This document shows positions 1-64,000 of a stretch of DNA of 64,000 bases, piece by piece. The number at the start of each line of letters is the position of its first letter. Position 1 is the first letter of the stretch. The notes under the pieces are model-generated. The model did not search any database, was not told where the DNA came from, and saw only the letters and a list, made by a program, of their open reading frames with translations. The translations under genes were made by a program, and so were the position numbers. The DNA comes from Lentinula raphanica (taxonomy: Eukaryota > Basidiomycota > Agaricomycetes > Agaricales > Omphalotaceae), in assembly GCA_027919835.1 (NCBI GenBank), contig JANVFP010000018.1, positions 496,001 to 560,000 of the forward strand. Direction: 5' to 3'.

Positions 1-3000
1 TGCAGGCATCCCAACCTTGATGAAACATCATGTCAGTGCAGAGGAATTTGCGTACGCAGCGAGAACGAGTGACATATTGTGAGTTATCTACTCATGCATC
101 GTCTCGCAAAGAAATTGACGTCTTGCGGTGGTAGGGATGAAATACCGGAAATGATTGCTGCTCTCGAACCCCTGAACGCAGGGTTTTGCTTGACCGATTC
201 GAATGACCCACGGCATCAGTACATGTCCAAGCTGAGAAGCAGATTTGGAGAGTTTTTGCACAAAGCCTCTGTCTCTCTTCGTCAACAAGGGGAAGAAAAC
301 ACTGTCGATGCTGTGCACATGCTGGTTCGTATTGTATACGCTGTTATATGCTGCTACCAGACCTTGATCAATTTCATTATCAGTTACGTTCAATTCGAAC
401 GTATATGCTCGAGTATGGGGATAGTAGAGATGGGTATGCAGTTCGATCATTTGGAGAACTCATCTTACTAACTGGATGCAAGGTACTTCGTGAACGAAGA
501 GCAGTATGTATCGACGAAGAATGTATCTCGCCTATATGCCCAACAAAGGTGACTCGGTCAAATATCAAGCCTAGTCCAAAAAAATTGATTGGGAGTTTCC
601 AGAGAATGGCCAAGAGCAGTTTATGTTCGCCGCGCGAGGTAGGAAACACTTCAATGATAGGAACGTTGCATCTTATATTCTGCCAGGTTTTATCATTCAG
701 CTCGTCTAAGATGGAACTCACTCGACCGATTACGGGGACCCCTCGAAGATTCTCTGATTGATGATGTGACGCAATGGTGTATGTGGAACTATGCTAAAGT
801 ACGAATGTACGTCATGTCGCCTCTTCATAAAGCTCAGTACCCACCTCAACCCTATGCAGTTCAAGTCAGTCCCTCCTCGAGAGTATTTGCTCTGTAAGGC
901 TTCAAATCATGGCATCGTATAATGACGCTCATGTTTGAACAGTCCTACGACGGTGTGCGGCGGCGAAGTCTCCCGCTTCTCTATCGCGCTCTGGAGCCCA
1001 ATGTTGAAGATGATGATCGGGCAAAAGGAGCATTGTGGACTTTGAATCTCTCCTCGTTTGGCAAATATGCGATCTCAGGTAAGGCTTATGATGTACCTCC
1101 TTCCACTCTTATTCAAGCTATTGTTAGAGCCTACTCTTGCCACTGAGCTGCTCACCAAGCTCTTGGGTTGTCAGGATAACGAGAAGGTATGTCGAACATT
1201 CCCAAAGATGGTACGAGTTTCAAACGAGCTACCAGACTTCAATACAAAACTGCGTCTCTACTGTTTTCGACACTTGTGCGTAATTATGATCGCAACCGTC
1301 ATTCGCCGTGAAAATTAGACTTCTTGAACAGGTTTGGGATCATTCATTGAACCAAACAATCTCGTTTACGATACCCCCACACCGGCGCTGGAGGAGGTCC
1401 TGAAGTCATTGAAAGCTCGCTTAGAAATGGGAACCGAGGATGAATGTGTCACTGATAAATGCAGAAAGAATCGAATACGGCGCACCCAAATTCAGGACGA
1501 AGCTTCAGAACACACGGTACGCGACACTGCTCTGTTGACCGAAGAAACTAGAGAAATTGACTGTCAATCAGACCCAAATGGTCTTAAACATCGCAAAATC
1601 TTCGAAAACGCATTGGCGCTATGCAATTGTTGCAATGAGATGTCTTCGCACTCTTGTAAGGAGGGATAAGCCTTTGACATCTGCTCAAATGACCTACTTC
1701 CTCGAATCCGTTCATGACAGTCAACCTACCATTGTGAGTTCCTATTCATTTGTCCATGCGTTAGTCTGATGTTTGTAGCGTTATGTACGTGGAGTCAAAG
1801 GTTTACTATCAGGCATAATGCATTAACCTGCGAAAGTAGTACGCACAACGTGCTATTCTAAAGAGCACTCGGACAATCAAGCTACGAACATTCTGCACGA
1901 GTCCCAGTGACTTGTATGAAGGTCGCAATCAAAACCCCCTCAAGAAATCCGTGATAGTGGACGATCCAACTCATGCCTTGACACAGAAGTTCTTGAAGGA
2001 CTATCGATATGCAACTAATGTTAGCCAAGATATGTGCGTATTATGTCATTTCAGTGTATATGTAGACTGACTCAATGCTACCTAGCCTTTATTGTGATAA
2101 GAATCCTCAAGGTTGGATAGCTTGGAGTCGAACTGTGGACCTCTACAAACCACCACATCCTACTGAATCGTCACTTCTACCTTGGGAACCTGCGAGTCAA
2201 GAGGCGGTATCAGCGGCCTCCAAGGTCGCATGCAGTCCAGCGTTTTGGAAGAAGCTCAACAAGTATCTTTCCGAAGAAAACAGAGAAACGTCCATGACGC
2301 AAGATAACGTTTCTTGTATCAAGTCTATTTGTGAGACTATTCAGATTATAGCTGTTTTACAATTCTCATTTCAATCTAGTCCAACTCCTCGAAGATGAGC
2401 CATTACCGGCTGTGAAGCCCATATTGGAAGGATTGCTGAAGGACAAAGATGTGGACAAACAGCGTGCCGCTGCCGAAATAGTTGCAGGGATTATCGGAGG
2501 TGTGTCATGGTGCGATCTATTACAGGCATACTTGTTCACTTCCGTCTAGGCTCAAAGCACTGGGCGCTCGTTAAGCAGAAGAAACTCTGGGAATGGTTCA
2601 AGCCATACTTCAAAGTCATATTCGAACAGAATCTGAAGAGCGATACAGTGGGAATCTGGTCCTCTTTTCTAGAGGTCCGTTGGCAAATTTCTACTCCCAT
2701 CTACGAGGCACTAACAGTCGACGACTCTCAGTACATCTTCTACAATACAGATCCCAGACGAGTTCAGCCTTTGGTGGATTACCTGTTCAATCTCTTCGAG
2801 AATGCGGACCTCAATACAGAACTGTCTTTCGATGCTATCAAGATTTTGTCCCTGTTCAGATCGTGTTATGAAGAGCTTGGATGGAAATCTACAGCATGGT
2901 TGGATGACGCCGTGGACCGCTACTGGAACGAGCTTCATAGTGACCATGATGATGTAAGTCCGAAGCAAGATCGATGCTTTCGAACAGCCTCTGAATTACA

Positions 3001-4576
3001 GTCAGGTTCGATCATATATCGCAGAACTTTTAGCGTTCGCAGACAAGATAAAGGTTCAGTAGTATCGTTGGGACTCTCTAACTAGCATACTGACTGTATG
3101 TTTACAGTGGCAACCGCGACCATCTTTACCAACAGTCGAAGTTCTTGCGAAGGAGTGCAGAGCGTTACCTGTAGACTATGATATTATAGGCATGCGTGGA
3201 AGCTACAATCAGAGCAGGGTGACGGAGCTCGTGCAGAATTTCAAGACCTGGAGAGAGGACAGAGTGTCCGGCGTCCGCGCTTTCCAATCCAAATATGATA
3301 GAGTCGCTATCCTTGTCTGCAGATGGCTCTTCCAAGCGGTTCATGACACGAACGCGATCTGTGTGTTCGACTACGTCCTTCCCTTGATGGTAGGTATTCG
3401 TTCAAAGTTTTCATGTTCTCTGACTGACGTAGACATAATCTTTCAGCCCGAACTTTTCCGCTTCACCGAAGGTCCGTTCATCGCAAACACACCTATGCAC
3501 CGAATTCTGATTTTGCTTCAGTAAACGACAACGACGAATTGGCTAACCGTGCTAACATCCTGCTCGTAAGGATGTGTGGCGTAAGCCCGCCTCGGCCTTT
3601 GGTGTATCCTCTTCTGGACGCCATCTTCGAGACCATCCAATCGTCTCCTGTACGTCTCAAGCTTTTAGACATTGGTTCCAATGTTTACCTTCTTCGCAGT
3701 CGTGGCGAGTACGATTAAAGGCTCTTCCTTTGGTTCAAGGTAATATTACCTCACGAGAACTCCCCCAAATACTCATCTGTCAATACTTAGTGTTCTACTT
3801 CAGACAAATGCCTCTCATCTCAGAAATCAAAGTCGTACAAATGCTTGAGGCCAGTATGCTTTCTACATATAAGAAACATTCGCTTGGCGCTTATCTCGCG
3901 AACAGGTTTTGGGAAAATGTTTGGATGATGAGGTGGTAGAAGTACGGGAAATGGCAGCAACGTGAGTCGATATCGCTTGTGATTCCTCAAGAAACTCATA
4001 TATCTTCTTCAGCACTCTATCGGGGGTACTGCGATTGTCGCCTCGAAGTAGTGTCCTGACATTAAAGGTGCTCTTTCACCACTCTTGTTTCTGACCGAAT
4101 GTTGAATGATATCTGTCCAACAGAACCGTTTCGTCCGTTTGGCGAAGAGCAGTCATATTCCTCCCAAACAAGACCCTACGTACAACAAATGCATCAGACA
4201 ACGGCATGCGGCCATCTTGGGTATCTGCGCTCTTGTGGACAGCTACCCATACACTGTCGAAAAGTGGATGCCAGAGCTTCTAACTAATGTTTTGGCGGAA
4301 CACACATATGATCCAGTCAGTGTGCTTTGCTTCAAATTTGTAAACGAAACTTCAACGTCAAACCTAATTGTAGATACCGATTTCTACCACTGTCCGCAAA
4401 TGTGCACGAAATTTCAAGAAAACGCATCAAGACACTTGGCATGAAGATTCGAAGAAGTTTGATGATCAACAACTCGCTGCTCTTTCGACACTTCTGACCG
4501 GTTCTTCGTACTGTACGTGTACTGAAAGTCTTTTCATGTTATTGCACTCTAACCTGTGGTGAAATCAGATGCATGA
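1..4576 (+). CDS. BLM10: Proteasome activator Blm10/PA200 family protein, copy 1 (5' end outside window)
   Basis: This is the 3' half of a HEAT-repeat proteasome activator that caps the 20S core particle. The coding frame enters in frame 2 (AGIPTLMKHHVSAEEF), with introns about every 150-300 bases. Segments that match copy 2 at 38-46 kb include LTDSNDPRHQ near 200, the HWRYAIVAMRCLRTL block near 1620, RYYAQRAILKS near 1850 and CGVSPPRPLVYPLLDAIFE near 3580. The last intron runs from about 4513 to 4568. Joining TCG TAC T to AT GCA TGA gives S-Y-Y-A-stop, the HbYX-type tail that docks in the 20S alpha-ring pockets and opens the gate. No inactivating stop was seen in the exons I followed, so the gene looks functional. 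The conserved RYYAQRA block is better kept here than in copy 2. Exon borders were assigned by eye. Confidence 0.85.
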
Positions 4577-4863
4577 TCCACACCCATCTATTCCACAACA
4601 TCTCCTCAACATCTCTCGGTAGACAAATCTTTCGTGCGTATCTAGTAATTAATGTGACTCTATAATGTATGGATGTACAACCAATGTATTCGTGTACTTT
4701 GAACCAAGGAGAGGAACAAATGTACCATTTGGATTCGAGGAGACCTGATTTGAGGGGCGGACCCATGCAAGATACTTTATTGTGGGCGCATTATAGCATG
4801 CGGCTCCGAAATTGTACTCATTCAGGGGAACCCACTTTTGTCCTTAACCAGAGCCTTCGCGTC
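4577..4863. other. Intergenic, promoter side of the DUF7770-like gene
   Basis: This stretch lies between the Blm10 stop codon and the preferred start of the next gene. An open frame continues upstream to an ATG at 4669, just after a TATAATG-like sequence, so the downstream protein could begin there instead. Confidence 0.4.
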
Positions 4864-5534
4864 ATGTCAACCTTCGAGTACGTTCCCATCAAGTTCCGAT
4901 TCTGACTGCTGTGTACTCACATCGAGCCAATCGATTGACATAGCTCTAAATCTCTTCCGCCAAACATCTACTTGAATTACAAACTCAAGAAAGACCATTC
5001 TTCCCTCAACAAGAAAATCTCCTCTGTGAATGTTATTGGCCTACCCACCGCTGATGGCAAGAAGTTTCATTTCCACATTGCTCTCCTCGCCGAAGACCAA
5101 ACCTCCGTTCACTGCGACGCGACCCCGGGCTATACGGATCCTGCTCATCTCATGCGCACAAACCTGTTGATAGGATATGAGACGGATACTCTCGCGTCGA
5201 GTACAGATATATTTTGCATGCCTATGATGACTAGCTCGAGTCATACCACAGCAGCAGATATTTGCAAGCAGATCATCGATAGTAGAGTTTATCAATACGA
5301 GTAAGTATTTGAATGCTGGTCTAGAAACAAGGATCTTATATCGACTCGGATAGTTTCGATGAACAAGGAAATGGCTGTCGCCATTGGTGTGCAACCGTTC
5401 TTGAGAAGCTCGCGGAATCAGGGATCGTTCAATCCGATGAGTCTACACTATATCGGGACTGGGAACTTGAGCAATATCGGAAGTTTGGTGATAGGATACC
5501 AATGCCACGAATCTGTGGCACGTTCTACAAATGA
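4864..5534 (+). CDS. DUF7770-like hypothetical protein
   Basis: This is a small three-exon gene. The first exon (MSTF plus a split Asp codon) ends at a GTACGT donor near 4879. The second exon starts at 4944 and the third follows an intron of about 60 bases near 5301. The protein carries VNVIGLPTADGKKFHF, then SVHCDATPGY, and later GNGCRHWCATVLEKL. The GCRHW-type element preceded by a helical TAADICKQIID stretch resembles fungal proteins labelled DUF7770, whose biochemical role I do not know. There are no membrane segments and no signal peptide. An in-frame ATG at 4669 would add 65 residues of low plausibility, so I prefer 4864. The family label rests on remembered motifs and is only moderately sure. 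The gene itself is better supported, because both introns restore the frame. Confidence 0.55.
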
Positions 5535-5727
5535 GCACTGAGAACTTATGCACAGTGACAGTCAATATATCCCACCCATCGTTTACAATGACCGGGGAAA
5601 ATTCCCAAACCTATACCGGATAGAGTTCATCGAAACTCATCTTCTAAATCTACATGTCAATGATCTAAGGAAAGAGGGAGAACAACGATGTGTGAGCGCT
5701 TGAGCGCTCGTCGTGTTAGAAAGGATA

Positions 5728-6676
5728 TCATGTGCGTAAAAGATGGTGCGACGTGAGCATTGCTTGAGCAGATGTCGGGGTCTGCGATGGTGTCAATCCA
5801 TCCTCAAGGTTGAATTCAGCTCGAGGAAGCCCAGGTTCAGTCGTCTCTATACCGTTCGCAGTTCCGCTCCTTGCACCAGCTAGTGGTACCTTGTCGATGG
5901 GCGCGTTGAGACGATTGTCATAGCCAGATTTGACGCGGTTGTTAGACACGGTTTCTCTGTGAAAGTGCGCATAAATCTGAGAAAGTAATTCAAAAACTAC
6001 GAAAGAATACACGCACCGAATTTCTGCGATCAAATCATCTATAGCGTACCAAGCCAACGAGCCATATGCGAGACCCCTCCACCAGCCCATAAGATCGGAT
6101 GGCTCGATGTATGCATGTGCATGTAGATGGTCTGTGACAGGAATCTTGTTATCTTTGAACGGAGGTGTTATGAAGCCGATACGGAAGTTCGAAGGAGTGG
6201 GAGATGAAGGGAAAGATTGTTCGTTGGTTGTTGCCGTAGGTGATCTTGACGACGCGTCGAGGATCGTCAACAACCGTGTCGCGAGGTTCCTGATGTTCAC
6301 TAGGAGAGGAAGGTCCGTTGACGACTGAGGAAGCGGGTTAGCTTTTGACTTTTGACCAAGATGAACACAAGCACACCAAGTCGTAAAGTGAGGGTACATG
6401 AAGGCTATCGTGAGCTCAATGAGTTTGAATCATGAGTGAGAAAATTATCAAAACGACCAACTTGAAAGCAATAATAATATGCCCTTTCGAAGAAACCGGC
6501 TTGGATTTTTCTCGATACGCGGTGAAATCCTGATCTTTCCAGAGCAATTCAGGTTCTGTGGAGTTGCTAGTGGAATTGTTCAAAGCAGGCGCTCGCCAGG
6601 AGTTTGATGGAGTAGGAAGAGCGGAAGCAACAATACCACAGAGAGGACAGCCAGGTTTGGGAGCGAACATCGCCAT
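5728..6676 (-). CDS. HIT (histidine triad) domain protein
   Basis: The HIT superfamily covers nucleotide hydrolases and transferases that act on nucleoside phosphoramidates or dinucleotides. The protein opens with MFAPKPGCPLCGIV, whose CPLC pair is typical of the basidiomycete branch. It continues through SSKGHIIIAFNLHVPSLYDL and DNKIPVTDHLHAHAYIEP. HLHAHAY is the H-x-H-x-H-x-x active-site triad. Three introns split the gene: a GTTGGT donor after IIIAF, one after LYDL, and one after DLIAEI. All three restore the frame. The predicted length is about 230 residues. The start may be 6676 or 6670. The start faces the TRAX start 101 bases away, so the two probably share a promoter. The exact substrate cannot be read from the sequence. 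Confidence 0.85.
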
Positions 6677-6777
6677 GAGAGTAATAAAGCAAGATGGAAA
6701 ATCGAGAACGTCATGAAGGCTATTGAGGAACCAATGGAGTCTCACGGCGCACACTGCCTGTTTTGGGTAGGGAATCA

Positions 6778-7893
6778 ATGTCTCCATCTATCCACGACCA
6801 ATTCGTCCTCTTCAGAGATTCGCTCGACGACTATCATGACCGCAGAGAAAGATTGATCAAAGTAATTCTCTTGATTGGTAGTTGTACAAGTCCTGATTGA
6901 CAAAGCATATAGGCCAGTCGAGATATAACGAATATCTCTAAGAAAACTATATTTCTCCTTCATCGCCTCGCTCTAGAAGCTCAAGATGCACCTGCACGCG
7001 CAAGTGCTGCTAAAGCAGGACTCAACAAGCTGCGTGAAGTACAAAAGATGTATGCCGGCATGAAAGATGAGCTGGTTGGGGACAACTTCTGGCGTTGGTG
7101 AGATCTTCATCGCGCAAGTCATGTATATTCACAGGCAAGGGAATTATGTAGGTTATCAACGCCAAGTGTCCCCTGGTCTTCAGGAGTATATCGAGGCCTT
7201 GAGCTTTGCTCACTACTTGGAACACGGGAACCTAATCTCCTATGACCAGGTGCAAGCGACCTTATGCGGAGCAGATGGGATAGCTGTAGGTGTTCTTTCT
7301 CGCTTTCGTTGTCTTCCCATCGATCTCTGACGTGTTGGGGTAAAGTACTTTCCCCTAACAATATCTGACTATCTACTTGGAATCTCTGACTTGACTGGTA
7401 TGTATCCTTCTGCTTTTCAAACGTCTGATTACGCAACCATGCAACAGGTGAACTCATGAGGTTTGCTATTTCTGGATTCGGGAGCCCCGGTGGGCGTTCA
7501 AGAGCTTTAGAGACATGTTATCTCGTTAGAAACTGTAAATCAGGTAAGAAGATTCGTCTTTTAGCCAGAGACATCATCGTCAACGTCTGTTGGTTGTAGA
7601 CTTTGAAAGGTTCACCCCTCACGTATGGGATCTTCATAAAAAGCAAGCTGTAACCGCACAATCGTTGTCCAAAATCGAAGATGGTGCGCATACATGCTAT
7701 ATTTCCTGCCCTCCAACTCAATTTCTTCACAGCCGTATACACAGCCGTCGTCCGGACGTCAGAATTCGATCTACCCCCGGAAATGCTGGATGACCTAGTC
7801 AACGAAACCGTGTTCACCTACAACCGCGAGGGCAAGAACTTCGAGCGAGGAAATGACGACAGTGAAGATTTCAGTCACTCCTACTACCATTGA
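6778..7893 (+). CDS. TSNAX: Translin-associated factor X (TRAX)
   Basis: TRAX pairs with translin to form C3PO, an RNA-binding endoribonuclease that works in small-RNA and tRNA-fragment processing. Seven exons join without frame breaks into about 270 residues. The N-terminal ASRDITNISKKTIFLLHR and the central QVSPGLQEYIEALSF are family hallmarks. They are followed by TGELMRFAISGFGSPGG, DFERFTPHVWDLHKKQ and TAVVRTSEFDLPPEMLDD. The ATG at 6778 starts MSPSIHDQFVLFRDSLDD, the usual amphipathic beginning. Introns are 40-70 bases. The gene is divergent from the HIT gene with 101 bases between start codons. No translin gene is in this window. Confidence 0.9.
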
Positions 7894-8106
7894 TAAGGCC
7901 CACTTACACCTGAAAATATCAAGTAGTGTATGATCTTGGACTTCACATATCGATGTTAGGGTACAATCTATGACCACAGTATATTTCTGTACTTTACAGT
8001 TACAGTACAAACAACAACACAAGCTCTATCTACAACTGTCTATACAACAACCAAAGCATACAGGTTTTACAAGAAACACAACATGAAATGAGGTAGTTGA
8101 GATACA

Positions 8107-10326
8107 TCATTTTGAGAGTGTGCTGGATGTGAGTTTCACACTCATCCGGCCATTTTTGTTCCAGTCATCACCGAGATAGACCAAATCCTTCCTAAGCCAC
8201 TGCACATGATCCAATGACATGCTTTGGCCGTTGATTTCAATGACAACTTTGTCAGAGAGAGTTTCTTCTGTCAACAAGCCGCTATCGTCACGAAGGACTA
8301 GACCACACTGTCCTGGTTTTACCTCGAGCAAATCGAGATCCATAGAAGGAAGAGCAGGAATAGCCTTCGCAGTCGGCGGAATGGGACTAGCAACATACGC
8401 AGGAGACGGCACTGGAGCTCGAATCAAAGGTTCAGCTGCATCTGGCAAAACAGGTGAAGGTGGAATCACTCGTGATAACAGTGGAGTACGTTCATTGACC
8501 CCAGCATCACCTGTGTCAGATCCAGAGCGAGCTGGAGACGATAGACCAGAATTGTCACGTTCCTCTGGATGTTCGTCACTGATTCCCTCAGCAGTGCCAC
8601 TGGGAGCCGATCCTCCGAAAACCTTTTGGAACATCAACGAAAACCAAAGCGTCAATACGAAATAGATATTCCTCATAAACGCCATCATGATGTTCTCCCT
8701 GTTCTCCCGATAAGCTTCTATGAGGAGCGAGGGAGATGATTGGCGGGTAAGCAACGAGCCATGATCACGTTCAACGATCGGGGGACGAAGGGTATGCAAC
8801 GAGTTGAACTCCGAGATTGATGTATCCTCCTGGGTATCATGAGACGCTGAGGGACTGCCAAGGTCTGCATCTTGTTCACCCAGTTCCGAGATCGATGTAG
8901 TCGAGTGATTGTATGAGGGTGACGTCAAATGAGCAATAGGATGCAAATGAGGAGACGGAGGCGGAGTTGGGAGAATTGCATCTTCAGCTGATACAGCAGC
9001 AGTATCTTCTTCTAGTGTGACCGAATGGGGACTCAAAACACTAAAAGACAGCGAATTCTTGGGAGCCAGTGGACCTGAGCCCTGAATTTGAGAATTGGTC
9101 GACGAAATGGAGTAAAGCGGAGTGAGAATGAAATGACCCCCAAAAGGTGGGACAGAGAATTGGACAGGTTCAGACACAGACACCGGGCTGACACTGACAG
9201 GGCTCTTCACGAAATGAACGCTCGGTCGAGGTTGATTGGAGAAGATGGTGAACTCTGCCGTTTCGGCGGCTAAGATGTTGGCAAAAGAAGCAGTTGGAAT
9301 GATGGCCTGGGATGGAACGCCGGAAGGAATAAGAGGGACAAGGATGACCTGTACAAATACAGATGGGGTGGGGGAAGTCGAAGCCAGAGCAGCATAATCA
9401 CCGAAGATACCGAGGAGCCGGCAGGAGATGGAGGCGTTGTGAGCAAAGATTCTGTTGAAAAACAAGTCTGCAGATTGGGAAGGATCAAAGGTATGCAAAA
9501 GCAAAGACCCTGATCCTGAAACCTGTATTTTTCCTGAGGCGCTCACCGAGATAGAGAGAGCAGATGATGCACTTAGTGTGATGGTTTTAGGGCAGTACGA
9601 TCTCGCGTAGGATCGGAAACGGGGCACGAGAATGGCCATAGAAACATTTGCTGCGGGACCTATATACAAGCTTTTCGAAGAGATGAAAGTTAGAATTAAG
9701 ATAGATATCGTGGCCAAAAAAGCAGAGAAAACATGCCTATCTTTTCCAAAGGCCCATATAGACCAATCCTTTGGGTGGGTCAGTTCTGCAATTAGAAGGT
9801 CTTCAACTTGCTTTCCATGGGTATTCCAGACAAAAGGCGCGATGTTCTCCACCAATCCCTCCTCGAACACGATACCAGATGTGTTTTTCGGGCTAGGATG
9901 GAGATGAACCATTCCATTTCGGCCAAATTGACCAAGCCATTTGATTTCTCCGGAGGAATAGATGAGCCGGTAAGTGAACGAGAGATAGGTATCGATTCCA
10001 GAAAACGGGACAGAGCATACGACAGAAAGAACATTCTGTGTTCGCTCACTGATATTGTCCAAATCGACAAGAGAGACCTGAGATTCACTGGACGAAACGT
10101 TGCCGACCTCGCTGAGATCTATCTCGCCCCATTCTCCTTGGTTCCTTCCACCAAATGGAATATCAGACCATAGCTGTACCTTCATCGCATTCTGTTTGAA
10201 CTGCTGGAAATCGTCATCTCCAAGGACGGCAGAGAAGCGGAGTTGAACAGTAGAGTCGCTCGTGTGCCATTCTGGCAAGGCGACACGAACGACTTCGTCT
10301 ATGGCTGGGATGAATGAGATGGTCAT
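8107..10326 (-). CDS. Uncharacterised membrane-anchored protein, single exon
   Basis: I do not recognise this protein. It is one uninterrupted frame of about 740 residues, which is unusual beside its intron-rich neighbours. The first 200 residues look globular, with SFTYRLIYSSGEIKWLGQFG and ending near FVWNTHGKQVEDLL. A hydrophobic segment follows (FSAFLATISILILTFISS). Next comes a beta-rich region, then a Ser/Pro/Thr-rich acidic region. A second hydrophobic stretch (IYFVLTLWFSLMFQKVF) is followed by a Pro-rich C-terminus. The two hydrophobic segments suggest a membrane protein with a large middle domain between them. I chose the ATG at 10326 (MTISFIPAIDEVVRVALPEW). An upstream in-frame ATG at 10395 is possible but precedes a less protein-like stretch. 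Confidence 0.7.
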   Translation of the reverse strand: MTISFIPAIDEVVRVALPEWHTSDSTVQLRFSAVLGDDDFQQFKQNAMKVQLWSDIPFGGRNQGEWGEIDLSEVGNVSSSESQVSLVDLDNISERTQNVLSVVCSVPFSGIDTYLSFTYRLIYSSGEIKWLGQFGRNGMVHLHPSPKNTSGIVFEEGLVENIAPFVWNTHGKQVEDLLIAELTHPKDWSIWAFGKDRHVFSAFLATISILILTFISSKSLYIGPAANVSMAILVPRFRSYARSYCPKTITLSASSALSISVSASGKIQVSGSGSLLLHTFDPSQSADLFFNRIFAHNASISCRLLGIFGDYAALASTSPTPSVFVQVILVPLIPSGVPSQAIIPTASFANILAAETAEFTIFSNQPRPSVHFVKSPVSVSPVSVSEPVQFSVPPFGGHFILTPLYSISSTNSQIQGSGPLAPKNSLSFSVLSPHSVTLEEDTAAVSAEDAILPTPPPSPHLHPIAHLTSPSYNHSTTSISELGEQDADLGSPSASHDTQEDTSISEFNSLHTLRPPIVERDHGSLLTRQSSPSLLIEAYRENRENIMMAFMRNIYFVLTLWFSLMFQKVFGGSAPSGTAEGISDEHPEERDNSGLSSPARSGSDTGDAGVNERTPLLSRVIPPSPVLPDAAEPLIRAPVPSPAYVASPIPPTAKAIPALPSMDLDLLEVKPGQCGLVLRDDSGLLTEETLSDKVVIEINGQSMSLDHVQWLRKDLVYLGDDWNKNGRMSVKLTSSTLSK

Positions 10327-10505
10327 GGCCCTCGTGGAGGTCAAGAGACAACTGAGGTAAATATCTAGGCTGTAACCACCCTGGGTAGATTGCACCGCTG
10401 AGGCCTCGACGCCGTACTGACTGAAGGAGCAGGTTTTGACGTCACGATCTATTACTACATACCGGGTAGTCTTATCTCATTATACTATACATACAAACAA
10501 TACCA

Positions 10506-11903
10506 TCAGTAAATGAGTTCGTTCATGAATGCCAGTTGGCCAACGAGGTTGTCCACTCGAGGCCGTATTGTGATTGGCGGTACTTTCTTCGATCGCTCAG
10601 CGCGTCGTTCACAATCCTTCTTCCATTTACTGAACGGAATGATATGAGTAACAGAGTTGCATGCAGACCACCTGTATGAAGGGATGAAATGATGCAACAC
10701 TCACTCCTTCCTCATCTGCCATTCTAGAAAACTAGAGCCACCTGGTTTCCAATCTTCATCTCCAAGCATCGCACGAACTTGTATATGTTTATTCACAAAG
10801 TTGTCAGCAGTTATATTAGGTATCAGAGGAGTAAGGGCGTGGCATTTGGCACGGCATATAGGGCATGTGTTTCGATGCTGGGAGGATTGCGATATAAGAG
10901 AAGGTTCACAGAGTTATGATTAGAACTCGACTAACCTTCTCCACGATCCATTGGTAGCCGCAGGACCCACAGAGTGTGTGACCACAGCCATTCACCAGAT
11001 GTGCCGCAACTCTGATAGAGAGGAATGACAATGACCGTGAATGGAAAGTCCAGGCCTCTTCGCAGAAGGAAGCCAAAGCTAAACTTACAATATATCGCAG
11101 CATCTATAGAACATGAGAGATTTTTTGAGTTATAAGCATCCATTCATCAATCAGGTTAGAGAGCATGCGTTACATTGGACAATTGATTTCATCGTCGTAC
11201 TCGTTTAGCAGCTCCGTCCAATCGCCCTTGAAAATTCCTTTGGATTTCTTTAAGGGGTTCGTTGAATCCTCGTTGTGGTCTTCAGGACGGGGCCGCTTTA
11301 ACGAAGGTGAACATATGTTATGAACGTTGCAAGGTAGAGCTTCCGGTGTACAACTAGGTTCAGAAGGTACTGTGGATGCTGCGCGAAAGGTTGTAAAAAC
11401 AGCAGCAATTGAGAAAGATGGTTTAGAACAGGGTCTTACCTGTACTGGGAGGCACGGTCAGAGTTGGGCGATTGATAAGTTGATTCTCTACTTCGTTTAG
11501 CCGTTCAAGGAATGCATCGTCGAGGTCGTCCGTTTCATCGGAAAAGTAGCCATTGCTGGGAGTATCTATCCTTCTAGGTTCAAGAACAGAGTCGAGACGC
11601 AGTGTGGAAGAGCCCTGCACAAATTCGGGTACTGTTTAAACAGACAAACTTAGTACAAGAGCAGGAACCCGATACGTATATGCACATACCTGTGATCGTT
11701 ATTTGAGGTTCTGCGATATCATTTCCTTCTGGTTCTCTGGGGAGGTGAGAGATTGCGGGAGCATGTTCCCCGTGCAAATCGATAGATCGTTGAGTGGTTG
11801 GATTCTGAGTCTGTATTGAATTCCATTCATCGTCTCCAATAGCGCCAAAGTCAAGATCATCTGGCAGTTGATCATATTCATCTTCTGAGGCTTGACTCGC
11901 CAT
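10506..11903 (-). CDS. RING-finger E3 ubiquitin ligase candidate
   Basis: Seven exons are joined by in-frame introns. The first part is acidic and low in complexity (MASQASEDEYDQLPDDLDFG). The RING is assembled across three exons as CPICCDIL, then NGCGHTLCGSC, then NTCPICRAKC. This is the C3HC4 ligand order C-x2-C ... C-x-H-x2-C-x2-C ... C-x2-C. The tail includes NKHIQVRAMLGDEDW and a basic WKKDCERRAERSKK segment. RING proteins bind E2 enzymes and promote ubiquitin transfer; the substrate here is unknown. I chose the ATG at 11903, but the frame stays open to an ATG at 11975. No other domain was seen, so a DNA-repair or splicing role cannot be argued. Confidence 0.75.
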
Positions 11904-12875
11904 CTTAGGTAGTAAAGAGGTTTGAGAGGGTTTGAGAGAAGTCCGCAACGTCGACGACGTGGTTGAAGTGGTCAAGAGTGGTCATTGCCATTGGCAAAGG
12001 TTCAAGGGCGTTATGCTGACATAATCAGAGAGGTTGCGCCACCGATGTCACATGCACATTGCACATCCTCTCCCTCCAGAGTCAGTGCTCTTCTTGCTTT
12101 TCCTGTTACTCGGAAGAGCTTCGGATGAGCGTGGACACGACAAGATTCTACGTTGACTTCATGCGCACGTAGAGTGCCTTAGCAGTCAATCCCATTTTTT
12201 CCAGTCACCGGTTGAATGTCGGTTTTTTGTATCCGACTCGCTGAGGTATTTCTTCCACCAATCGTATAGACGCGATGATCATGGTGTTCCCTCGACGTTC
12301 TTTTCGAGTTCCCTCCAAGTTTTACCATATCTATCCCACCAATTACACGGAGTCCGACCGTGCGCTGACTTCCAAGAGTACCAAGGCGAGTACTATATAT
12401 AAATCTGCTACACCGGCGGTCCCGCAGACGTGCCGCAAATGAAAAGTGTCCTTGGCAGGAGCGCGTCTGAGCTAAATCTATCATCCGGCTCAACCCAACT
12501 CCTACCAACTCGCTATCGGTGTTCACGATCAGTGACAGTCTTGAGCTTGGGTTCTTGGCTTGGTTCTATTCATAGGATAGTAAAGCTCGGTAGGTACAGA
12601 TGTGGGAAGTCTCTCTGACTTTCGACAGAATGTTGAGTTACACCGTCTACGATTCAGTGGAGATGCAAGATGGTATTCCAAAATCAGATTGGAGTGATGC
12701 GCAAGGGTACAAAAAAAGGTGGAGTGTATCGTGGAGTAGTACATGAACAAGTAAACTAGAGATAGCAGCGTCACAAGAGGTGTAGTAAAGTAACAAGACA
12801 AAGCGATTACTGTAAAACGGCAGAGTTCCAGAAAAAGGAAAAATGGTGTCAAAAACCTTTGGTGGAAGAGCGAAG
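11904..12875. other. Intergenic, upstream of RING gene and downstream of next gene
   Basis: About 970 bases hold no frame with recognisable protein features on either strand. The part near 12640-12860 is probably the 3' untranslated region of the gene that ends at 12876. Confidence 0.4.
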
Positions 12876-13540
12876 CTATGACCTCCTGCTATGATGTAGA
12901 CCGCGTCCATCTTCTGAAGCCTGTGAGCTATGAGAACTCCGTTGGCTCTCATTGCTAAGCATAGACGCTATAGGCATCATTCCGCGCTCCTTTAATTTCG
13001 GTGAAGAATTCGTATCAGGATTGGATGCAGCGGAATACGGTGAAGGTGGCATTTGCAATGGTGGAGTGGATGTTGAATCCCTGGAAACCGGTCGGTGATA
13101 TGGAGAATAAGTATGATGTGGTGGTGAATGTGACGAGGTTCGTTTGGATGCATATGACTGTCCTGTGGAGACATTTGGCAGTTTGGTCTGATAAGGATGC
13201 TGCGATGGATTTGGATAGACCAAAGGAGGAAGATTTGGTGAGGATGGAGATTCGTGGTTGAGTGATTCTAAGATAGTTCGATGCAAAGCAGAGGTCTCCG
13301 CAATCCTTCGATCTTCTGCGTTCTTCGCATTCAACATGGCCAGAAGCATATCTCTGTCACCATCGCCCTTTGCGCGATACGCGTTCAGGATCTCTCGTAA
13401 CGATGGTGGAGGTGTCTATAAAAACAGACAGAGTTGAATATGTGGGAATATTGCCAGAAAAGGGGCTCTATAATCACCTGGTCCAAAGTGTGCAACGCCG
13501 ACACAAGAATTTGGGATTTATCAGCGTAGAAAGAGGACAT
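12876..13540 (-). CDS. Hypothetical low-complexity protein
   Basis: This is a two-exon gene. Exon 1 encodes MSSFYADKSQILVSALHTLD. An intron of about 60 bases near 13415-13480 follows. Exon 2 continues with PPPSLREILNAYRAKGDG and a helical MLLAMLNAKNAEDRRIAE stretch. The remaining two thirds is Ser/Pro/His/Tyr-rich and looks disordered, ending GRGLHHSRRS. The short helical head with a long disordered tail suggests a regulatory or scaffold protein. I recognise no domain and assign no function. A further 3' exon cannot be excluded. Confidence 0.55.
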
Positions 13541-14348
13541 TTGGTTTAGAGGATAACGGAGGGGGAAGACGATAGGGAGGATTCACTCCCGCTTTTTAAG
13601 GAGCCGCCAAGAGCAAGTTGGTGTGGGTGGCGACTCTCTTGGTATTTTTAGCTGAATGCGCCAAGAACTTTACGAATCGTACCAAGACTTTTTTCTAAAC
13701 AAAGCTTCACAAGTCGTATTTTTGTATTCTCTTATATGTTTTACAGTTTGACCGGCACAGGCTTTCTTCATTTATTGATTCAAAATGGTGCTGCAGAAAT
13801 ATCAACGCCAGCGGCCGTCTGACATAGGATTTATCATCTTCATCATTCCCCCTTCTCCGCCATTGACGATAAGCTAACTTTCTTGAACGGACGACCGATA
13901 ATCCTAACCTCGAGCAATCACACAAGTTGAGGAAACCTTGAGCATGAGCTTTTCAATTCTCTCCTCCTGCTATCGATAATCCGATCCATCTGCCGAAGCC
14001 CAGTAGTGGCCCAGAGTCTCAGTTTCCAGTGTCCACTGTCCAGCAGTCAAAAATATCCTCACCGCCCTGAAATGGATATAGCGATACTAACCCACATACT
14101 ATAGCACGCCACCAAGGCTGCGAATGAGTCAGACTTCAGTGTGTACTGCATCCATCAGCTTCTCCCTCCAAAGGGCACCTTCTGGTGCCTCCAACGACAG
14201 AAGATCGAACGGTTGAATGAATGATTGCGACCTGTCTTTCAAGTTGGTGGCGTTATGTCTTTTAGCGTTATCGTTCAGGTGTCATAAAGTCTGGAAGAAC
14301 TTTGGAACACGACGTTGAATCCCGGCATATGCGATGATGGACCATGGT

Positions 14349-14367
14349 GTACTGAGTACCTCAGTAC
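14349..14367. repeat. Perfect inverted repeat, 8-base arms
   Basis: GTACTGAG and CTCAGTAC flank the three bases TAC. It could be a dimeric regulator site or a small hairpin. No gene starts close by. Confidence 0.4.
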
Positions 14368-15920
14368 ATGAATCGCTTCTGCTATTGAATCAATAGCCCC
14401 AAAACGCACCAATAATGATGTGCGTTGACCACGGTATTTACAGCACTGCAGATGGCTGAAGCATGTCGGAGCGAAACGAATGGGGAAGTTGCTTCATTCA
14501 AGGCCCCATATCTTGCCGAATTATGGAAAAATAGCAGAATAACTTACCTTAGAATTATTATTCTCGTGAGAATTTCGGTAAACTTGTTGAGGTTGCCTTC
14601 CTCTTCCATAACAGAGCGAATGTCGGAGAAGAGATGAACAACAGAGTCATAAGAAATGCGACAGCGGGACGAGATTTTCGCGAAATACTGTATGCAGTTG
14701 ATCGTAGTATACTGTAGCCACCATGACGGCTGGTAAAGGCTATGGTCGGGGATGTTGTGAACATTCGTGGCAAAGTTAGTCAATTCAATGAAAAGATCCA
14801 CGATACAACCTGGCCTAGCTAGAATCAGATAAAATGTAGGACGCTCAAGACCCACCGTATCTCAGCGTTCAAGACCATCTGCAGTACCTGACTGACTGGG
14901 TTGGGGTCTAGGCTGGGCGTGAGCCACAGAGTGAAAGACTGGAGCCTCAGTACAAGCCAAGAACTTGCCTCATTAATGGTCGCCTTGTGGTAGGTCGCGC
15001 TGGAACGTTGCTGATGTCGTTTGGTCCCACCAGACCATGCCTGGTGATGAAGCAACGAAAAAGCCAAGCTAACCTAGATCCCTTCGGAGTTCAAAAGAGC
15101 ACAAGATACTCGAGTAAACGAGCTTGTGTGCGCCAAAGAAACAGGAGTTGGCAAGCCAAGTACCAATACCTTTGAGCAAATTCCATGGACGAATGAGAAC
15201 GTATGAGAACGCGAAAGATTTTGATTGGTGAGGGGCTATCGAAAGCAGAGTGATACCCAGGAGTGCAACCCAGAGTATGGTATATCAGACCAGACCTGTG
15301 GATGTTGTTGTTGCGGACATTGAATATCAAGGAAACGGTAGCTTCTGGAATAACCTGCCTGAGTATACCAAGAGTATACAGTAACATAGTGGAAGTTGGA
15401 ACTTGGGACGCAGGGAGTGGTCGGCGTCTATTGATGACAGGCGTCTGTATAAGAGCACGTGATGAAGCTCCGGGAAGACTCGGCCTTGACCGGGACACGG
15501 TCACCGAATGATCAGTTCAAAATTCCGGTGAAGATTATTTTCCACATTTTTAGTAGTTTTGGGCAGAACTTTATTTATGCTGGTTCGCCTTATCTTCGGA
15601 GACGGCCGATAAAGAGTATCTAAAGGAGACAGCAGCTACGGGTCACGTACAGACAGACGGGCGCAGAAGTCCAGTCAGGTAACTGACTGGCCATGGGTCG
15701 GCCTCTCATCAGAGTCGCGCGCGCAGTAGGCACCTGATATTGGTCCCTTGGGAGGATGCCCCAGACCCATTCCCCTCCATAAAAACCTACGCATATGCCG
15801 TGGTCCCCAATGCTTAGTCAACCAACTGCAGTTGAATTGGGTATCATGTGGTTCAATGCCATGTGACATACTCCACCCCGCGATTAGGTAGCCATGTTCT
15901 GTAATTGCTAAAGTAGAACC

Positions 15921-16021
15921 GGCAGGTTAGGGCAGCGGTTAAGCCCTCTGATGAGCTCCTTCGCGAGAGCGAAACCTGCTATAAAGTCCCTACCTTTCGG
16001 GTTCGAACCCCAAAGCTGTCC
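15921..16021 (+). other. tRNA-like sequence with pol III box A and box B; relic or SINE head
   Basis: The 5' part can form a D-arm: GGGC and GCCC around AGCGGTTAA, after TA at positions 8-9. The 3' part holds the box-B core GGTTCGAACCC. The first seven bases (GGCAGGT) pair with AGCTGTC at the 3' end except for one G-G mismatch and one G-T pair. No clean anticodon stem can be drawn in the roughly 60 bases between the arms. I therefore read it as a decayed or rearranged tRNA, or a tRNA-derived SINE head, rather than a working tRNA. Confidence 0.35.
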
Positions 16022-16212
16022 AGCTTTCTGACATGCTCAGCGACCTCGCCAGAGTTATTCGGAAACCACGACTTCGCCATGGCCTTACACCTGCATCATC
16101 GGGCTGTACAACGTTTCGGAACCGCAGTGCAGTCATGCACGATCGGATTCATAATTTCCAACAATTTTCCACCGCCTCTTGACTCTCATCATTCACGTTT
16201 ATTCTTCCCGAA

Positions 16213-17865
16213 ATGTCGTCCGGTGGTACAGGAGTATCCGTGGATTCAATGAGGCCCTTTTACTTGAAGAGCGAGCCTCAGGCTTCGTTGACTCTTCGGT
16301 ATCTGGCAAACTCGCTCAACTCCGCAGCCTTCGACTCTTTTTGTCATCCACACAGCGACGCTCATCCGCCACCCTATATTGGTTTCGACCTCGAATGGAA
16401 ACCAAATTTCCGTCCTGGTCAACCGGAAAACCCGATTGCCGTTGTTCAAATCGCTTATGGGACGGCGTCTTATGTTGTTCATGTTAAATGGATGCAATAC
16501 TTGCCAGACGGATTGGCTGAAATCCTAGAGAATCCGAGGATTGTCAAAGTTGGTGTGGGGATTCAGAGTACGTCGTTACAAACTCATTCGCTCAACCTTC
16601 ACCTCGTTTCTTAACCCACCATTAGATGATGCTAAAAAACTATACAAGGACCTCGGTGTCTGTCTCAACTCCTGTGTCGACCTTTCCCTCTTCGTGAAAT
16701 GCGTCGATTCCGGCTTGTTCGCAGGACGTCTTGAGAGATATGCAGACGTTCCACCTCAGTCTTCTTTTCCATCCAAGCTTCCAACATTACCTTCGGATTG
16801 TCAGAAACCTCGGGAGTTCTACGGTTCTGAAGCTTTCCTGGGTCCATACTTCAAACGTCTCTTTCGTGGACCCTATACGTCATCCATTGGTTTAGCCCGC
16901 CTTGCTGAAGTCTATGAGGGGCTAGTGCTCACCAAAGGCAAAATCACTCGAAGCAATTGGGATTTGGAGTTGACTCCAGCGCAACTTACATGTGTGTATA
17001 TCCACGAAGCTTCGGTATGGTTTTGTTCTCATCTCACTTAGATGCGGCTTTGGATGCGTACGCAGGATCCATCGTATATTCTCATTTAACCCGGCTTTTC
17101 CATCTCCTGGATCCAAGCCGGAGGCCAAAGAGGCAATTCTATGCCTTCGATTGCATTCGAGGAGCACTCTATCACTGTTGTGGGAACACCAGACGGACTT
17201 TACTTGGTGAACAAATGGAAGACTCAGAATTGCCCCATTTTGGCAATGGATATGTTCTTCGTCCCACCTTTCATCCTGTCGAGGAAGAAATAATGCTTCA
17301 TCTCCAAGGCGTAGGAAGTGATCAACTTTCGGGTCTTGTACCATGGAGCTGTTCCAATCCCGAGTATGACCCTGGTCCAATGCCACCGAAGAAGTCGCCG
17401 GAGGAACAAGAGATGTTGAGGCGAGAACGACAGAAGAAGAGAGATTTGAAGAGGATCGAAGAGAGAGGTCAAAACGAAAAAGATGACGACCCTCAGATTG
17501 GCAACCATAATGCCAATACGTCAAAAGTCGCCGCGCCTGCTGGTTTCGTGAACCGCACATCTGCGGGTAGGCCAGCAGTAGGCTCTGCTTCGAAGCAACT
17601 CCCATCGCTGGCTGCCAGATTAGCGCAGACATCTCTCTCTACTGTTGACTCCATCAGGCTTGGGGGTCTCACCTTTGAACAGCCAACGAGGAGGATCTAC
17701 AACGGCCCTCTACCGTCTAGAACATCTACTAGCACTAGCACTATGGGCCCTTCTCAATCGTCCACTCCCGTACCTAATTCGCAGAACCGGGGTGGGTCCA
17801 ACAATCAGGCGTCGCGCGGAAGACGGAGACCGAGGAAGAAGAATCCTCCAGTACTGACCAGTTAA
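16213..17865 (+). CDS. 3'-5' exonuclease, DEDDy family (WRN exonuclease-like)
   Basis: Three exons (16213-16567, 16626-16991, 17042-17865) give about 515 residues. Exo I is visible as YIGFDLEWKPNF (D-x-E), within a block that continues PIAVVQIAYG. Exo II lies around VKVGVGIQNDAKKLY, with an Asp created across intron 1. Exo III is LTYAALDAYAG (Y-x3-D), whose Tyr codon is created by intron 2. All DEDDy catalytic residues therefore appear present. The domain degrades DNA or RNA from the 3' end. The C-terminal 200 residues are charged and low in complexity, with a KKRDLKRIEERG helix and a basic RGRRRPRKK end that may bind nucleic acid or act as a nuclear signal. There is no helicase domain, so this is a stand-alone nuclease. 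Confidence 0.85.
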
Positions 17866-18287
17866 AATCCTGTGGTGGCTCGCCTTATGAAGCAGTTGTC
17901 CATCTACAGTGGCCCGATACTCTTTGTGATACTCATACTATCTTACATCCAATTTGATTCAAAACATATTGAAGCCATAATGGCTACCTTCTCGTCCTCG
18001 AAACAGTCACTGAGGTATCTTGGTGAACGTTTCGGTTCGACGAAGTTGATCTTGAATAACTTATTTCTCCATCATGTATGTATATGCAAGATCACTACTC
18101 AACTGTTCTTGAAGAATTACGCGCTTTAGACGTGCTCTTCGGACGTTCTACAGCCTGAAAAAGGGAGAGTTCGCAGTCGAACTTCCCACATCTCTCTACG
18201 TCAAACAGTGCAAGGGCCGTCGTCTGTCCACACTCCCGCGCTGCCTGTGAACGCAGATTCGAAGCATGATCAGCATGAGTTATGAAA
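17866..18287. other. Intergenic between convergent genes
   Basis: These 420 bases separate the stop codons of the exonuclease and chitinase genes. I see only probable 3' untranslated sequence. Confidence 0.4.
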
Positions 18288-20809
18288 TCATCGATAATCA
18301 GAATACCACCAACCTCCCGGTGTCGATGCTTCGGACCAATAAAGCGAAGTCCACAGATCCCCGCTGCGTGAAAAAAGGCTCCATGTTTGTTTGAAGCACC
18401 ATAAGACCAGAATCACTCACTTGAATGTCACCTGCGAGCCTCCTGGGTAAGCCACGGAGCTACTCCAAGCGGCAACGCCTGCACATGAGCCTCCTGAGGT
18501 TGGAGAGGAAGAGGCAGAGGTCGTGGTTGTAGTCACTGTCGTAGATGTGGAGGATGTACTTGTTGTCGTTGTGGTCTTCGTAGCACTCGATGAACTTGAG
18601 CTTGATGTTCCCCCAGTCCCAGAGCAGGCACTAACTATTTGTTGATCTGAGATTCCTGTCCTAGACCAATGGAAGGAAGGGTGACTGAGAACTTACTGGC
18701 ACTCCAATCGCCATTTGGATCATTCGAAGGCGTATCGTCAGCGAAGAATTTAGCCTTTTTTCATGGGAAGAGTAGGTGAGAAGCGTTGCCAGTGCTGGAG
18801 AATTATCCACTCACCTCCCAAATATATCTGTAGGTTTCCGTGTTAAGGCAGAGGTGTCAAAGAGATATATACACTGTAGATTGTTACGCACCCATCAAAG
18901 GAAACCTTTGAACCCCCAGTATAAGATGTGCCTGCGACATACGCTGGAGCTGAGCAGGGAGGGAATGTGAAGCCAGTGCCTCCTGCGGCAACTAATGCCT
19001 GCTTGATTCCCAAATCATATCTGTCGTTCACTGAAGATGGCATCAACAAAAGACTGAGATTGTGTATTTTTTTCTCAACGCACCAAACGCCTGGCTCTGT
19101 GCATTGTGCGCAAAAATTGAGCACACTCAACCGTTCGAAGGTCAATGAATTACCTCATCCCTGTAAGAATTTCAGTGAATACACCAGATCAGCTCGATAG
19201 TTTGGAACACTCTACCAAAGCATCACACCACCGAATGATGGGAAGCTGTTACGCATTTGCACCGCATACTGAGATAAGGTGGCCAAGTCCTGGTATCCTG
19301 TACCAGCAGCGAGACTTGCAGCTGGTGCTCCGAGGAAAACCTTGACGTTAGGATTCGGGCTTGTCGTTCTGGCCCAGTTGTCCCTGGGGCCACCATCAGC
19401 ATTTCGACGGAACCGGCAGAATGATTGAGCAAATTTACCATACACCGAAATTCCATGCCTGACGAAATGTGAGCTCGTATGATCCGTGATCGTTCTGTAT
19501 AGTACGTACAGTGGTATTAAAAAAGGGAAGTCCGCAAGGATTGTTATAGAACTGTGTGATCATCAATATTTTGCATCGTCAGTATTGAGTATTGCCACAA
19601 TGCACCTGAACTACGTGTTCAAAGGTCAGTCTAGGTCAGCTTGACATGTCCGAGTTAATGAGGTAAATACAGGCGTACCATAGATAGCGTCGAAAGCCAC
19701 CGCGTCGATTACTGAGCCCAAAGAAGCGTCAGGGAATACACCTGAGATGAAGTGATTAGATGGTATCGAATCTGAAGATGGCCTTCGAGCGCACATTGTG
19801 GCGCCCCGGTAATGTAATATCTGAGAAAAAATCAGTGGATTGGTCATTAGGATAGATAGTATGAAGTACTCACTGTTTACTTGCACCGCTAGCCAGAGAA
19901 CGTATCTCTGTCACAAAAGCCGCATAACCTGTTCCCCCTCCACCTTCAATGTCGAGGTCTACTCCGTCTAGAACAGCAGAGCCGAATGGTCTCGTCGAAC
20001 TAATCAATCGGTCGTGAAATGGTACAAACGTGAACAGTATGATGGAATCGACCTACCTGCTTCCTCCCAAGAATAAATCCCATATCGTCTGCGCAAAAGC
20101 GGTACCTTCCGCATCGCTTGTGAACCCAACCCCACCTCCGGCTCCTCCAAGACTGATGGTCACGAGCTTTCCTGCAGCTTGGCATGTTTCGATGTCAGAG
20201 GCCAAGGCAGAGCAGTCGGGAAGAGAAGTTCCGGGAAAAGTAGCGTTGTCGGTGGGATTGCAAGTCTGGATTTGTTTCTAACATTAATTGCTATGATTAA
20301 ACATATGATTGATCAACTACGCACATTCTGAAGCGCAAAAAAATCAGTTGATAGCGTATCACATGTATGCACATGCACTCACCGCCAAATTTAGAGAAGG
20401 CAAGCCTCCCGTAGAGAAGAAAGTGTTCACGAATGCGACGGGAAAGACATCGACGGCATCATCCTGGTAAGATTGAAGTTATAGAGAACGGTCCCATCCA
20501 GTAATGCCTGCTGCGTACCCCACAGTAAAATCCAAGTCTCTGCTGAAAGTTTGCGACATCCGAGTGAGTAGCTCCGTAGGAGTTCTGTCCCCAATATCTG
20601 TTCCAAAAGTTCAAACAGCATATTTCCACCAAGGAGACAGTCTTACGAGACAACCTGAACACGAAGAAAAGGAGAGATAGCAGAGTTAATATTGTCTTTT
20701 CTTTTTCAGAGATGATAGAACCACACACGTTGTCATAGCGAGAACCATCATACGCTTGAGTTCCTAGAAGAAGACCTAGAACGAGGGGAACAAAGAGGGA
20801 CGACGACAT
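18288..20809 (-). CDS. Secreted class III chitinase, GH18, with two C-terminal CBM5/12-type modules
   Basis: The start [19 protein letters not shown] is a clear signal peptide. The catalytic domain begins [11 protein letters not shown] and holds [11 protein letters not shown], then [10 protein letters not shown], the D-x-x-D-x-D-x-E active site with its acid Glu. It cleaves beta-1,4 bonds of chitin. After the barrel comes a first binding-module-like segment ([18 protein letters not shown], then [13 protein letters not shown]). A Ser/Thr-only linker and a second module follow ([16 protein letters not shown], then WWYSDYR-stop). The gene has many introns, including a possible 8-base micro-exon at 20647-20654. 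Likely roles are cell-wall remodelling or chitin scavenging outside the cell. Two binding modules suggest insoluble chitin as substrate. Exon borders in the middle are approximate. Confidence 0.85.
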
Positions 20810-20868
20810 GGTTTGCAAGCTCGCAGTTCGGCAGGGGGCCTCTGTCGAACTTGGGTTTCCCTACGAGA

Positions 20869-20876
20869 CTTATATA
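20869..20876 (-). promoter_or_regulatory. TATA box of the chitinase gene
   Basis: TATATAAG on the minus strand lies 60 bases upstream of the start codon, a good distance for a core promoter with a short leader. Confidence 0.55.
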
Positions 20877-21447
20877 CCAATCCCTTCTCTATTGTCCATC
20901 TGGAAAAAGAAGCAGGAATTTAGATGGACTTTCTGGGGACACGGTGCCGCTAACGCACAAGGTCAGTCACCCTGAAGTGTGCCACTGAGGGATGGAAGTT
21001 GATTTTCACGATCCATGCGACCCAAAGATAGAATTTGAGGACGAGAAACTGTATGCAGGAATAACCCCCCATGCATCGGCAAGGCAAGGTGAATTATTAG
21101 GTTGCATGAAGAAAGGAAGGTAGATACACGAGGTATCGTTACCAATCGGGAGATAGACCTATGAAGAAAGAAAGGCACATGCAACTCAAGACACCATAGC
21201 AGGACTGAAAAGAAAGTGTGCTCATATATCATTCACACCTGCGATAAGGATGTTCTTCGGTAGACTGGGTGATGTTGACGATCACATAGTATCATGTGAA
21301 TCAGTTTGCGACGTGGAGGTGCTTGGATGAAAGCACAGAGCAATATCAGAGGAATACAAATAGCAGATTAGAAACAGAAAGGAATAACGATCTACGTACG
21401 AAACCGTGTACAGCAAGTGAACCAAAAGAAACGTATGGTATTTAAGA
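20877..21447. other. Intergenic: chitinase promoter and CK2 3' region
   Basis: No gene is visible. The left part is upstream of the chitinase and the right part is probably the CK2 3' untranslated region. Confidence 0.4.
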
Positions 21448-22880
<1,433 letters not shown>

Positions 22881-22962
22881 TGCTCGGGAGAGATGAACGC
22901 AGGAGGAACGAGTCGCTAAATTACGTAATGAGGCAACTTTCGTTCTAACGTGAATTATTTTC

Positions 22963-23656
22963 ATGAACTCTCAGAAAACTCTTGTTGTGCCCTCTCATTG
23001 GCCTAAGCATCTTCGATATGTTCGATCTTATGCATATCACAATTCCCTGTCACCAGATACCATAAAACTCATCCAAACAGGCCAGCCATCCGAGTTCTCT
23101 GACCGCACTCGGTCCTCTCAAAATCACAAATCTGTGCTTGTTCGACATATCACTGACAAGTCGCATCCAGCGCACAATCAACTTGGTCTTTTTGCCTCGA
23201 AGAAAATACCTGCAAAGATGCACATCCTGGACTATATCGGTAAGTACATAGCAAAATTCATACTCGGACCAAGAAATCTGGAATTTGAGTTATTCAAAGG
23301 CGAAGTCCATGCAGACGAACGTTTGTCCTCTGGTACGCAGAATTCATTGATCGTACTTCAGATATGAGCCGAACTTTGTTTTAGACTATGACTTATCTTT
23401 GGTTCGCCTGCAAGGTGGAGAGAGCATTGGAATCGATGCTAGCACGACAGGCAATGAGGCTCGGTTTGTCAATGACTATCGAGGTGTCAAGGACAGGCCC
23501 AACGTTGTTTTCATTGATTATCGCAATGATTCAGGAGAGTTAAGAATGGGGATATGGGCTGGTAATGAGGACATCAAGAAAGGGGACGAGCTACTAGTAA
23601 GCTATGGTAAAGCTTGGTGGAAGGCTCGGAATGCAGAACCTTTGAATGGCTCTTGA
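22963..23656 (+). CDS. SET-domain protein
   Basis: Three exons join at 23239/23302 and near 23331/23385. The protein reads HNQLGLFASKKIPAKMHIL at the SET N-part, then GGESIGIDASTTGNEARFVNDY and GDELLVSYGKAWW. SET domains transfer methyl groups from S-adenosylmethionine to lysines. The usual N-H-x-C pseudoknot motif appears as RFVNDYRG here, while the catalytic-type Tyr in LLVSYG is kept. There are no pre- or post-SET cysteine clusters. The target could be a histone or another protein; the sequence does not decide. The gene is divergent from CK2, so co-regulation is possible. Confidence 0.8.
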
Positions 23657-23839
23657 CTGAAGGCTTGTTGTATGTACTAGTTCTAACGAGTTCATTGTAC
23701 TGAAGTCTGAGTGTTGAAGCTGAAGACCGCGCGCCTATTTTTTAGAATTTAGCGCTCATAAATAATATTGCTGACGTCAACTCACAAAATTTCCCTCGAA
23801 ATAAACTTTCTCCGCTTTTCCTTCGTGTTCTGTCCACCA

Positions 23840-25609
23840 ATGCCACCTCGAGTGCCCACCAGAGGCTTCTCATCTTTCATCTCCTTCTACTCCTGTGTAA
23901 AGCCGTCAATACCAGCACCACAATCTTTCTCAGCTCGCCAATTCAGATGTTTACATTCCGCGACACAAAATACCTTCACCAAAACATTAACTCCTGCCAA
24001 ACGTCCCGGCGACAAGGTCGGTCATTTCTCTTCATGAACTCTTCCGTACAATACCCGTACAATAGACTGACTAACTTCAGAGGGCATTCCACGCAAGCTC
24101 ACCTCATGCTGCACCTAAAGATCCTTACGAAGTCCTGGGAGTCAAACGCGACGCTTCAGCGGCCGATATTAAGAAAACGTATTTTTCGGTATGTATGCAT
24201 GCTATTACATGTGTAATATCTATCTCCTAAACATACACGTTCCTCTAGCTCGCTCGGAAATATCATCCAGACACCAATCCGGATAAGACTGCTCAAAACA
24301 AGTTTATCGAAATCCAGGAGGCTTATGATGTTGGTTTGATAGACATATAATTAATATCACTGCTCACTAGGCTTTTTATAGGTCCTGAAGGATGAAAAGA
24401 AACGAGCGGCATATGATCAATACGGTGCAGCATCTCAACAGCCAGGGTTCGATCCAAATGCGTTTTCTGGATTTGGAGGCGCTGGAGGCGCGGGCTTTGG
24501 AGGATTCCAGGATTTCGCTTCTGCATTCGGTGGAGGAGGCCGTGGAGGTTCGTCAGACTTATTCGAGCAACTCTTCAGTCAGTTTGGCGCAGGAGGTCGA
24601 CGCAGAGGACCTCAACGAGGAGCGGATCTGGAAACATACATCTCCATAAGCTTTCTAGAAGCTTGTAAAGGTACAACACGCAAAGTCACGATCACACCAG
24701 TCACAAACTGCGATACTTGTTCTGGAAGTGGGTTGAAAGCTGGAGCCAAACGGACAACATGTACAACCTGTGGAGGTTCTGGTACTCGGACATTTGTTAT
24801 AGACAGCGGTTTCCAAATGTCGAGTACTTGTAATGCCTGTGATGGAGTCGGGAGTACCGTTCCTCGCAGTGGTCAATGTGGTAGCTGTGGGGGTGTTGGA
24901 AAGGTTAGGACACGGAAAACGGTCGATGTCTCTATACCGCCAGGTAACGGAGGCTTTCTCTCACTTTCACTTCGTGGGCAATGACTCATCGACGGTATCT
25001 CCCAGGGGTCGAGGACGGCATGGTTATCCGCATACCAAACTCGGGTGACGCCCCCATATCTGGTACAGGACTTGCTGGTGATCTTCTCGTCCGGTTGAAC
25101 GTTGCTTCTTCCAAGCAATTCCAGCGTCAGGGATCAAATCTGTATCACTCAGTCAAGATACCATTACATACGGCTCTATTAGGCGGACGCGTACGCGTTC
25201 CTACTTTAGACGGTGATGTGGATGTTCGTGTTCCCAGCGGGACTCAACCGGGCGAAGAAATGAAATTGAGGGGTCGAGGTGTTCCACGCGTAGATCGGAA
25301 CGACACCGGTGACCTATTTGTCACCTTTTCAGTCGTGCTTCCCAGGTGTCTAAAACTCTAGCCCTGAAGAAGTGCATCTCTAACACCATTCATAGGTCTT
25401 TGACTGACAAACAACGAAAGCTTTTACAAGAATACGCGGATGACGTTGAAGGACGCACCCCTTCAAGTAATGAACCTTCCAAATCCAAAAAAGAATCCTC
25501 AAAGGATGTTGAAAATAACGGTACGGCTTCTTTCGATTACCCTTCAGCCTCTTCTGGTGGCTGGGGATCTCGTGTAATAAAGAGATTGCGAAGGCTCATT
25601 GGACTTTGA
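23840..25609 (+). CDS. MDJ1: Mitochondrial DnaJ/Hsp40 (Mdj1-type)
   Basis: The first 80 residues are basic and Ser/Thr-rich with no early acid (MPPRVPTRGFSSFISFYSCV), which fits a mitochondrial presequence. The J domain follows (DPYEVLGVKRDASAADIKK, KYHPDTNPDK with HPD, RAAYDQYG), then a Gly/Phe-rich region. Four zinc-binding CxxCxGxG repeats come next: CDTCSGSG, CTTCGGSG, CNACDGVG and CGSCGGVG. The substrate-binding domains contain LLGGRVRVPTLDGDV. This is a type I co-chaperone that stimulates matrix Hsp70. Five to six short introns split the gene. It ends GWGSRVIKRLRRLIGL. An alternative last exon up to 25787 (ending EQKRATA) would need an intron from about 25574 to 25695. Confidence 0.9.
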
Positions 25610-26685
25610 TTTCTTTTGGCATGTCTTTCATCGTTACCGGTGGTTTCAACGATCCTTCTTATGTTTTGCTTTGTTCGTAACACCAGTCGTCAAGGATGGC
25701 AAGCTAACGGATCTCAAACAAGACGCGGCGGATGGAACGACCTCGGAAGATGAACCTCCAAAAGAGCAGAAGAGGGCAACAGCATGATGGATTAGAGTTA
25801 CTCACAGTATCATAGATCTACCTCCATATAATTCCTGTAAGAAAGTTATTTAGTAACGGAATCATATCACAACTCATCCGGAGTTGGATAATGCTGAACG
25901 AAAAGCTGGCTCTTGCGGACAAAGAAAAGAGATTGTCGTTGCCGTGGAACGCTTATCGTTTGTCTCAAGGACGAGCTTGTTCACTTAGTTTTTTAGAACT
26001 CAGATATTGAAGTATTGAACGCTCGCCGTCGTTTATACGTTCTTCTTTACATCACCCATCTTCTTCAACACGGCTCTCCATTGCTGGCGATCAACAGCTT
26101 TATCTCTTATGCACGTCGAAAATATGCGGTTAGTCTGGAGTCTGGATGTTTGCAACGAGGCCTTTTCAACTCAACGAACTCTCAGAACTTCAACGACTCT
26201 TTAGATAGTACGGAGAACCTTCTTTACACCCATAATCCATTCGGAACTTTTAATTTCCTTGCTCACGTCAAAGGGACATTCGTTCTTTTCATCTAGGGTC
26301 CAGTTCTTCCCAGTCCGTCCTCAATGAACCCGTGTTAACCTCAATCAACCGCGACAACTTTCGGACAAAGGACATTGAAAGCCTTTTTAGCGTTCGTGGA
26401 ACACGACACCCTTACTATAAAGACCAGATTTTATCTTAGATCCCTTTCAATGGTGCAAACTCAATGGACTGACGACAACCTGATTTTGAGCTTTCTGCTT
26501 TCATTGATTGTTGACTTCGAACTTGGCTTCTGCAAGCGAAACATGTATGACAATGGTTTTCTTACTTGAAGTGTTAATGGGCCTTCCTTCGGCCTATAAA
26601 ATGAAGCTGGCTTTGCAGGAGGGTCTTATCCAGTGAGGTTTTCAGCACCCTCGTACGCCGTTTCCCTCTAATTTTTCGGAAAAAC
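25610..26685. other. Intergenic, 1.1 kb, upstream of the MFS transporter
   Basis: No conserved gene is seen. An open frame at 26015-26296 lacks an ATG start and any domain. The region between about 26570 and 26685 is probably the transporter leader. Confidence 0.4.
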
Positions 26686-29505
26686 ATGGAACAGGACCGT
26701 TCAAACACTCCTCCTCCTTTGCTCTCTCTTGCTTCAAACAAACCCATCGATGATCGTATCGTTGAAGAGCATTCAACAATCGGCTTTACCGATGTCCAAC
26801 TCGTCCCTCCGGGTCGTTCAGGATCTGATTTGTTTGCCGTAGGCCCAACTCTAACCGCGATACATAGCACCGAAAGCGTGATCTCTGTGACCGATTCGGC
26901 TCGTGCTGCATCTAACTCCTTGGACATTTCGGGGAAAGATTCGTTGGTGGACAGTCTGGGATCTCAAAGCTCGTTGAACATAACAAGTTCTTCTTATGAC
27001 CCCGCATCGGGCCTGCCAAATAAAACGCCCGAGCTCTCAACTCTTCGACTTCTGTTGGCTCACCTAGGGTATGTCATAAGTCTACCAATCTTATTTACTT
27101 TTTGGTCCTATGGTTGATACGATATCTAGAGCGGCATTAACTTTGTTCCTGGCTACTACGGACGCAGTGCGTTTCCCTCCATCTTGTGCTCCGTGTCATT
27201 GTTGAAGCTGTCTATTCTTTTCGTAGACCATTGTATCAACAAGCCTTCCCACTATCGCAGCTGATTTAGATGCTTCTGAGTCCCAATATACTTGGGTTGG
27301 GGTAGCCTATCTACTCACCCAAACGGCTTTCCAACCACTCTATGGTAGAATCTCAGATATCGTTGGGCGGATGGTCCGTCATATCTCCTGATACCCTTAC
27401 CGCCGGCCAATTCTGACCTTGGCGCTAGAACCTTCTGTATTCTAGTATCGCGATCTTCGCCTTGGGCTCTCTCCTCTGTGCCGTTTCTCAGGTCAGGATG
27501 CTTCAACTGAACGGAACTTGGATCGTTTACTGATTGTCATTTCACAGAATATCGCGATGTGAGTTTCACCCGGTGCAGTTCTTTAGCATCTCTTGACTGA
27601 CACTAACAGGCTTATCGCGTCTCGTGCACTGGCAGGTGCTTCAAACGATATATTTTCCGAAATTGCTCACATACTAATCGCCTAAGCTTTTTTTCCAGGG
27701 ATCGGCGGGGGTGGTATTGTGAGCTGTGTTTGGGTCATCACTGCGGAGATCGTTGAGATGCGACAACGCGCGAAATGGTCTCAGGCTTTGAGTATTACCT
27801 GGAGTTGTTCGGCCGTCGCGGGTCCACTTCTGGGTGGATTATTCAGCGGTAAGGATGACCTTCAGCTAATGGAACGGATGTTGAACGGAGCTGAATCCAG
27901 GGAGCCAGACAAGTTTTCTCAATTGGAGATGGTGTTGTATGTTGCTTTAACTTAGCGTTCACAATGTATTGATCCCTCACCCGCTGTGTTGATCACATTA
28001 CAGTTTATCTCAATCTTCCTCTCTGTCTCATTGGCTTCTTGATCCTGTTTGGTACTCTTCGCGATGTACGATTGGATCCACCGGCCCATGTGTCGTACTC
28101 TTTCTTTCGGAGATTTGATTTTGGGGGACTGTTTTCATTCATGGGTGGTACGTGCTGCATAGTTGTCGGCTTTAGCTTCGCATCGACAATTGGCTGTGAG
28201 TATAACTATCTGTATGGAGTAGGTTTGTCTCTGATGGGCTGCTCCTTTAGGGGGAAGTCCTCTCACTATCGTTCTCATCATTTTGGGCTTGGTGATCCTC
28301 GGCTGCGGCTCAATCTACGAGGCTCATACGACCAGAGACAGTCTGTTTCCTCCCACAATGTTCAAGAACGTCACCGCAGGCATGTCTTCTCCGATAGACT
28401 CAATCCTGCTGTTCTGACATTGGTACCCCCAGTGACCATTCTTGTGATTGTTTTCTTGCATAATGCAGCATTCAATGCTGGTACCTTCTATCTTGCATTA
28501 TTCTATCAGGTGAAAAGAACTTCCGATGTAACGAATAATTTTCGCTTTTCCCATTGAAGGAACAAATTTTTCAGGCCGCGAACGGATACACACCACTAGA
28601 AGCTGGCGTCCAGATGCTACCGTACTCTCTTGGCTCTTCTCTTGCTTCCATGCCCACTGCATGGTTCATAAGTTGGTGGCAAAAACGCAGGCGTGATACC
28701 AGTGGTCAAAATATGGTCATCTCCATCGGGTTTCTGATCAGCACACTGGGATTCGGTAGGAAAATACTACTTGCCCGAATTGACTAATGATTTTGAGCAC
28801 TTGGCCAATCATTTTATCCATAGCTCTTCTCAATTTGCTGAACGAAGATTCACAAATGGTACCTCAAGATGTATTCCCGCTCATAGCAGGCATTGGAATG
28901 GGCATTTTATTCCATGCCCCCTATCAGGTTTTTGGAAGGGCGTTTAAATCCTCCGAACTCGCTACTTGTACGAGTGCGTTCTTCTTGGTTAGGTTTACTG
29001 GGGCGACAGTCGGACTCGTATGTGGCGATCGTTTTCAAAATGTCTGCCGACCTAAAATTCTTATCGAAAACATCCAATAGGCAGTAGCGGGCGCTGTGTT
29101 TGATGCACGGATGGCTTCTCAAATCATTTCGAACCAGGACATCAAGCTTGATCCTTCGATCGACTTCAGCACGCTAAAATACCTACAGCCCCTTAGTCTT
29201 CGTACGGAGGTTTTACATATAGTCTCAACTTCAATCCAGGTTTGGAGGTATCCCACCTTACAATTCAATCCTATCTAATGACATACTTCTTGCAGACAGT
29301 CTGGATCGTTTGCACGCCTCTACTGGGCGTAGCGTTACTGGTGAGCGGCATGAGTATTCAAAAGGTACTAGACCGAATATCTCCAACTCCGTTCCAACAG
29401 ATGTGCTTCCTTCTGAAGACATTCCCGATTGAAGATGAAGTGCCTCTAGAGGACAAAAGAACGACTACGATAGATGAAAAGAGACCGGCGGAAGAAAACG
29501 TGTAG
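26686..29505 (+). CDS. MFS transporter, DHA2 drug:H+ antiporter type (14 TM)
   Basis: The first 130 residues form a hydrophilic N-terminal tail starting MEQDRSNTPPPLL. The transport core begins LATTDATIVSTSLPTIAADL. It shows motif A (YGRISDIVGRM, then NLLYSSIAIFALGSLL) and motif B (LIASRALAGIGGGG). After the junction WRWCFYLNLPLC comes LIGFLILFGTLRDVRLDPP, typical of DHA2 proteins. About ten introns must be removed. Three that I checked in detail (near 27373, 27850 and 27935) all restore the frame. The protein should sit in the plasma or vacuolar membrane and export drugs or basic compounds by proton exchange. The substrate is unknown. The C-terminal tail is charged (EDKRTTTIDEKRPAEENV). Confidence 0.85.
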
Positions 29506-30266
29506 AAGACAGTCAAACTCAGCGGCGCTCAATGTAGCTCCTTGTATAGATTTCTATTTTTTGTACCGAAATGAATTTTTACAGCGATTTTTGTTTTTTC
29601 TTGTTCTATTCTCCTTACATCCTTCGACCGCCGGGAGGTAGTAACCAGTACTAGTAGAACGGACTGCCATACCTGGCTAGTAGCTTTGTTGAGGTGCAGA
29701 ACCCAGTTCGCGATTTTTCATTCCGAGTTACACGAGCGGGAAGCAGATCACCCGATGGATTTTTAAGCTTCGGAGCCGCTTCGCAGAGTGGTAGGACCCT
29801 GTTGGACCAGCCAATGGCCCTGTAAACGAAGAGAAGTCCCGGGGAAAAGATCAATTATACAGCCCACACCTGCCCCCACGCATTGCGGGCTGGCGGCCCC
29901 ATCCACTTCGGTGCTCATAGATGACAATGATCTTGCAAACTAACGGTTTCTGTGAGCTGAGGAATGGGAACCATAGTATTTCTGAGTGAACGCAATTGCT
30001 AACAAAAAATTTGGAGAGTGGCGTCGCAATCGTCATATGGACTAAAAAAGGAAAGGAAGTGAGACCTTGGAATTGTGGCTCGAGTACTAACAAAATATGG
30101 ACGAATCAATAATTATCTCTTTGTTTCTTGACTCTCTTCATCGCACTTGGCTTGATTGTCAAAGATTATCTTTACCCCGGGTGAACTTTTATTTGGATCG
30201 ATAACGACAACGAATATGTTGGCCAAAGCGTTCACTAGACGCTCATCTTTCTCCCTTACCGTCATC
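29506..30266. other. Intergenic, about 760 bases
   Basis: Nothing gene-like was seen. The right part holds an ATG at 30216 that is in frame with the next gene. Confidence 0.4.
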
Positions 30267-31878
30267 ATGACCAAAGTCTCTCCAATCGTCACTCCTTCTA
30301 TCTCTTCATCACTTTCTCTGGAAAGTCCCACAAATCATAGGAGAGTCTCGACTAGTTCCGTGCAGAGCTTAGCGAGCGTCATAGCAAGCGCAGCTTCTTC
30401 TGTATCTTCAATTCCATTCTCAGGAGAACCGGAAGTAGTGAAAGCAGAGGGTCTGCGGCACGCGAGCATTTTTTTGGACGCGAGGTGAGAACGTTCACTC
30501 CACAATTTTCACTCAAAATATCATCGAAACAGATAACCTTGACCCTTGTTCATGGTCTGGTCTGGTTCTGACTCTAATTTTATTTGCATTCAATGCTCAT
30601 ACATCGTTTGTTTTGCAACTCAGACAGTATAAGAAGCCTTCTTTTCTGCTACAACTCCTCGAATGCATACGCGCATTGAAAGTTCCCTCATGGCATAGCC
30701 CGAGCATCACACCTGAACAACTCAAGATACACAAAGTCTCCGGTTCACTGACAAATGCCGTCTTCTTCGTGTCTTGCCCCTCGGTAAACGAAGCCCTCAC
30801 CATTCTCCTCCGAATTTATGGACCGTCATCAGGATCTTTAATTTCACGACCCAGAGAGCTCCATACTCTCCATATTCTTTCTTCTCGCTACAACCTAGGT
30901 CCGAAAGTCTATGGGACTTTCGAGAACGGCCGAATGGAAGAGTACTTCCCTTCAAAGACTCTCACTGCTCAAGACATGCGAGATCCACAAATTAGTCGAT
31001 GGATCGGTGCCCGCATGGCTGAACTTCATTCAGTCCCGATCGACGTCATTGAAGAATCTTCACCTGGAAGCGGCGGAGAGGGAACCGGATGGCAGCTGGG
31101 AGCAAAGAAGAACGTCTGGTCGTGGCTTGCGTCTGCCAAAGATGTTCTGATGCATCCAAATATACCTCAATCCGTGCGGGAGGAGTTTGACCTAGACAAG
31201 TTTCAACACCAATGGGAAAGCTATATACAATGGCTTTCTGGTGTAGATGATGTGCATAATGGTAGCAGAAGGGTGTTTGCACACAATGATACGCAATATG
31301 GCAATTTACTCAGACTTGAGGGTGTAGAGGTTCGTGCGCCGCATCGGCAGGTATGTAGACCTTCCCTTGCAAATGCATTCCAAATCGCTTAGCACTCACA
31401 ACCTCTCCGTCTCGAAGCTGATCGTGGTCGACTTTGAGTATGCCTCGCCGAATCCTGCCTCTTTTGATATTGCAAACCACTTCCTCGAGTGGACATACAA
31501 CTATCACACGTCGACTCCTCACCTACCGGACGAAAGTCGCTATCCCACTCCACAAGAACGTGAAAACTTCTACCTGTCCTATCTCGAACATACCGGCACC
31601 TCCTCTACTGACCGGCTCGCCCAGCAGGCAAAAGGCCTGGAAAAACAAGTGCGCTACTGGACCCCAGGTACTGCTTACTTTTGTTTCATTTCTTGGACAG
31701 TCGTTGGCTGATGATTTATGCGCTAGCGTGCCACGCAATGTGGTGTATGTGGGGAATCGTGCAAGCCACTGACGACGTTATTAACAACGTCACAGAACCA
31801 GAATTTGACTATATAGGTTATTCGCGTTTTCGAATGCTTGCGTTTCGACGAAGCGTTGCGGCTCTGGGTATTATATAA
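30267..31878 (+). CDS. CKI1: Choline/ethanolamine kinase
   Basis: This enzyme makes phosphocholine or phosphoethanolamine from ATP, the first step of the Kennedy pathway. A Ser-rich N-terminal tail is followed by the kinase N-lobe (KVSGSLTNAVFFVSCPS, LLRIYGPSSGSLISRPREL). The catalytic loop is RRVFAHNDTQYGNLLRLEG, with the key Asp and Asn. After an intron near 31351-31420 comes the metal-binding LIVVDFEYASPNPASFDIAN and then NHFLEWTYNYH. The last intron (about 31666-31728) joins WTPA to CHAMWCMWGIVQATDD. The ATG at 30216 is an alternative start. Choline versus ethanolamine preference cannot be read with certainty. Confidence 0.9.
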
Positions 31879-32575
31879 ATTCCAGTAAGTACTCCTCACA
31901 TTGGGATTCGTAGATGTAGAGAAATAGATGGATAGTACGTATGCATATTCGTATTGTAAACTCACTTTATGACTATGGAGGACTGTGGATGTAGAGTATC
32001 TCATTCATGTATGATTCAGACTATACACCTTGTACAACCAGTTCCTCTATCATTCAAAACGCGACAATCTTTTGACTTATCCAACGGAGGCTGGAGGGAG
32101 AGTCGTAAGACAGAATATCATTGAAAATGAATAAAAACATGTGTGTGGGGTGGGGATAATGCAATGCAGACGGAGGATGAGATGAACAGCCCTACAGAAA
32201 AATCAATAGGGTCTGCTGAGATGAGCAAATATAAAGAACAGCAGCAGCATTTTTGGCGGAGGGGATTATCAAGCAAGAGGGTTGAAAAAAAGAGATAAGT
32301 CAGAGCTAATAGAACAAAGCGTGAAAAAACGTGAGATGATTCCGAGCGAGCTTCAATTTGTGTAGAAAGAAACGGGCTGTAGAGGACGTGAAGGTATGAG
32401 GGTGATGAGATTGTGTTATATGTGTCCGACTGAAGCGGCATTTGGGCATTAGAAAGTGAGAGAAAAAAGAAAGAGAAATTCGAACACTGTACAAGACGAT
32501 GAGCAAGAGTTTAAGAAAAATAGAACTCGATGCATGTGTCAACGAAATTGATTGATAACAATAAGGTAGATGACT
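31879..32575. other. Intergenic between convergent genes
   Basis: About 700 bases are rich in A/G on the plus strand (C/T on the minus strand) from 32100 on. They probably hold the two 3' untranslated regions. No gene is seen. Confidence 0.4.
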
Positions 32576-35026
32576 TCAAACCCAAGCTTTTTCGTTCAAC
32601 CTCGACGGTCCCATGGCAATCTCGGTCGTTGTCCATGGAGAATTGATATGTCCTTCACCTGCAGGACTCGGACCACGAGGGTATGCCGACAACGGGAATT
32701 GCGTAGAAGGTCGGTTGGAGGTAAAGTTTCCCCAATTACCAGCGCTTCCAGCTCGAACATGTCCATTGACACGAGGCACAATCGGATTACCATCGCCAGC
32801 AGGCAGGGGGTATGAGTTACCAGCCATGGATTGCGAGGCTTGATACGAAATATCCTCAGACCCAGTAGTTGTGTGTCGGACGTTTGTGGGTGGCGTTTTG
32901 TTCATGCGCTGTAAAGACGGAGGTAAGAAATTAGTTGATGTTGGAGAATCAACTGAACGGTGAACTCATACTTGATTGTACCCTACTATCTCCATCCTTG
33001 CATTATTGTGTCGGCCTAAATCGGGACCAGCCGTCACCGGTGCAGGGGACTTGGCGGAAATATTATCAGGTGCAGCCATTAAGACACCGTTACTGGCGAA
33101 CGTAGGGTAAGCAGACTTGTTCTGACCCTTCATTCTGTCGACCGAAGTGTCAACCTTGAGTCTCTGTTTTTGGGCGCCACCAAACTGGAAGTTGGTGTTG
33201 TTGGTCATATCGACAGGAGTGGACGAGGTGTTGCTGCCCGTGTCCTGAGTACGCTTGGCGGATATACGAGCAAGAAGCGATACGGCTTCGTTCGGATCGC
33301 TGTTGGTGCTCGGAGAGCGCTCACGACCATCAGGACGAGGGGGAGGCGGAGGTGCAATATCAGTTTGCTGCCCAGGCGGTGTTTGGCCAGGGTTAGGAAG
33401 CTCCGTGTGGATGAAGCAACATCTCTTTCCGTAAGGACAAGAACCAGAAACCCAGAAAGTCTAAAACGCCAGTCATCAGAACAAATTCAAAGATGGATCA
33501 GACGAAGGTAGACGCACTCTACAAATTTCCGTTTTATACTAGTAAATGAATGACTGATCAGCTATATGAGCAGCGTAAATACCGCATCTTCATACCTTTG
33601 GATGACGCGAAACTTTGCGAAGCTCTTCTTCGCCATGCGCGAATTGACACTTTCCAGCGTAGCGACAAGTACCCTTTTCTTCCCAGCTTCTGCAGAGCTC
33701 GGTTTTGTAAAGGCCGAGCTTTCGATTGTTTGCGCTAGGTCCATTTTGATTACCGACGCTGGACGCTGGACTGGACATACCACCATCGAGCTGGGGTGGA
33801 ATCGTAACGTACTGTCCGCCAGTGTATTGAGCTTGTATACGATTTGCCATTAGTTGCGCAGCAGCTACAGCAGGGTCAGACCGGTAGGCATCCTGAGCAC
33901 CATAGAATGGTGGAGAATACATCGGCATCTGCGGTGGGGGAGCCCCGCCAAGATTCGCGGGGAACATACCAGCAGGGAAGGGCGGCATACCGTTGTTCAG
34001 CATGGCAATAGCAGCAGGATCACGAATGGCAGTCGGGTCAGACGCAGAATGATGGTGAGCGCGAGGAAACACGTTGTGTTGCTGCTGAACACGCGACAGG
34101 GCCGGATGAGCAGGATCATGAGCGGCAGAACCGGGGGGCATCATATCGTATATTTGCTGAGAGTTTCCAAGAGGTATCTGTCCGTTAGGAGCGTAACCAG
34201 GACTGGGAATGGGTAAGCCTTGTTGAGGGGCAAATCCGCGAGGAGGTTGACGATAAGGCACAGATACGTTGCCAGACCTTCCTTGGACATAAGGAGGACT
34301 TGTTGGTGGCATATTAGAAGCAGCCCCAGGTTGAAGAGGAGCGTTAAAGTTGCGCGCTTGTGCACTATAGTCTATTGGAGATGTAACGTCACGGTTCGAT
34401 GGAGAAGTAATGTCACGGTTCAAATTCTGCGGTCCTTGGTGAACCTGAGTTTGAGAACGGTGATGGACATTCTGATTATTGGGCACCAGCGAGGGATATG
34501 ACAGTTGCTCTCCCGAAGAATAGTTCGTAGTCCATTGCTGTTGATTGGTCTCATCAGGAGAACCTTCGTTAGTCTGTTGCAGCCGACGAAGGTCTGCAGA
34601 AGAGAGACCGCCACTAAAAGAGTGAGGTCGCTCTTTGGTTTCGTTGATAGAACCGCTTTTCAAAGGAGCGTGGGCAAGCATTGTGTTGCTTGTGGAAGAC
34701 GTTGCAGAGTTTTGTGAAGAAGCTGTAGTGTCTGTGGACGAGCCGCGGGAGTGAGAGACGACAATTTGATGATCAGACGCTTTGGGAGAAGAGTCGGTGC
34801 TTGGAATGGAATTGGTCTCGAGCGGACTGGTATCGGGAAGGACAGCTGTTGCCAGCTTGTTTTTCGGGGGAGTCCGAATTGGGGCGTCATCCGTAGCTTC
34901 TCCTGAAGCATCGCCCATGTCCAGTCGGGCAATTCCGTTTGCTAGGGCTTCGGCGACGAAATGGCCATCGGGGTCGAAGTACCAGCGACTGTCGCGATTA
35001 ATTACGTTGTCGGGATGAGAAGACAT
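32576..35026 (-). CDS. Tandem CCCH zinc-finger RNA-binding protein, TIS11/ZFP36 type
   Basis: The 440-residue N-terminal part is Ser/Pro/Gln/Asn-rich and probably disordered, opening [20 protein letters not shown]. Two fingers follow across an intron at 33490-33590: [20 protein letters not shown] then CQFAH, and [20 protein letters not shown] then CCFIH. Both have C-x8-C-x5-C-x3-H spacing and the (Y)KTE(L/I)C lead-in used to read UAUU-type AU-rich elements. Such proteins recruit deadenylases and speed mRNA decay. A second intron near 32910-32972 precedes the Pro/Gly-rich C-terminus that ends RLNEKAWV. The long low-complexity head is typical for fungal members. Confidence 0.9.
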
Positions 35027-36519
35027 GGGTTTAGAAATAGAGAGTTTTTGAAAACCAAGTGGAGATGTTCGACGAGGAGGCCAATTCTGTGGCGGTTGAT
35101 GGTGAGATATTCAGTACTGAGCCATATCATAGATACGTACCTCTAGAGCTTGACGGTCAGGCTGCCAGTCGAGGGAGTCAGTGAGCTGGGATCTATTAGT
35201 GATATAGATGGGCGGTAGTAATTCGTCTGGAGCGTAATTCTTCGTAGACGTCGTGAGGGCTTCGTGCATTTAAGAACTAAGATAAATGAGGAAAAGCAGA
35301 AAAAGTTGGGGAAAGGACATACTGTGTATTATAAAGATGGCGCCTTGGACGTCGGGAGTGATGATGGTAATAAACAAGTGCTGCAAAAAGAGCAGATAGA
35401 TAACCGCTAGAAAGAGGAAAGCAGAATAGGTATAAAGACGTGAACAGAAGATGGTGGTATCTGTTAAAGAGAAAGAAGCGAGGGCCTGGCAGAAACTGCA
35501 CGGACGCAACGTTTTGATATTATACACGTGCTGCTCACTTTCTGTTCAAAATTTTTCTACCAAGTCCGTTTCTTGTACCGTCAACTTGGTAATAATCCTG
35601 CTTGCTTCCCTCACGGTCTTTGTCGATGCTCAAGGCAGCAGTAGGCTATAGCTCAAGACAGAAGCGCAATTTCGACGAGGCTATCCACCTAGATCAAAGC
35701 AACTTTCCCCTTTTGGCCATAAAATTCCGTCGTCAACAAGTTTTGATTTATGGATCATTTTTATTGTTAATTCTGAACAGTTAAACTCCTTCAGCCTCTC
35801 TGCAGACACGGCACATCCAACCTTCCATTTTATGTCTAGACAAAAACCATTTCTCGCTCCAGGCAATATTCCGCACCGGCCGCAAGCCCGGTCACTTCAG
35901 TCATTTCACAACGTAAACCTCGGTAACTGTTCCAGGCAAGGTGTCATCAAACTATATGATCTGTTTCCATCTACGCCTTGTCGAGCTCCGTATTTTACCT
36001 TATCCGATTCACGTCCCAACTCTTTCCTCATTTCGCTAACAAGTTTGAACGTCTAGTTATCGAAAAGGTAAGAAAAAGGACATGCCAGAGATGTTGCAAA
36101 CTCGGAGTCCCAACAAATTGGTAGAATCAATGTCGAGAAGAGACCCAAACGAAGCCTATCGATTGCCTGAGGCTGCTGCAATTTTACGATCTCATGCAGG
36201 GCCCATCTACATCCTATCGCCGTTAGTGTCCAATTTATCGGCACGGCGTTCTGACTGACCTTGTACCTCCCGAGAAGGCTACGTGCTCCTTCATCCCCTT
36301 CATTCGAGTTCAGTGACAGTGAGAGTTGCAGTCCGTGCTTGGCGTCTGGAAACGCAACTCGTCGTCCCAGGCCCTCCCAAGACATGGGTAGGGAGAGATA
36401 GCCTGTAAGTAGGATCTATAACCTCCGACTCCCGAAAAGCGGCTTCGCCGTATGTTTTTTCAGGTCCCATCGGATCATCAAAGCATCATGAAATGCCAGT
36501 CTCGTCGATTTAGATCATT

Positions 36520-36918
36520 GGATGACTTCCCGTAAGGTTAATCGGCAAAAGATTTCCATTCTAAACATTTTCCAAACGTTAAGCGAGCACGGCATCACTG
36601 CGGCATCTCGTTCACAGGGAAAATTTCAAATTTGAGGCGTTTTCTAAACGTCGTGTTTACAGAGGGGTCGCGACCCCTTCGTAAACGGTTTTGGAGCCAG
36701 ATTTTCGTCGGTTAAGGTCGGCTATCAAAGGCACTCCAGAGTCCACTTGCAATGCGGCCGACACCCTCGTTTGGGATATTTCTCCGTGCAAACTTGATGG
36801 GGCCGTCATCCTTACGGGTAGGATGTTCGGATTTTTGATTTTTGGTTTTTCATTTGTGCCTTCCATCAAACGACGTTTAGAAAAATCATTTGCCGATTAA
36901 TCTTACGGGAAGTCATCC
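36520..36918. mobile_element. Candidate MITE with terminal inverted repeats and ATT target duplication
   Basis: The left end begins GGATGACTTCCCGTAAG. The right end is its reverse complement. Over the first 36 bases, 34 match when the right end is reversed. The element is flanked on both sides by ATT (36517-36519 and 36919-36921), which could be a 3-base target duplication. A second inverted pair lies inside: TTTCTAAACGTCG at 36641-36653 and its complement at 36871-36883. A palindrome occupies 36655-36686. No transposase is encoded in 399 bases, so it would be non-autonomous. The superfamily is not assigned. Confidence 0.5.
36655..36686. repeat. Internal palindrome of the MITE-like element
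   Basis: AGGGGTCGCGACCCCT (36663-36678) is a perfect palindrome. GTTTAC and GTAAAC extend it outward, with two mismatched positions between. Confidence 0.6.
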
Positions 36919-38121
36919 ATTCTTCAGATTTTCCGCCTCTTTCCAAAATTCCACTCCGCGGTCAATTTTTCGTATTGGTCGAAGCTTGATCGACTATAAG
37001 ATTCAGGAAGCACATTCGTCGATGGTCGATAACTTTGTGGAAGGTCACGTATGTTCGAGCAAAATCACACAAGAAGCACTCTAGCCACGTCATTTTCGGG
37101 CAACTCAAGCTTACAATTGTCTAAAGATGAAGTTTTCGATTTTCTGGTGGCTCCCACAACTCGGAATTGCGTCAAGGCATTAAGAAGATATTTGTTGTTC
37201 CCTGTGTATCATCGATGGAACAATTCACGGTAGAAAGGGAGAAGTGAGTACTTGTATCAGGCAGGTGGGGCAGAGGTCCTTGACTACTGAGCATGTATAA
37301 TTCGAAACATGAGGCGACGACCTTATGCAAAAACCGCAAGGTGGTGTTACTCGTTGTATTTGGACCCGGGATGTTGTACAGCTTCAAATGACATCTGAAT
37401 GACACTGGCGTCCCAGCGACTCCGGTTCCATAGTCACTAGTATGTACTATTAAGAATGTACACAGATCCTACGAGCTTCAAATTCAGAGAACGGTCACTG
37501 CCTTTTTGTTCTGAAATCGTGAGGGCAGTCTAAAGGTTCCGTCGTGGTCCTACCCTTTTTCTTACTTTTTCTGAGATGTAAAATGACAACCCTATCCATA
37601 CCTGGACACCTGCATAGTTCAACGATGGTATGGGTACTATAAGTCCATCGTATATGCTTGGTTTCACATCAAGTTCATCCAATGACACGAGTCTTCCAAC
37701 AAATGAGGGATCAGAAAGCCAAAAAAACATTCGATAGAAGCGTAGGAAGTATATGAAGCTTCCAGCGAAGACCGGCGCCCAAAAAGTCTTCAGAAGCTTC
37801 ATCGCAATTTTTTAGGGACGACGAAACACATGTTTAACACGAGTCGAATGTACACTTCATTTTTCTGCCAAGCTTCCTAGAGCTTCCTTCAGAGTGATTT
37901 GATGTTCCCTGATAACAAAGGATACTCGGTTGCCGGTATGCACATCTCAACATAGCAAAGACCATTTCCCGAGTACATCGATAACCAGCGTTCGAGTTGG
38001 TCGACCTTCAGGACTATGCCGGGATTCGTGGCAGAAACTGTTGCAACATATCCTATCTCTCTAAGATACGATTATAGGTAAGATAATGAAATATGATACA
38101 TCCTTTAGATCGTAACAATAT

Positions 38122-41100
38122 TCACGCGTCTGGCAGGAAAGTCAGTTCCAAAAGAAGAACAGGAAGTGTAATGCATTTAGGACTCACAGTACGAAGTTCC
38201 AACCAGCATGGTAGATAGACTCTGTAGTTGATCTTCATCGAAGGCTGATTGGTCTTTATGCCAAGTGTCCTGAGCATTCAGGTCAGAGAAAAAGGGAGCG
38301 AGACGGCGTAACTTATGAGGATACACACCTGATGCGTCTGGAGCAAGGAAAAATCTCAACACCACTTCAATAAATCAAGAAATACGAACGACGAACCTTC
38401 TTGAACTCGGAAGCGCATTTCCTGATGGAGGTAGATATTGGGGAGGGTCAGTAGCATGAGGCGCTAGCACTGAAGCATACGGACGTCAAAATGCGGTCTA
38501 ATGTAACACAACATGAAACCCACATTCGGTCAGAGGAGGCATCCACGGCTCAACGGAGTATGGGAAACTTTCTATGAGAGCGCAGAGACCCAGGATCGCG
38601 GAGTGCAGAGTTCGTAAGCAGGCAGCATACGTAGGGTCTGATCTTGGAGGCAGTTTGGTTTTTCTCATTAAGGAGACAAAGCGTTTCTAGCAATGCGATG
38701 AAGCTAGACTCGCAGTAGCAAGACGATCTTCTTACCTTGAGCGGTAAAATGCTCTGACGCTGGGACACCCTAACCACTCCCGATAAGACCTTGGATGCCA
38801 TTTCTCGTACCTCGACATTTTCATCTGCAAGGCAATCGAGCAGAACATCCATGACGTTGGATACGCCATCTGGAGGTATGTATAGCAAGTTGCGGTAGAA
38901 GAACACAACCAAGGCGGGAAGTGCATGATGACGGATCCGCCAAGACTAGGTATTGTTTGTTAGTTTGACTAACTAGAAAGAAAATCTCGAGAGTACCGTG
39001 GAAGACTTGATGGCAGTCACGAAATGCCCCAAAATGATTTCTATGTGCTCTCGTACTGGTGTGACGGCGGACAGCACGTAAAGAACAGCAGTACTATATG
39101 TTTGTAGCTCCGAGCTATCGTTCAGCTCTGACATTCGTAGAATTTCAGGCCTAGCATAGGTGAGTTAGCATACAGTATACTAATTTGTAATGCAAGTATA
39201 CATCATCGGAACGGCATAGTTGAAGATCAAGCATGCTTGGGAGCCATAAGCAGAGTTCCAGATCCACTGCAGTACTGTGCCACAATGTCAGTTCCCATGG
39301 CCATATAACAAAGAGCAAACGGACATACGCGTCAAACCAACTTTGTCATACTCAGACAAGCTGACCCTGGGGGGAGGAAGACGCTCCTCCCTCCATTTTG
39401 GCAGCTGAGCGAGTAGCTCGGAAATCTTCTCTTGGTAAGGTGCCTCACTAAAAACAGGTAAGCAGAGTACCCTCAAAGCAGATCGCGTAACGCACCGGAT
39501 GCGGAGAGGGTCCTTTAATGTTTGACATGCTTCCAGGAGGAGATTCGTTGAGCCATAGTAAGGCTGCCATTGTATCTTAATAAAACTGTACAATAGATGT
39601 GCGACTTGAGTCCGAATCTATCTTTCGATGAGCCTGGGAATAAGCACCAAAGTCGTTGAAGGGCGCACCTCTGCGTACGACGTGTTTACATTATCCAGCA
39701 GCAAGTTCACGTATTTATCCGACAGCGGACTTATCAGGATACCCATATGATCGATCAGGATGGTGAAGATAGTGAGTGTCTTCGACACTGTCCGTATCAG
39801 TAATGAGTAGGCTAGAGGCAGAGAAGAGGTAAGCGAAGTTTCGTACTTTCAAAAGCCGAATCTCCGTTGAACTCCAGGGGAAGGCTCAGTATCCACTCGA
39901 CCAGAGGAGCATTACGTCGCGGATCACGATCTTCTAATATGCACTGTACATGATGATGATGAGGACACTTCACTAAGATTTGAAGCAGTGCGCCCACCGT
40001 GAAGATGCTTTCCCAGAAGTTGAGCGTATCTGGTTTGAGTTGAGCAAATAGACGACTTAGGCGATCCATTAACCATTTCCACAAATTATCTGTGTTAGTC
40101 TTCGACCAATGCTTCGAACCTGGAAGACCTCAGTGTTTAAAGAGGGGCGAGAGTCAATTTATATACCTCGAAAGAGGCCTGCCAGAACTTCGCCTCCTGC
40201 ACGTTGTTTATATTTGTCTGGGTCGAATAACAGTGGATCAATTGTTTCTAGTAGCGTGTCCAATCCATCACTCTCGAAAGTTTTGGCTATTTGATCCAGA
40301 AATCAGCAGGGTCCTACTAAGGCGGAAAGTGAGAGTTTTACCAAGACTCTTGATGTATGAGACATTCTCGGAACGGATTTCAATAGTAGAGTGAGTCTTG
40401 GCCGATTCTTGACCCCAAAGGAGGAGGAGTTTACTGTAGTAGTCAGAAGTGGTGATCGTAGATCTGATGGCCTGTAGGAAAGGCGTGGATTCGATACGCC
40501 AGGGCATCACAAATCCATCATATACTCGTTTATAGCCACGGATTTGGGGGGCCCACTGTAGAAACCCTGTGCGAATCTTGTCAAAAAAGATACTAGATAC
40601 ACAACATCAGAAATCAGCCTTGGGGCAGGAAGTAGAGACCGTACGTCTCCGCAGTAGAAGGTGATTGCCAGGACGCGACAAACACAGCAGGATCTGATAC
40701 ATCCACCATTACATGAAGGGGATTTGTCCATTCCTCTGCCCAAAGCTCTCGTTCCGACTTAGCGTAAGCGCGGTATTTCATGTGAGCAAGGATTTTTATT
40801 ATCGCACTGTGTCATATAACCATTTGTCAGCGAGCTAGAGCCCAAAGCCACACACTACACTTGCCGTTGAGAATTCCTTCGTATACTTGGTTGCGGAGAT
40901 GTTGAATTTTGCAGCAAGAACTCCACAGCTGAAGCAGGTAAAGGTGTATCGCGTCGAATCAAAGTGTTCAACATTCTCAACGCCATTTGTTCGTATCGCC
41001 ACTAGGAAAATCTCAGCTATATTGATAGAAGCAAGAACACCGTCAAAGTATCTCACGTGCGTATTTGGACGCGAACCGATCTCAACAATAGCAGATATCT

Positions 41101-44100
41101 AGGAAAAAGCCGCCTTGTATCAAAGTTCAAGAATCAATAAATGTTATGCTTACTGTCTTTTCATACGTTGCATTTCTCTTGGATACCCGAATGGGAGCTT
41201 TGCGCAGAGCATCCGCTAGTAGTTCTTCCGGTATGAAATGTGAGGAAAAGTCTTGCTGAAGTTGTGAAAGAGCTTGATCTATAGTGGGCGTCTGTAACGA
41301 GTATGCATCCGTATGAAGTACTTCTTCATGAAGATGCATTAAACAATCAGACGCAAAACTGTTAACCAGTTTCTGGATCGACGGCTGAAAGAGGACATGA
41401 GATCCACAAGCGGAAAGGGAAGGACCAAAGATACCTTTTCTTCGTGTTGGCACTCGAGAAGCGAAATCAGATATTGGGTATGAAAATGTTCGTCTATTTG
41501 TTTCGTGAGAACAGGACGCGCATCCGACTGAAAGACAATGACCTGCTAACGCATAGCTCATTATTCCCTTATCGCCTAGAACATATAGTGCGCCCTTCAT
41601 TCTATCTGGGTCGTTTCCTTTGGTAAGTGCGTTGAGAAGAACGTCCAGAGTGGATCGAGTGGATCGAACATAGATCTACATTGTCGAATAAGGAGTGTTA
41701 TTCAAAATATGGCGGATGACATACCCCGTAAACATTCATTAGGACACCCTGTGCATGGCTGAAGAACAGTTGAGTTTCAAAAATTGCAATAGACAGCAAT
41801 CTTTCTTACCGACGAACCCGCGTATAAGGTGAAAGAGATGATTCGACAAGTTCTCGGATCAGCTCATCATCGAGGGCAGATCGACTGCGGTATAACGACT
41901 GCATGTACACTCGACCGCTATGATAGACTTGGGCACGCTTGGAATGAACCAGCCTTGCGCTTTCAACTTGCTTTGGCCATAAACGGTTCAAACTATGATA
42001 ACACAGATTAGACAACATCAGAGGACGAGGGGATATTGTGTAGAGCTTACCTTCTTGACGTCGAGTAATTTTTGTATAGAGAGTCATATTGGCTTTTGCT
42101 GAGACCATACTCAAGTAGGTACACGTCGATTGCTTTTGAAACACTGATCACTGCGTCGATGTGATCTTCGCCTTCACGCTTCTGACGAAGAGCGCGCGCT
42201 GCTGTCAAAATAACTTTGCCAAAGTGTTCTTTACATGCCGAGACCCGCTGATGTCTTGGATCGCTCGAGTCTGTAAGCGTGAAACCAGCTTCGACATCAA
42301 GGTGTGTGATGAGGAGGTCGAGTGTTTCCGTGTCTTCGTAGAGATGCTGATTTTCCACAGTCTTTTTTCCCTCTTTCAAAAACGTTGAAAGCCCTGCCCA
42401 GATCGATTTAGAAAAGTGGATAAATCTGGGTGGAGTTAGGAAATCGGACCTGATATGCTACAAAGGTTCAAGCACTCACCGACAGAAGTCATTACGATCA
42501 GCATTGTCCCATGATGAGATTCTGGCTAGCAGTTCCTCAATTTTGGCCAACGTCGGTGAAGCAACCTCATCGAGTATTTGCAACACCATGTCAATTTCAG
42601 GCTCGGATGGTACTAAAGCAGCAATAAGCAAACGTGAGCTCACAGGATGTCCGAAAATGGCTACGTACCATGCCAATTGATCTCAACTTCCTCTTTCTTG
42701 TAGAATTTTCCCCAATATAGATTATGGTTCTGGTCGAACTCTGTGAGACAGAGGTTCACTAAGTTGGCACCACAATCAGAGCAAACATAAAACGGACCAG
42801 CGTCATTCCATTCTGTGGCGTTAACGAAACGATTGTCTTGAGGGTAAACTCCAGTGAGAGTGTGGAGGATCTGAATGGGGTTCGTAAGCTACGTTCACAG
42901 CAGACAAGCCGACTCCCTCACTCTCGTTATGAGATATCCAGTACCAGAGTAGCCTCTCTCGTTCTTGGTCTTGTCTCGAAGGAGTTTGATCAGTGGAATC
43001 AGAGTGTCTTTATGCTTGACGATCTAGAGAAAATTTCAAACATGAATAAAAATACAGAGAGACACAATGTATACCTCAAGTCCACCATGTCCTAAACATC
43101 CCCTCAAGATGGCCAGGTCTGACGACAGCATCAGTCAGCGAAAATATACGAGCAATCCATCTATCAGCTCACTCCAATGAAGCGTAGTGTCAGAAGGTAT
43201 TACGGAGTGTGTAGAAGTTGTCCTTGTACTCGACGCCCCATGTTTCAACTCTTCTTCGATCTGCATTGAGCAATAGGGTATGAACTTTGCCATTGTTGGC
43301 CCTGGATGGGCCCTTGCTAAACAGCCGACGAGCTGTCCAAATGCGCGGACCGCATTGGATTTAGCATTCGTTGTGGCATAGTCATATACCAGTTTCAACA
43401 CCAAATCGAATAATTGATCTGAAAGGTGCAGACAAACGATATCCATCATATTCTTTATGGATTTCACTACCCTTTCTTCGCTTTTGCCACCTGTCATGTT
43501 CTTGCGGCCTCCTTCCTCAGGAAGATTCTCGTACAATGCAAATACGCGTCGGAAAAGAGCCACGACCCAATCTGCCAAAGGAAAATCAGGCCAGAAGACC
43601 TTACTGGCTGAAGAACAACGAACTTACCAGCGAAACCGGCGGTGCTGTCTCGTACCAAAGCTCTCTCTTCGCTCCTGCTCAGAGTGGGCATCCCTGCTTC
43701 AACTCCAGCAGGTAGTTGAGTCTCGTCATCATCAACTTCCATGTGCCCTACATCGTCTGTCAAAGGAGCACCGGAATGGTGAATCGATAGATCTCCGAGT
43801 TTGATGTATTGAACTGTCGCTAATATGAACATCGCGGCGAAAACAGTTTTCGCTGGATCGTTCTACGAACAAAGTCAGGACCAAGAATCATACGAGCTTG
43901 TAGAAGGGAACGCACGACATCGATTCCAGGCAGGGAAAGCTCAAGTAGAGGGATTACATGTTTTTGACCGCGCATCCAGACACTTTCTGTAGTCAAAGGT
44001 CGAGGAATACCGGCAAGCATGCTCAATACAGCAGTAGTTCGATGGGTCTCATTTACTACTTCGAGACCACTGTAAGATCGCTCCAGGAGATCCGGCATGA

Positions 44101-45999
44101 TGAGGGAGGGTTCCAACATGGCCAGAATGCGGAGAGCGCCTTGAGTGAAGCCCATGCTCACAGGGTCTTTGGCGAACATGGCAAGAAGCGCAGGAGTGCG
44201 TAGGGTAGTAACGAACGCCTTTCGCATGTCCGAGGTCATTCGACGAGTCTGTGCATACGATTGTTCAGATCCTGTGCGAGAGCGGGGCAGTGAAACACCT
44301 TACCACAGGAGTTTTGCAAAGTTCGCTTTTCTCCTCCTGAACTCGATTGGAAAATTCGGTTGCGAGGTGTTTCAGGAAGGTTGCAAGCTGCGTGTACATC
44401 ATGATCAAGCAGAACTCTGAACTACACAGCCAAGACTTACGCTGATTGACCATTGACCCGAATTTGACGGATGGAAAAAGGATTCTGTGCTGGTTATCAG
44501 TCGTTCCAGTGTATCGAGAGCCTTGGAACCAGCGAGATAGCCGCTGGTCTTCGAAGCAGGATCAGTGGAGCTGGACTCTTTGACGGGTCCATCGGTAGAG
44601 ATGGAGTAGACCAAGATTTTAGCAAGAGCAGCTGCAAATCGGCTGAGTAATGGAAAGATGAATCGAATTCGATCGCTTACATTGCCTGCTGATTGTTTTC
44701 TTGATTCTGAGCGATTGGGGATTTGCCAGGCTGTCTGCATGACTTGCGGTCGTTGAAGATCCCTGATCTCATGGGAAATATTAGTATGAGGAATCTTTGG
44801 GATGAATGTTGATAACGGACCCTAGTTATACCAACGGGAACATCTGAACATGTGTCTGAGTACTGGTCCCACAGCAGTTACAGTACGAAACTCACTCATC
44901 GAACCCAGGCCTTTGCCGATTAACACATCCCACTGGTTTTCTGTCCAAATTCCAATATCCTTCCAAGCGGCCTTCCCTGTTACATCCTCTTCAGCCGGAC
45001 CTGCAATATACTCCTCCGAAAGTTCCCCCGCAAGTTCAAGGAACCTCTCGTCAAGTATTCCAGAGTTGAACGCCTCCCAGAGTTTGAATATGAATGGCAG
45101 ATATTCATTGGAATGGGTTAGAGGCAGGAAAGATGTCATGACGGGAACCATAGTAAGCACAGTCTATCATAATTTGGTTAAGCTGGCTGTGAGGTCAAAT
45201 GAGGAGTTATCAACACACCTCTTGAGTGAGAATTGGTAGGAATGTGGACAGCATCTCTTGGACTTCGTTCCCTGGATAGAAGCGTTTGCATTGTTCCGCC
45301 ACAAATAATAGTATGTTGATAAAGTTTCGCCTGGAAAGTCAATTTGGTTAATTGCCACGTAACAAAGTAGAGATAACGTTACGAGGTATCTTGTATGCGC
45401 GCCTTGACCCATAGTTCCTTCTGTAAACTGAGCCAGAGAGGCTTCCAGGGCAGTTGGAGATCTGTAATTTCAAGTTTATACTTTCCACCTTTGGAGACGA
45501 GTAAACGAGAGATCATTTCAGCCCAGCTGCGAATTACGCGCGCTTCGATTCCAGGAAGCATGCAAAGTTCATAGTATAATCGAACTAGTTTAGCACGGGT
45601 AGACTTGTGTATAGGGTATCGCATGAGCATCCAGCTAGGGTATTGTGAACGAGACTTGACAAAACGATCAAGAGGGAGTCAGACGTACCACTGCAACATC
45701 TTATCCCAAACCGTCATGACATGCCAATTCTGCGTTTGAGCGCATACAGTGATCTTTCCGACGATTTCTTCCAATCGTGCCTGCATGTATTCGGGGGTCT
45801 CGCATTCGTATGGTACAGAATTGAGGTAACTCTGGAGGGATCGCATCTGCGTGTCGTATGAGGACGGATCAATGACATCCTCGGCAGGAGTGTCTGAGAA
45901 AGACATATCATCGTCCTCCATGTTCAAGTCGGCAAGGATAGAAGAGTAGAGATTATCGGTTTCTAGTTGCAAGGCAGCAGCTATGTTATCAAGAGACAT
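38122..45999 (-). CDS. BLM10: Proteasome activator Blm10/PA200 family protein, copy 2 (complete)
   Basis: This is a very large HEAT-repeat 20S-proteasome activator with about 30 short introns. The start MSLDNIAAALQLETDNLYSS is followed by an acidic stretch. Family blocks include LPWKPLWLSLQKELWVKARI near 45440, NAVRAFGQLVGCLARAHPGP near 43330, a Cys pair VCSDCGANLVNLC near 42750, LTDSSDPRHQ near 42270, and THWRYEQMALRMLNTLIRRD near 40950. The tail runs QDTWHKDQ ... GTSYYA. The C-terminal YYA is formed by joining TCG TAC T (38190s) to AC GCG TGA (38122-38129), the same codon phase as in copy 1. I saw no inactivating stop. The gene is divergent from the AIM18-like gene with 196 bases between start codons. 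Some exon borders are uncertain. Confidence 0.88.
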
Positions 46000-46127
46000 G
46001 ATATAGATAGATATGAGAGACTCACAGCTGTTGAAATCTGGTTTTATATCGCAGATGACGCGTTCAAATGATTGCGGCTATCGAGTGGCTTTATCAGTAC
46101 TGGTACAAGGCTTGACAATGGAAATGT

Positions 46128-46163
46128 ACGCGCGTCTGAAACGACGCGCGTTTAGGCGCCAAA
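46128..46163. promoter_or_regulatory. Inverted ACGCGCGTC sites and E2F-like site in a divergent promoter
   Basis: ACGCGCGTC (46128-46136) and its reverse complement (46143-46151) are six bases apart. They are followed by GGCGCCAAA (46155-46163), which resembles an E2F/SBF-type G1/S element. The cluster lies between the start codons of Blm10 copy 2 and the AIM18-like gene. Function is inferred from motif likeness only. Confidence 0.45.
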
Positions 46164-46195
46164 TTATGCTTACCTAATCCTGCTTCTTCCTTCTG

Positions 46196-47267
46196 ATGTC
46201 ACTACTGGCCAACTTGAAAACTCTACGTTTTCGGAGAAATGCCTTGGTGAATTCAGCGCGTTGCTACGCGCATACAGCGACTCCTCGTCGACTTTCAACA
46301 AGAGGCCTGCTTTGGGGTGCTGCTGGTGCTACATTGACCGTGTCTGTCGCCTTCGCTTTCCGCCAGAATACTACCATTCGTCTCGATGCTAATGTCGTTC
46401 CGCCCATCGAACCTGCCTCGGAAGATACAGAGTTCTTTGGTGTGTATACCAGTCTTACCCACAAGTAGCAGGTCTCATGATATCCGTAGTTGACCCGGCA
46501 ACTGGTATCAAGTTTCCGAAGACAATCAAGGTCGCTTCTAAAGTCCCACTACCTATGCTCACATTGGTCGGAGCAGGGGTTAGAACCGTATCTTTTCTGC
46601 ATATCCAAGTGTATTCAGTTGGATTCTATGCAGATTTGCACAATCCAAAATTAAAGGTACGTCCTATAACACTCCCAGGCGCGATTACATCAATGTTCAC
46701 CGTACAGTGAAATCATACAGCTCGAATCAACCATGACACCGGATGAAAAGATAAACGAGATTGTCAAAAACTGTGCCTGCGAAATACGAATTGGTGTGCT
46801 TCAATGCTTGAACCTTCTCCTTATGCTGGCTGATTGCTGCACTTCCAAGTTCCAACCAGAAATACCTCGTATTCACATCTACGGGATGCCTTCATACGTG
46901 CAATAACTTCCAGGCTAAGGGACGGTCGAAAGAACGGCACGATCACCGAAGAGGAAGCCCTCGAAGCAGCATCTCCCATCCGCAAACTCAAGACCCTATT
47001 CCCCAACACTGCTCTTACGAAACACTCAGCGTTGGATATTTTCCTTTATCCACCTATTCCAGGGAAGCCCAGAGCACTGACGTTCCGTGATCTTGGATCC
47101 GTTGAAAGTGATTGGGTTGCTAGAGAGTTTGTTTTACATTACTTCGAGGGTGCAGGACCTAGTCCAGCTGTGAGTTCCTGTTTGATATTCTGTTATAAGT
47201 TGCTGTGCTGAATACCCGCTAGCTCAAAAAGATGGTAGTAGAAAATGTTGAGCTACTCCAAAATTAA
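46196..47267 (+). CDS. Chalcone-isomerase-fold mitochondrial protein (AIM18/AIM46-like)
   Basis: The N-terminus MSLLANLKTLRFRRNALVN is basic and fits a mitochondrial presequence. A hydrophobic stretch (LLWGAAGATLTVSVAFAF) may anchor it in the inner membrane. The chalcone-isomerase-like domain starts VDPATGIKFPKTIKV and contains LTLVGAGVRTVSFLHIQVYS and GFYADLHNPKLK. Later blocks are SHLRDAFIRAITSRL and LTFRDLGSVESDWVAREF. The end is KKMVVENVELLQN. Four introns restore the frame. Fungal members are called AIM18/AIM46 after inheritance phenotypes of yeast mitochondria. They probably bind fatty-acid-like ligands rather than act on chalcones. Confidence 0.8.
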
Positions 47268-47454
47268 TATGAAACCTCTCCGTGTTTCTTTCTATGCCGT
47301 CAGCGACATACATGGCTACTATTTTGGGCGAGCTGATAATGAGAACGACGCACTGGACAATCATCCAGGTGACCTTGGGTGGGCCGATGTTCACCCGTTG
47401 TCCTTGCATTTAACGGAGCGCGTTAGCCTGTTTATCTCCCAACCTTTTGCCGCC

Positions 47455-48599
47455 ATGACCCAGCAGTACAAGTATCTCTCTCGTTTGTGTTTTTACGCAG
47501 TATTTGAGTCGTACGAATCCATTGACATCATGTATAGCTGAACAGGTCGAACACTTCCTCGAACATGGATACATCGTGATCAAGAATGGGTTCAGCGAGG
47601 AGAAAGCAGAGGAATGGACAAAGACGATGTGGGTACGACTTGGTCTCGATCCCAACGACAAAACGTCATGGACTCGAGACCGAATCCATATGCCATGGCA
47701 CCGTAAGGAGAGGGTGGCGACCTTCGCTCCCAAGGTGAGCCGCTGACCATGATGAGCGGTATGTGTATGGTGCGAGGGTCCTCGACAGGTCTGGGACGCA
47801 ATGCAAGATCTCCTTGGAGGAGCGGACCGAATCGACGAAGACGATAGCCGCTGGGGAGACAGCTTCATTGTGAACTTGGGGAATGAGACGCTGGAGAACG
47901 TAACTGAGCACATCCATCCTAAGGATCTAGATAACTGGCACGTTGACGGCGATTTTTTCGTCAGTTCTCACACATTCTATTCTTACCTTGTCAGCACTTA
48001 AGCTCACGTCTCCATTTCTGAAGGTTCACTACCTTGATTCTCCCGAGCAAGCCTTGCTCGTTATTCCGATATTCTCAAACATCAAGCCTGGCGGAGGGGG
48101 AACGTATATTGCTCCAGAAGGTATCCAGATGATTGCTCGGTACTTGGCTTCCCACCCGGAAGGTGTGATGCCGACTGGACTCTCATTCACACCCTCCACT
48201 ACTACTTGTACCGATTTCAAGGAGGATCCGGGATATTGGTCGCATCTGAAAGAAGTGCAGAATTGTACGCAGTTCGTGGAAATGGTCGGAGAAGTTGGGG
48301 ACGTGGTCTTGTTGCATCCTCTGATGCTTCATTCGGCGGCGAAAAATTACCTTCGTCAGCCCCGTATCATTACTAACCCTCCGGTTTCGTTGAAGGAGCC
48401 ATTTGATTTCGCGAGGGAAAGGGAAGACGACTACAGTCTCGTCGAGAAGAAAACCCTCAAAGCCCTCGGAGTGGACCGGCTCGACTTCCATATCACGACC
48501 GAGCGACGAAGAATGACGCCGAAGAGGGTTGGTGTTCAAGCGCAGCTTCTTGCAGAGGAAAAGCAGAGATTGAGGCAGCGTGGTCTGCCGGTGTACTAG
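47455..48599 (+). CDS. Phytanoyl-CoA dioxygenase (PhyH) family protein
   Basis: This is a 2-oxoglutarate/Fe(II)-dependent oxygenase. Removing an intron with a GTTTGT donor joins MTQQYKYLS to PEQVEHFLEHGYIVIKNGF, the usual N-terminal helix-strand of the family. The iron site is visible as DNWHVDGDFF (H-x-D). The distal His is in VVLLHPLMLHSAAKNYLR, followed by the 2OG-binding Arg in QPRIITNPPVSL. The C-terminal 60 residues are charged and helical (LLAEEKQRLRQRGLPVY). No targeting signal is evident. The substrate is unknown; many fungal members act on small molecules rather than phytanoyl-CoA. The gene follows the AIM18-like gene on the same strand with 187 bases between. Confidence 0.85.
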
Positions 48600-48630
48600 A
48601 CGAGTTTGCGCCATTTCACACGTGCTCACG

Positions 48631-48822
48631 ACGCGTTGGTCACGGCGAAGTCGTGTCGTTTGATGGAGATCAACAAGTTTATCACTCCATTCAGTATGTA
48701 GCCCCTGTATCGTTCAGAGAAAACATTGAACTTTGGAAGTCATTTACGCGTTACAATGGTGTCTGAAAATCGCGAAATGAGTTTTTGTGGCCTGTCGAAA
48801 GACAAAGGAGTCAACGACGCGT
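48631..48822 (+). promoter_or_regulatory. Three MCB (ACGCGT) elements upstream of histone H3
   Basis: ACGCGT occurs at 48631-48636, 48746-48751 and 48817-48822, all within 360 bases of the H3 start codon. MluI cell-cycle boxes bind MBF-type factors and drive late-G1/S transcription, which suits a replication-linked histone. Confidence 0.5.
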
Positions 48823-48856
48823 TAGAAAGACATCACGTGCCCATAGGATTAGCCGC

Positions 48857-48863
48857 TATAAAA
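48857..48863 (+). promoter_or_regulatory. TATA box of histone H3
   Basis: TATAAAA lies 135 bases upstream of the ATG and 35 bases after the nearest ACGCGT element. Confidence 0.6.
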
Positions 48864-48991
48864 CGCGACCCGCCTCCGTTTGTGCCTCTTGTTCATCATC
48901 CACCACCACCTCAGGCAAGTCAACCTCCGCCACTTCAAGATACATATCCTCTTTTTCTCTCTATCATCCTCTGTTCTATACACAATTCCGA

Positions 48992-49577
48992 ATGGCTCGT
49001 ACTAAGCAGACCGCTCGTAAATCCACTGGAGGTTAGTTCGCTGCCGACGTTCTTTGTTCATCGTCCTCAAAATCGTGTTTTCACTCATAGGAAAGGCTCC
49101 TCGTAAACAACTCGCTGGTAAGGCCGCGAGGAAGACTGCCCAGGTGAGTGAGCTTATGATACTTGAAGCAAGCAATAACTAATAATAACATTCTCTACAG
49201 ACCGCAGCTGGTGGAGTCAAGAAGCCCCATCGCTTCAGGCCCGGAACCGTCGCTCTCCGTGAAATTAGACGTTACCAGAAGTCGACGGAGTTACTCATCC
49301 GCAAGCTCCCTTTCCAAAGACTCGTTCGTGAAATCGCGCAGGATTTCAAGGTGCGTTGCTTTACTAGTTCCTTCGTATCCATCGACTCATTTGTCTTTGT
49401 CTTTAGACCGACTTGCGTTTCCAATCTTCTGCTGTCATGGCCCTTCAGGAAGCCGCTGAAGCTTACCTTGTCTCGCTCTTCGAGGACACTAACCTTGCCG
49501 CTATCCACGCTAAGCGTGTCACTATTCAGCCCAAGGATCTCGCCCTCGCTCGCCGATTGAGGGGCGAGAGGAACTAG
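48992..49577 (+). CDS. Histone H3
   Basis: Four exons give a core histone of 137 codons including Met. It starts [19 protein letters not shown], ends [12 protein letters not shown], and holds the normal histone-fold core ([19 protein letters not shown]). K4, K9, K14, K18, K23, K27 and K36 equivalents are all present. Two tail positions are unusual. Residue 22 is Gly (QLAGKAARK) instead of Thr or Ser. The segment after K27 reads [11 protein letters not shown], one residue longer than the usual SAPATGGVKK. That insertion sits at the second intron junction (CAG|ACC). The only in-frame splice I can find keeps it. Upstream MCB and TATA elements suggest S-phase expression. Confidence 0.95.
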
Positions 49578-49880
49578 ACGCGTTCATGTTGTATTCTGGT
49601 GTACAACTACTTTAAACACTATTTCTAAATCATCTGTATCGTTATTCCACTAGTATCCTGTCTACAATTATCATCAACTACGTGATGTTCATCGTTAACG
49701 ATCGAATGCCTGAGTGTACTGTGTCCGACGTCGTGCATTGAGCTCCGCCTCCTAAGTTTTCGAATCGAAATCAATCTTCGAAAGGCGCTCAGGTTTGTTC
49801 ACGTGGGAACAGGTATTACCGTCTCAACTTTCTCAAGTTCTAATTTCTCTTTCACTATCCACGTCCAGGCTGAACTGGAC
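49578..49880. other. Intergenic, H3 3' region and TIM21 leader
   Basis: About 300 bases carry no further gene. An ATG at 49803 (as GTG/ATG context) is in frame with TIM21 but gives a poorer presequence. Confidence 0.35.
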
Positions 49881-51191
49881 ATGTCGCTACTCTGTCGCCC
49901 CCATTCATGCTGCTCTTATCTATCGCGTGTCTGCAGAACACAGACCCCAATCCTACGACAAACACGAAAATATGCAACACATAAACATTCGCCTCATCCT
50001 TCTCAGTTGTCACAATCTCTTGATACTAAGTATCACCCTCTGAGGGACCAGAAGGTTGGACCATTTCAGATGGGCATGAACGAGTCTCCATTTGCTTCTC
50101 CGAAGCAGACAAAATGGGCTGATCTGAGTACTGGAGGCAAAAGTACGTACCATCTCCATTGTCGGACGCTGTTAACTCATTTCTCCCCAGTCAAGCGTAC
50201 GACTGCCAGAACCTCGAATCTCATAGTGATTGTCTTCGGCGCTGGGCTCACTGCTGTCCTACTGTACGCTGTAACGAGCGAGCTCTTTTCCAAGAATTCT
50301 CCTACAGTCCTATACGGCGAATGTTGCGAAAAGATCAAAGCTTCTCCGCAGGTCGGACGTCTCCCACCAAGTACATGGATATTCTGATGCTATGAACAGG
50401 TAGCAAAATACTTGCGTGGACCATTATCCTTCCATATGACTCCGCCTTCTGTTGAACGCCCCCGTGGAAGACAGCACCAAGTAGCTTCTCAAATATTCTT
50501 GGACTCGAATGGGCGCGAACGCATGATTATCAGTTTCTTCGTACAAGGGGGCTTGCATCAGTCGGATAAATCATACTATGATACTGTGACCAACTGGATA
50601 TCGGAGACGGTAAACCTCCTTCCAGAACTCACTGTGGACGATGCTATACAAGGAGTCCAAGAGCGTTCAGCTTATGCTTGGGAGAAATTTGTGCAATCGT
50701 TCAAATATCTTATTGGATCACCAACACCACGGCCTTCGGAATCATTAGCCCCCTCTCCTCTCGTCGAATCAACTCAAACAACTGGTACGGAAAGCACAAC
50801 TCAAAAATGGACCGGAATGTTTTCTTCACTAAGAAGGAATCGGAGTGATCATACAACAGAATCAGCTAGGTCATCAGAGGCTCCTGGTACGGTGTATACG
50901 GATGGAGAGGTCCATGCTGAATTTATACGGGTGTGTTCTGCGCCCAAATCATTCTCCCGATGTCGCTCATCCCATATCATGAACAGAATGACGACGGATA
51001 CTTCACATGTCGATACGTTTTCATCGATCTTCCAAGTTCGTTTCCACATCGCGTTTAACATCGTTCACTGCCCTGATCCCCTTCCAGATTCTCGTTCACG
51101 GAACTCATTACGGATATTTGTGGAACGGACAGCGGGTGTGAGAGAGAACGAACCAGTGTATCGGAGGTCTTCTTCGAATACCAAGCATTAA
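49881..51191 (+). CDS. TIM21: Mitochondrial import inner membrane translocase subunit TIM21
   Basis: TIM21 links the TOM complex to TIM23 during presequence import. The N-terminus MSLLCRPHSCCSYLSRVCR is basic, with a likely cleavage zone near QTRKYATH. A single membrane span follows (LIVIVFGAGLTAVLLYAVTS). The intermembrane-space domain contains GECCEKIKASPQVAKYLRGP, HQVASQIFLDSNGRERMIIS and FFVQGG. A less conserved Ser/Thr-rich insert lies near residues 250-310. The end joins FTCRYVFIDLPN across an intron (51031-51087) to SRNSLRIFVERTAGVREN. The usual tail VERT...ENEPV is present. Skipping that last intron would instead stop at FPHRV. Confidence 0.88.
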
Positions 51192-51352
51192 AATGAATCT
51201 AAAGTTCATACCCAACTCATCCGGACGAACGATCTATGAGTAAAATAGTTGTATTATAGTGAAGGCAAGTACAGTGAATGTTTGCTGCAAGTCCGGTGTG
51301 AATGAGATGAGAGGGTATGAACGACTGCGACGCCGCATTATGATAGCTTTGT

Positions 51353-51926
51353 TCACTGATCTCCAAAGAGCTTTTGGACGCGCTTGAGTATTGAATCCTT
51401 TGATGGGTCTGGACAAATCAAATCAAACGCGAAACGATAAGGTACTAGCCGGAAGGCCATACCATACGGATGATCCTTCGATGGTATCTCGAGGAGTGCA
51501 GGGAACGCCTGCTGGTATTTGTCAACTGTTGGGCGTATTCTCTCTGCGATCTAGCTCGGTCTAAGCTGTTAATACACAGTTGATGATTTGCGCGCGCGTA
51601 CATGTTGGTTTATGAGCAAGATCGCAATATCCTTTCGCTCCGTGAAATCTTGGAATGCAGCCTCTATCTGTGACACTTGAGTTTCTGCCAGCCTGAACGT
51701 CAAGGCGCATTCTGGTCATGGATTTTAGGTTCCTTACTTGAGTCCACGACTAAAAAGTTCTTCTTCTGTTGTTCGTTGACGTGCCCGATACCAGCTAATA
51801 GTAAACCAGTGATGGAATCCTGACAGTGATCAGTTCAGTTGACGAAGTTCAGCAAGAATATAGGCGTACCTCATCTCCAATTACTGCAAGCAGCTGCCTA
51901 TCCTTGAATGATACATTTGAGCTCAT
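51353..51926 (-). CDS. VMA7: V-type proton ATPase subunit F
   Basis: This is a small rotor/stalk subunit of the V1 sector that acidifies vacuoles. The exons spell [40 protein letters not shown] then [46 protein letters not shown] and PSKDHPY. The end is [12 protein letters not shown]. These match the family from start to end at its usual length of roughly 120 residues. Four short introns split the gene, which no single open frame reveals. The start codon is 100 bases from the preferred start of the divergent ECD gene. It is convergent with TIM21, 161 bases between stops. Confidence 0.9.
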
Positions 51927-52026
51927 GACTGTTAAAAGAATAGCGGGGGAGTTGTTTGGTCGAGTTTACCCCGCAAACAGTTTCTCCTTCTTGAAGTCAA
52001 CTTCCATCGGCGATCGCTTTCATTTC

Positions 52027-55013
<2,987 letters not shown>

Positions 55014-55161
55014 CACTTACTGCACAGATGTACATAGTCTATAGCTCTGTGAACGTTCGCGCCAGTTTGGCGCTTGATTAGCGCCCGTGTACATCTGATT
55101 CTAATTTCTCTCTCTCAATCTGCTCTCAATAACCTCATCCGTTCGAATCCAAACTATTATC

Positions 55162-55989
55162 ATGATTCATGCGGTCCTCATATGTCAGTCCCTCAAACGA
55201 ACACGAAGCTACACTGAGCTGAAATGAAGCCTTCACTATAGTCAACACATCGGGCGTGCCTCGTTTAACCAAGTTCTACACTCCTGTCCACCTATCGGTG
55301 CAAACCCTGGTTCAGAAGATCTTTTCCCTGGTCTATCCTCGACCTGCTACTCTGTGCAACTTCCTGGACGCCCCAGAGCTGGAGCCATTCCTTGCCCAGC
55401 AAGAGGAAGGAGAACGATGGCGTGTTGTCTATCGAAATTATGCTACATTATATTTCGTGTTCGTGATTGACGGTGCGGAGAGCGAGCTGGGGATATTGGA
55501 CTTGATCCAAGTATGTGAACAGCTGTTCTATCCCAAGGGCAAAACACGCCTGATACGTGTACTTCCAGGTCTTTGTGCAATCGCTTGACCGGGCATTTGA
55601 GAATGTCTGCGAGCTGGATCTTGTTTTCCATTTCGACGAGGTACGGATGAAGAGCCTGATTGGAGCTGATTGGATACAAATTTTCACACCATGTCTACAG
55701 GTACATCATATTCTTGCGGAAATCATTCAAGGCGGCTTAGTTCTCGAGACAAACGTGGACGAAATCGATGATTCCGGTACGTTTGCCTTTCTATCTACAG
55801 TATTCTCCGCATGGTCGCAATGGTCCAATATACACTCTCACAGTACAATTGGCTGCCAAGCTGAGAAGAGATTCGTATGCCTCATCGAATCCGCTAGCTT
55901 TGAGTAGCGGCTTGGCTCCACGAGGAGCAAATATGCAATCACCTTTTGGGTGGCTCACAGGTAAATTAACTGGCGTTGGTGCAAGATGA
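55162..55989 (+). CDS. APS3: AP-3 adaptor complex subunit sigma
   Basis: AP-3 sorts cargo from Golgi or endosome to the vacuole. Exon 1 encodes MIHAVLI and is joined across a GTCAGT intron to FNTSGVPRLTKFYTP. The longin-type sigma fold follows: VVYRNYATLYFVFVIDGAES, ELGILDLIQVFVQSLDRAFE, NVCELDLVFHFDEVHHILAE, then IIQGGLVLETNVDEID. The NVCELDLVFHFDEVHHIL block and the phrase ELGILDLIQVFV favour AP-3 over AP-1 or AP-2 sigma. The C-terminus extends past the fold with SSGLAPRGANMQSPFGWLTG, a tail of unknown role. Gene spacing to ECD is 148 bases. Confidence 0.9.
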
Positions 55990-56165
55990 GGTTTTCGCAA
56001 CAGTATACATTTCAAAACTAATAATACATAGAGAACATTGTACCCAGATTGTACTAGTCGTTTCATGTGCCAATCGTCAAGGAATTTTCTACCACTCCAC
56101 TGCGATTCGCAACTTGAGATTGCTTTAATTGGACAATGGAGCAGTACGTAGTTGAGCTTCCAGTT

Positions 56166-57315
56166 TCATGTAGTATTCTCAGAGGCCATGGCCATAGTGC
56201 CTGGATGTGATCCTTCATCAGCAACACGTCTGTCAATAACAAAGGAACATACGTTTTCTCTTCTTTTTACCGCCACCGGGAGCGGATTTTGGTGGCGGTT
56301 CCTGATTGACTGGTTTCGGAGACGGAACTCGGGATATAACTGGCGCAGGCGTAGCAGACATCCGATTGGCAGAAGACATGGCAACTGTTTCTGAAGTTAC
56401 ACTTTCGGTCATAGGCGCCAATGTTCTGGAAGCCAGAGAAGCAGAGGAGTGTGCTGCAGTAGCATGCATCGCATTCATGAGAAGAGAGTTGTTTTGGTGT
56501 CTTTTGGAAATGCCCGAACTTCCGGTAGCATTTTGCTTTGTTGGAGCCTCTGATAGACCATTGACTTCATTTGTGACTGTGCCTTCCTGCTTTTTGCCAG
56601 AGTCCTCGGCTAACGACGGGTCCACAATAGGCCAGACGAATCCCGTTCGAGGGGTATAATCAGGTCGGTGAGCTCGCAGAGATCCAAGGGTAGATTGGAT
56701 GGAGTACAGGGAAGTGAGCTACTCGCACTGAGCGGAAATAATAGACAGAATAGCGAAGTACATACCAAACGATTAGATAGAACCGTATATAGATCCGGCG
56801 ATTGGTATATTCGGTTATTTATGATGAAGAACACTGCTAGAGGCTTGACTTTCTAGACGAAATTCGCAAGTGAGGATACTGTGAGTGCAACGGATTCATT
56901 ACCGACCTTCTTCTGGAGATAGCCTTTCACGCTTGTGTATGATAAAGAAAGATGGAGGCTGGGCGTGTACGACTGCGAATTCAACACCGGTGAATCGTCT
57001 GAACGGTATCAGTTTGTACCCGCGATTCATTGACTGGATATTTCACAGACTTACTTGAGTTCTTCAGCCTCGTTCACGACAGAGGTCCCGGTATGGATGG
57101 TTTGCATGCGTAAGACTTGATTGTTGCTTTGCTTATCATAGAACATAGAAGTTGTGAAGTATTCAAAAACATTTTCACTGGTAAGCGGCCCATTTGCCTA
57201 GAAGGAATGAGAGGGGGAGATTGATATGATTTCGATGAGTTCACCTGAATCCATTCATGCCAAATGAAGAATCTATGGCTATAATCGTCTGGGGGTGAAG
57301 GTCTGTAACGTCCAT
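56166..57315 (-). CDS. MED6: Mediator complex subunit 6 (apparent one-base frameshift at the 5' end)
   Basis: MED6 belongs to the Mediator head module, which connects activators to RNA polymerase II. Conserved blocks are PDDYSHRFFIWHEWIQ, NVFEYFTTSMFYDKQSNNQ, FTGVEFAVVHAQPPSFFIIH then KRERLSPEE, and FFIINNRIYQSPDLYTVLSN. Later blocks are DYTPRTGFVWPI and LLMNAMHATAAHS, with a basic GGGKKKRKR tail. The ATG at 57315 opens MDVTDLHP, but the conserved block lies one base out of frame. The shift falls in a run of five C (GGGGG at 57291-57295 on the plus strand); six would join MDVTDLHP to PDDYSH. The last exon (ending MASENTT at 56166) needs an intron; without it the protein stops at 56233. Confidence 0.85.
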
Positions 57316-57561
57316 TGTAAAGTTTTTGAGAGTCCAGTGAGAGTCAAGGCCCAAGAAATAATAACATCCCACGTGGCTGAAATTGGTGTTTGCTTCTCAC
57401 CGCGGTCCGCGATTCAACCTCTCTAAGTAACCGTACACTTGGTTCGAGAAAAATGTGTGTATACCAGATTACTGTTTCTTTCCACTCCCCCGGTTCCCGT
57501 CTGACAATCAACATGGCCACCCTTTTCTTTCCATCACTCCTCAAATTTCCCTTTTTTTCTA

Positions 57562-59821
57562 ATGACTACTTCATCCAAGCCTAAGGGTGCCCTACTTGTT
57601 GCCCTTAGATCTGTGGCACATCATCTCAAGACCCATGTCGGTCTGGGCATAGTATGCGGAGTGGCTTACTTCGATCCGTACGCGCTCAAATGCCTCTTTG
57701 AAGCATATGATTACTTAACAGGATTTTCCGAACTGACAGAGGAAACTGGAGGTAATTCTTCCTTCTCTTGTCGCGCTGCACCGACTACAAGGATTCACTT
57801 CCGTCAGTGTCGATCTCCAGGCAGGGGCTAACTTCGGCTACAGGCCGATGCTTTTCGTGCTCCTGCTTTCTGGGCTGGGCGCGATGTTATTGCAGGTAAG
57901 TTACGGTAACAACATATTCTAATTACTCTAACTGCATTCATCTTAGACTTTGGCATGTAAATTGGGGTGTGTCACAGGAATAGGTGCGGCCTTTACTCAA
58001 TGTCAATCTACTTACATCCCGATGTTCATTAAAAAAAAAGACTTGGCCTCTCATTGTCGACTACTCCTTCATGACCATCCCACGCACCCTCGATTCGTGC
58101 GACGTATGATCATGTACCCTCTTTATATATGTGCGGAAATTGCCATCATCTCTACAGACCTAGCGGAGGTTCTAGGATCCGCTATTGGTATTTGTTTGAT
58201 CTTCCCCACTCTTCCACTGTGGATAGGCGTAGTTCTAACGGCACTGGACGTTTTTGTCTTCCTGCTGTTTTCCGATCCGTCCAGGGGACAAGGAAAACCA
58301 GTCAGAGTATTCGAACTGATTATCATGACGCTGGTGAGTCGCTTGTCGGCCCAAGCACTCACCATCAAATGCTATTCCGCTAGGTTTTCGCCGTCCTCGC
58401 CTGTTTCATAGTCCTACTTGTCCGAGTCCATCCACACTGGCCCGGTGTTTTTATGGGGTTCATTCCAGACAAGAACTTGTTTCAAAGTCATCCGAATGCT
58501 CTTTATGCCGGTAAGGTTATCAAGAGAAGCTGATCAAAGTGGGAAAAATTGACATCGTTATAGCGGTCGGGATCCTCGGAGCCACTATCATGCCTCATGC
58601 ACTTTTCCTAGGGTCCTTCCTTGCCACACAAGATCGGGAGGCCTTCCATACAGCAGCATCCATGGCTCTCCCTGGATCTCGAGATCATAAGAGGCTATCA
58701 AGTATGAAAACCTATGCCCTCAACCTCTTTCGTATTACTCCCGCCGATCGTGCAGCAGCAGCCAAAGACTACAGAACCAAATACGGGGTTCGAGAAAATA
58801 ATCCTCTTTCATTCATCCAGCAACATATCGTCCATATTGTCATCGACGTGTGTTCTAGTATCCTCGTCCTTGCTGTTCCCATTAATTCCGCGTGAGCGAA
58901 AAAGAAATTTTCAATGATCTGCTTTCCTGACATTCGGATTTAGAATTCTCATTCTTTCCGCTACTGTCTTCTTCAACCAATTACAATCAGAAGGCATGCA
59001 GGGAGTGCCAATTGGTTTGTTCGACGCGCATGCGCTGATTCATGCCCGTATCGGATCAGGTAAAATTTCCTTTTGCATGGGCGCAGCATTTCGTTATTCA
59101 GATTCACTTCCTCTCTATCTTAGGTTCGGCGTTTTTGTTCGCACTAGCACTCATAGCTGCAGGACAGTCTTCCAGTATTACTGCAACACTTGCGGGTCAA
59201 GTTGTTGGTGAGGGATTCATCGAATGGAGAGTCTCGGTATGATATTCTCATTGCTCTCTACTCAGGTCGTAAAATTCACACAGCACTTTTTAGCCATTTT
59301 TACGACGACTCTTGACCCGTTCAATTAGCCTTATCCCATCTATGGTCGTCGCTCTCGCCGTAGGACGCAACGGCATAGATAATCTGCTTGTCGTCTCACA
59401 GGTCGTTCTATCTGTGGTCCTCCCTTTCGTCGCATTCCCTCTCATCTACCTAACGTCTTCCGAGGTGGTGATGAGAGTACGCAAGCCTCCATCACCTCCG
59501 TTATCCGCCGAGACGAATATTCCTGAAACCACGTCCATTCACACAAGTGAAATCGCTGTAGCCCCGTCCGTAACTTCACTCCATACTGGCATTCAAGAAA
59601 ACGACATCGTAGAGCTATCTCGCGATCAGAGTGGAACGTCTCAGCAGAAATGTGAAATCGAAATGGAGGAAAAATCCAATGCTAGTGCTTTTGACGAGAA
59701 TATAGAATACATCGACTATAGCAATAGTCGACTCACGTCTATATGTGCGTACTTGGTCTGGACCGTAATCCTGATCACAAACGTATATACCATGGTCGCG
59801 CTAGGACTAGGCGATACATGA
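57562..59821 (+). CDS. SMF1: NRAMP-family divalent metal transporter
   Basis: This proton-coupled Mn2+/Fe2+ importer has about 11 membrane spans. TM1 is VGLGIVCGVAYFDP. The signature DPGNW is completed by a 12-base micro-exon (57740-57751) that supplies P-G-N-W and part of Ser, followed by VDLQAGANFGYRP. TM6 carries GILGATIMPHALFLGSFLAT with the metal-binding Met in MPH. Further blocks are PLYICAEIAIISTDLAEVLG, ALALIAAGQSSSITATLAGQ and VALAVGRNGIDNLLVVSQVV. The Asp and Asn of TM1 and the Met of TM6 are all present, so the metal site looks intact. A long hydrophilic loop with KPPSPPLSAETN precedes the last span (SICAYLVWTVILITNVYTMV). Confidence 0.92.
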
Positions 59822-61187
59822 TTGGGACATTTCTCTTGTACTAGTATGTGTATTTATCTCTCGACTATTAGCTTCTATTGGTTTGTCGGCACTCGCAATT
59901 GTACGAAATATATTTATTTTTTCAGAGTAAGACGATGTACTACATACTTGAAGTAGCTCTGTCGCAGTCGCAGGTGCCAACGCTTACCACTTAGGGGCCA
60001 TTTTGTAAGGGAGCCGCCGCTGCTGCCTGTATACCGTTTGAAGGCAGTCTAAAACATGTACCGAGTAGATCATTGTGGGAGGAGTCGAACCTTCCCTAAG
60101 TTACTAGCCAGACCGGAAAACATTGCACAATGGCAGCATGTTCACATTAAAATTCCACCAGAATTCCTTTGAGATATTTCCGGAATCACCTCAACTCCGT
60201 ACACGCTCCAGTGTATTAGACCTTTGTATGAATGAGGTTCTCAACCAATGCAAGAAACGAAATTGTCAGTTGATACGAATATATGGTTCAGCGATGCGTG
60301 CTATCGCTATCATGTAAACATCGAAAGGAAAATTGCTTCTATGAGTACTAAGGGATTTGTGTTCAAAGCCTGAACTTCGGGACCATATGGATTCGAAGGG
60401 AAGGAGCTCATTGGCTGAGAATAGCCAATGAGGCTTTGGAGTTCGACACACCAGTCGTTTCTCATTGGGGGAATTCACCATGAACGGATGTCGTAACTTG
60501 ACACTATACCACAAAGCCTCTAAACCCAAGGCAGCCCAAGGCTCGTTGAACCTCGTGTATACCGCGACGCAACTAGTTCAAATAACGATCGATGGGAATT
60601 GATACAAGAACTCTAGACTAAGTAAAGAAACTATCGACACAATGACAAGATAGACATAACATTAACCGAGACGAGTGCTGAGGGAGGGAAAGAGCAGGCT
60701 GTTGCAAAGAACTCGGAGGAAGTCAAATAACAAGAAGCATACTATAAAACGACAGATTGGACCAGACAGATACAGAGATGAATATATAGAGCAACAAAAA
60801 ACGACAAAGGAGTGTGTAGATCACGTTTCGTTAACGAAAGGTGATTTTTCAGCGCGAGATCGCGATCGTCGCTGGGCCCAGGAAAGCAGACAGGGAGACA
60901 CAGAAACATCATGGGTCTACGAATCAACTCCAAGGCGGTACGAAACACGATACAACGGATGACGCTCGGCGTGCCAAGTCCCGTGAGGTATACATACGTT
61001 AACGACGGAGCAGATTGTGCATGAAAGAGCCAGATAATATGTTACAGGACGGGCTTGCCAAACGAGAGTGGGGACCTTCGGCTGTGGAGCTGTGCTACAC
61101 ATGAGAAACACTGAAACAAAAGGAGTTTTTGGTATGACTGACGTACCCAAAGGAAAGAAATGCTGGGAGGCATTTCGGGGAGTGATT
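59822..61187. other. Intergenic, 1.37 kb
   Basis: No gene is recognised. The part near 60900-61187 is probably the 3' untranslated region of the zinc-finger gene. A GGTTCGACTCC box-B look-alike on the minus strand near 60090-60100 has no matching D-arm. Confidence 0.4.
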
Positions 61188-62290
61188 TCACTTGACTTTG
61201 TCGGCACAGTCGCAAGCGTTTCGTCCACCGATAGAACTCTTTCCGCAATTGTCGCACCAGGTGCGTCCTCCTTTGTCGACTCCAATCGATTTCTTCGAAG
61301 AGGCGGAGTGCGTTGAGGAACAGACAGATTCATCTCGATGTATGCTGATTAAATGACGACCGAGATCATGCTTACGGCTGAAAGAACGCCCACAGGCCCG
61401 ATGAGGACAGACATGGGGTTTCAGCCTGTTGGGGTCGTGCGTAGCCATGTGTGTTTTCAGATTGTATGCGCGCGCAAAGGCTACAGAAAAATTCGTCAAT
61501 GATGATCTGAATGAGAGAAAGAACAAAGGAACTTACCACGAGGACATACGTTGCACTTGTGTTTTTTGCGAGGATCGCCTTTGTACTCCTCGTCTGAAGG
61601 GGGCAAAGGAATAGAAGGGACAACTGGCAACTGGGTATTGACATGTCCTGGAGAAACAGCGACGCCGTAGTTTGCCAGCTGACTAGTGTAATAATCATTC
61701 ATGGAACTTCGAGTAGGACCGTAGTCAGAGAAGCTGCTACGAGGCATGTAAGATTTTGTGGAAACCTGACCACGGTTGGCAGGACTGCGAGGAGGCGTAG
61801 GCGGCAGATTGTTGGTAAATGCAGCGGTAGGATCTACGCTGTCCATTCCATTCAAAACCTGGACTTGAGCTTGTGCGCTCGCAAATGGATCTACAACGAT
61901 GCGTTGAAAGTCCATTTCGAAATCGAGAGGGACGGAATAATGAGAAGTCGTATGAGGCGAGAAGCTGTATAGGGATTCCGAGTGCGTAGAAAGCGAATCG
62001 TAAGCGGACTCGGATGAGACAGTCAATGTCGAAGGAGGTCCACAGGTAGGGGTATCAGAGCGTAGGAACTGGAAAGCATTATTTTCTACCGTTAAGAGGT
62101 CGAGGTTGATGTCCTCCAGACCAGCAAGTGCATCAAGATCGGACTCGAATTCATCAGGCAAGGGAGCTAGCGGGTCCGCAGAAGCGTGGTAGGAGAAGTC
62201 AAAAGCCTGGTGGTAATGCTGCTGCTGTTGGCGTTTATATAAGTCATATTGACTTGGAGCAGCAGTATAAGCAGCATGGTCTGTAGACAT
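61188..62290 (-). CDS. C2H2 zinc-finger transcription factor (Crz1-like fingers)
   Basis: The N-terminal 240 residues (start MSTDHAAYTAAPSQYDLYKR) are Gln/Ser/Pro-rich and acidic in places, fitting an activation region. Two classical fingers follow, the first split by an intron near 61480-61535: KCNVCPRAFARAYNLKTHMA then TH, and HVCPHRACGRSFSRKHDLGR then HLISIH. The linker NRLKPH and the R-x-HDL-x-RH helix resemble Crz1/Ace-type fungal regulators, but finger likeness does not fix the target genes. A short C-terminal Cys-rich tail (TWCDNCGKSSIGGRNACDCA) could bind zinc as well. No calcineurin-docking motif was identified with confidence. Confidence 0.85.
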
Positions 62291-62591
62291 GTTGATGTTG
62301 TTGATGTTGTTGACAGACGAGTCGATTGGTGTGAATTGGTGTAAGTTGTCCTACTTGGAGAGTTCAAGGCTATTAGAGGAACCTCCAAAAGCTGTAAAAC
62401 CCACTCCGCAGCAACGTTCCCACGATAATTTGATCTGATCAATGATCAAAAATAATAGGTTTTATATTTGTTTTGCTTCGACGGCCGCCGGTAACATCTA
62501 GGCCGCGTTCTGCCGCACTATCGGCATGTTCTAAATATAATTGATCCGCCGTTACGCGCGTCGAAAAAAAACATTGTCTACAACAGCATAT
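62291..62591. other. Intergenic, zinc-finger gene promoter
   Basis: Nothing gene-like was seen. The GATCTGATCAATGATCAAAA stretch near 62432 is AT-rich. Confidence 0.35.
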
Positions 62592-62682
62592 AGCCCACCG
62601 CGAGGGTCGAACTCGCAGCCTTCAGATCAAGACACAACCCGCCTTAAAAGTCTGACGCTCTATCCGATTGAGCTAGGCGGGC
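62592..62682 (-). tRNA. tRNA-Lys (anticodon UUU) with intron
   Basis: Acceptor GCCCGCC pairs with GGTGGGC (one G-U). The D-stem is GCTC/GAGC. The anticodon stem TCAGA/TCTGA encloses the loop C-TTTTA-A, giving anticodon TTT. The T-arm is GCGAG-TTCGACC-CTCGC. An intron of about 17 bases (starting AGGCGGG) lies one base 3' of the anticodon, the standard eukaryotic position. All stems pair, so the gene should be functional. Confidence 0.9.
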
Positions 62683-62793
62683 TTGAAATATAACTCAAAT
62701 TGGCCCTATCCCATTCAAGGCCACAAAGGCAATGCGCTTGTCAATGTACACTATCACTACAACAAACATTGGTCAAGGAGATCAACACAATAT

Positions 62794-64000
<1,207 letters not shown>

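Follow-up and report, generated by a model that had tools for sequence, protein, structure and literature searches.

The proteasome activator Blm10 is encoded by a single gene in yeast. In human PA200, as described in the available text of PMC7077846, the C-terminal YYA enters the alpha5/alpha6 pocket of the 20S core and the loop Thr562-Lys574 reaches into the ring. Fusarium graminearum FgBlm10, a fungal Blm10, ends in a YYX tail whose last 11 residues are functionally important according to the accessible part of PMC9499325, and the weak knockout phenotypes reported in the available portions of work on mice (PMC9406137) and Fusarium (PMC9499325) leave the role of Blm10/PA200 open. A survey of activators (Fort et al. 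2015, PMC4453063) states, in the text available, that PA200 is a unique gene in each genome, with PF11919 present once, and calls this an orthology signature.

The window analyzed here is the whole stretch of 64,000 nucleotides at C18:496001-560000 in the Lentinula raphanica assembly (49.06 Mb, 75 contigs), and it carries two genes of this family, referred to as copy 1 and copy 2. Both genes are full-length and have conserved tails, each falls in a clade of its own, introns are shared between them, their contigs match in many species, and the assembly has one 20S set. From these observations we conclude that they very probably represent ancient paralogous lineages of Blm10/PA200 caps, which most likely arose by a DNA-level duplication in the stem of Agaricomycetes, were both kept and would share one 20S core.

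Two Blm10/PA200 loci in the assembly

Profile searches of the whole assembly give 13 exon matches to PF16507 (PSME4 mid HEAT) and 4 matches to PF11919 (PSME4 C-terminal), all confined to two clusters on opposite strands, C18:493650-500514 (+) and C18:534186-540509 (-). The earlier note, made from the letters of the window, had proposed two Blm10/PA200 genes facing each other, and this arrangement is borne out, as the only two clusters of the assembly are convergent and separated by 33 kb. Both loci score above the cut-off for PF16507, exon by exon, as well as for PF11919, and the encoded proteins (2003 and 1930 aa) have a length corresponding to a mass near 200 kDa. BLM10_N (PF16547) has no match in the assembly and likewise none in any control, and it is carried by only some relatives among the matches listed. 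The best match among solved structures is PA200 for both copies (5.1e-87 for copy 1, 2.9e-83 for copy 2).

The final gene models of the two copies are 36.5% identical over 1,983 columns (31% with the early models), and they share 98.1% (copy 1) and 99.4% (copy 2) identity with L. raphanica proteins. The blocks LTDS-DPRHQ and HWRY, previously named as shared, are present in order in both copies, and a recount of the last 29 residues agrees on 18 identical positions. The block RRNSQRQ ascribed to copy 2 reads RRNSQRA after intron splicing.

Gene models

The final models were obtained by spliced alignment to database relatives, following drafts from a splice model. The protein and structure searches with the two copies, the clade identities and the window rows in the trees of 241 and 54 rows relied on drafts of 2081 and 2044 aa, which were partly mis-spliced, while the analyses of introns, AU tests, fixed columns and final identity used the later models.

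Copy 1 extends beyond the window, with its ATG at C18:492038, 3,962 bases to the left, as found in a 20 kb left flank fetched from the contig; the N-terminal half, whose lack the earlier note had considered as a refutation, is present. The model guided by L. edodes contains 47 introns, and its frame is unbroken against the L. edodes and L. detonsa references, while one frame-shift step is needed against the L. raphanica reference (P0121), which is judged to read into an intron where this step falls. Copy 2 begins with an ATG at 45999, where it had been placed before, contains 39 introns and encodes 1930 aa when read across a frame break near the C-terminal end, upstream of the YYA tail (Table 1). 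The claim that both genes keep intact frames thus holds for copy 1 (two of three references), but copy 2 has a one-base break at 38443 against all three. Intact versions of copy 2 are deposited for Lentinula (P0001 to P0003), and the frame stays open along an alternative splice path through the break, though about 16 residues then change; the break may be an assembly error or a real allele. One intron of each copy (3850-3905 and 40807-40864) has a GC instead of a GT donor, backed in each case by two of three references.

Table 1. Features of the window, with positions counted from its first nucleotide.
Feature	Position	Strand	Remark
Copy 1 Blm10/PA200, part inside the window	1..4576	+	profile matches, spliced alignment
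Last intron of copy 1	4513..4568	+	phase 1, splits YYA
8-base terminal exon of copy 1	4569..4576	+	completes YYA and stop
Translin-family gene (matched part)	6907..7399	+	downstream of copy 1
DnaJ central domain	24382-24981		ordinary neighbor
Choline kinase	30442-31389		ordinary neighbor
CCCH zinc-finger gene (rough model)	32576..35269	-	downstream of copy 2
Copy 2 Blm10/PA200	38122..45999	-	profile matches, spliced alignment
8-base terminal exon of copy 2	38122..38129	-	completes YYA and stop
Last intron of copy 2	38130..38187	-	phase 1, alignment column and phase of copy 1
C run with one-base frame break	38440..38443	-	against 3/3 Lentinula references
TIM21	49686-50384		ordinary neighbor
SGT1	51805-53920		ordinary neighbor
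Nramp	57947-58408		ordinary neighbor

The YYA tail and the last intron

Both copies end in SYYA after splicing of the last intron, in agreement with the tail noticed earlier, and both therefore carry the HbYX motif (C-terminal YYA), which in copy 2 lies beyond the frame break of this assembly. Among the matches listed, 68 of 120 models for copy 1 and 86 of 120 for copy 2 end in YYA. Of the other 86 models, 70 have G[ST]SY near the end, followed by C in 54, which is what reading into an overlooked last intron would produce; the remaining 16 of the 240 lack both YYA and a terminal-region G[ST]SY. Automatic annotation thus often misses the 8-base exon encoding YYA, with G[ST]SY lacking YYA in 70 of the 240 listed models. 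YC is likewise present in the tail of a Kwoniella model, and the last intron may therefore predate the duplication.

In the available text of PMC9499325, Fusarium Blm10 without its last 11 residues suppressed the pkr defect, which full deletion did not. Retention of the last intron would hypothetically strip YYA from both mushroom caps and leave a cap without its gate-opening tail.

Two clades across Agaricomycetes

The protein search with copy 1 was evaluated for the best 120 of 204 matches and that with copy 2 for the best 120 of 459, the latter with scoring limited to the 7,980 candidates with the most words in common. The two lists separate completely in a 241-row tree, with 121 rows on the side of copy 1, 120 on the side of copy 2 and no mixing; the fused P0011 (2733 aa) was left out of this tree and of the fixed-column analysis. 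Sequences of the copy 1 clade share a mean identity of 0.656 and those of the copy 2 clade 0.615, compared with 0.378 across the two clades. The tree and alignment called for by the earlier note thus place each copy in its own clade with other Agaricomycetes, and neither is an assembly duplicate.

Both paralogs occur in at least 67 species, and the orders found in both lists, as we assign the listed species, are Agaricales, Polyporales, Boletales, Russulales, Gloeophyllales, Jaapiales and Hymenochaetales, while Cantharellales, Sebacinales, Auriculariales and Dacrymycetes are absent among the matches listed (120 rows each). Judged from these protein sequences, the paired Blm10 is not peculiar to L. 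raphanica and recurs across Agaricomycetes. Members of both clades are already named Blm10 or PSME4 in databases, many of these names seemingly given by automatic annotation. No description of a second Blm10 in mushrooms was found, by title and abstract, among the papers listed in a literature search that reached few subscription journals.

Linkage and neighboring genes

Among the matches listed, a contig of equal size is given for both paralogs in 54 of the 67 species, equal size being a stand-in for the same contig that says little about distance on megabase contigs; in 6 of these 54 species the contigs are under 320 kb. The listed contigs differ in 13 of the 67 species, several of them being short, and where serial gene tags were read for both paralogs (8 species), their numbers differ by 7-24. 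The linkage table covers species with both paralogs among the matches listed, leaves out 'lgn' rows, and includes four proteins from outside the 241-row tree, the clade side of which was assigned by BLASTP. The best explanation is that loose linkage of the two paralogs has been maintained in many species.

The genes next to the two copies may be part of this old arrangement, as a Fibroporia database model has a translin domain fused behind the copy 1 protein, and models from Fibroporia and Tetrapyrgos have CCCH domains fused behind the copy 2 protein. These fusions are read as mis-joined neighbors preserving the old gene order. The neighbors in the window were named from single open frames and are hence rough, since gene finding over the whole window merged or split genes. 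A 789-residue open frame without Pfam match lies between the copies (8107-10476, -). To the left of copy 1 there are two phosphotransferase-like (APH) open frames (L009:1674-2555 and L010:8572-9651) and a BTG domain (L010:3-878).

Origin of the duplication

Alignment of the two copies shows that copy 2, with 39 introns, has 24 that match introns of copy 1 in both column and phase, the last intron among them, against a random expectation of 0.3 on average and 4 at maximum in 2,000 draws. The common ancestor is therefore intron-rich, and the copying happened at the DNA level.

A third protein search gave 28 proteins, including one from Rhodosporidiobolus, which we take to belong to Pucciniomycotina, and seven that we likewise assign to Tremellomycetes. 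In a tree of 54 rows (26 of copy 1, 22 of copy 2 and six outgroups), SH-aLRT is 100 for the copy 1 clade, 100 for the copy 2 clade and 95.2 for both together against the outgroups; the two clades have similar stems (0.62 and 0.64), and Clathrus is deepest in the copy 1 clade. The AU test on 20 rows favors a duplication after the split of Tremellomycetes (0.93) and rejects the joining of Tremellomycetes to copy 2 (0.002-0.003). By these phylogenetic comparisons, the duplication most likely followed the departure of Tremellomycetes and took place on the stem lineage of Agaricomycetes.

An older duplication, before the parting of Tremellomycetes and Agaricomycetes, in which the Tremellomycetes gene would belong to the copy 1 lineage and copy 2 would have been lost there, is considered unlikely. 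The AU test does not reject the tree joining Tremellomycetes with copy 1 (0.083 under LG+F+G4 and 0.077 under LG+C20+F+G4), but the tree with both copies together is the one favored by the AU test as well as by SH-aLRT, and the distance of Tremellomycetes is about the same from copy 1 (0.33-0.34) as from copy 2 (0.34-0.35). A recent local duplication, an assembly duplication or a retrocopy, to which the facing position of the copies 33 kb apart in the same window might point, is barely conceivable given the separate clades across Agaricomycetes, the 36.5% identity and the 47 and 39 introns with 24 in common; the retrocopy is rejected on these grounds, and the assembly duplicate is excluded by the identity and the shared introns.

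Divergence and conserved columns

The earlier note also held that copy 2 has diverged more, which is only partly upheld. Across 210 pairs of matched species, copy 2 distances exceed those of copy 1 by a mean factor of 1.2, and of the 34 among 1843 columns that are fixed but different between the clades, the outgroup residue is kept by copy 1 in 13, by copy 2 in 5 and by neither in 10, with 6 unpolarizable. However, the copies are alike in mean path length between the duplication node and the tips (1.28 and 1.26), with the copy 1 path the shorter one in just 7 of the 22 species, and they are equally distant from outgroups (0.37 and 0.37 to Rhodosporidiobolus). Seven of the 34 differences change charge.

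Columns fixed alike in both clades number 198 of 1843. Their density is highest (28 per 100 columns) in the most C-terminal of the 100-column windows, which spans residues 1860-1960 of copy 1 and stops 43 columns short of the alignment end; the next densest window covers residues 729-828 (21), and the loop window has 18. The ENLP[ED]E start of the PA200-type loop is kept in 114 of 120 and 116 of 120 listed relatives of copies 1 and 2, respectively, the match to the loop resting on a weak alignment.

Possible roles of the two copies

The assembly contains 14 clusters of PF00227 for 20S subunits, equal to the 14 genes expected, and 6 clusters in the search with the alpha N-terminal family, where 7 alpha-subunit genes are expected. 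PA28 is represented by one cluster. With one 20S set and one PA28, both caps would share one core.

Each copy is predicted to be a HEAT-repeat protein docking on the 20S through YYA (HbYX) in the alpha5/alpha6 pocket, and each cap would open the 20S gate without ATP. Sharing of the core would lead to Blm10A-20S and Blm10B-20S, and perhaps also to particles capped by one of each. Binding of the 20S by both copies is proposed from what is known of the family, two kinds of Blm10-proteasome, as suggested earlier, may exist, and both copies may have been retained because of different substrates or stages. A full two-cap system, in which Blm10A and Blm10B split substrates or stages (e.g. mycelium versus fruiting body or meiosis), form mixed double caps and obtain YYA only after removal of the last intron, is put forward tentatively.

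It is rather improbable that one copy alone is still a proteasome cap and that the other has a different role, with YYA as a relic. The 34 fixed differences, including those in charge, are compatible with such a division, and so is the different effect of tail loss (11 residues) and gene loss for Fusarium Blm10 in the available text of PMC9499325, by which cap and other roles are separable. Against it, columns with the same fixed residue in the two clades are densest in the windows near the C terminus, and neither clade has lost the tail.

As both lineages persist in many mushroom-forming fungi, they provide natural pairs for asking what a Blm10 cap does, and the paralogs could be deleted singly in laboratory mushrooms.

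Comparison with known activators

Human PA200/PSME4 (PDB 6rey, 6kwx) belongs by sequence to the same family as the two copies and has the YYA tail in common with them. It differs at the bromodomain-like acetyl-lysine pair Asn1716-Phe1717, as the aligned residues are others in both clades, namely Ser in 110 of 110 motif rows followed by Pro in 109 in the copy 1 clade, and mostly Ser-Gln (77 of 104 rows) in the copy 2 clade. Yeast is reported in the available text of PMC7077846 to use acetyl-lysine residues other than this pair, which therefore does not define the family. Binding of inositol phosphates at two openings is a further trait of PA200/Blm10 activators; the residues involved are not named in the available text of PMC7077846. 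Yeast Blm10 (PDB 4v7o, 9d0t) is of the same family with a YYA tail, and its C-terminal 240 residues align with the copies; it is a weaker match than PA200, the full-length chain giving E-values of 3.6e-19 for copy 1 and 3.3e-28 for copy 2.

FgBlm10 is treated as one gene in the available text of PMC9499325, in contrast to the two genes here. The chordate PA28 paralogs PSME1/2/3, as presented in the accessible part of Fort et al. 2015 (PMC4453063), are likewise duplicated and specialized members of an activator family, though of a different one from Blm10/PA200. The same source describes PA200/Blm10, in the part available, as a single-gene activator, a statement of a survey rather than a structural requirement, and the two lineages described here depart from it, with two loci in L. 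raphanica and at least 67 species with both.
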